Origin: Paludibacteraceae bacterium
GTDB taxonomy: Bacteria > Bacteroidota > Bacteroidia > Bacteroidales > Paludibacteraceae
Assembly: GCA_024401455.1 (NCBI GenBank)
Contig: JAKSLA010000032.1
Location: 1-34,608 of the forward strand
DNA: 34,608 nucleotides
Reading direction: 5' to 3'
Within the stretch, counting starts at the first letter, position 1. Each line of letters starts with the position of its first letter. Made by a program: the position numbers and the translations under genes. A model generated the notes under the pieces. That model did not search any database and was not told the DNA's origin. It was given only the letters and a program-made list of their open reading frames with translations. Positions 1 to 34,608 of the stretch are shown one piece after another.

Positions 1-6
1 AAATAA

Positions 7-2145
7 CTACATGAGATTAGAAAATATCTACTTGATTTAGCCGTTGAAGCAAATGATGATATTCTGCATAATATTTTAAGAAAAAAAGAAATCAGAGGAG
101 AGAAACTTATTGCCGAAAAAATAAAAGAATTGTTTGGAAATGTTTCAGACATGTTGCTTGCTCTTGACACTTTGTCTAATGCATTGCATAATAAGAAAAG
201 TGTCCTCTCATCGTTAAAAAAGAAAGGTATAACACTAGACGCTCTGGATGAAATTTGTAAAAGAGGTCATGAACTTAGTCGTTTGCAAAACAACCATATG
301 GAATCATTAGGTTCCATTTACAATGAGATCAGGAAGTATTCAACCCAGCTTTTGAAAATAATCAATATTTCTTCCCAAGACAAAGATATGCAGCCTCTTA
401 TTGATGCACTGGATCACTTGAGATATATGAACATGAGTTCAAACAATTCTTTGCAGGATGATGCTCCCACCGAACATATTGAAAGTAAATTTCTTAAATA
501 CATAAGGGACGAAAATGGAAATATTGATAAAAAATATTATGAAATTGCGACGCTATCAAGTCTGCGTTCTGCCATAAGGAACAACACGGTGACTGTTGAA
601 GGCAGTGAAAAATACTTATCTTTTGATAGGGATCTTATAGATAAAGACACCTTTGCTTCTGCAAACGATATATTTGAAACATTAAGAGGGTTTAGAACAT
701 TTGATGAATATTATAGAGATAGGAAGCAGACATTGGAAGAACTTCTACAATTTCTCAATGAAAATATAGGTGTTCTCGAAGATCTATGGGTAGAAAAGGG
801 GCACATGCATCTATCTCCTCTTGAAGCCGCTGTTCCCGAAAAAGCCATAGATCTTAGCAGATATATTTTTGGAGATTTAGTTCCAGATGCGAGATTGGAG
901 GAGATTTTGTTGGAAGTTGATAAGTGGACACACTTTACTAAACATTTTATCCATACAAACCTCAAGAACCAATCGATAAAGCCAGAGGATAATGAGAAAA
1001 TACTGGCATCAATTATGGGATTGGGGACAAATGTCGGCCTAACGAAAATGTCTAAATCTATGAATAAATACACTTATGATCAACTTTATAACATTGTCTT
1101 AAATTGTATTGATGAAAATAGTATTAGATTAGCACAAGGCGACATAGTAAGATATATGAGAAACTTGTGGGTTTCTGAGTATTGGGGTGAAGGCAATACT
1201 TCATCAAGTGACGGAAGAGGTATCAAAACAATTGTTTCTTCCCCTAATTCCGAATACAATCCTCGACATGGAATAAACAAAGGATGCTCAATTTACAGAT
1301 TTGTCTGTGACAAGTACTATGTTTTTTTTACTAAGGTAATACGATCAAACAGAGAATTCCAACAAATTATAGATGGAGTACTTGCCCATGAAGAAATGAC
1401 AGGCACACCAGTGATAGAACACTATTCTGATACAGGAGGATACAGTGACCCTTTGTTTGGTTTAGCTCATCTTTTAGGCTTTTCATATGCCCCTAGAATA
1501 AAAAACATATCAACTAGAAATCTATACATATCAAGAGAGAATACAGTCGGAGAAAACATAAAACATGTGACTTTTAAAAAGATTAATAAACAGTGGATTG
1601 AAGAGTATTATGACGACATTTTGAGAATAGCGTATTCAATAAAAAAGGGAGAAGTCTCAGGAGAACTTGTTATGAGAAAATTATGTAACAAATCAAGTAA
1701 ACTTAGAAGAGCCGTAGTCGAAATGGGAAGATTGGAAAAAACAATATTTCTTCTTAGATTCTACACCTCTCCTGATTTGCGTAGAAGAATCCAAATTGGA
1801 TTGAATAAAGGAGAGGCTAATAATTTATTGGCAAAGGCTGTTCAATTTGGCAATGAAGGTAAATTCACGGTTAAGGAACCTTCTCGTCAACAATTGCGCG
1901 CGTCATCATTGTCATTAATTATGGATGCTATTTGCGTATGGAATGCAGTTTACTTGCAAAGGAGTATTGATTATCTAGAATCTAATGGGAAACTTATTGA
2001 TAGAAGTTATCTAAAACATATCTCTCCCCAAAATTATGAGCATATTAATTTCCTGGGAAGATATGATTTTTCGAAAGAACAATCTTTGCCTATTAACGTG
2101 TTCAGAAAATTAAAAATAGAAAACAATCACAAAAATATAAGCTAA
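7..2145 (+). CDS. tnpA: Tn3-family transposase TnpA, 5'-truncated in this window
   Basis: This is the catalytic C-terminal part (about 710 residues) of a Tn3-family DDE transposase, which normally has about 1000 residues and performs replicative transposition. Seen: an S-S-S-D-G motif (Asp codon at 1210-1212), then H-Y-S-D-T-G-G-Y-S-D-P-L-F-G-L-A-H-L-L-G-F with the second Asp at 1429-1431, then L-N-K-G-E with the Glu at 1813-1815. The spacing (73 and 128 residues) fits the Tn3 DDE triad. The family's C-terminal A-V-Y-L-Q-R-S and H-I-N-F-L-G-R-Y motifs follow. The frame opens after a TAA at 4-6 and has no ATG until 151 (TTG at 130), although codons 7-129 read as protein. So the N-terminus lies left of the window, or the gene carries a nonsense or frameshift mutation there. 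Family call very sure; intactness not. Confidence 0.93.
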   Translation, partial: LHEIRKYLLDLAVEANDDILHNILRKKEIRGEKLIAEKIKELFGNVSDMLLALDTLSNALHNKKSVLSSLKKKGITLDALDEICKRGHELSRLQNNHMESLGSIYNEIRKYSTQLLKIINISSQDKDMQPLIDALDHLRYMNMSSNNSLQDDAPTEHIESKFLKYIRDENGNIDKKYYEIATLSSLRSAIRNNTVTVEGSEKYLSFDRDLIDKDTFASANDIFETLRGFRTFDEYYRDRKQTLEELLQFLNENIGVLEDLWVEKGHMHLSPLEAAVPEKAIDLSRYIFGDLVPDARLEEILLEVDKWTHFTKHFIHTNLKNQSIKPEDNEKILASIMGLGTNVGLTKMSKSMNKYTYDQLYNIVLNCIDENSIRLAQGDIVRYMRNLWVSEYWGEGNTSSSDGRGIKTIVSSPNSEYNPRHGINKGCSIYRFVCDKYYVFFTKVIRSNREFQQIIDGVLAHEEMTGTPVIEHYSDTGGYSDPLFGLAHLLGFSYAPRIKNISTRNLYISRENTVGENIKHVTFKKINKQWIEEYYDDILRIAYSIKKGEVSGELVMRKLCNKSSKLRRAVVEMGRLEKTIFLLRFYTSPDLRRRIQIGLNKGEANNLLAKAVQFGNEGKFTVKEPSRQQLRASSLSLIMDAICVWNAVYLQRSIDYLESNGKLIDRSYLKHISPQNYEHINFLGRYDFSKEQSLPINVFRKLKIENNHKNIS

Positions 2146-2148
2146 CAT

Positions 2149-2174
2149 GTGATAATTTTGGGTGAAATGTGCAA
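2149..2174. repeat. 26-bp direct repeat, internal copy of the Tn3 end
   Basis: The 26 bp starting GTGATAATTTTGGGTGAAAT just after the tnpA stop codon recur exactly at 2313-2338 inside the terminal inverted repeat, 164 bp to the right. This copy lacks the outer CCCC end, so it is probably an extra transposase-binding site or a relic end rather than a functional terminus. Confidence 0.85.
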
Positions 2175-2308
2175 ATTTTGATGGGTCAATGTCGGGATTT
2201 TGTCTAAAAAATACGTTTTTTAATGTCAAAATTTATGTCAGAAAACACTATTTAGTGTCTAAGAATGTATTTTTAAGATTATAATAATCTATAAATCAAT
2301 TTATTAAA
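2175..2308. other. non-coding transposon end region with five TGTC motifs
   Basis: No reading frame is seen. TGTC occurs at 2190, 2201, 2224, 2236 and 2256, the last beside the palindrome CACTATTTAGTG. TGTC begins the half-sites of serine resolvase res sites in Tn3 elements, so a degenerate res-like region is possible, but the spacing was not matched to a known res. AT-rich sequence alone could give this pattern. Confidence 0.3.
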
Positions 2309-2346
2309 ATTGGTGATAATTTTGGGTGAAATGTGCAAGTAACCCC
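2309..2346 (-). mobile_element. Tn3-family right terminal inverted repeat (38 bp)
   Basis: Read from outside inward (minus strand) it begins GGGGTTACTTGCACATTTCA and continues with CCCAAAA. GGGG at the outer tip, CATTTC at about position 14 and an A-rich stretch match the general form of Tn3-family ends. It lies downstream of tnpA and directly abuts a 5'-truncated HU gene, so this is the transposon boundary. The left end and the 5-bp target duplication (the candidate right copy is ATTAT at 2347-2351) are outside the window. Confidence 0.75.
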
Positions 2347-2517
2347 ATTATCTCAGAATTGAAAAGAGGTGGAACTATTCAACTTGTTGGCTTTGGTTCC
2401 TTCTCTGTTGATGTTCGTCGCGAACGTGAAGGACGAAATCCACAAACAGGAAAGAAAATTATTCTTCCTGAGAAAAAGATAGCAAAATGGAAACCTTCAA
2501 AAAACATCCTAGATTAA
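2347..2517 (+). pseudogene. HU-family DNA-binding protein, 5' end removed by Tn3 insertion
   Basis: HU/IHF-type proteins are about 90-residue dimers that bend DNA. The 56 codons here start at P-I-I-S-E-L-K-R-G and contain the conserved body: I-Q-L-V-G-F-G-S-F-S-V, then the arm motif G-R-N-P-Q-T-G-K, then K-K-I-A-K-W-K-P-S. The first 35-40 residues (the two N-terminal helices) are missing. The only upstream start in frame, GTG at 2326, lies within the transposon terminal repeat, so a protein started there would carry transposon-derived residues and no HU dimerization helices. It was probably co-transcribed with the next gene, which begins 7 nt after this stop. Confidence 0.85.
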
Positions 2518-2523
2518 ACAACA

Positions 2524-2904
2524 ATGCTAACTTTAGAAGAAATGGAGAAAATTGAAGAAATGGAAGCTGCCTGGACAGCTGAATTACAGCAAAAAGTAAA
2601 CGTTATTACAAGATCATTATCAAATGACTTTGCTTTTGCATTTGGACCAATGTACGATATAAAAAAAATATCTGAAGTGCCGGCTGAAGATAGATTAGTA
2701 ATCCATTCAAAGATTAAAAAATATCTTGAAAGTGCAAATGGTATTAATACCTACGAAAACGATTTTGATGTGTTGGATGGGATAAATATGGTTGCTATAG
2801 ATTATAGCAAGCTTTCAGATATGAAGCAATATGACACTGTGTCCTACTGTTTAGGCCAGGATGTTGACGATTCACTTGTGTTGGCTTATAAACTTAAAAT
2901 TTAG
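2524..2904 (+). CDS. hypothetical protein (126 aa) downstream of the HU remnant
   Basis: This is a 126-residue soluble, acidic protein of unrecognized family. The N-terminus M-L-T-L-E-E-M-E-K-I-E-E-M-E-A-A-W looks like an amphipathic helix; no membrane segment, signal peptide or metal-binding motif is visible. It starts at ATG 2524, six bases after the HU stop, so the two were an operon. The Tn3 insertion has probably removed their native promoter, leaving expression to read-through from the transposon. It is the only intact plus-strand gene right of tnpA. Confidence 0.7.
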   Translation: MLTLEEMEKIEEMEAAWTAELQQKVNVITRSLSNDFAFAFGPMYDIKKISEVPAEDRLVIHSKIKKYLESANGINTYENDFDVLDGINMVAIDYSKLSDMKQYDTVSYCLGQDVDDSLVLAYKLKI

Positions 2905-2908
2905 TAGT

Positions 2909-2932
2909 TTAGGAACACCGGCAATAGCCGGT
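2909..2932 (-). repeat. intergenic palindromic repeat, copy 1
   Basis: TTAGGAAC is followed by ACCGGC-AATA-GCCGGT (palindrome 2917-2932, 6-bp stem). It is the same element as at 5559, 27001, 28060 and 28682, with a one-base loop change (AATA instead of GATA). As at three other copies, an intrinsic terminator sits immediately to its right (2941-2965). The unit therefore looks like the 3' end of a former minus-strand gene. Confidence 0.85.
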
Positions 2933-2940
2933 CACACAAA

Positions 2941-2965
2941 AAAGCAGAGAATATATCTCTGCTTT
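2941..2965 (-). terminator. intrinsic terminator, bidirectional
   Basis: AAAGCAGAGA (2941-2950), loop ATATA and TCTCTGCTTT (2956-2965) form a perfect 10-bp stem with T-runs on both strands. It can end the plus-strand 126-aa gene and any leftward transcript. Its placement beside palindromic repeat copy 1 matches the other terminator-repeat pairs in the window. Confidence 0.85.
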
Positions 2966-3011
2966 TTCTATTTTGGGGTACCATGCACAAATTGAACTTG
3001 TAGAGAGTTAG

Positions 3012-3161
3012 AAACCAGATTTACAATTTTTGTCTTTGGATACATTTAAAGAAGCTATTGGTTTTTATGTTAAACTCGGCTTTGACAAAGCAGAGATGGA
3101 TTTGCCAGAAAATCCAACAGTTAGAATGTATAAGGATCTACATCTTAACGAAGATGAATAA
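3012..3161 (+). pseudogene. C-terminal remnant of an acetyltransferase-like (GNAT) gene
   Basis: After an in-frame TAG at 3009-3011, 49 codons read like real protein to TAA 3159. They include F-K-E-A-I-G-F-Y-V-K-L-G-F, which resembles the acetyl-CoA-side helix of GNAT N-acetyltransferases (A-x-x-F-Y-x-x-x-G-F). No start codon or N-terminal three quarters is present, so this is a fragment. A glyoxalase-type protein can share a similar F-Y-x-x-L-G-F string, so the family is moderately sure and the fragment status more so. Confidence 0.5.
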
Positions 3162-3190
3162 AAGGGGGAACTATAAAAATTCCTCCTTTT
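3160..3190. terminator. bidirectional terminator between convergent frames
   Basis: AAAAGGGGGAA (3160-3170) and TTCCTCCTTTT (3180-3190) pair over 11 bp with one mismatch, with A/T runs on both sides. It lies between the plus-strand remnant and the minus-strand 184-aa gene and overlaps the latter's stop codon. Confidence 0.6.
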
Positions 3191-3743
3191 ATTTTATCGA
3201 TTTTGAATGAACATACCAAAGTCCAATTCCGAGAAGGACACAAATAATTAAAAGGACCCCAAACAGAATATATGCCATTGAACATTGTGTGACATTAGAA
3301 TTAGTAATCTTAACAATATAACTGATAAAGACCGTAAGAGAAGCGAATACGAAGGAAGCGACAACACTCTGTAGAATTCCCGAAAGATATTGGTCTGTCT
3401 TTGATGGTTTAATCTTTTCTACAATCTCGGTCAATCTTCTATCAGAAGATTCGAGAAGTTTCTGTTTTATTTCATCAATTCTTTCGTCAGTAGATTGACC
3501 TATAATCTCGTCAATAAGGTGCTGAGCTTTCATTCTGTAACTCTCCAGTTGAGATGTAGCACCGACAATTTTATGAAATCCAGAAAGGTCATTTTCGCTA
3601 GGTTCACTATTGTTATGTTCGGTCTTATAACTTTCAATGAAATCAATCTTATCCATTTTATATATGGAATATGCTATCATACCCACAATATCATCCTCTC
3701 CTTCGACAAGGAGACTATATATGTAACTATATTTTCTAGCCAT
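3189..3743 (-). CDS. membrane-anchored protein with two C-terminal TM helices (184 aa)
   Basis: Unrecognized function. The first 30 residues contain L-V-E-G-E-D-D-I-V-G-M-I-A-Y-S-I-Y-K, a pattern I associate with small tail-anchored bacterial membrane proteins of unknown role. A polar, charged middle (about 40-115) resembles a coiled coil. Two hydrophobic helices lie at about 122-145 and 155-178, separated by N-S-N-V-T-Q. It starts at ATG 3743 and overlaps the upstream 62-aa gene by 8 nt, so the two are translationally coupled. A soluble domain on a helical hairpin, paired with a small partner, is seen in some defence or toxin systems; that is speculation. Confidence 0.75.
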   Translation of the reverse strand: MARKYSYIYSLLVEGEDDIVGMIAYSIYKMDKIDFIESYKTEHNNSEPSENDLSGFHKIVGATSQLESYRMKAQHLIDEIIGQSTDERIDEIKQKLLESSDRRLTEIVEKIKPSKTDQYLSGILQSVVASFVFASLTVFISYIVKITNSNVTQCSMAYILFGVLLIICVLLGIGLWYVHSKSIK

Positions 3744-3924
3744 TTCCTCTCACTTTATCTAATGATTTTTTGAAATTCTTTCTAAATTCTTCCATAGTTA
3801 TAACGTCAGTTATTTCGATACCATCAACGTTTATGCTGAGAATAATCTTATCATCGGAAGAACGGGCTACACATCTTTTTGAGACTTTAACCCTTTCATT
3901 CTTATATGTTTTTCCTGTAACCAT
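3736..3924 (-). CDS. small protein (62 aa) coupled to the membrane protein
   Basis: This is a basic 62-residue protein, M-V-T-G-K-T-Y-K-N-E-R-V, with no family I recognize. The sequence alternates short strands (I-I-L-S-I-N-V-D-G-I-E-I) with a final helix (M-E-E-F-R-K-N-F-K-K-S-L), suggesting a small beta-plus-helix fold. It is first in a two-gene operon: its ATG (3924) is about 26 nt downstream of a well-formed Bacteroidales -7 box, and its stop overlaps the start of the membrane protein. Size, overlap and position would suit an antitoxin or regulator, but nothing in the sequence proves it. Confidence 0.65.
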   Translation of the reverse strand: MVTGKTYKNERVKVSKRCVARSSDDKIILSINVDGIEITDVITMEEFRKNFKKSLDKVRGNG

Positions 3925-3949
3925 AGCCTAATTTTTAGTTTAAAACTAT

Positions 3950-3981
3950 CAAATATAGATAAAATAAATCTAAATTTCAAA
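3950..3981 (-). promoter_or_regulatory. Bacteroidales-type promoter for 3924-3189
   Basis: On the minus strand TTTG (3978-3981), a 20-nt spacer and TATATTTG (3950-3957) match the Bacteroidales consensus TTTG / TAnnTTTG. It overlaps the stop of the upstream 76-aa gene. Confidence 0.75.
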
Positions 3982-4207
3982 ATTCAGCTTGCAAATCTGA
4001 ATAATGATAATTATCAATTAGCACTTTGAGAAGTTGCTTTGCCTTGAACTTAGTCGCTTTCTTCAGACTTGCGAGATAATCGGGAGTTGCCCCGACATGC
4101 CCTTCTTCTTCACAGAAACACAGAACCTGGTTCTTATGAGTGTCTGCCCATTGACCACCAAATACCGCTAAAGTGTGGTCATCTTCAACTAAAAAACTAA
4201 CCTTCAT
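3977..4207 (-). CDS. small hypothetical protein (76 aa) downstream of radC
   Basis: Unrecognized. The protein starts M-K-V-S-F-L-V-E-D-D-H-T-L-A-V-F-G-G-Q-W and has a Cys/Glu-rich centre (V-L-C-F-C-E-E-E-G-H-V-G-A) and a basic helix (K-K-A-T-K-F-K-A-K-Q-L-L-K-V-L). I chose ATG 4207: the longer frame to 4264 would run about 50 nt into radC, whereas ATG 4207 lies 7 nt after the radC stop. It is probably translated from the radC mRNA. No membrane segment. Confidence 0.7.
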   Translation of the reverse strand: MKVSFLVEDDHTLAVFGGQWADTHKNQVLCFCEEEGHVGATPDYLASLKKATKFKAKQLLKVLIDNYHYSDLQAEF

Positions 4208-4214
4208 AATCGTA

Positions 4215-4829
4215 TTAAATTTTCTTTTCTGATTTATAACTAAAGAACTTTCCATCACTGACAATTAGGTGATCCATAAGGTCTATATCTAAACACTTCC
4301 CTGCAACCATCAATTTTGAGGTTATATTATCATCCTCCTTACTTGGTTGTATAGAACCACTGGGATGATTATGCACCATAATCATAGCTGTTGCTTTCAC
4401 ATCAAGAGCAACACGCATTATTTGGCGTACATCAAAAACTGTTGAGTTGTAAGACCCTACTGAAAATCGGACCTTCTTAATAACATGATTTGCATTATTA
4501 AGGAATATCACGAATAATTCTTCATGGTCTAAGCCTAGGAAATCCTCTTTTACGTAGTCAAATACGCTATTTGGATTGTCAATTACTGCATTCTTTTTAG
4601 CCACAGGATTACGTTTCATCAATTCTGCAAGTGCCAATACTTTTTTGGCATTGTAAGAAGATATATCAGCCTTTTCTGCGAGTTCTCCTGCTGAACAATA
4701 AAGTGGTTTGGTTTCAAAAAGCATATCTGCACTTTTTTCCACCTCTTTTTTGTCTTTGCCCAAAACAACAGCCAATAAATCCGAGTTGGACATCATTCTA
4801 TATTGTTCACTTTCTATCACTTCTAACAT
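4215..4829 (-). CDS. radC: RadC-like JAB/MPN-domain protein
   Basis: RadC-family proteins carry a JAMM metalloprotease-like fold; a DNA-repair role is historical and unproven, and they are very common on mobile elements. This 204-residue copy is near family length. The N-terminal part has the helix-hairpin-helix-like region (S-N-S-D-L-L-A-V-V-L-G) and the C-terminal half is the JAB domain. The metal site is H153-N-H155-P-S-G-S-I-Q-P-S-K-E-D166, the canonical H-x-H-x10-D, preceded by H-E-E-L-F-V-I-F-L-N. I prefer ATG 4829 (M-L-E-V-I-E-S) over GTG 4859, because RadC proteins usually begin close to this point. It is followed by the 76-aa gene in the same transcription unit. Confidence 0.9.
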   Translation of the reverse strand: MLEVIESEQYRMMSNSDLLAVVLGKDKKEVEKSADMLFETKPLYCSAGELAEKADISSYNAKKVLALAELMKRNPVAKKNAVIDNPNSVFDYVKEDFLGLDHEELFVIFLNNANHVIKKVRFSVGSYNSTVFDVRQIMRVALDVKATAMIMVHNHPSGSIQPSKEDDNITSKLMVAGKCLDIDLMDHLIVSDGKFFSYKSEKKI

Positions 4830-4900
4830 AAATCTTGATTTAATTGTTAGCAAATACACCCTCTACCCCGCCCTCGTCTTTAGAGTAGACCGTTTGATTA

Positions 4901-5158
4901 TCAAATGGAAACTTGTTGCAGCTGATGTTGTCTGTATCTTTCAATCACCAACTGGGTAAGATGCTTGTATTCATCTTCCGAATAGCCGATAAAGTCGGTT
5001 ATCGGTTTAACCATCTTGTGAAAAGTGCCGATACCCACACCGGTCATCTTCTTCAACCACACACCTTCTTTGCCTTCCAACAACCAAGGTTCATAGAAAT
5101 CACCTTGTCCATTGTAACGAACTGCATAAGCAGTCAAATAATCGCTGAAATTTCTCAT
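4901..5158 (-). CDS. hypothetical protein (85 aa) with its own cassette-type promoter
   Basis: The sequence is M-R-N-F-S-D-Y-L-T-A-Y-A-V-R-Y-N-G-Q-G-D-F-Y-E-P-W-L. It is aromatic-rich and soluble, with a predicted helical C-terminus (Y-K-H-L-T-Q-L-V-I-E-R-Y-R). Family not recognized. A plus-strand frame of equal length overlaps it, but this strand is preferred because a perfect TATCTTTG -7 box lies 46 nt upstream of its ATG. The AGAGCGAGGGG element shared with three other small genes lies 64 nt further up. It is the leftmost gene of that promoter family. Confidence 0.7.
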   Translation of the reverse strand: MRNFSDYLTAYAVRYNGQGDFYEPWLLEGKEGVWLKKMTGVGIGTFHKMVKPITDFIGYSEDEYKHLTQLVIERYRQHQLQQVSI

Positions 5159-5203
5159 ATAAAAACTTGAATTAGAATTGATTAACTGTTATTTTCTTTT
5201 ATA

Positions 5204-5285
5204 CAAAGATAGCAATATAGTATGGTATAATAAACTAAAACACAGAGTGTTAGATACAAACACGCCCGACCCTCCCCCTCGCTCT
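5204..5285 (-). promoter_or_regulatory. promoter A: AGAGCGAGGGG element plus -7 box
   Basis: On the minus strand AGAGCGAGGGG (5275-5285) is followed, after a 63-nt gap, by TATCTTTG (5204-5211). GTGTTTTAGT lies 32 nt before the -7 box, exactly as in promoter B. No close TTTG -33 is seen, but TTAGTTTA occupies about that position. It drives the 85-aa gene. Confidence 0.75.
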
Positions 5286-5346
5286 TTTCACCCATTCGCA
5301 GAAGGAGTTCTGATGAAAGATAGAATTAAAAAACTGTAGATTTTTG

Positions 5347-5452
5347 TAAATTTGTATTTATACTGAAAATCCTCTTCGGAATTAGAAAAGGATTCTCATA
5401 ATATAAACTTGAATTTTGACGAGAATGGCTTGTGAAAGCTGTTCTCGTTTTT
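5347..5452 (+). ncRNA. candidate small RNA with promoter and terminator (plus strand)
   Basis: A plus-strand TAAATTTG (5347-5354) matches the -7 consensus, and about 90 nt later there is a strong terminator-like hairpin. That hairpin is ACGAGAA (5419-5425), an inner GCTT-GTGA-AAGC, TTCTCGT (5442-5448), then TTTT. A second hairpin, AATCCT/AGGATT, lies between. No protein frame of useful length starts here and the neighbouring genes are on the other strand, so a short RNA is one explanation. No TTTG -33 box is seen. Confidence 0.3.
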
Positions 5453-5457
5453 ATTAA

Positions 5458-5502
5458 GCAAAAGGGCAACCCCAGTTCTATGAACCGGGCTTGCCCCTTT
5501 GC
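5458..5502. other. long imperfect stem-loop
   Basis: GCAAAAGGGCAA (5458-5469) pairs with TTGCCCCTTTGC (5491-5502), continuing inward through CCC/GGG and GTTC-TAT-GAAC. It is a 45-nt structure in the space between the TOPRIM gene end and the 85-aa gene promoter. On the minus strand it is followed by TTAATAAAAAC, so it may act as terminator for the TOPRIM transcript. Confidence 0.5.
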
Positions 5503-5558
5503 TGATACTATGAATAAGAAAGGATATGCGAAAAGGTATGAAATAGTTTGGTTAATAG

Positions 5559-5582
5559 TTAGGAACACCGGCGATAGCCGGT
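5559..5582 (-). repeat. intergenic palindromic repeat, copy 2
   Basis: TTAGGAAC plus ACCGGC-GATA-GCCGGT (palindrome 5567-5582) ends 4 nt from the TOPRIM stop codon. It is identical in its 24 bp to copies 4 and 5. Unlike the other copies it has no terminator between it and the gene. Confidence 0.9.
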
Positions 5583-5586
5583 TTCT

Positions 5587-7170
5587 CTACATTCCTCTTG
5601 TTCGTTTGCTGGCTTTGGTCTCGGCTTGTGCCTGGCGATATTTTTCTTCCTGGCGTTGGGCAGCTTCGACTTCAAGGTTTTTCTTTTCAACGAGGTCGGG
5701 AGCATCGGGGATCCTTTCAGCAATGGTACTAAGGAATTTGCGGAAATCCTTGCCGTTGGAATAATGGAAATTATGGTCCTGGGATAAGGCTCGATATGTA
5801 GGATAGTCCATTCTTTTGGGCAATCCCAAATCGTTGAAGTGGTTGTCATTCCATAATGTGGCGTTGATTTTATTCAACATTTTCAAATCGTCGTTCCAAT
5901 CTTTTTCAACTGATTTTTCGCGTCTGATATTGCTGACCAACAGGTCGCTGTTAGTCAGCAACTCGCAAACGGCAATGTTAGCAAAGCGGTCGCTATTTGG
6001 TCGGACAATAGAGACATGACGGCGTTGGTCGTCGAAAGACACCTCGATGTTAGGCGTGTTGTCCTTATTAAGATAGGCGTTTGTCAGATTTTTAAACTTA
6101 TCGTATAAATCGGTCCTGACGTCAATATGAAGGTGTATATTCCCCGATTCAGAGAATTGGTCAAGTTTTAACTTGGCATTCTCTGATCCTTTTTTCAGGT
6201 TGGCGGCAGCCAATATAAATTGTATGTCGTAACGGGAACCCTGGACATCGTTGTCCGCTCCAAGTTGAAGTTTGAAATCGTCGGTCAGCTTGTTTTTGTT
6301 ACTTATCATCAAATTGAAGAATGTGTCAATTTGGGAAGGTATGAGAAAGCCTTGATGTGATACATACAAGGTGTTTGGCTGCTTGGTGAGCTGGTGGTGA
6401 GCCATGCAGTCGAATTCTGATTCGGCGATGAATATACGGTCTATCTTATCTGGGATGTTGGAATGCCACAATGTGGTCGAATGTTCGCTATTCGTCATCA
6501 GGACTGAAGAGAACTGCGATCTTGATTGGCTGTAGTATCGAAAATTCAGTCCTCCGACACTGCCATCGGCACGATAGCAGGGGAAGCAGAGGTCTGATTG
6601 GTGTCGTCTTGTGTCTTCGTCTTTATTGGTGTTGTACCATGTTCCCGCAAAAGTTGGAGAGAGGAAAGTTTCTTTGTTGATTCCCCGCTTAATGAAATTC
6701 TGGGTATATATGCCAGGTGCCATTATCCTTTTGGCAAGTTCTTCGTCAAAAGGTTCCCCTTTTTTCAGTACCGGTGCGGACGAATACATCTGTTTCCTGT
6801 CTTCATCGGGTATGGAGAGGTGATTACACATAATCTTTGCTACTTTTCGATTGATGTCGAATGAGCGGGGATCATTTGACGAAATAAGTGGATCTGGAAT
6901 AAGGTTGTTCTGCAAGGCATGCTTTACCAGCATGGCGGAGCCATTACCCCCTGTGTCGAATTCTGTTGATGAGAAATGCTGCATGCCGATTTGTGTCTTT
7001 GACGGTTGTATGAAGATGCGGTCGGTGTGGCTGTCTTTCGAACCGAAGACGAAACATCGGCCACCTCTCCATGACTTGCTTTTATCTTCCTGATAGCCTA
7101 GGGCCACGGCCATTTCAACCATGTCGATGCGTTGGTTCAACTCGTTGAGTGATATATTGGTGTAATCCAT
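5587..7170 (-). CDS. TOPRIM-domain primase-like protein (527 aa)
   Basis: This resembles mobile-element proteins with a DUF3991-type N-terminus and a Toprim_2 catalytic domain, related to DnaG primases. The TOPRIM acid motif is I-F-I-A-E250-S-E-F-D-C, and the second motif is L-G-A-D306-N-D308. Upstream, G-G-R-C-F-V-F-G and F-D-T-G-G-N-G-S-A replace the zinc-ribbon region of true primases, and Q-S-D-L-C-F-P-C-Y-R-A-D-G-S-V-G-G-L-N-F-R-Y resembles the RNA-polymerase-like fold of DnaG. The C-terminal 80 residues are charged and coiled-coil-like. It starts at ATG 7170 and is separated by 435 nt from the large operon. Priming of plasmid DNA after transfer is a reasonable role but is inferred. Confidence 0.8.
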   Translation of the reverse strand: MDYTNISLNELNQRIDMVEMAVALGYQEDKSKSWRGGRCFVFGSKDSHTDRIFIQPSKTQIGMQHFSSTEFDTGGNGSAMLVKHALQNNLIPDPLISSNDPRSFDINRKVAKIMCNHLSIPDEDRKQMYSSAPVLKKGEPFDEELAKRIMAPGIYTQNFIKRGINKETFLSPTFAGTWYNTNKDEDTRRHQSDLCFPCYRADGSVGGLNFRYYSQSRSQFSSVLMTNSEHSTTLWHSNIPDKIDRIFIAESEFDCMAHHQLTKQPNTLYVSHQGFLIPSQIDTFFNLMISNKNKLTDDFKLQLGADNDVQGSRYDIQFILAAANLKKGSENAKLKLDQFSESGNIHLHIDVRTDLYDKFKNLTNAYLNKDNTPNIEVSFDDQRRHVSIVRPNSDRFANIAVCELLTNSDLLVSNIRREKSVEKDWNDDLKMLNKINATLWNDNHFNDLGLPKRMDYPTYRALSQDHNFHYSNGKDFRKFLSTIAERIPDAPDLVEKKNLEVEAAQRQEEKYRQAQAETKASKRTRGM

Positions 7171-7182
7171 TTCCTATTTTGC

Positions 7183-7359
7183 TTAATGCTTGGGTGGTAA
7201 CCCAAGTATTATTGTTAGTGAGATGTGAGGTTTGTTTTTGATGTATATCCGTTTGATTATTGTACCTGCATATTCTTTGCCGACGGCTATGAATATGCAG
7301 CTGCAATAATGTATGAGTAGGGGTGGAATTGTTATTTTTTTTAAAGGAGTCCGCTTCAT
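7183..7359 (-). CDS. possible small ORF upstream of the TOPRIM gene (58 aa)
   Basis: ATG 7357-7359 to TAA 7183-7185 gives a basic peptide, M-K-R-T-P-L-K-K-I-T-I-P-P-L-L-I-H-Y-C-S-C-I, with a hydrophobic stretch and two Cys. It ends 12 nt before the TOPRIM start. A 7-bp hairpin (7189-7206) overlaps its end. There is no clear promoter or strong ribosome binding site. It may be a leader peptide, a tiny membrane protein or a chance frame. Confidence 0.25.
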   Translation of the reverse strand: MKRTPLKKITIPPLLIHYCSCIFIAVGKEYAGTIIKRIYIKNKPHISLTIILGLPPKH

Positions 7360-7605
7360 TTTAATTCTCTGGCTTATCTGTGAGGTACGAGCGGGTAAGA
7401 CAGTGTGTTAAAATGACTGGAGAGCCTGTTTTGACTGCATTTGCGGTTTGATAATTGCCAAGGTGGAGAGTTACACTTATTTCTCAGCGGTACCGCTCTG
7501 AAACTTGGAACTGAAAGATTAATACTGCTGTTGAAGCCTTGGCAACTGTTTTGAGTCTTATTTCAATCTTTGACTACGATGGAAAGAGTTAGATGGTAAA
7601 CGGGT
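7360..7605. other. non-coding, hairpin-rich spacer
   Basis: No supportable gene. TTGCCAAGG (7455-7463) and CCTTGGCAA (7537-7545) enclose 73 nt containing the perfect palindrome AGCGGTACCGCT (7486-7497), which could form one folded RNA domain. A second palindrome, ATGGTAAAC-GG-GTTTACCAT (7593-7612), overlaps the stop codon of the 1025-aa gene. This may be the 3' end of the long operon mRNA or a leader for the TOPRIM gene. Confidence 0.45.
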
Positions 7606-10600
7606 TTACCATTTAGGCGAGTTCTTTTGCTTTGTCTGATTGTCGTCTTGTGCCTGCTGCTGAGTTTGTGCCTGTGCCTGTGAAGGATTGTTCTGCAATT
7701 TGCTTGCGAACATGATTTTCACGGCATTGGAGTACGCCTGGTATTGATTAGGCATGTCTTTTTCCGCGGCGAGTTTGGCTTTGAATTCGGCTTCGTTCAA
7801 TCGTGGGTGTGAGTCTTCCCAAGCCTTGCGCTCCTGCTGTGCAATCTGCGGATTGTAAGAGGTGACGTTAGCGGTAAGGTTGCTGCTGTCTTTGACTTCG
7901 ACGCCCTTGAATTGGTAGTCTTTGACGTTAGGTTTGATGTTCTTGAACTGATCCATTGAAATATGGATATATTCATTGTGGACTTGCTTGCCGTCTTTGG
8001 TTTTGAAATCCTCGGTTGTGTGCGGTAGAGCCGCCAGTTCCTGTTTGTTGATTTTTATTACAGCGACGACGTTGGCGTTAGGTTCACCGTTCTTGTAAAC
8101 TTTAGGGTCTGCGATTACGAAGAAGTTAGGTTGTTTAATACCGTATTGGTTGACGGGGAAGTTGGATCCGTCAACCATTTTGAGTCCCTTTTCCCCAAGC
8201 TTTTCGGGAGAGAGGTCGCGTTTGACGATGGCAAGGTTGACATTGCCAAAATGGTCGCATTCCTGTAGGAATTTGATTTTGTTGGCGTCAAGTTTGATGT
8301 TGTGCATCATGACTGGATCGTTGTTGGCGTTGACTTTAAGATTACCGTCTTTGTCTTTAACCTGGAATCCGAAGGATTGTCCGAGATAGTTGTCGTCGTA
8401 TCTGTTAGGACCGACCTTGCCGAGGTTCTGCTGACTTGTCTTGTAATTCTCGAAAGAGTTGGTTGTGTGTATATTTGAGAAAATTTCAAGGTTCTTTTTG
8501 TCTGTGATCATTGGGTATTGTGAAGGGTTGAGTTGAACACCCCCCTCCTTTTTTCCGAATTTCAGGTCGATAGAACCGTCGTCAGCGATACCCGCTGCCT
8601 TGGCTGCTTTCAAAAGTGACTGTTTGTCGATTTTGATTTCGTACTGTGACTGAACATCGGCGAACTTAACCTGTTTGCCGTTGACTTCGACTTCTTTTCC
8701 TTGTCTGCTTGTGATAAGCATATGGGAACTGTTGTTCGCACTTTCCTTTGCCTTGGGAGAGACTACGACAGCGAGGTTGATCCATTCACCAGTTTTGCCG
8801 TTTTTGTCGGTGTACTGAGTGGTTGGAGCGTTGAGAAGTTTCTCCATTTTGATGCGTCCGGTAAAAGTGGGTTCTGCGGCTTTTTTCAAGTTTCCTTGTG
8901 CGTCTTTCTGCTGTGCGACGTTAGCATAACCGATGAATGAAGTAGAAACGCCAGTGTTCTGTTTCTTTTCTTGATCTTTTTGTTCTTCTGCCATATTAGA
9001 TGATTTATTAAGTGAATTATTAGTATTGTTTTTGTTATCTATGTTAGAGTATGATTTGTCATCATTCATACTGTTATCATTCTTGGTGACATGAATGTCT
9101 GCTGATAGTTCTTTACTAATATTAGTCAAATGGTTATCATAGACCTCAAGGGACTTCTTCAAGTTATCTATGCCTTTCAAATAAACCAAAGTGTCTGTAT
9201 CATTTGATTTTGAATCTAACTTCTTTGATTCATTTGTAATTTGGTCTATTTGTCTCTTCATCTCTTCTTTGTAAGAAAGAACTTGATCTGCATCCGCATG
9301 TTTTGACTCTTTCAAATCATCTATATCATCTGACAACATGCTTGCCTCACGTTGGAATCTCTCAAGATTATCAGCAAGAGTTTTGTCTTTGATGACAGAC
9401 TTCTCTACAAGTACAGTATTTGCAGAAATTCCATAGTCCCTTTCGATTTTGTCTTTTGAGTCACAACCTAATAGAGTAACCCCCCAAGATTCATGTTGCA
9501 TCGTTCCTGATAAGTAAAGAGTTTTTTCTTTCTTATCGTAATCGACAGAAGCGTATTGCGACACGTAAGGTTCTTCTTTTGTCACAGAGATTAAACTTAC
9601 GAGTTTTTCTATTGCTTGTATCTCAGAGTTAGATAGATCAATGTTTTTGATTGTGATGTTGTCATAATCTAACAAGTCTCCGCTATTGTAGCCTTCGGGA
9701 GATGTATTAGGATCGTATTGATTCCACTCTTGTTCTGATTTACTGAACTTGTCCCATAAAGCTCCTACAGTAATGTCAGAAGGATTATAATCTATAGATT
9801 GCGGTTCTCTAACCATTTTGTTATCTACGTACACGTTACTTTTCGTCTCTGCGGCGAGATTGAGATTATCTTCTTGTAGCCGCTTGGGATAAGCGTCTTT
9901 AAGAAGATTGTCAATGGGAGTTATCTTTGCCTTTTCAGCCTTGTTTTCGTTGTCGAAAACAAGGTTCATAGGTATCTCACGCTCCTTCAAATCCAGGTTG
10001 TATAGTTGTTTCTGGTAGATGTCGGGCTTCATTTCCTGGTTGAACTTTAGAAGGTTCTTGCTCTGTTCGGCCTCGGTCAGTCCGAATCGGTATCTTGTGT
10101 CTTCGTGACCTTGGCTTGGTGGCGTGATACAGAGTGTGACGAGTTTGACGTCAGCTGCTCCATGCTTGTAGAGTTCGTCAGTTATTGTGCGTGCGTGTTC
10201 GCCGTTGGTAAGAATATCATCTATGAGAATGATTTTCTTACCTTTTATTTTTTCGGTGTCGAAAACAAGTCCATCGAGGATGTTGTGGTTGTCTTTCTTG
10301 TGTGTGACCGGATCGACGGAGCTTTTCTTGTTTATAGTATTTACGATAGCGTCTGGCTCCTGATGAAGGTGAAACTTGTCTAGTTTCTCCTTCACCATGT
10401 GAAACCTTTGATTGGATCCGCCAATGTCTTTTGATGGTGTGTAAACGACAAGGGAGTCTTTGAAGGTTCCGTTGTCGAGCACAGCTTTTGACACGAGATT
10501 GGCGTAGGCATTAACAATTTTAGTTGTTGCGTGCCCTGTATGCTTGAAATCCATGAGTTCGTCATGAAAGACTTTTTCGTCTATGGATTTCAGATTATTG

Positions 10601-10683
10601 TATGCATAAGGGTAAGCACCATAATAAGTGAGGGGTTTGTGTTGTTCCGTCACATAAGGTTTTTGATGTTCAGTTGTTGCCAT
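7606..10683 (-). CDS. phosphoribosyltransferase-domain fusion protein (1025 aa)
   Basis: Residues about 20-210 form a type I phosphoribosyltransferase domain. The PRPP-binding motif is I-I-L-I-D155-D156-I-L-T-N-G-E-H-A, and V-V-Y-T-P-S-K-D-I-G lies upstream. Such domains bind PRPP in nucleotide salvage or as sensors; the substrate here is unknown. Residues about 265-560 are unrelated: acidic, partly coiled coil (near 440-530), ending in an Asn/Ser-rich linker, and encoded by visibly more AT-rich DNA (about 9000-9890). Residues 564-1025 are a separate module (G-Y-A-N-V, T-F-T-G-R-I-K, W-I-N-L-A-V-V-V, possibly an OB-like beta fold), with a Gln-rich tail. An internal ATG at 8994 (M-A-E-E-Q-K-D-Q) could give this module alone. 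It is the last gene of the operon, 5 nt after the giant gene. Confidence 0.75.
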   Translation of the reverse strand: MATTEHQKPYVTEQHKPLTYYGAYPYAYNNLKSIDEKVFHDELMDFKHTGHATTKIVNAYANLVSKAVLDNGTFKDSLVVYTPSKDIGGSNQRFHMVKEKLDKFHLHQEPDAIVNTINKKSSVDPVTHKKDNHNILDGLVFDTEKIKGKKIILIDDILTNGEHARTITDELYKHGAADVKLVTLCITPPSQGHEDTRYRFGLTEAEQSKNLLKFNQEMKPDIYQKQLYNLDLKEREIPMNLVFDNENKAEKAKITPIDNLLKDAYPKRLQEDNLNLAAETKSNVYVDNKMVREPQSIDYNPSDITVGALWDKFSKSEQEWNQYDPNTSPEGYNSGDLLDYDNITIKNIDLSNSEIQAIEKLVSLISVTKEEPYVSQYASVDYDKKEKTLYLSGTMQHESWGVTLLGCDSKDKIERDYGISANTVLVEKSVIKDKTLADNLERFQREASMLSDDIDDLKESKHADADQVLSYKEEMKRQIDQITNESKKLDSKSNDTDTLVYLKGIDNLKKSLEVYDNHLTNISKELSADIHVTKNDNSMNDDKSYSNIDNKNNTNNSLNKSSNMAEEQKDQEKKQNTGVSTSFIGYANVAQQKDAQGNLKKAAEPTFTGRIKMEKLLNAPTTQYTDKNGKTGEWINLAVVVSPKAKESANNSSHMLITSRQGKEVEVNGKQVKFADVQSQYEIKIDKQSLLKAAKAAGIADDGSIDLKFGKKEGGVQLNPSQYPMITDKKNLEIFSNIHTTNSFENYKTSQQNLGKVGPNRYDDNYLGQSFGFQVKDKDGNLKVNANNDPVMMHNIKLDANKIKFLQECDHFGNVNLAIVKRDLSPEKLGEKGLKMVDGSNFPVNQYGIKQPNFFVIADPKVYKNGEPNANVVAVIKINKQELAALPHTTEDFKTKDGKQVHNEYIHISMDQFKNIKPNVKDYQFKGVEVKDSSNLTANVTSYNPQIAQQERKAWEDSHPRLNEAEFKAKLAAEKDMPNQYQAYSNAVKIMFASKLQNNPSQAQAQTQQQAQDDNQTKQKNSPKW

Positions 10684-10688
10684 GATTG

Positions 10689-13600
10689 TTACATTTTGTG
10701 TTTTGGACCTCTTTGTTCTTGTTCCACTTCTGGTGTTTCGGAGAGTTGTTTGGTGTTACTGCTCTTTGTTTCCTCATTGTGTGCAAAGACGATAGGTTTG
10801 TCGTAAGCCTTTACGCAGTTTTGTTGTGGGTTGAGAACCAGGTTGACAGTTTCGGAACCGGTCTTCACTTCAACGCACTTGCCGGAGCGGAGCTGTTTTT
10901 CGCCGTCTTCCCCAAGTGCTTGCTTCATCTTTTGATTAAGTTCAAGAGATGAAGGGTCGTAAGCCTTGATACGTTTTGGGCTGCCAAACTGCCCGCCTTC
11001 ATCCTTGTAGAGTATGACGTTGTGTGTGACATTGCTTGGAGAGGTGAAGGATATTGTGTGGTCGATTTGAGAGTGTGTTAGCAGGTTCTCAGAGTCGGCA
11101 GCTGTGATCTTGTTGGTTGCGACGTAGTTGTTGCTTTTGTGCAAGTCGAGGGCAATGCCGTCGCCTTGTTTCTCAATGAGGTTTGGAGATACCCTGACGA
11201 CATCACCGGAGGCTCTTTTTACATTGAAGCTGGCTGTAGCTACCAATTCGATTTCGTTGCCATTGGCATCGTGAGTTGGGTGTGCCGCTATTGGATAGAC
11301 TTGCAGGTGGTTGGTGTCTTCGGCACCTTTAATCTTGTACACGCCTACAAGAGAATCAGGCATTCTCTTGTTGAAGTCCTCCGGTTTGTTGAGCACTGTA
11401 GTACCATTGTCGAATGTTTCTCCTACGGCTTTGACTGAAATATCGAGTCGCATCGGTGCCGGTGAAGAACGGGTATAGATGGAATAATCCCTGTAGAGTT
11501 TGGCGTCGGCTATCTGCATGTTGCAAGAAGAAGAAACGTTGTTGATTCTTTCCAATTTTTCTTTAGGATCCATCAGTTGCGAATGGTAAGAGATTCCCTT
11601 TCGCGAGAGTTCACTCACAAACTCATCGTATTGTCTTGACTCGGCTGGAGATGGGTAATTCCAGATCTGCTGGTCGATGCTACCTTTTACTTGCTCTTTT
11701 GCGATGGTGACTTTGAGGTTGTAGCCATCAAAAACCTCGGCAGAGTTTGCATAATGGTAGGGGTCTGGTATGATTCTACCGTCGGTGTTGGATGCGAGAA
11801 GGTGTATGTTTGGATCATCAGGGTTTCTCTTTGCCAAATCAGCGAGGGAGGAGGTAAGCAGATTGAACATTTCGGCAGAGTTTGTGGGCATTGCCTGGCG
11901 ATTGTTATCTTCTTTTCCTGACATTGCGTTGTTAATGTATTCGTTCTGCTCGAATGCGCTCGCCATCTTTTCGAAAGAAGAGGTGAAATCCCTTATTCCT
12001 TGAATGTCGAGGTTTACATCTGCGTTTTGTGGCTTGTCTCTGAATTCCTTGTAGATGTTGGTGAGATTATCCAATTTTTTGAGGTACTCACCATCTACGG
12101 ATTTGACTTGCTCTGAAGAATCGAGTTCACGACCGACGACAAGGTCCTGAAGGTCTTTGGAAGTGACCTTGAAATCACGGATGTAAGAGTTGTTTTCAAA
12201 AAGGAGTTCGTTGGAAACTCTCTGTGAAGAGTCTATAATAGTGAAACTGACATTGTCTGGGAAAACTGATTTTCCCTTTTCGCTTTCCGGGATGAGGTCA
12301 CGGAAAGAGTCGCGAACGACAGATGAAAGTGCGGATTGAGCCTCAAATTTTGAAATCAACTCAGTTGGGTTCAAGTTGAAACTTTCCTTGCCGAACTGGT
12401 TAGTAAACTCGTTGGCCACGAATTGGTGGAATGAGGTTTTAACCTGGTAGAAGTCGAAGTTCAAGTCCCTATTGGCGGTAGCAGTATCTATAAGGTTGGA
12501 TCCGGAAACGAGAAGAACCGGGCTATAGATATTGATAGAGTCGAAGATCTCATTCTGCTTTCTTGCAGAGTCTGTGGCTACATCACGTGCGTGTGTGTCG
12601 GGAGAGTCGAGCAAAGCGACATGTGGATTCTCGCCCTTCTCTTTTAGAGGGCGTACAATATCTGTGATTGCTTGTGAAATGAAGGATTCTTTAAGACTCT
12701 CCACTACCCTATTTTGATGTTCAATGGTCGATATTTTCAAGAAAGCAGGTGGAAGGATGGCACGGATACGTTCTTCGTCGATGACGAGCGGTCCGGCAAG
12801 TTCCACTGTTTTATTGTTCTTGCCAACGTTATCAAAGGTGTTGAGGGGGTATTTCTGCATATCGAGAGAGTTTCTTGAAACGCTTTCCTCGTGAGCAAGG
12901 TCGATGTATTTGTCGAAGAGTTTGCTGGAAGCGTTCAAGATTTCCTGTTCGGTATTGAGTGCGTTCATTTCGGCAGCATTCTTGCTGTTCCAAGCAGAAG
13001 AGAGTTTGTTCCAGTTTTTCAAGTCGAGGGACGACTCTCCATCGAGTTGCTGGTCAATTTCTCGTATGCGTGCTTCAATTTTAGTTATTTCGTCCTGTTT
13101 AGGGAAGATTTCACGTGCTTGCAGTTCGCTGTTTAATTGTGCTACCTGCTGTTGTCCCTGCACTTTAAGTTTCTGGAAGTGTGCGGGCATTCCTTCAATA
13201 TCGTTAGCCATTCCTCGAATGGCGAGGGCGATATGAACATAGGACTGTTTGCTGGCATCCTTGTCGGTATTGGCAGGAGTTGTGAAAGAGAATTTTCCGA
13301 CAAGGTCTTTGGAAAGGTCAGCGAGGGAGAGTGCGTTAGCGTTCTCGGGAAGTTGTCCGGTACGTCCAATGACCTTGATGTCTCGATCAGTAAGAGGGTT
13401 GAGGACCGAAGGAACGATGTCGAACCTGTATCCGTAGGCTTCAACAACAGTCTTGTTGTTTGATGCCGTTGACCTGAAGATGGCGTCGCCCGCAGTCTTG
13501 GCAGAGTCGTAATGGACGCCGTTGACGTTCATGTCGATAGGGAACTTGTCATCGACTTTTTGTGGGGCGGAAGAAGCGAGATATTCGGCTTCTGTCTTCC

Positions 13601-16600
13601 ATTTGGACTCATTCTGCCTGTTATAGGAAACAAGTGACGTCTGCTCTGCCAGTCTTGAAGAAAGTGTGAGTGATTGGCTTTCAAATGCGGCCTTTTCGCT
13701 GTTGAGCACAGAAAGGGTGTCGGTGAGTTTTCTTCTTTCAACGAAAAGCGGATTGCCGAGGGTTTCGTCGAGGCAGTCTTTGAAGAAGGAGTCGGCAGAC
13801 TGTTCTTTTGTGTCAACGACACGTTGGGTATTGGATCCGTCTTTGAAAGAGGAAATGAATCCCTGCTTGATGGCAAGAAGGTTGTACTTCTTGGCATCGG
13901 CAGACTTTTCCTTGAGGTAAACGATATTGTCAACCTTGTTACCGTAGAATTGTGCCACTTCGTTGCCTTGTCTTACTCCACGTCCTGTTCTTTGTTCGAA
14001 AGATGCTGGAGTCCAAGGTACATCGGGATGGTGCATTGCCACTACATGTGATTGTACGTTGACACCAGTGCCAAGGGTCTGTGTAGAACCCATAATCACA
14101 CGGATTTCGCCATTATTGGCCTTGTCGAAGATTTCCTTTCGTTTGGTTGGCGAGAAGTCTCGGATGCTGACGATCTGGTCTTCCGGGATGCCGTATTTGT
14201 TGACGAGTTGGTTTTTGATGTCGCTAAAAAGGTTGTAGGGTTTTTCCTCTGCACCTTTAGTGGCCAGTCCGGCAATCTTAGAGACACGCGAGTCTTCGTC
14301 AAGGTTGCGGTCCTGGTCATCACTCCAATGGTCTTTGAGGAAGTTTTTGGAAATGTTGATACCGGCAGCGGCGAGGTCAGCGATACATTTTTCCTTGTCT
14401 TCCTTGGAATACTTTTCCTTGAAGTTTTCGAATTTCCAATTGATGATGGCGTCTGCCTTCATCTTCTTTTCACCGTCTTCGGAGTCGTCGTACACTTCGG
14501 CTTTGCCGGGTCCGACGATTTCGGAGAAGATAAGTTGGACGCCCTTGTGTTCGTCAGTCTTCTTGAATATATCAGCGACGTTGCGTGCGATGGCAGTAGC
14601 CTTGTCGGATTCTGGTTCATCGGGTTCTATTCCGAGGAAACGGGAAGAAACCGCCTCCTTTGCTCCAAGGGAGGTTGCGATAAGGCTTTTTGCGGAAATT
14701 TTTTCTTGTGAGAGGGAGACTCCGAGGAAGGTGGAGTTTCCTGTCTCTGTAACCTGTTTGAGTTCACGTAGAATCTGCATGTGTGTATCACCACCACTGG
14801 GAACAGTGATGGCAACACGGTTTTCAAGTGGTTTCTTGATTTCGACAGCGCTAGGGTCGGGAACGTCGGCAAAAGACTTGTAGTCGTTTTGCAGTTCTGG
14901 TATGTTGACGAATTCGCGGAAGCGGTCAACTCGCTTGATGGCCATAGATGGCTGGACCTCCAATTCTTCGGTCTTCTTAGCGTATTGAGCCGCCCAAGCG
15001 TCGAAAGACTGGTGGTTGTGTTCCTTCAGCAGTGATGGTTTAAGGAACTGCATGATGTTATATACCTCTACAAGAGAATTGGTGACGGGAGTTCCCGTTG
15101 CGAAAACGACACCTTTGTCGCCACCATTGACCTGCTGTATATGTCGCACGCCCATGAGAAGCTTTGTTGCCTTTTGTGATCCTTCTGGGGAGCCGAGACC
15201 GGCGACTTTGTTGTGGTTGGTAACGAACGCCAGGTTTTTAAACTGGTGTGATTCGTCGATAAAGAGTTTGTCGAAGCCGAGTTCCTCAAAAGCGAGAGGA
15301 TCGTGCGGTTGCGCTTCAAGCTGCTTAAGGTCTTGTTCTATTTTCTGACGTTTCTTTGTCAGCTGTTTAAGGGTAGGCGAGTTTTTTTCTGGGTTAGCCT
15401 CGATGGCGGAAACATACTCGTTGAGTTTGTCAGTGAGGAGTTTTTCCTGTATTTCTTTTGAGTGTTCAAGTTTACCGTATTGGTCATGTGTGAGAATGAC
15501 GCAGTCGTACTGGTTGGTCTTGATTTTGTTGAGGAGCGCGTTCCTGTTTTCCTTTTTGAAATCGCTTTCTTTCGGGAAAAGGATATTGGCATTAGGGTAC
15601 ATTTTCTGATACTCCTGGGCGATTTGTTTCACGTTCGCCTTCATACAGAGCAAGAGGGACTTTTGGGCAAGTCCGAGTCGGTGTTGCTCTTGAATGCCTG
15701 AGATGAGAACGGCGGTCTTGCCGAAACCTACAGGATGGTCGACGAGAGTGTCGTCACCCGTAAGGATACGGGCAACGGCACTCTTTTGGTGTGGACGGAG
15801 CTGTAGAGTGCAACCGACAGGTTCGACAAAATTCGCATCGTATTTTATCGGAACGGTGCGGTTGTAAAGGTTGTTATAGACTGATTCAATCTCTTCGGCG
15901 TGGTGATGGTTTTGTGGTCGTGACAGCCAAGCGAGGAATCCGTTTCTTATCTCGTCGATTTTGGCGTTGGCGGCCAAAGTGGAGTTGACGTCTTGAACGG
16001 TGGGGTCGTCTTTATCCTTCTTAGGATAATTAATAGTGATGTGCTTATCCTGAAGTGCGGCTTCAATGATGTCGGAAGCGTTTTTTTCGCAATAGCCCTG
16101 TCCGAAGCAAAGAGTCTCGTCTTTTTTGAGATATTCGCTTAGAACAATATCATAGGCGCTTGTAGCAATGGAGGAGCCATTGTAGGAAAGTCGGAAGTTG
16201 GAGTCGCTGATGCCTTTGTTGTGGAAAACCATTTCCTTGATATATTCGGCATAAATATCAGGGCGGACGAAGTTGGCACCGAAATTTATGGAAATATCGT
16301 TGATAGGAATGTGCTTTGGCTGTACGGCTTCAAGGGCTTGAACGTTTTCACTGTAGGCGTCATCGTTGGCAGCCATTGCCCTTGCGACTTCAAGTTTGGT
16401 TTTGACGTCGCCACCGAGATAGTAGTTTGCGGGTTCGTACTGTTTGGATTCAGGGTTAAGGAAGATAAGTCCCTTGGTTTTTAGGATCCAGTCGGGTCCC
16501 AATTTCTGTTCCAACAGTTCGGGCACAATTTTGTTGTGCTTGTGGAAGGAGTGGTTGATGATGTCCTGCGGGTTGTCGCTAGTGACGTCTTTAGCCACGG

Positions 16601-19600
16601 GGTGAATGGTGTTCATTCGGAAGATGTCGGCCTTTCCGACAAATTTCATGGAGCGAGGCCCTTTCTTGCACCAGTTTTCGATTGCTGCCACCTTGGGAAA
16701 CTCCTTCTGTGAAGAGAGATCGTCCACGTTTTTCTTATCACCGAGATGTCCGAAATCTTTTACAAAGAGGTTATAGTTCTGGTCAAAATTTTTTCTGAGG
16801 TCGACTTGTGATGGGTCGTCAGTCTCATACGCCTTCAAGAGTGCGTTCATCGAATCCTTTATTTTATTAAAGGCGTCGATCTTTTTTTGCAGTTTTTCAT
16901 CTATTACCGTAGGGTTGTTGGATTGACTTTCCACATTTTCGGGAGCTGCCGTGCTTTCGATACGGATTTCCTTCTGCTTGTGGGAAGCCTTGTACTGTTC
17001 GACGATTGTGTTGACACGTTGCTGCACCTCACGTCCGATTTCTTCAGGTGTGAGTGTTGAATCGTAGATAGGCTGGTATTTTCGGTTGATGAAACCTTTC
17101 TGTTCGGTACCGATGATATTTTCGGGATGTTGGACAAAGTATTCGTTGATGTCGATGGTTTTTCCATCTCCGTATCCTTCATAATAGGGGTTGTCCTTTT
17201 CCTGAGTATTCACGAACTGAAGATGCTGTTCGTGTTTTTCTCCGTCGTTGAACTTGCGGAAAAACAGTATGTCGCTCTGAACGTCGGCATTGGCGAAGGC
17301 GTTCATCGGCAGACGTACACCTCCGACAAATTCTGCCTGGCTTGCCAGGAGCTGACGTGTAGAAGTATGGTGTTTGGCATCGAGGAACTGCGAGGTAGTG
17401 AGCACCGCCATCACACCGCCACTATTGAGGTTTTCCAACATTTTGGCAGGGTAATAGGAAGTGAGTTGTGAGGCAGCCGCCTTGAACTGTGGTTGTTGCA
17501 TTCGTCCTTCCCTTACCCATTCGCTATCGGTTACCTTGATGGTAGAGAAGGGTTGGTTTGTGATGATGGCATCAGCCTTGTTGTGTTTTGAATAGTCTTC
17601 ATAGCCTGTGTTGATAGTTCTAGCGTCGGGGTGCATCTGTGAAGCAATCATCGCAGTGAGTGTATCTATCTCCACCATGTGGAGTGAGGACTTACCCGCC
17701 AGGTTCTTTGGCATGTTGCTGAAGAAACGTCCGTTACCTGAAGAAGGATCGAGGATAGATCCGCCTTTGAATCCGAGCTGTTCGAGACAGTTCCACATTG
17801 GTCGGACAATATGCTGGTCGGTGTAGAAAGCCGTGAGCATAGAGTCTTGCAGGCTGCGTCTTATTCTTTTTGAAATGACGGGAGAAGTCAATCCGAACTT
17901 CTTGAGGTCTTCGGGGGTAAGCGAACCTGATGCTTTTTCTATATGGTCACAAGCTTCTTTTACGGCCTTGTAGCGTTGTCTGTCGGTTTCACCCATACGG
18001 TTGACAAAGAAGCTGTCGTCGGTGACGAAGTCTATCTTAGTATTGCCGAATCCGGTATATTTGGCGAGGGTGTCTTGTTCTTCCTGGGTTGCTTGCCTAT
18101 TTTGTTCTAAAATGGAAGCGAGAACCTCCAAAGCCTTGATATTGGTGTCAAGAGCTTCAGCGGTTCCCGCTTTTGGTATGTCAACAGGGTGTTCAGTGGC
18201 GAACCAAGAATTTTGGTTCTTGATTACGTCTTCTTTCTTATTTAATACTGGCTGAACTCTTCCATTATCATTTCCATCACTTCCATTCTGGCTTGGTCGA
18301 GGCTGTTGTACCTTTCCTGAAGGTTGTATTCCATCGTTGAGTAATGCAGATCCTGGTCGAGCAGGTACTGTAGAGTCATTTCCGTTTTGGCTCTTGCTGG
18401 GTTGCACTCCATTGCTGTCTGCTTGATCATCAGACCCCATTCCGGAAGTGTCACCTCGTCGATTATCGTTTCCATCATTTCCCTGGCTTCTTCCTTGTCC
18501 TCTTCTGTCTTGTTGGGATCCACCAATGTGAAGTGTTCTTTCAGAAGCGTCTTGTCTGTCCTGCGAAGCACGTTCTTCATCGTTCTCTGAATTTCTTCCA
18601 GAGGTTCGTCTTGCATGTCCTCCATCAGCATCTGGCACATTTGATTGATCTGCTCGGGTGTCATGTACATTCTTATCACCGGACAAAGGAGTTCGATTTC
18701 GTCCTTCATCATTTTGACGTTCTGAGCTATTTTTTGGTTGTTTTCCTGTTCCATGGTTATATGCGTTAGAGATAGTTGTTGATACTGTGACCGGTTCCTT
18801 AATCTCTGGGAAGAGTTCAAGTTGAACGGGCTGTTTGCTTGAATTATCGTTTTCTTTTTGTGTGTTGTCATCCTTGGCAATTGCCTTGTTGGCCTCTGCC
18901 CTATCGTCGTCTGAAGAAGGTTTGTCGGAATCAGCACGGTCTTGTTGCGAGTGTTGTGATTGTGCTGGATTTGGGTTCTGCTTGTTGTCGGATTCCGCCT
19001 GCTTTATCTGCGTGTTGACGTCATTGTCATAACGCATGTTTACAACATTGTTGTTGTAAGTGTCGCTGACAGTCTTGTTTTTGTTGTCTTCTGCAAAGTT
19101 GACGAAATCGGTGATGGTGTTGAAAGAGAAGTCTTTTGTTTCAAGTCCGTTAAGGGAAGCGACCTTTTTTGTATTCCACACTCCATTCTGCCTGATGTCT
19201 TGAACCTGCGTGAGTTTTGGTGTGCGGAAGCTGTCGCTATTCTTGCTGAAATAAGCAAGAATAGGCGAGTTGCCGTCGGCTTCCGGGTTTTGACGGAACA
19301 CATGGAACAAGTCGTCAGATGCCTTGTCCTTTCTTAAAATAAGGTCGGTGAAAGGGATTCGAGTGTTGTGAAGTTTTTCCTTAGCGGTAGCGAGAAGGAA
19401 GAATTCACGTGCGAAAGTCTTGGCTTTCTGTTCGTCCTTGAAGGCATAGTATTGTCCGCCATCAGAACCATCTTCCAACTTGTGCTTTTTCACATAAAGG
19501 CCGTCAAGTTGCTGGACCAACGGGATGAGTCTCTTTCTGAAAACATCATCGGAGACGCTGATGTTTTTTTTAGAGATGTTGAAAGTCCCGTCCCCGACGA

Positions 19601-19652
19601 AAAAAAGGTTTTCAAAAGTGGTGTCGAAATTGGTGTCTTGAATAGTCTGCAT
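10689..19652 (-). CDS. giant DNA adenine methyltransferase / SNF2-type helicase (2987 aa)
   Basis: Domains in order: an N-terminal region (1-210); a Ser/Asn/Asp/Gln-rich linker (about 215-480) carrying a clamp-binding-like Q277-L-E-L-F; an N6-adenine methyltransferase domain; a superfamily 2 helicase; and a long C-terminal region of unknown fold. The methyltransferase has motif I D635-P-S-S-G-N-G-R-F and motif IV N699-Q-P-F. The helicase has L-R-P-H-Q, Walker A G1309-F-G-K-T, D1466-E-S-H, A1518-T-G-T-P, and Q1887-R-T-G-R-G-V-R-Q-G. This is the architecture of large phage/plasmid proteins such as the antirestriction DarB of phage P1 and relatives on Bacteroides elements. ATP-driven translocation coupled to modification of incoming DNA is inferred. 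Third gene in an operon, 3 nt after the 178-aa gene. Motif IV is altered (NQPF for the usual NPPF/Y). Confidence 0.88.
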   Translation of the reverse strand: MQTIQDTNFDTTFENLFFVGDGTFNISKKNISVSDDVFRKRLIPLVQQLDGLYVKKHKLEDGSDGGQYYAFKDEQKAKTFAREFFLLATAKEKLHNTRIPFTDLILRKDKASDDLFHVFRQNPEADGNSPILAYFSKNSDSFRTPKLTQVQDIRQNGVWNTKKVASLNGLETKDFSFNTITDFVNFAEDNKNKTVSDTYNNNVVNMRYDNDVNTQIKQAESDNKQNPNPAQSQHSQQDRADSDKPSSDDDRAEANKAIAKDDNTQKENDNSSKQPVQLELFPEIKEPVTVSTTISNAYNHGTGKQPKNSSERQNDEGRNRTPLSGDKNVHDTRADQSNVPDADGGHARRTSGRNSENDEERASQDRQDASERTLHIGGSQQDRRGQGRSQGNDGNDNRRGDTSGMGSDDQADSNGVQPSKSQNGNDSTVPARPGSALLNDGIQPSGKVQQPRPSQNGSDGNDNGRVQPVLNKKEDVIKNQNSWFATEHPVDIPKAGTAEALDTNIKALEVLASILEQNRQATQEEQDTLAKYTGFGNTKIDFVTDDSFFVNRMGETDRQRYKAVKEACDHIEKASGSLTPEDLKKFGLTSPVISKRIRRSLQDSMLTAFYTDQHIVRPMWNCLEQLGFKGGSILDPSSGNGRFFSNMPKNLAGKSSLHMVEIDTLTAMIASQMHPDARTINTGYEDYSKHNKADAIITNQPFSTIKVTDSEWVREGRMQQPQFKAAASQLTSYYPAKMLENLNSGGVMAVLTTSQFLDAKHHTSTRQLLASQAEFVGGVRLPMNAFANADVQSDILFFRKFNDGEKHEQHLQFVNTQEKDNPYYEGYGDGKTIDINEYFVQHPENIIGTEQKGFINRKYQPIYDSTLTPEEIGREVQQRVNTIVEQYKASHKQKEIRIESTAAPENVESQSNNPTVIDEKLQKKIDAFNKIKDSMNALLKAYETDDPSQVDLRKNFDQNYNLFVKDFGHLGDKKNVDDLSSQKEFPKVAAIENWCKKGPRSMKFVGKADIFRMNTIHPVAKDVTSDNPQDIINHSFHKHNKIVPELLEQKLGPDWILKTKGLIFLNPESKQYEPANYYLGGDVKTKLEVARAMAANDDAYSENVQALEAVQPKHIPINDISINFGANFVRPDIYAEYIKEMVFHNKGISDSNFRLSYNGSSIATSAYDIVLSEYLKKDETLCFGQGYCEKNASDIIEAALQDKHITINYPKKDKDDPTVQDVNSTLAANAKIDEIRNGFLAWLSRPQNHHHAEEIESVYNNLYNRTVPIKYDANFVEPVGCTLQLRPHQKSAVARILTGDDTLVDHPVGFGKTAVLISGIQEQHRLGLAQKSLLLCMKANVKQIAQEYQKMYPNANILFPKESDFKKENRNALLNKIKTNQYDCVILTHDQYGKLEHSKEIQEKLLTDKLNEYVSAIEANPEKNSPTLKQLTKKRQKIEQDLKQLEAQPHDPLAFEELGFDKLFIDESHQFKNLAFVTNHNKVAGLGSPEGSQKATKLLMGVRHIQQVNGGDKGVVFATGTPVTNSLVEVYNIMQFLKPSLLKEHNHQSFDAWAAQYAKKTEELEVQPSMAIKRVDRFREFVNIPELQNDYKSFADVPDPSAVEIKKPLENRVAITVPSGGDTHMQILRELKQVTETGNSTFLGVSLSQEKISAKSLIATSLGAKEAVSSRFLGIEPDEPESDKATAIARNVADIFKKTDEHKGVQLIFSEIVGPGKAEVYDDSEDGEKKMKADAIINWKFENFKEKYSKEDKEKCIADLAAAGINISKNFLKDHWSDDQDRNLDEDSRVSKIAGLATKGAEEKPYNLFSDIKNQLVNKYGIPEDQIVSIRDFSPTKRKEIFDKANNGEIRVIMGSTQTLGTGVNVQSHVVAMHHPDVPWTPASFEQRTGRGVRQGNEVAQFYGNKVDNIVYLKEKSADAKKYNLLAIKQGFISSFKDGSNTQRVVDTKEQSADSFFKDCLDETLGNPLFVERRKLTDTLSVLNSEKAAFESQSLTLSSRLAEQTSLVSYNRQNESKWKTEAEYLASSAPQKVDDKFPIDMNVNGVHYDSAKTAGDAIFRSTASNNKTVVEAYGYRFDIVPSVLNPLTDRDIKVIGRTGQLPENANALSLADLSKDLVGKFSFTTPANTDKDASKQSYVHIALAIRGMANDIEGMPAHFQKLKVQGQQQVAQLNSELQAREIFPKQDEITKIEARIREIDQQLDGESSLDLKNWNKLSSAWNSKNAAEMNALNTEQEILNASSKLFDKYIDLAHEESVSRNSLDMQKYPLNTFDNVGKNNKTVELAGPLVIDEERIRAILPPAFLKISTIEHQNRVVESLKESFISQAITDIVRPLKEKGENPHVALLDSPDTHARDVATDSARKQNEIFDSINIYSPVLLVSGSNLIDTATANRDLNFDFYQVKTSFHQFVANEFTNQFGKESFNLNPTELISKFEAQSALSSVVRDSFRDLIPESEKGKSVFPDNVSFTIIDSSQRVSNELLFENNSYIRDFKVTSKDLQDLVVGRELDSSEQVKSVDGEYLKKLDNLTNIYKEFRDKPQNADVNLDIQGIRDFTSSFEKMASAFEQNEYINNAMSGKEDNNRQAMPTNSAEMFNLLTSSLADLAKRNPDDPNIHLLASNTDGRIIPDPYHYANSAEVFDGYNLKVTIAKEQVKGSIDQQIWNYPSPAESRQYDEFVSELSRKGISYHSQLMDPKEKLERINNVSSSCNMQIADAKLYRDYSIYTRSSPAPMRLDISVKAVGETFDNGTTVLNKPEDFNKRMPDSLVGVYKIKGAEDTNHLQVYPIAAHPTHDANGNEIELVATASFNVKRASGDVVRVSPNLIEKQGDGIALDLHKSNNYVATNKITAADSENLLTHSQIDHTISFTSPSNVTHNVILYKDEGGQFGSPKRIKAYDPSSLELNQKMKQALGEDGEKQLRSGKCVEVKTGSETVNLVLNPQQNCVKAYDKPIVFAHNEETKSSNTKQLSETPEVEQEQRGPKHKM

Positions 19653-19655
19653 GAG

Positions 19656-20192
19656 TTAGTCCAGTTGATAATTAGTCACTTTGAATTCATCCATACTTAT
19701 GATAACGCTGGAAGCGTCGATTTCCTTGTCGAAAAGTTCTGCCTGTCTTTTCATGACTTGCAGGTTGATTTCGATGTTTTCCTTTATGAAGGCTGTAAGT
19801 TCTTCGCTATTGTGGTTCTGAGCGTATTCCGAGCATTCAGTGATCATGCTTCTGATTGTTTGTGTGAACTTGTAGCAGTCGTTTAGTGTGATGCCCCAGT
19901 TCTCCAGGTGGCCGAGCAAATAGTGTGTGTAATATGGGTTGTCTTCCACGTCGCCGTTTTCAATGGCTGACTCAAATTCGTCTTTCATGTCAACCCTTTC
20001 GTCGGCAGGTTCTGAAGACAACTCGTAAACGTAGTTGATCTCGTCCATCGCCGTTTTGGAAGAGAAGAACTTTATGTAGGCGTCTTCTTGTGAAAGTTCC
20101 TTGATTTTGTTGTTGTATGCGTTCATCGTTTCAGTCAGTTTCTGATTGAGAGTTGTGAACTTGTCGATAGCTTGTTGAACTGTTGTAATCAT
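19656..20192 (-). CDS. hypothetical protein (178 aa) in the methyltransferase operon
   Basis: This is an acidic, largely helical 178-residue protein, M-I-T-T-V-Q-Q-A-I-D-K-F-T-T-L-N-Q-K-L-T-E-T. No recognized motif, no membrane segment and no cysteine pairs suggesting a metal site. It lies 4 nt after the upstream gene and 3 nt before the giant gene, so it is surely co-transcribed and probably works with the methyltransferase/helicase, perhaps as an accessory subunit. Function unknown. Confidence 0.75.
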   Translation of the reverse strand: MITTVQQAIDKFTTLNQKLTETMNAYNNKIKELSQEDAYIKFFSSKTAMDEINYVYELSSEPADERVDMKDEFESAIENGDVEDNPYYTHYLLGHLENWGITLNDCYKFTQTIRSMITECSEYAQNHNSEELTAFIKENIEINLQVMKRQAELFDKEIDASSVIISMDEFKVTNYQLD

Positions 20193-20196
20193 GATT

Positions 20197-22209
20197 TTAT
20201 CTTATTTTTCTTTTTGTTTTTGTTGATTCAGTATAAGAGTCGTTGTCTTCGGTAACAGACTTTTGCTTTGAGATTGATTCTGATGGTGCGTCGTCGTTTT
20301 TATTTTGTCCGGATTTGAGGGCAGCATCCTTATCATCCTTTACGGCGTCGGCCCTTTGTCCGTAATTGTTGTTTCGGACTTGTATTTCAAACCTTTTGTC
20401 TATATGGAATGCTGGCTTTTCTTTGAGTTTTTCCACTGCATTCTCCATAGGATTGAGTTTGATCCATCCGGTGAACTTCTGCCCTTTCCTGTCGGTGAGG
20501 TTGTCAACGTGAACCGCCTTTCCTTGTTTGAGGTGCTTAACCTGTTCCTCGTCGAGCTGTTCTTTGATGGCCTTTCCGATTTTCATTTTCGCTGGATCAA
20601 GAAGGAAGAACTTGTTGACCTGTCGGTCGAGAATGAGCAACATATCTTTTGTGGTTCCGTTTTTTTGCTTGATTGGAATAAGATGGTTGAGTTGTCCATG
20701 CTCAATAAGGTTGGCTTTGTCTTCCTTTGAGAACTTATAATCTGTACGGCCTTTCAGTTCTTTGAGAGACGGTTTTTCCTGTCTTTCGTCAGCTATGAAC
20801 TGTGGTCGGTTGGAAATGGGGTTGAGTTCGATTCTAAGACGGAATGTCTTTTCGTTGCCCTTGTCGTCTGTAGCCTTGAAAAGTCCTGTGGGCTTGTTGT
20901 TGACCAGATTGTCGAGGTCTTTTTCAGACAGGTCTTGCTTGGTCATTCCATACCTTTCTTTAAGGTCGTCCCAAGGTATGAGGTCGAGTTTGCTTTGTGG
21001 CTTGTAAGTTGCTGCAACGTCATTGGCTTGAGATTGTTTTTGAGACTGTGCGTAAGTGTCATTATTGATATACTTGTCGAAGAAGTTACCTCCTAGTTTT
21101 TCGTTTACGCTACAGTTTTTGATGATGGCGGATAAAACCTTGTCTCTCTTATCATCTGTGCTGATATAGTTGTGAAGTTCGTTGGCATATTTGACGGGTT
21201 TACCCGTAGCCTGGCTTATTGCGTCGATCAACTCCTGCCTGTTGAGGTGCATAAGCATCATTGAAGAGGTCTTGCGCTGTTCTTCAGGGAGGTTGGCTTC
21301 TGCCTCGATCTGCTTGCCAAGATCTTTTGTCTCATCCATGTCCCTTTGCTTGACAGCTTCTTCGCCTGACATGATACGGATTATGTCCTTACCGTCCTTG
21401 TCGTGAGCAAGAAATATGATTGCTGATTTGTTTTCCTCAGCACTCTCTTTTTCTCCTTCCTTTTTCCCTTCATTAGTCTTTTCGTCTGTGGTGGTCTTGC
21501 CATCAATATTGTCGAGCTTGAATTTGTTTTCTTCCGTTTGAATTTGGTTCTTGATGGAAGTTTCAGCATTGGTTGATGCCTTGCTAACCTGCGATTGGTA
21601 ATGTGCAGAGTGAAGGAAAACCTCAAACAGGTCAAGTACCGGATTTGACTGTTTTTGCTGCTCCGAATTGAGATTTTGGACGGCTTTGTCTTTGGCTTCG
21701 TCTATTCTTTCCACATTGATTTTAAAACGAATAGTATCAAGAAGCTGTTTCTGTTTGTTCAGTTCGTCGATTGTGGCGTCAATTTTATTCTGTTCTGGTT
21801 TGATGGAGTCATTGTCGGCGATAAGCTGTGACTTTATTTCCTTCTTGTTTTCGTATTGTGAGACAAGGAGGTCGTAATCCTTGACAAGGGGATTTTTATG
21901 ATCGTTCATATCAATCCCCTTCTGTTTGAATGCCGCTTCCTTCTTTTCTATTTTATCCCGAAGCTCTGGAAGTTCGTCGTCGAGGTCGTTAAGATCGTTG
22001 TCATTGTCCTTTTTGGAATCCTCCAATTGGGTTTTCTTTTGGTTCAACTTTTCGATTTCCCTGTCGATTTCATCAATCTTTTGCAGAATGAAAACATTCT
22101 TTTCGCCAGGAGGGAGTAAATTCAATTTGTCTTTGTCGGATTGTTGAATACCTATCTTTTTCTCTTCCAAAGGAGAAACTTCGTCAATATTTTGATATGT
22201 ATCAGACAT
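20197..22209 (-). CDS. coiled-coil protein with DUF4099/DUF3945-like repeats (670 aa)
   Basis: Residues about 35-180 are a long charged coiled coil (E-I-E-K-L-N-Q-K-K-T-Q-L-E-D). A polar linker follows. The C-terminal half shows the pattern of Bacteroidetes mobile-element DUF4099/DUF3945 proteins: Y-G-M-T-K-Q-D-L-S-E-K-D-L-D-N-L, then K-F-S-K-E-D-K-A-N-L-I-E-H-G-Q-L-N-H-L-I-P-I, then L-D-E-E-Q-V-K-H-L-K-Q-G-K-A-V-H-V. It ends in a basic Ser/Lys-rich tail. Biochemical role unknown; these domains recur in conjugative-element gene clusters. First gene of the four-gene operon; its ATG (22209) lies 18 nt after a TAAATTTG -7 box. Confidence 0.78.
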   Translation of the reverse strand: MSDTYQNIDEVSPLEEKKIGIQQSDKDKLNLLPPGEKNVFILQKIDEIDREIEKLNQKKTQLEDSKKDNDNDLNDLDDELPELRDKIEKKEAAFKQKGIDMNDHKNPLVKDYDLLVSQYENKKEIKSQLIADNDSIKPEQNKIDATIDELNKQKQLLDTIRFKINVERIDEAKDKAVQNLNSEQQKQSNPVLDLFEVFLHSAHYQSQVSKASTNAETSIKNQIQTEENKFKLDNIDGKTTTDEKTNEGKKEGEKESAEENKSAIIFLAHDKDGKDIIRIMSGEEAVKQRDMDETKDLGKQIEAEANLPEEQRKTSSMMLMHLNRQELIDAISQATGKPVKYANELHNYISTDDKRDKVLSAIIKNCSVNEKLGGNFFDKYINNDTYAQSQKQSQANDVAATYKPQSKLDLIPWDDLKERYGMTKQDLSEKDLDNLVNNKPTGLFKATDDKGNEKTFRLRIELNPISNRPQFIADERQEKPSLKELKGRTDYKFSKEDKANLIEHGQLNHLIPIKQKNGTTKDMLLILDRQVNKFFLLDPAKMKIGKAIKEQLDEEQVKHLKQGKAVHVDNLTDRKGQKFTGWIKLNPMENAVEKLKEKPAFHIDKRFEIQVRNNNYGQRADAVKDDKDAALKSGQNKNDDAPSESISKQKSVTEDNDSYTESTKTKRKIR

Positions 22210-22227
22210 GGTTAATTTATTTTTTTA

Positions 22228-22235
22228 CAAATTTA
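22228..22235 (-). promoter_or_regulatory. -7 box for the four-gene operon
   Basis: TAAATTTG on the minus strand matches TAnnTTTG and lies 18 nt from the ATG of the 670-aa gene. No clear TTTG -33 box is visible at about 20 nt upstream. It would drive about 14.6 kb of mRNA. Confidence 0.5.
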
Positions 22236-22265
22236 CGAGTTAGAAAATAGAATGTTAAGAGTACA

Positions 22266-22281
22266 GTAGGCGATGACCTAC
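22266..22281. repeat. hairpin GTAGG-CGATGA-CCTAC (orientation 1)
   Basis: It lies 10 nt beyond the stop of the HTH gene. The 16-bp palindrome is the exact reverse complement of the one at 25624-25639, yet both are followed on the plus strand by AGAAATGAAA. The core GGCGAT-RR-CC resembles the core of the ACCGGC-GATA-GCCGGT repeat. Confidence 0.7.
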
Positions 22282-22291
22282 AGAAATGAAA

Positions 22292-22666
22292 CTAAGTTTC
22301 AATGGCACATACGATTTCAGAAAATTGCGTGAGGTTTTTGGACCTTTTATTGATTATCTTATCCTTTATCACCTTTTCCCAATTGGGTATGTCATCGAAC
22401 ATATCCTGCATATCGACACCAAGTGTTTGAAGTTTGCAGATCATTTTTATGTATGTGATTCCGACTACCTGTTTCCCTGACTCTACCTTCTTATATTGGT
22501 CGTAGTTCATGTGAAAGAAGTTGTTACACATGTTTTTTTTTGTGAGTGCCCTGCAATATGGGTTGACTCCCAGAACGGAACCGAGGACTTCTCTGATATA
22601 TGCGAGCCGCTGTCCGAAACGGACTGCATCAGGGTCCTTTTCATGCTGCGAATAAACCTTACTCAT
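22292..22666 (-). CDS. HTH (XRE-like) protein downstream of the coupling protein
   Basis: This 124-residue protein has a helix-turn-helix region (about 16-75): F-G-Q-R-L-A-Y-I-R-E-V-L-G, then N-Y-D-Q-Y-K-K-V-E-S-G-K-Q-V-V-G-I-T-Y-I-K-M-I-C-K-L-Q-T-L-G-V-D. The Y-x-x-x-E-S-G-K pattern is typical of XRE/Cro-type repressors. An insertion (V-N-P-Y-C-R-A-L-T-K-K-N-M-C-N-N-F-F-H) separates the first two helices, which is longer than usual. Its start overlaps the end of the coupling-protein gene by 8 nt, so it is translationally coupled to it and may regulate transfer or the large operon just downstream. Target unknown. Confidence 0.7.
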   Translation of the reverse strand: MSKVYSQHEKDPDAVRFGQRLAYIREVLGSVLGVNPYCRALTKKNMCNNFFHMNYDQYKKVESGKQVVGITYIKMICKLQTLGVDMQDMFDDIPNWEKVIKDKIINKRSKNLTQFSEIVCAIET

Positions 22667-25535
22667 TTGCCTGTTGTTTTAACCTTAGTTCGTTTGCTTC
22701 TTTGTGAAGACCGATAGCATCCAACTCGTCGGCTTCGAATTTTTCTTTCTTCAAGACTTGCAGGCGTCGTTTCCACAAAGAGTTGTTCTCGTGATAAAGA
22801 ACGCCAAGCATGTCATTGATGAGCATCTTTATGTCCTGACAAATCTTGTCGCTGTTTTTATTGAGGACTTCGTTCATCTTATCGTCACGGATCTTTGCGA
22901 GTTCGGCTTTAATTTCCACATACGGATTTAAGACGTAACGTAGAGATTCGATATATTTTCTTATTGTGAATTCTACCGTATCGGAAAGGTCTCCATTGAG
23001 ACTGCCTTTCTGGAACTGAATGACCTTGTTGTTGAATTCCGCAATCTTAGCCTTGATGGTGATACATCCAAACGGTATATTTGCGTTGGTTTCAAGCTCT
23101 ATCCAATCATAGGCCTCCTTGATAAATGTCTTGATGGAGTTGATGGCAGTGTTGCAAAACTCTTCCGTAGCCTTTTCTTTATTTAGACGGGATTTGAATG
23201 ATAAGAGCTTGCCAGCGGCAGCCTTCAAGTCTCCCTCGTGAATCATGACCGCTTTCAGAATCTCCTTTGCGAAACGGTATAATGTGTCGGCTACCATATA
23301 ATCATATTTTCCTTCCTGGTTTTTATATTCGGAAGTGAAAAGCAGTGAAATAACCTTTTTTATATTGATGTCTTTTCCCTGGTCCAACAGTTGCTTGAAA
23401 TCATCAATAGTAGCAAGGTTATTCTTAACCAGGATGTCATTCGTCAAGAAGGTCCTCGAATCCTCGCAATAGTCAATCATCTTCTTGCAGAGTTTGCAGG
23501 CGACTGAAGGAGTGTCAAAATTCCAGAAAGTAGGCAAAGGGCGGTAATGCTTTTCCTCACGCTTAACTAATGGAATGTCTATCTGAATCTGTGCGTTGAA
23601 ACGCTTTTCGACGATGTTCTCGCCAACGTTGTCGGTCACTTTTCCAACGAAGTTACCCTGTGACAATGTTGCGATTTTGGAAGCTGGTATCAGCGTGTCG
23701 TTTTGTTCTGAGATTGAGTAAGACTCTCCGTTGTCGGAATAAGAAACGGATTTGCGTTTCTGCTTGTTTTTTCCGAATTCAGCTTCCAGCGCCTTGGCCG
23801 TCTCTCCGGTCACCATGCCGGAAAACAAATTACCTACCGTGTTGATGATGGCGTTTGCTTCTTTATCTCCGTAATCTCGTTTCAATTGGGAAAAGTCTTG
23901 ATAACCAAGCACAGTGGCTATGTAATTACTTCGAGCGGTGGCAATCAGGTTGTCGAGCCCTCTAAAGTACATCGTTGGCAACTCGTCAATAATAAGTGTG
24001 ATTGGGTGCTGGTGTTTCTTGTTTATAATCTTAACAATACGACCATTGTAAAGTCCTAAAGCTGTTGCGTAAATGTCTTTTTTTTCAGGGTTGTTTCCAA
24101 CACATAAGACTTTCGGATCCTCTGGGTTGTTAAGGTCGAGCGTGAAGTCATCGCCCGACATCACCCAATATAGTTGTGGTGAACTGATACGTGAGAGAGG
24201 GATACGCACGGAAGCGATCTGACCTTGTAGCTGGTCTTGCGCTCCACCCTCCCATGCTTCGAAAAACGCCGCCATATAGTTATTCAGTTCTGGGTAGGCG
24301 GACATAAGAGGTATAACGTCAGTATATGACTCGTTGACGAGTTGGACTACATGAGGAAGAGTGCAATACTTTCCACCTTTGACTTTTTTGAGATACCAAA
24401 TACATGATGTCAAATAGTTTATAGGAGACTCAACAAAGAAATCACCCTGCTTTTGAGCCCACGACTTGTTAAGATTAAGCATGATCGTGTAAGCACTGTC
24501 GTAAGCATCTGTTATTTCTTTAAGGAAATCGTGACGAATTGGATTGCATCGCATTGATTTTCTAGGATCATCAAAATTGATGACGCAAAATTTCGGTTCT
24601 ATGCCATATCGTCGTCGGAAACTGTCTTTGTACTGCAACATATTGTTGTAAACAATAAGTGACAGATCCGGGAATTTGAAGTCATAACAATACATACAAA
24701 AATTTTTCTTCATATGTTGTCTAATGAACTCATTGATGATTGCGAATGACTTACCAGAACCTGGTGTTCCGATAACCTGGACAGCTCGGAACGGATTGAT
24801 ACAGTTTATCCAGCCGTCGTAAGTTTTTCCATGATATTTGAATTTAGTACGCCAGTTGACAGAGTACTCGTTTTCCTGAATCTCCATTTCCTGTTTGAAA
24901 GACTCCTGCACATTATTATTGGCATCATCATCCTCATCTTCATAATCCTTAACCATAGAGTGAATCAGATTGGCACCAAGAATAAAGTAAGCGAAGCCGA
25001 AAGCAGAGAACACTACATACAAGAGATAACCGAGGGTGTAGAATAAGGATGGCTCACTGAATAATATTAAAGGAAGAACCGAGAAAATTACGAGGAATAG
25101 TCCAAGACATAAAGCCACTTGGCCCTCAACACGCTCCCTTTTCTTCTCTAGGCAAGGCAGACCATTCTTGTTTGTAGTCTGCTCATACTCGAATTTTGGG
25201 TGAATATCGTACTTAACCATAATAGGCAAAATCACTCTCATCAGTTTAGGAGGAGAGTATTTCAATGTCTTGGTCTTTCTATTGCCCCAAACGAAAAGAC
25301 CTATTAGAGTCAAGGCTATAAGAAGTGTAACATAAGGAGAAGCGAAAAGAAAGAGTTTCTTCTCCAGAAAATCACGCACAATCACCGACGTGTCGGATGG
25401 TTGAACCAACCCCAACTTACCCATAGCAGGGTATGCGTAATAAATAAGGTTGGCGAGGTAAAAGAAGGAACCGATGAACATCAACATGTTGTTGTTCTTG
25501 GAAATCCCCTCTTCGTAATGAATGCTGTCTGCCAT
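22659..25535 (-). CDS. traG: TraG/VirD4-family coupling protein (T4CP), 958 aa
   Basis: Inner-membrane ATPase that links the relaxosome to a type IV secretion channel. The N-terminal 200 residues carry about four membrane helices (near 14-35, 50-75, 135-160, 165-195). The cytoplasmic ATPase follows: Walker A G256-T-P-G-S-G-K-S263 and Walker B L-T-L-I-I-D517-E-L-P-T, then A-T-A-R-S-N-Y-I-A-T-V-L-G-Y-Q-D-F-S-Q-L, the usual T4CP glutamine motif. About 280 extra C-terminal residues (after about 680) are charged and helical and may bind substrate. No secretion-channel genes are in the window, so the element may use another element's channel. It starts at ATG 25535, downstream of its own promoter, and overlaps the HTH gene. 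Confidence 0.93.
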   Translation of the reverse strand: MADSIHYEEGISKNNNMLMFIGSFFYLANLIYYAYPAMGKLGLVQPSDTSVIVRDFLEKKLFLFASPYVTLLIALTLIGLFVWGNRKTKTLKYSPPKLMRVILPIMVKYDIHPKFEYEQTTNKNGLPCLEKKRERVEGQVALCLGLFLVIFSVLPLILFSEPSLFYTLGYLLYVVFSAFGFAYFILGANLIHSMVKDYEDEDDDANNNVQESFKQEMEIQENEYSVNWRTKFKYHGKTYDGWINCINPFRAVQVIGTPGSGKSFAIINEFIRQHMKKNFCMYCYDFKFPDLSLIVYNNMLQYKDSFRRRYGIEPKFCVINFDDPRKSMRCNPIRHDFLKEITDAYDSAYTIMLNLNKSWAQKQGDFFVESPINYLTSCIWYLKKVKGGKYCTLPHVVQLVNESYTDVIPLMSAYPELNNYMAAFFEAWEGGAQDQLQGQIASVRIPLSRISSPQLYWVMSGDDFTLDLNNPEDPKVLCVGNNPEKKDIYATALGLYNGRIVKIINKKHQHPITLIIDELPTMYFRGLDNLIATARSNYIATVLGYQDFSQLKRDYGDKEANAIINTVGNLFSGMVTGETAKALEAEFGKNKQKRKSVSYSDNGESYSISEQNDTLIPASKIATLSQGNFVGKVTDNVGENIVEKRFNAQIQIDIPLVKREEKHYRPLPTFWNFDTPSVACKLCKKMIDYCEDSRTFLTNDILVKNNLATIDDFKQLLDQGKDINIKKVISLLFTSEYKNQEGKYDYMVADTLYRFAKEILKAVMIHEGDLKAAAGKLLSFKSRLNKEKATEEFCNTAINSIKTFIKEAYDWIELETNANIPFGCITIKAKIAEFNNKVIQFQKGSLNGDLSDTVEFTIRKYIESLRYVLNPYVEIKAELAKIRDDKMNEVLNKNSDKICQDIKMLINDMLGVLYHENNSLWKRRLQVLKKEKFEADELDAIGLHKEANELRLKQQANE

Positions 25536-25585
25536 AATAAAGTGAATAAAGGATTAAACCAAATCCAACTGTTGGAATTGGCACA

Positions 25586-25593
25586 CAAAAGTA
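25586..25593 (-). promoter_or_regulatory. -7 box for the coupling-protein gene
   Basis: TACTTTTG on the minus strand fits TAnnTTTG and lies about 50 nt upstream of ATG 25535, in the 121-nt gap after dnaG. No TTTG -33 box was found. A small CCAAC-TGTTGG inverted repeat (25565-25575) lies between it and the gene. Confidence 0.5.
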
Positions 25594-25623
25594 GATACCG
25601 AAAAAAGAACAGACTTGTATGCT

Positions 25624-25639
25624 GTAGGTCATCGCCTAC
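25624..25639. repeat. hairpin GTAGG-TCATCG-CCTAC (orientation 2)
   Basis: It lies 17 nt beyond the dnaG stop; with flanking bases the stem is 7 bp (CTGTAGG/CCTACAG). It is the exact inverse of the 22266 hairpin, with the same right flank AGAAATGAAA. It may act as a 3' mRNA structure or recombination-type element. Confidence 0.7.
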
Positions 25640-25656
25640 AGAAATGAAAAAATGTG

Positions 25657-26892
25657 TTAGAGTTTTTCCAAAATTTCCAGAACATCATTGAGAATGGCGT
25701 TTTTTTCTGACTTATCATCGGAAACGGAATTTTTAAGAACGTTTGCAAAAAAGCGAAGGAAGGGGATGGTATTTCTCTCCATATACTCGTTTATAGCATC
25801 AATTGAATTCTCTCGTGCGAAATCGTCAGCATCCTTAGTAGAAGGTAGCGGGATAACATTCACATCAAAACCTAAAGACAGAAGGGTTTTGCCTGCCTTG
25901 ATATTAGCCTCACACCCTGCCTTATCCCCATCAAACATAAGGGTGACAGTTCGTTTGCCATCAGTAGAAGGCAGAAAACGACGAAGTAGCTTTGCGTGCT
26001 CCTGAGTAAAAGCCGTGCCACAAGAAGCGACAACATTCTTTATACCCTTTTGATGCATCGAAATAACGTCGCAGTAACCTTCGACCACAATAACATTCTT
26101 TTCCCGAAAAATGGCTTCCTTTGCTTGGTACAGGCCGTAAAGGGTGCTGCTTTTACTATATATGTCAGAAGTAGCAGAGTTGATGTATTTGGCAGTGTTG
26201 TTTTTCAGATTATTCTGAAAAGAACGCCCTGCAAAAGCAACAATATCGCCATCCTCATTTTGAATTGGAAACACTACCCTACCAGAAAAGACGTCAACTG
26301 ACTTTCCGTCTTTATCATCACGAATCACTCGAATATTTTGCAAGTCTTTTTTTCCATAACCATGTTCTCTAGCTTCCTTGCAATGATTGAAATTACAGTT
26401 AGAAGAAAATCCAAGGGAAAACTCCTTGATAGACTCATCGTTGAATTCTCTTTTAAATTTGAGGTATTCAAGAGCCTCTGAGCCACTGGCTCCATACAGA
26501 CATCTTGAAAAACTATCTGCCATGAAATGGGCTGTGTACAACATTCGTTTTCTTGCTCGGAATGCAGATCTTTCTTCTTCGGTATAGCTTTTTCTGACAG
26601 GTGTCGTTTCTATGCCGTATCTGTCGGCTAAATATTTGACGGCTTCTGTAAAACTGCATTTCTTATAGAGCTGTATGAAAGTAAACACATCACCATGTGA
26701 GTGGTCAGCACCATAACATGTAAAAGTATTTTTCTTGACGTTGACATAAAAAGAAGGTGTCTTCTCTTCATGAAAAGGGCAACAGCAAACATAGTTGCTA
26801 CCCAATCTTTTTAGCGGGATGAAATCCTCTATTACTTCTTTAATAGAAGCCACAGATTTTACCTTTGAAATTATTTCATTTTCCATATTCAA
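25657..26892 (-). CDS. dnaG: DnaG-type DNA primase, short form (411 aa)
   Basis: Makes RNA primers for DNA synthesis. The N-terminal zinc-ribbon region contains C38-P-F-H41-E-E-K-T-P-S-F and C59-Y-G-A62-D-H-S-H-G-D. The usual fourth ligand (CxxC) is replaced by Ala, so H64 or H66 may coordinate zinc or the site is altered. The catalytic core follows, with TOPRIM motifs V-V-E271-G-Y-C-D and F-D321-G-D323-K-A-G. The protein ends soon after the TOPRIM region and lacks the C-terminal helicase-binding domain of chromosomal DnaG (about 600 aa). That is typical of plasmid or phage primases that act on transferred single strands. ATG 26892 is chosen; ATG 26886 is possible. Monocistronic, with its own promoter. 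Confidence 0.93.
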   Translation of the reverse strand: MNMENEIISKVKSVASIKEVIEDFIPLKRLGSNYVCCCPFHEEKTPSFYVNVKKNTFTCYGADHSHGDVFTFIQLYKKCSFTEAVKYLADRYGIETTPVRKSYTEEERSAFRARKRMLYTAHFMADSFSRCLYGASGSEALEYLKFKREFNDESIKEFSLGFSSNCNFNHCKEAREHGYGKKDLQNIRVIRDDKDGKSVDVFSGRVVFPIQNEDGDIVAFAGRSFQNNLKNNTAKYINSATSDIYSKSSTLYGLYQAKEAIFREKNVIVVEGYCDVISMHQKGIKNVVASCGTAFTQEHAKLLRRFLPSTDGKRTVTLMFDGDKAGCEANIKAGKTLLSLGFDVNVIPLPSTKDADDFARENSIDAINEYMERNTIPFLRFFANVLKNSVSDDKSEKNAILNDVLEILEKL

Positions 26893-26919
26893 TCGACAAT
26901 AATTAGTTTGATTACGCTA

Positions 26920-26950
26920 CAAAATTAGGCATAAATATCTATATATCAAA
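26920..26950 (-). promoter_or_regulatory. Bacteroidales-type promoter for dnaG
   Basis: On the minus strand TTTG (26947-26950), 19 nt, then TAATTTTG (26920-26927) fit the consensus; the ATG follows 28 nt later. Confidence 0.7.
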
Positions 26951-27000
26951 ATTTTAGGTTTACAAAAAGCAAAATCGGTTTAATTTTTTATTTGAAAAAT

Positions 27001-27025
27001 TTAGGAACACCAGCGATAGCTTGGT
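27001..27025 (-). repeat. intergenic palindromic repeat, copy 3 (diverged)
   Basis: TTAGGAAC is followed by ACC-AGC-GATA-GCT-TGGT. Relative to the other copies the stem has the paired change G-to-A / C-to-T, which keeps base pairing, plus a one-base bulge. It lies 8 nt beyond the terminator of the YubB-like gene. Confidence 0.8.
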
Positions 27026-27033
27026 CGCAAAAA

Positions 27034-27060
27034 AAGACTTGAAAAAGAGAATCAAGTCTT
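27034..27060 (-). terminator. intrinsic terminator of the YubB-like gene
   Basis: AAGACTTGA (27034-27042) and TCAAGTCTT (27052-27060) form a perfect 9-bp stem. On the minus strand it is followed by T7. It lies 15 nt past the stop codon. Confidence 0.9.
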
Positions 27061-27075
27061 CTTAATTTTTACACA

Positions 27076-27630
27076 TCAGTCTTCAATATAGGTGTATTCG
27101 TGAATATAGACATACTTGTCGCAATCGGTGTGTTCTTCATTGAACTTCTCGCACCATTCTTCCACCTGCTCACGAGTGCCGACTTCTTCCTTTCCGATAT
27201 GGGAACAAGCCGCTTTTAGCATTTCCTCTTCCGTTTCGTATTCCTCGCAACAGCATTCATCGGTGTCCAAAAGGTACATATACGGATAATCGGGGTCATT
27301 GGTGATATAGACGTCCATACCACATTCTTCGGTCACATAGTAGATTTTCAAGTCTTCAAACTTGCTTTCCAAGAACTCTCGCCATTCGTTGCACTCGCTC
27401 CAAGCAGTTTCGCAGTGGAGTTTGATGCAATCATCATCTTCAACATCATAATCGTTTATCCAACCTCTTGCATACACGTTACACTCTCCGTTGTTCAAAT
27501 CTTCAACAACTCTACCTAACCAATTGTGGTTATTATCATTTTTGTCATTGAAGTGACCTTCGATAAGGTTGAAAACCTTGCGTGCATCTTTACCCGTCAA
27601 GGTGTAAGTGGTAGTCGCCCAATTTGGCAT
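27076..27630 (-). CDS. YubB/Api92-like ferredoxin-fold protein (184 aa)
   Basis: The N-terminus M-P-N-W-A-T-T-T-Y-T-L-T-G matches the M-P-N-W-x-x-N-x-L-x-x-x-G opening of plasmid YubB / phage Api92-like proteins (DUF1281 type), whose function is unknown. The rest is highly acidic with many aromatics and a cysteine cluster (D-E-C-C-C-E-E-Y). I chose ATG 27630, because the longer reading would need TTG 27636 and the M-P-N-W start is the family's. Single gene with promoter B and its own terminator. Such acidic accessory proteins are often antirestriction-like or DNA mimics; for this one that is only a thought. Confidence 0.8.
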   Translation of the reverse strand: MPNWATTTYTLTGKDARKVFNLIEGHFNDKNDNNHNWLGRVVEDLNNGECNVYARGWINDYDVEDDDCIKLHCETAWSECNEWREFLESKFEDLKIYYVTEECGMDVYITNDPDYPYMYLLDTDECCCEEYETEEEMLKAACSHIGKEEVGTREQVEEWCEKFNEEHTDCDKYVYIHEYTYIED

Positions 27631-27673
27631 AATCAATTAAATATTAAATGTTTAACAATAATTTTTCTTTATA

Positions 27674-27755
27674 CAAAGATACCACCATTAGCAGAGATAA
27701 AGAACTAAAACACAATATCTTAACAACCTTCCACCGCAACCCCTCCCCTCGCTCT
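27674..27755 (-). promoter_or_regulatory. promoter B: AGAGCGAGGGG element plus -7 box
   Basis: AGAGCGAGGGG (27745-27755) and TATCTTTG (27674-27681) have the same spacing as in promoter A, and GTGTTTTAGT again lies exactly 32 nt before the -7 box. It drives the YubB-like gene. Confidence 0.8.
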
Positions 27756-27766
27756 AAGGACAAAAA

Positions 27767-27790
27767 AAAGACTGTCACCTGACAGTCTTT
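27767..27790 (-). terminator. intrinsic terminator (perfect 11-bp stem)
   Basis: AAAGACTGTCA-CC-TGACAGTCTTT, with T8 on the minus strand, lies 6 nt after the end of the interrupted 72-codon frame. The terminator and its right flank recur almost identically at the end of mobA (30527-30550), together with the AGAGCGAGGGG element. Confidence 0.92.
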
Positions 27791-27796
27791 AAATCT

Positions 27797-28012
27797 TCAC
27801 TCTTTGGAAGGAACTATTAGTTTCTTCAAAGCTTCGGGAATTTTGAAATAATCGTTTAAGAATTTTGTCAGTTCTAAAGATGAGATCTCGTCATCTTCAG
27901 CCAGGACCATTCGCAACAACCGGTTGTCAGCTGTATCTGATTCAGAATAGACAGCGCCGTCGTCAAAGTCGGTCAGATTGAGTAATTATTGAAACAAATT
28001 CACACGATTCAT
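27797..28012 (-). pseudogene. 72-codon gene with an in-frame TAA at codon 9
   Basis: ATG 28010-28012 reads M-N-R-V-N-L-F-Q-TAA, then stays open in the same frame for 62 codons to TGA 27797, ending K-L-I-V-P-S-K-E. The downstream part (D-D-G-A-V-Y-S-E-S-D-T-A-D-N-R-L-L-R-M) is acidic and protein-like, and it ends exactly before a strong terminator, so a gene was here. Either a point mutation broke it or translation starts internally (ATG 27947-27949 gives 50 residues). Family not recognized. Confidence 0.5.
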
Positions 28013-28025
28013 AATATAATTTGAC

Positions 28026-28053
28026 GGACAGATTGGCGGTAGTTGGTCTGTCC
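28026..28053. other. hairpin in the leader of the interrupted gene
   Basis: GGACAGA (28026-28032) and TCTGTCC (28047-28053) form a perfect 7-bp stem with a 14-nt loop, between palindromic repeat copy 4 and the interrupted gene. It may be a leader structure or operator. Confidence 0.45.
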
Positions 28054-28059
28054 ATTTTG

Positions 28060-28083
28060 TTAGGAACACCGGCGATAGCCGGT
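28060..28083 (-). repeat. intergenic palindromic repeat, copy 4
   Basis: TTAGGAAC plus ACCGGC-GATA-GCCGGT (palindrome 28068-28083), identical to copies 2 and 5. The terminator of the zinc-ribbon gene lies 10 nt to its right. Confidence 0.9.
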
Positions 28084-28093
28084 CGGAAACAAA

Positions 28094-28116
28094 GCAGTTC
28101 ACCATTGGTGAACTGC
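28094..28116 (-). terminator. terminator of the zinc-ribbon gene pair
   Basis: GCAGTTCACC-ATT-GGTGAACTGC is a perfect 10-bp stem. The T-run on the minus strand is short and interrupted. It lies 15 nt after the stop of the 58-aa gene. Confidence 0.75.
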
Positions 28117-28131
28117 CATTTAATTTAATAA

Positions 28132-28308
28132 TCACTCATCATACCATTCGGTATAATAACTTTGGTCATTTTCTTCGCACTCCTGCTTCCATTCCTCATC
28201 TGTGAAATCAGTATGAAGACAATCATCACTGCAATAGTATTTGTATCCCCAGTCGTAACAATACCCTTCACGAATTGGTTTTCCACAAACCGAACAAAAT
28301 CTTTCCAT
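28132..28308 (-). CDS. small zinc-ribbon-like protein (58 aa)
   Basis: The sequence is M-E-R-F-C-S-V-C-G-K-P-I-R-E-G-Y-C. A C-x2-C pair near the N-terminus and C-S-D-D-C (residues about 30-34) make a four-cysteine zinc knuckle; the tail is acidic and aromatic. I chose ATG 28308 because it lies 2 nt after the stop of the 50-aa frame, so the two are translationally coupled. The longer reading from 28365 overlaps that frame. Likely a small DNA- or protein-binding accessory factor; function unknown. Confidence 0.75.
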   Translation of the reverse strand: MERFCSVCGKPIREGYCYDWGYKYYCSDDCLHTDFTDEEWKQECEENDQSYYTEWYDE

Positions 28309-28310
28309 TT

Positions 28311-28463
28311 TTAGAATTTGTATGTTATTACATTGAACTTTCCATTGCCATACTTGTGTATGCAATAGAATTTAAAATTATTAACCTCCGTATATGAATG
28401 TAGCAACTTGCTACGTTCAGACGCATTAGAGAAATCTGATTTAAAAGTAACTTTGTAACACAT
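28311..28463 (-). CDS. small protein (50 aa) coupled to the zinc-ribbon gene
   Basis: ATG 28461-28463 to TAA 28311-28313 gives M-C-Y-K-V-T-F-K-S-D-F-S-N-A-S-E-R-S-K-L and ends N-V-I-T-Y-K-F. It lies between promoter C (44 nt upstream) and the zinc-ribbon gene (2 nt downstream). That position explains the otherwise empty 200 nt after the promoter and makes it a credible gene. The pattern looks like a beta-alpha-beta mini-fold. No family recognized. Confidence 0.6.
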   Translation of the reverse strand: MCYKVTFKSDFSNASERSKLLHSYTEVNNFKFYCIHKYGNGKFNVITYKF

Positions 28464-28506
28464 AATATAAACTTGATTAAATTATTGATTTTCAATTTTC
28501 TATATA

Positions 28507-28588
28507 CAAATTTATTGTAATTAAGGTTTATAAACTACTATTATTCAATATCTTACAATAAAACACACTCGACTCTTCCCCTCGCTCT
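28507..28588 (-). promoter_or_regulatory. promoter C: AGAGCGAGGGG element plus -7 box
   Basis: AGAGCGAGGGG (28578-28588) and TAAATTTG (28507-28514) keep the same spacing as promoters A and B. GTGTTTTA is also present but nearer the upstream element. It drives the 50-aa and zinc-ribbon genes. Confidence 0.75.
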
Positions 28589-28661
28589 TTTTCTTAATCT
28601 TGAAGTTGATTTCAAGTTAACCCAATATCAATTCCATACCTTTCATAACATAGTGATCAAA
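28589..28661. other. gene-free spacer between promoter C and a terminator
   Basis: No frame longer than about 9 codons. Together with the hairpins at 28662-28738 it makes a 165-nt space holding two terminators and one palindromic repeat but no gene, as if a cargo gene had been lost. Confidence 0.4.
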
Positions 28662-28677
28662 AAAGACGATAGTCTTT
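28662..28677 (-). terminator. short hairpin terminator
   Basis: AAAGAC-GATA-GTCTTT followed by T-run on the minus strand. The GATA/TATC loop is the same as in the palindromic repeat 4 nt to its right. Confidence 0.6.
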
Positions 28678-28681
28678 ATAG

Positions 28682-28705
28682 TTAGGAACACCGGCGATAG
28701 CCGGT
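28682..28705 (-). repeat. intergenic palindromic repeat, copy 5
   Basis: TTAGGAAC plus ACCGGC-GATA-GCCGGT (palindrome 28690-28705). The terminator of the PcfJ-like gene lies 10 nt to its right. Confidence 0.9.
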
Positions 28706-28715
28706 TGCGAAAAAA

Positions 28716-28738
28716 TAGTCCGTTTCTCCAACGAACCA
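28716..28738 (-). terminator. terminator of the PcfJ-like gene
   Basis: Minus-strand TGGTTCGTT-GGAGA-AACGGACTA pairs over about 9 bp with two G-T pairs and is followed by T5. It lies 15 nt past the stop. Confidence 0.75.
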
Positions 28739-28753
28739 TTTTCTATTATTTAG

Positions 28754-29965
28754 TTAAGCAGCATTCTGCAATATCTGTCTCTTTCTTGTTTTCAATCTCC
28801 ATTCATTGGACTTGAAAATCTGCACCATATCATCATACCTTTCGGGAACTTTGTTGCAGACTGCTCTGCACTGCACAATTTCCTTTCGCTTGGCATCGTA
28901 TTCGAGAGTAGCGAGTCTATTGTTTTCGGCATCACGAATTGAGAAGATGACAACATCCTTTTTTAGATAATATCTGCATTGATAAACGCAGTGGTGCATT
29001 GCCTTGCCTTCATCATAGTATTCCTTGACTGAAGAAAGTGCGTGATAGAAAAGACCACCTTCTTCAAACATAATGCCCAGGTACTTCTTGTGCGAAGTGG
29101 CGAAATCATCTTCCAATAAATCTATCTTTTCCATTTCCTTAATCTCATCTAATTTTGCCTTTCTTCTTACGGCAATATCGTGTTGGTGTCGCCAATCAGC
29201 AAGTAATTTAGGGTTGTGCCAATCAATTCCAACTTCTTGCATAAGTGATATGCTGTCTTTCCATAGTGTGAAATCGTCTTTTGACAAACCACTAATATCA
29301 ATACCGAACCTAAGATTAAGAAGCATTGCCTTCTTATGTTCTTCGGTGGAAAAATTGTAGAGTGACAATTTCCATTGGTTGCTCTTGATAAGGGTTTCAT
29401 AGAAAGGTTCTTTTGTCACCAACTTCATAAGGTAACGGAAATCACTATTCTTTTTGTCAAAGTAACAAACCTTATCATTGGTAAGACCATTTCTTCTCAA
29501 TATAGGGTGAAGTGTGCTACCCCCAATCTTATCACCATAGCAATTGGCGAAATATTCAGCATTGCTATAAGGCACCAACTTTCGGTAACGCATAGGCGAA
29601 AAGGTGTTCCACCCTCTGCCCATAAAAGAGAGTGGGCGTTGCATATAGTGTTCTTCAAAGGTTTTCACATTGAAGAAATACTGCGACACTTCTTCAAACT
29701 CATTGACTTCGTATCGTGTCTGCCTATTGGAAACACATATGACCGATTGAAACACACGATGTATCCGCCAATCACCCTTATATTGTAAGAGAGAGAAAAG
29801 TTTTTCATCCTTGAAACACCTTCTGCCCTTCTTGGCATAACTTTCTTTGTTCTGCTCAATAAATGCCTTGTGCTTCTCTATTGCCCATTCAACGTGCTTA
29901 ACGGAAATCTCATCAAGACTTTCACTAAGGGTTTCTATCATTTTCTTTGCTGAAATCTTCTTCAT
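28754..29965 (-). CDS. pcfJ: PcfJ-like protein (403 aa)
   Basis: Resembles the PcfJ family found beside PcfK on conjugative plasmids such as pCF10; exact biochemistry unknown. The diagnostic C-terminal part is A-M-H-H-C-V-Y-Q-C-R-Y-Y-L-K-K-D-V-V-I-F-S-I-R-D followed by R-L-A-T-L-E-Y and I-V-Q-C-R-A-V-C-N-K. The N-terminal 290 residues are basic and helical. I chose ATG 29965 (M-K-K-I-S-A-K-K) over ATG 29980 because GGAGGA sits 7 nt before it as a clear ribosome-binding site. The upstream PcfK-like gene ends 18 nt before this start, so both are one operon under promoter D. Confidence 0.85.
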   Translation of the reverse strand: MKKISAKKMIETLSESLDEISVKHVEWAIEKHKAFIEQNKESYAKKGRRCFKDEKLFSLLQYKGDWRIHRVFQSVICVSNRQTRYEVNEFEEVSQYFFNVKTFEEHYMQRPLSFMGRGWNTFSPMRYRKLVPYSNAEYFANCYGDKIGGSTLHPILRRNGLTNDKVCYFDKKNSDFRYLMKLVTKEPFYETLIKSNQWKLSLYNFSTEEHKKAMLLNLRFGIDISGLSKDDFTLWKDSISLMQEVGIDWHNPKLLADWRHQHDIAVRRKAKLDEIKEMEKIDLLEDDFATSHKKYLGIMFEEGGLFYHALSSVKEYYDEGKAMHHCVYQCRYYLKKDVVIFSIRDAENNRLATLEYDAKRKEIVQCRAVCNKVPERYDDMVQIFKSNEWRLKTRKRQILQNAA

Positions 29966-29983
29966 AGCATTTCCTCCCATATT

Positions 29984-30403
29984 TTAATCAAACAGACTGA
30001 GTTGAACATATTGTGGGTTCTTGCTTTCCTTCTTGGGTGCTTGTTTTACCACTTTCTGCATTGGCACAACCTGTGCAGAAGAAACGACTGCCTTCGGTTT
30101 TTCCTTCTCCTTTAATTCTTCATCAATACTATCTTCATTGTAGTAATGAAAAGCAAGGTCGAGCAACTTGAACACATTGGTGCAGAAACTGTGTGCCTTC
30201 CCTTCTCTTGCTTGTTTTTCCACTTCGATAGTGATATACTTCCAACAATTCTCAAAGGACTTATTTTCCTTTGCATACATCTTGGCGAAATCAGCGTCTT
30301 CTTTTGCCTTGTGGTCAAGAAAAAACTTAAACAATTCTTCAGTACTGAGTTCACCATTATTCATTTTGGAGCAAACTTCGTTTATAAAATCTTGTGTAAA
30401 CAT
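29984..30403 (-). CDS. pcfK: PcfK-like protein with C-terminal clamp-binding motif (139 aa)
   Basis: The central part, K-S-F-E-N-C-W-K-Y-I-T-I-E-V-E and L-L-D-L-A-F-H-Y-Y-N-E-D-S-I-D, fits the PcfK family (a C-x-x-Y-I motif, then H-Y-Y-x-E-D-x-I). A Lys/Glu/Val-rich linker follows, and the protein ends Y-V-Q-L-S-L-F-D. Q-L-S-L-F is the canonical beta-sliding-clamp-binding pentapeptide, so recruitment to the replisome is likely (inference). I chose ATG 30403, which is downstream of the promoter D -7 box (30435-30442); the longer frame to 30538 would run through that promoter. Paired with the PcfJ-like gene, as in Gram-positive conjugative plasmids. Confidence 0.82.
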   Translation of the reverse strand: MFTQDFINEVCSKMNNGELSTEELFKFFLDHKAKEDADFAKMYAKENKSFENCWKYITIEVEKQAREGKAHSFCTNVFKLLDLAFHYYNEDSIDEELKEKEKPKAVVSSAQVVPMQKVVKQAPKKESKNPQYVQLSLFD

Positions 30404-30434
30404 ATCATTGTTTTTTTTATTATTTTTCTTTTTA

Positions 30435-30515
30435 CAAAGATACGAAAACACACAACCTAATAAACTAATTATCAAAACATTACCATATAATACCCGCAAC
30501 CTCTCCCCTCGCTCT
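30435..30515 (-). promoter_or_regulatory. promoter D: AGAGCGAGGGG element plus -7 box
   Basis: AGAGCGAGGGG (30505-30515) lies one nt closer than in A-C to TATCTTTG (30435-30442); AGTTTATTAG falls near the -33 position. The element and the terminator to its right are a near-copy of 27741-27805. It drives pcfK-pcfJ. Confidence 0.8.
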
Positions 30516-30526
30516 AAGGACAAAAA

Positions 30527-30550
30527 AAAGACAGTCACCTGACAGTCTTT
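30527..30550 (-). terminator. terminator of mobA
   Basis: AAAGACAGTCA-CC-TGACAGTCTTT has an 11-bp stem with one mismatch, with T8 on the minus strand. It is a duplicate of the terminator at 27767-27790 (which has no mismatch) and lies 24 nt past the mobA stop. Confidence 0.88.
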
Positions 30551-30574
30551 AAATCTTCATCTTTAGAAGGATGC

Positions 30575-33500
30575 TCATTGACGCTTACTGTTGATGTCGC
30601 GATTTATATTTTGACTTTGAGTATTATCGTCCTGGTGCAGGTAATGAGTCAGACCGTTTCCATTGTTGATTGCGTCGAGCATAGCTCGGTAAGCAGCAGG
30701 TGAAACCTTATCATTACTGTTGCTTGTATTTATGACAAAAGAATCTTTGTGATTTGTCGGAGGTGGAAGTATTATAGTCTTTTCACCCTTGTAGTCGAAC
30801 ACAAGATTTGCAACACGTTCATAGTCTGGGCGGAGACCATTCCCGGCGGCTTGCTTCATAGCAACTGCTAGTTCCTTGTTTAATAAAGCAATCTTGTCTA
30901 TCGTCTTTTCCAATAGTTCTGGATCGTCGTAATCAGCAGCTCTTGTTATGCTCTTCAATGTTTCCATCTTCGGTGAATTCATTCTTCCGTTGAGGACTAG
31001 ACGGTTGATGTTTGGACAGACTTCAATAAAGTCGCTATTGCGTAAGCGGTCTTGCATTGACTTAGGCAATGCGATGAAAGAACTGTCTTTCGCATTGTGC
31101 ATACCTACCTTATATATAATGTTAAGTCCGTCTTCGACAGGCTTGATAACAAGTCCACGAGTTATTAAAGCCTTTACAGTTGCGTCAATTGATGCCGTCT
31201 TGTTTCGATCAAGTATGTCGATAACACGAGCAGAAAGACCAAGTTTCTGTACTTTTTCCTTTTCTTCTTTGTTCAAATAAGCTGAAGCTGTCGAGAAACG
31301 GCTGTCAACCTTATCTTGGTTGAAGGTTCCATTGACGTATGTTGTCACGAAGTCACGTTCCTTTTTATTAAAGAGTCGAGCCGATGGATCCGCTGGTGAG
31401 ATTACACTCTGGGTGAAGAGTTTGTCGGAGAGTGAAAGTCTCGGCTCTTTCTTCAACAATTCCTTCCAAGATATTTTGTATTCTCGTTTATCGTCACGAG
31501 ATAAAACCAGTTCCCCGTCAGCAAGTTCCGCATGTATGCCCATACGCATCAGGAATTCCGAACGCTTGCCTGGGTTGTCGATATTGCGAGCGAAGATAGA
31601 TGCTGTGACGATACGGTTGATGGCAGCGTTCTTTTCGTTTTCAACTACTTGTGGCAGGCGTTTTTCAAGTCCTTGCTTATAGATATTGTAAATGCGTTCT
31701 GCTTTGATTTCGTTTAAGCCATTTCCTTTCAGTACGCTAATAAAAGAATCCTTATGGTTGTCGATATTGGCAACCATGTCAGACTGATATTTGTAGTTCT
31801 CGCGCAAGATTGTGCGAGAAAGTTTGTTCAGAGGTTTGAAGGCTTCAGCATATTCTTCCTTCGAAATATAAAGTTTTGATGATAGTTTGTTTTGTTCGTT
31901 TTTATCCAGCAAGAGTGACAATTCGGAAAAGTCACCTTTGATTTTACTTCCATCATGGTTGACGAAAGCGTTAACGAATTGTCTTTCCTCTTTATTTAAG
32001 CGTGTCAGGTTTTCTCCTGGTTCTGGTATGTTGAATGGATCAAAAGGTATATTATGTGTAGAAACAGGTTCTACAGAGTTTGAAGTGAGATTGCAAATAT
32101 CCTTGAATGATAGTTGAACGCTTTCCTTGTTTGCTGAAGAGAAAACAAGGTCGTCGTAACGACGAGAAACATAAACGCCTGCACGCTGTAGGAAATCTGC
32201 CTTTTCCTGCGTGCCTTGAATGTGCATAGCAAATTGAACGGCAGCCGTAATTTGTTTTTGTGCATATGATGTTTCCTTGAAATCCACTTCTGGAAGATCC
32301 TTTTCCTTAAGCTTGCTGAAAGTGTTGAAAACCGAATCTGCCTGTTGAGTAGAGAAAAGGAGTTTTTCTTTCAGTATGTCGCAATACTGGTCTTTGCGGT
32401 TCGCTATACTTCTGATAGCATCGCTTTCAAGTTTGTATGATTCCTTACGGATGGTATTAAAATTGCTGTTAAGCAACCTTATTGCTGCCTTAAACTGTTC
32501 GTTAGGAACAAACGCTGATTTTCTGTTTTCAAAATCAGCTGCCTTTATGTCGTCATCTATCTTTTTATTATGAAGTTCGATTGCCTTGTAAAGGTTGTTG
32601 TAAGAATACGCTTTCCCAAGATTATTGCCGTTGAAGGTAGTTCCATTGATGTTGTCAATGAAACTGACACCCTTGATTTTGGTAGGATCATCGAGACTTT
32701 TTACTAGATTTAAAGTTATTCCACGGTCTTTCAAGTGAGTTGAAAGGGTCTCAAAATCCAATTTCACTGGTGCTTTAAGCACGGCGTCGACTGTTGAAGT
32801 GATGTACTGACGGCTGAAATCGGCGTTCTCCAGCAGTGACTTCTTGTCGTTTGCTAAGGCAAAACGCTTCTCCAAACCGTTCAAACCGTAGGCTTTTCCG
32901 AAGGAACTACCCTTCATAAGATGCGAACAGATGCCGCCATTCTCGTCCAAAACGGCATATTGGCAACCGCTAAAACGTTTGCCATTGGTGGTTTCACCCT
33001 CATTTTTCTTGCAGACGATGTTGAACTGGGAGAGGATTTTGTTGTATTCCTTTAGGTCTTTTGGCTGGTAATTCTCGTTTACATACTTCAAAGCGTTGCT
33101 AACATGGTGGAACAAATTGGTCTGATGGGCCTTCAAAGTGAGGTCGTTTTTAACGGGAGCAGCTAATGCAGGGTGCTGTTTTACGGCTTCGTTGTAGTCT
33201 GAAATCGCCTTTTTTGTCCGATTCATAAAATCATAACGATGTTCAGCTAGGTTGATTCGCTGTGAATCGTTAAGATCTTTTCCCTTTAATTCGCCTTTAG
33301 TAGATAGTCCAAAAGCTTGATTTATTTCATTACGTACACGTTCTGAACGCTCGTGTTCTTTGTAATTATTGATGCGATTACCGTCTTCATCAACTCTTAT
33401 TGACACGATATGGATGTGTTCACGATCTATATCGTTGTGTCGGAAAACCAAATAAGGTTGGTTTCCATATCCCATACCCTGCATGTATTGTGCAGCCAGT

Positions 33501-33799
33501 TTACTGTAAAACTCGTCTTTTGTTGCGCAATTGTTCTTTTCTAGCAGGCTTTCCATGTTGGAAAGGTCCTCCAAATTCGGGTTGAGGTTGCATGAGAAGA
33601 CTCCTTTTTCGACACGTGAATTGCGTTGCAGTTGTGCGATCATAATTTGGGTTGCTGTAGCAACTTCCAAATTCATGCCGTTTTCTATGCCGAAATTTGG
33701 GCTCGCAATAAGTTCGCCACCACCCAATTCCACCTTGTTGGTGTTGTATTGGATGGCTCCTGAGAGGAAACTTCCGGCGTTACTGATGCGAGCAATCAT
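30575..33799 (-). CDS. mobA: MobA relaxase (MOBP-type) with repeated C-terminal domain, 1074 aa
   Basis: Nicks the transfer origin and pilots the single strand. The N-terminal relaxase domain (about 1-190) has a candidate catalytic Tyr18 in F-L-S-G-A-I-Q-Y-N-T-N-K. The metal-binding motif is F-R-H121-N-D-I-D-R-E-H128-I-H130-I-V. A Bacteroides-type region follows (G-V-S-F-I-D-N-I-N-G-T-T-F-N-G-N-N-L-G-K-A-Y). The C-terminal half holds a duplicated module at about 432-565 and 650-782, each followed by a related linker (N-K-E-E-R-Q-F-V and N-K-K-E-R-D-F-V). At 1074 residues it is far longer than typical 300-500-aa mobilization relaxases. It starts at ATG 33799, 97 nt after mobC, and may have its own promoter: TAATTTTG at 33892-33899 overlaps the mobC stop. 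Confidence 0.92.
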   Translation of the reverse strand: MIARISNAGSFLSGAIQYNTNKVELGGGELIASPNFGIENGMNLEVATATQIMIAQLQRNSRVEKGVFSCNLNPNLEDLSNMESLLEKNNCATKDEFYSKLAAQYMQGMGYGNQPYLVFRHNDIDREHIHIVSIRVDEDGNRINNYKEHERSERVRNEINQAFGLSTKGELKGKDLNDSQRINLAEHRYDFMNRTKKAISDYNEAVKQHPALAAPVKNDLTLKAHQTNLFHHVSNALKYVNENYQPKDLKEYNKILSQFNIVCKKNEGETTNGKRFSGCQYAVLDENGGICSHLMKGSSFGKAYGLNGLEKRFALANDKKSLLENADFSRQYITSTVDAVLKAPVKLDFETLSTHLKDRGITLNLVKSLDDPTKIKGVSFIDNINGTTFNGNNLGKAYSYNNLYKAIELHNKKIDDDIKAADFENRKSAFVPNEQFKAAIRLLNSNFNTIRKESYKLESDAIRSIANRKDQYCDILKEKLLFSTQQADSVFNTFSKLKEKDLPEVDFKETSYAQKQITAAVQFAMHIQGTQEKADFLQRAGVYVSRRYDDLVFSSANKESVQLSFKDICNLTSNSVEPVSTHNIPFDPFNIPEPGENLTRLNKEERQFVNAFVNHDGSKIKGDFSELSLLLDKNEQNKLSSKLYISKEEYAEAFKPLNKLSRTILRENYKYQSDMVANIDNHKDSFISVLKGNGLNEIKAERIYNIYKQGLEKRLPQVVENEKNAAINRIVTASIFARNIDNPGKRSEFLMRMGIHAELADGELVLSRDDKREYKISWKELLKKEPRLSLSDKLFTQSVISPADPSARLFNKKERDFVTTYVNGTFNQDKVDSRFSTASAYLNKEEKEKVQKLGLSARVIDILDRNKTASIDATVKALITRGLVIKPVEDGLNIIYKVGMHNAKDSSFIALPKSMQDRLRNSDFIEVCPNINRLVLNGRMNSPKMETLKSITRAADYDDPELLEKTIDKIALLNKELAVAMKQAAGNGLRPDYERVANLVFDYKGEKTIILPPPTNHKDSFVINTSNSNDKVSPAAYRAMLDAINNGNGLTHYLHQDDNTQSQNINRDINSKRQ

Positions 33800-33856
33800 T
33801 TTTTTATATTAAATATTCTGTTATCGTCTTTCTAACAATGTTTACTTTTTTTCTAA

Positions 33857-33887
33857 AATGTAAACATTATTATATTTTGTTTACATT
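33857..33887. promoter_or_regulatory. operator-like inverted repeat upstream of mobA
   Basis: AATGTAAAC (33857-33865) and GTTTACATT (33879-33887) are perfect 9-bp arms 13 nt apart, and a third AATGTTTAC lies at 33837-33845. They sit just downstream of a TAATTTTG -7-like box (33892-33899) and before the mobA start, a place suited to repression. The structure could alternatively be a weak mobC terminator. Confidence 0.5.
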
Positions 33888-33896
33888 ATTACAAAA

Positions 33897-34337
33897 TTAT
33901 TTTTTTACGAATTTTGCCATTAAGTTTAATATCTGATTTGATTTATTCTCAACCATTTGAAGATAATTATTCATTTCTTCAAGTTTGTTTGCGATTTCAC
34001 TTTCGGTTGTTGCATACCCTACAGTGTTTACGATATGTGCAACTTGATTTATATTTGATCCTATGTGTGCAAAATCGCTTTTATACTTGGCAAGTTCTTT
34101 TAGTAATTCAAAACGGTTGTTGACCAAAGCTTGTGCTGTTTCAATATTGCTGATTGCTGTCATGAAAAAATCTTTCCTGGTTATTGATTTCTTATTTTTG
34201 AGATTTTTCTTGAAAATTTCAAAATAATCCAGAAATACTTTGTTTTCATTTTCCGTCAAGTCAAACACGATTCTTTTTTTTACTTTTTCGGATTCCTCCT
34301 TAACAGGTCTGCCACGTTTTCCAGAAGAAGTTGCCAT
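33897..34337 (-). CDS. mobC: MobC-family relaxosome accessory protein (146 aa)
   Basis: Small DNA-binding partner that helps the relaxase open and nick oriT. The basic N-terminus is G-K-R-G-R-P-V-K-E-E-S-E-K-V-K-K-R-I-V-F-D-L-T-E-N-E (a ribbon-helix-helix-like opening). The hallmark I-G-S-N-I-N-Q-V-A-H-I-V-N of MobC-type proteins lies at about residue 90, and the C-terminal 40 residues form an amphipathic helix. Length is normal for the family. It lies directly between the oriT candidate and mobA, the standard order for Bacteroides mobilization modules (where this protein is sometimes called MobB). Confidence 0.88.
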   Translation of the reverse strand: MATSSGKRGRPVKEESEKVKKRIVFDLTENENKVFLDYFEIFKKNLKNKKSITRKDFFMTAISNIETAQALVNNRFELLKELAKYKSDFAHIGSNINQVAHIVNTVGYATTESEIANKLEEMNNYLQMVENKSNQILNLMAKFVKK

Positions 34338-34380
34338 TATGAATTTGTTTAAAATTTATGCTTCCTTAGAAGTGTTTTGA

Positions 34381-34491
34381 GGTCGCCGCCCAAAGGCGAC
34401 CAACCCCAATTTTCCTCAGAAAATTGGGCAAGATGTCGAGCCGGTTTTAGCCGGAGAGGGATTTTTTTCTGTACGAAAAAAAACATCTTGC
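34381..34491. other. candidate origin of transfer (oriT)
   Basis: The DNA just upstream of mobC holds dense inverted repeats: GGTCGCC/GGCGACC (34381-34401); CCCAATTTTC-CTCA-GAAAATTGGG (34405-34428); and GCAAGATGT (34428-34436) with ACATCTTGC (34483-34491). The last pair encloses TTTTTTTC-TGTAC-GAAAAAAA (34462-34482). CATCTTG-C at 34484-34491 resembles the MOBP nick consensus YATCCTG-Y with one difference. Position and structure fit oriT; the nick site (between 34490 and 34491, plus strand) is inferred. Confidence 0.6.
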
Positions 34492-34543
34492 TTTTCTATT
34501 ATGAAACGAATTTAGCACTTTTTTTTGGTTTGTGCAATAGTTT

Positions 34544-34608
34544 GGTTTTTGTCTTGGTTTTTGTCTTGGTTTTTGTCTTGGTTTTTGTCTTGGTTTTTGT
34601 CTTGGTTT
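34544..34608. repeat. 12-bp tandem direct repeats at the window end
   Basis: The unit GGTTTTTGTCTT occurs five times in perfect tandem (34544-34603) plus 5 nt of a sixth, and it continues past the window. It is purine/pyrimidine-skewed and next to the oriT candidate. It could be iterons of a replication origin or relaxosome-binding repeats. A contig end inside it would also explain the abrupt stop. Confidence 0.9.

Follow-up and report, generated by a model that had tools for sequence, protein, structure and literature searches.

Four predicted promoters in the 34,608-nt stretch of DNA analysed here (the window) carry the same short signal, made of a distal purine-rich box, a proximal block and a Bacteroidales-type -7 box, TAnnTTTG. 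This signal probably controls a plasmid-specific regulon, in which a plasmid-encoded DNA-binding protein commands variable accessory units jointly. The earlier note on this DNA had recognised the promoter element, which stands; the second block, the hairpins at the 3' ends of the units and the exchange of a unit between plasmids, all described below, were absent from its account.

The three blocks of the promoters

The 11-mer AGAGCGAGGGG occurs in four exact copies in the window, at 5275-5285, 27745-27755, 28578-28588 and 30505-30515, all on the minus strand, as are all window features given below. Only 0.02 copies are expected, and none of 100 shuffles reached four; the exact 11-bp repeats claimed previously are confirmed at every position and lie far above chance. 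Allowing up to two mismatches adds two window copies, which is the chance level (6 found against 4.03 expected). The full distal box is longer than the 11-mer first noted, consisting of AGAGCGAGGGG and a tail in a 21-nt sequence, AGAGCGAGGGGRRGRGTYGNG, that starts 73-74 nt 5' of the -7 box. It lies at 5265..5285 before a unit containing an 85-aa ORF (o85) and RadC, at 27735..27755 before a YubB-like gene, at 28568..28588 before a small zinc-ribbon gene, and at 30495..30515 before PcfK-PcfJ. In the same order, the -7 boxes are TATCTTTG at 5204..5211, TATCTTTG at 27674..27681, TAAATTTG at 28507..28514 and TATCTTTG at 30435..30442. Between the last base of AGAGCGAGGGG and the start of TAnnTTTG lie 63, 63, 63 and 62 nt (spans of 82, 82, 82 and 81 nt), which agrees with the spacing of 64, 64, 64 and 63 nt reported before, there counted as an offset. 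TAnnTTTG has 35 matches in the window, both strands counted, about one per 2000 positions per strand, and its rarity places four matches inside a 2-nt slot far from chance. The AGAGCGAGGGG shuffles and the TAnnTTTG spacing together rule out a chance origin of the box and its spacing.

The DNA between the distal and -7 boxes had been described as mostly unrelated, except for GTGTTTTAGT, which is indeed common to the promoters of the 5275 and 27745 copies. This description was half right: the intervening DNA is heavily diverged, yet an alignment of five promoters shows 12 invariant columns among the 52 that separate the extended box from the -7 box (5000 shuffles gave a mean of 1.5 and a maximum of 7), a comparison in which the shuffle null is lenient because the five promoters partly share descent. 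From these five we derived a second block, TAA-N5-TG-N5-TANT-N3-TTA, at a fixed place 5' of the -7 box. It is found at 5228..5252 (o85), 27698..27722 (YubB-like), 28531..28555 (zinc-ribbon) and 30458..30482 (PcfK, 1 nt nearer the -7 box), and its 3' end forms a poor -33 element, TTA or TTG only. The block scores 11/11 in the four boxed promoters of the window against at most 7 at the other 31 window TAnnTTTG sites, and 11, 11, 9 and 9 in promoters outside the derivation set. Proximal block and -7 box alone gave 13 matches in 393 genomes, 3 of them in the own genome, with 2 matches for the reversed control; no G-rich distal region accompanies the 10 non-own matches. These and the reversed-control matches indicate that the two blocks alone are not diagnostic.

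Across genomes, 11-mer copies number five in the own genome (G000) and seven in G418. The full 21-nt box is present in 8 of the 12. A motif lacking a fixed distance to the -7 box had been proposed as evidence against the element, and here the bare 11-mer gives a mixed result (8 of 12 at 62-63 nt) and the full box a clean one (8 of 8). The four copies with neither tail nor 62-63 nt gap are one on contig C86 of the own genome and three on contig C115 of G418 (+128, +5270 and -8974). The C86 copy, the fifth of the own genome, forms one arm of a terminator-like hairpin, with no extended tail and no TAnnTTTG at 56-74 nt; the idea that the box is half of a terminator holds for this copy only. The -8974 copy heads a hairpin-closed unit with a gap of 94 nt.

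The boxed units and their exchange

The o85-RadC unit begins with o85 (4901..5158), for which no Pfam, relevant NCBIfam or PADLOC match was found, and continues with RadC (4215..4829; Pfam PF04002, E 8.4e-40) and three more ORFs of 95, 62 and 184 aa (3189..4264). The gene at 27076..27627 owes its YubB-like label to the earlier note and has no Pfam or NCBIfam match. The zinc-ribbon gene (28132..28308) matches Pfam PF09297 at 20.2 bits, under the 24.8 cut-off, and PcfK (29984..30400; PF14058, E 1.1e-10) is followed by PcfJ (28754..29980; PF14284, E 3.6e-25). The boxed units extend beyond the four leading genes previously proposed as a regulon. PADLOC returned no match for 10 proteins, and no classical anti-defence gene was recognised by Pfam, NCBIfam or PADLOC among the unit proteins tested. 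The controlled genes possibly represent establishment or host-interaction cargo.

A hairpin around GCTANCGC closes all 12 box-led units, and its stems covary. In the window, hairpin and GTTCCTAA together close the PcfK-PcfJ (28682..28705), zinc-ribbon (28060..28083) and o85-RadC (2909..2932) units and, in a diverged form with a bulged stem, the YubB-like unit (27001..27025); a further copy with GTTCCTAA (5559..5582) follows the long tra-side operon, which is no boxed unit. Own-genome hairpins lie on the window contig only, four with up to 3 mismatches and five with a looser pattern. Allowing one mismatch in 300 genomes, the pattern gave five matches in the own genome, two in G063 and one in G172, the last of which was dropped since it sits inside a coding frame. 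The reversed control matched four genomes once each, so that single one-mismatch matches mean little. No Rfam family reached its gathering score in the window. REP palindromes are likewise short, GC-rich and placed at 3' gene ends, and they occur as many dispersed chromosomal copies with an associated RAYT transposase. In contrast, the hairpins described here mark the ends of boxed units and have no own-genome copy outside the window contig with up to 3 mismatches.

A horse-gut MAG carries a plasmid (contig C13) that is mostly 99% identical to the window, with a block of units swapped. One unit block is replaced between box and hairpin, with breakpoints directly behind ...GGTTGCGG in the box and at the first hairpin bases; another unit is partly replaced, and the 62- and 184-aa ORFs of the o85-RadC unit are among the replaced genes. 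Boxed cargo of the sibling comprises an Rpn-type PD-(D/E)XK gene, absent from the window and preceded by a full-box promoter at 62-63 nt, and a weakly DUF2958-like gene. An IS200-like ORF was also noted by eye on C13.

Distribution and box type

The spaced box with its -7 box was found in one of 298 relatives' genomes, the own genome, and there on the window contig only, with one match for the reversed control. A genome scan with the 21-nt pattern gave 8 matches in 7 stretches; four single matches (one in Myxococcales, two in Planctomycetota, one in Dehalococcoidia) were set aside as chance, being GC-rich with no TAnnTTTG seen in the displayed stretch. In a viral collection the 21-nt pattern matched once, in GC-rich, apparently coding DNA, the spaced 11-mer pattern matched five loci and a PcfK search three; the YubB-like search, the hairpin pattern and the box type of G003 (below) gave none. 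A plasmid collection held no DNA match to 26900-30640 and no match to the zinc-ribbon and o85 proteins, and yielded three weak YubB-like matches and many distant MobA and TraG matches. Among 18 further zinc-ribbon loci, some with short upstream DNA, the hairpin was present in one (G063:C69) and the box in none.

Plasmids with a 42% identical relaxase (G003 and G063) keep the promoter layout with a different box, CAAGGGGGTWGGGTGTCGGG. All four of its exact copies have TAnnTTTG at a distance of 71 nt, and it too precedes those plasmids' own YubB-like and PcfK-PcfJ units. Cargo identity across the box types is 46% and 44% for YubB-like proteins, 70% for PcfK and 80% for PcfJ. Judged from these sequences, box type goes with the plasmid and not with the cargo, and finding the same cargo under its own plasmid's box is as expected with a plasmid-specific reader protein. 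Two plasmids from one host genus, those of G000 and G003, also have different box types. Repeats of TTAGGGAGGGG in G162 were not counted as the same element.

A proposed plasmid regulator and alternative readings

The earlier note had ascribed the element to a bound activator or repressor acting on one regulon. Spacing, the second block and the diverged plasmids support the shared cis element and the regulon well; an activator or repressor is plausible rather than proven. The most likely reader of the distal box, the proximal block or both is a plasmid-encoded protein, which would act in trans to set the variable accessory units together, these units being exchanged between plasmids with box and hairpin as their bounds. 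We infer such a regulator, its sign, its timing and any role of the hairpin from the arrangement observed. We lean towards activation, since the position of the box is that of upstream activators and the -33 element has only TTA or TTG, and keep repression as the main alternative. An XRE-like ORF directly after TraG (22292..22666) is a candidate regulator only: it is 26% identical over 72 aa to an HTH_3 protein at the same place in G003, has no family match of its own, and its AlphaFold2 model (pLDDT 41) is uninformative. More tentatively, the whole could be a modular establishment island, in which a plasmid-specific activator box would open and the covarying hairpin close each portable module, swaps would fall at both, a module would adopt the box type of its host plasmid, and one regulator would command all. 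Box uniformity within a plasmid could also result from concerted evolution through duplicated promoters.

The closest known kind of system is the establishment regulons of the Bacillus plasmids pLS20 and p576, which use different signals. As described in the available part of PMC8708921, a conserved sequence recurs 5' of a number of small operons on a conjugative plasmid, these operons differ between close plasmids while transfer genes are conserved, and upstream sequences are most alike within one plasmid. Both one conserved sequence before several operons of a conjugative plasmid and operons varying between near-identical plasmids (window and C13) are found here, in another phylum and with another promoter type. 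The signal here is short and three-block, whereas pLS20 and p576 have structured regions of 400-750 bp (EGeRS1) or dual TTATCCC motifs (EGeRS2), a signature absent here (other sequence, no strong folds, no RHH match); a 3' hairpin closes each boxed unit here, and that part of the source mentions none. Neither ardC, sought in the unit proteins tested, nor a Reg repressor was found in this incomplete replicon. Our literature search returned no description of such an element, and no establishment regulon described for this gut phylum. If the regulon is real, it offers a readable signature of establishment or anti-defence cargo in Bacteroidales plasmids, any gene between box and hairpin becoming a candidate, most of which (o85, YubB-like, zinc ribbon, PcfK-PcfJ) have no known function, and the joint switching-on of cargo in a dominant gut phylum becomes directly testable.

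A repressor-controlled establishment regulon like that of p576, off in the donor and active for a short time once inside a recipient that lacks the repressor, would fit variable operons under one shared upstream signal, and the proximal block, directly upstream of and on the -33, recalls the p576 operators just upstream of -35 (in the available part of PMC8708921). We consider it unlikely, since conservation is strongest in the distal box, which sits over 50 nt ahead of the -7 box and far from a simple repressor's position, and no repressor of the RHH type was recognised; on C115, a small basic ORF considered for this role has no such Pfam match and weak relatives only. Still less probable is an element that sets promoter strength and is read by the host's RNA polymerase or another host factor without any plasmid regulator, the boxes being alike through unit-to-unit copying. 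Such copying does occur, as two promoters on C13, the one at 4095 and that of the YubB-like gene, are 97% alike, but a host-read element should be common on the chromosome, contrary to its confinement to the window contig, and should not differ between plasmids of one host genus.

The breakpoints at box and hairpin and the covarying stems could also mean that both are mainly recombination sites bounding mobile cassettes, with promoter spacing secondary. This is very improbable: spacing and 12 columns are kept in otherwise heavily diverged inter-box DNA, which argues for selection on promoter function, and the one clean swap is explained by short-homology recombination. Single-stranded-DNA promoters of the Frpo/ssi type, or a G-quadruplex switch, are scarcely credible. 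As in the leading-region promoters covered by the available part of PMC11541004, repeated promoters serve helper genes of a conjugative element, and the box is G-rich; unlike those ssDNA hairpins carrying -35 and -10, the promoters here show no significant structure (14 DNA folds, seven promoters on both strands, z from -1.5 to 1.6), and the canonical four-G-run motif occurs in one of the seven.

The distal box and its spacing

The boxed promoters carry three cis blocks in fixed positions, their units have boundaries, and the distal box goes with the plasmid. Four exact copies of the 11-mer AGAGCGAGGGG, all on the minus strand, occur in the 34,608-nt window against 0.02 expected, which confirms the earlier note, and the fixed spacing it proposed also holds there, the distance from AGAGCGAGGGG to TAnnTTTG being 63, 63, 63 and 62 nt. 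The full-length box, AGAGCGAGGGGRRGRGTYGNG, exceeds the 11-mer first described. The two genomes holding the box, the window's own (G000) and a horse-gut MAG (G418), contain 5 and 7 copies of the 11-mer, and 8 of these 12 are full boxes, every one with a -7 box at 62-63 nt (8/8); one such promoter precedes an Rpn-type PD-(D/E)XK gene that the window is without. None of the 4/12 copies without the tail has this gap. One, the sole other copy in the window's genome, is an arm of a terminator on contig C86; the others are on contig C115 of the MAG, at 128 on the plus strand, followed by a reversed hairpin, at 5270 on the plus strand, within a coding frame, and at 8974 on the minus strand, with a gap of 94, though a hairpin ends its unit. 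In these two genomes, the proposed constant distance holds for the full box, and the outcome is mixed for the bare 11-mer. Downstream of the copy with the gap of 94 (L092 8869-8974) come an inverted repeat that overlaps the -7 box and a small basic ORF with no assigned family.

In a sample of 298 genomes of relatives, the window's own among them, the pair of box and -7 box was found in that one only; a reversed control pattern gave one match in one genome.

The replicon and its sibling plasmid

The window is the entire contig C46 of a 119-contig draft genome, and its matches in a plasmid collection include Bacteroides, Parabacteroides and Prevotella records; together with the promoter type, these records point to a Bacteroidales host. 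Pfam matches to a MobA/VirD2-type relaxase, a TraG-type coupling protein, a DnaG-type primase, RadC, PcfK, PcfJ and, weakly, MobC identify it as a conjugative element, which also encodes a 2987-aa protein with helicase domains (Pfam). The YubB-like protein has no family-model match and keeps the name given by the earlier note. A 50-codon ORF seen by eye (28311-28463) lies between the zinc-ribbon promoter and its gene.

Scanning 84,980 species genomes with the extended box led to the horse-faeces MAG, labelled Bacilli, whose contig C13 (JAKSHZ010000011.1, 49,917 nt) is 99.1-99.5% identical to the window in blocks of 18,274, 4,116, 3,246 and 629 nt, and 95.1% identical in a block of 1,141 nt; by eye, it also has T4SS-type genes and a ParA-like gene. 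A second contig, C115 (JAKSHZ010000031.1), encodes a Rep_3-type initiator and, by eye, a DnaB-type helicase. The common box and hairpins, and a gene pair 58% identical between the contigs, suggest that C13 and C115 are one plasmid. No match to the initiator was found in the window's own genome, whose assembly may thus lack a portion of the plasmid. Despite the label of this MAG (JAKSHZ, Horse_feces8 MAG008; L089-L092), its plasmid promoters are of Bacteroidales type, and the plasmid contigs are probably misbinned.

At 130-2517 of the window a Tn3-type transposase adjoins a 63-aa HU-like fragment that has 87 aa on C13, so the HU gene seems to have been cut by a transposon insertion. The region of the DnaG-type primase (25684-26849) is mostly absent from C13, which has there an ORF that is TnpB-like by eye (L089 7614-8927); another IS200/TnpB-like pair lies at C13 27209-28831. 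The window ends in 12-nt tandem repeats (34530-34608) and C13 begins at the same place, which indicates that assembly breaks there.

Diverged plasmids and the proximal block

Two other genomes, G003 and G063, contain elements whose relaxase is 42% identical to that of the window and whose box is CAAGGGGGTWGGGTGTCGGG. Scanning of G003, G063, G162 and G418 gave four exact copies, three in G003 and one in G063, all starting 71 nt upstream of TAnnTTTG (4/4); two copies with three mismatches belong to unrelated repeats of G003 and have no -7 box. CAAGGGGGTWGGGTGTCGGG leads the YubB-like operon in both genomes, one G003 unit of unknown genes and, on G003 contig C28, PcfK-PcfJ, whose proteins share 70% and 80% identity with their window counterparts. 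The same cargo is therefore led by AGAGCGAGGGGRRGRGTYGNG on the window plasmid and by CAAGGGGGTWGGGTGTCGGG on that of G003. The link of C28 to the plasmid is solely a lipoprotein-like gene, 81% identical to a C115 gene that likewise adjoins an 11-mer-led unit.

Alignment of five promoters (o85, the 85-aa ORF; YubB-like; zinc ribbon; PcfK, with one gap placed; and Rpn) revealed a proximal block, TAA-N5-TG-N5-TANT-N3-TTA, at a constant offset upstream of the -7 box. Invariant columns were 12 of 52, against a mean of 1.5 and a maximum of 7 in 5000 shuffles, a null that is lenient because some promoters share descent. In a classifier based on this block the four boxed window promoters scored 11/11, and the remaining 31 window TAnnTTTG sites scored 7 at most. 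Promoters outside the derivation set scored 11 (G003 C32:2196 and C28:22872) and 9 (G003 C32:11504 and G063 C51:7874); the two boxed promoters of G003 C32 ranked first and second, that of G063 C51 ranked first, and within the scanned 20 kb of C28 no site except C28:22872 reached a score of 8. Chance occurrences of the proximal block with a -7 box, but with no distal box, are found elsewhere too.

In a more distant relative (G162:C160; L055, L057, L061), about 10 intergenic copies of TTAGGGAGGGG lie on both strands, two of them about 77 nt upstream of TAnnTTT(A/G) by manual count; TTAGGGAGGGG may represent a third box type or a different element. Three distant zinc-ribbon homologues (L114, L119, L122) have a common stretch with CGAGGGGAGAGGT shortly upstream of the matched part, 13 nt of it identical to the window PcfK box region.

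Unit boundaries and candidate regulation

A hairpin around GCTANCGC ends all full-box-led units (window 4/4, C13 3/3, C115 1/1, G003 3/3 and G063 1/1). The stems that close the YubB-like unit in the window and in C13 are diverged and bulged, and were detected by looser patterns only. Hairpins also occur outside boxed units, one after the long tra-side operon (window 5559, C13 30495) and two on G063 contigs without a visible box (first 20 kb of G063:C53 scanned); that of G063 C69 is directly 3' of a 5'-truncated zinc-ribbon homologue. One stem pair covaries (C-G 6, G-C 5, A-U 1, unpaired 1; 14/17 hairpins, 13 distinct), and the covariation score exceeded 500/500 shuffles and all slid controls, although the count of covarying pairs (1) was not above shuffles. 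Hairpins of the window type invariably have the tail GTTCCTAA, two G063 copies have GTGCCTAA, and the G003 tail differs. In 11/17 cases the hairpin is immediately preceded by a stem of 10 or more pairs, usually with a T-rich 3' arm, so that it is probably outside many transcripts.

These boundaries delimit an exchange in one plasmid pair. The mob side is common to the window and C13 through AGAGCGAGGGG-GGTTGCGG, the two diverge thereafter, and identity resumes at the opening bases of the hairpin GACCGGCTATCGCCGGT. The interval between these points holds the PcfK-PcfJ and zinc-ribbon units in the window and, in C13, one unit with two other genes, one of them weakly DUF2958-like with a score under the cut-off. 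In a second unit, o85-RadC, the final genes are replaced up to the terminator and hairpin.

Frpo/ssi promoters are disfavoured by the folding of the promoter regions. The closest known kind is the pLS20/p576 establishment regulon, alike in organisation (PMC8708921); however, its signals, ArdC and repressor were not found here, and the window system is therefore not classed as a member. Searches of an open-access literature collection gave no earlier description of this element.

A plasmid-encoded protein would read the distal box, and activation is favoured by the position of this box and the poor -33 element, repression being possible. One candidate regulator is an XRE-like ORF (window 22292..22666, minus strand), which has counterparts in G003 and G063 and in all three lies immediately after TraG; similar ORFs were noted by eye in G162 and G038. 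The window protein has no family match; that of G003 matches HTH_3 (E 2.6e-6), and the two are 26% identical over 72 aa (E 3e-5, single comparison).
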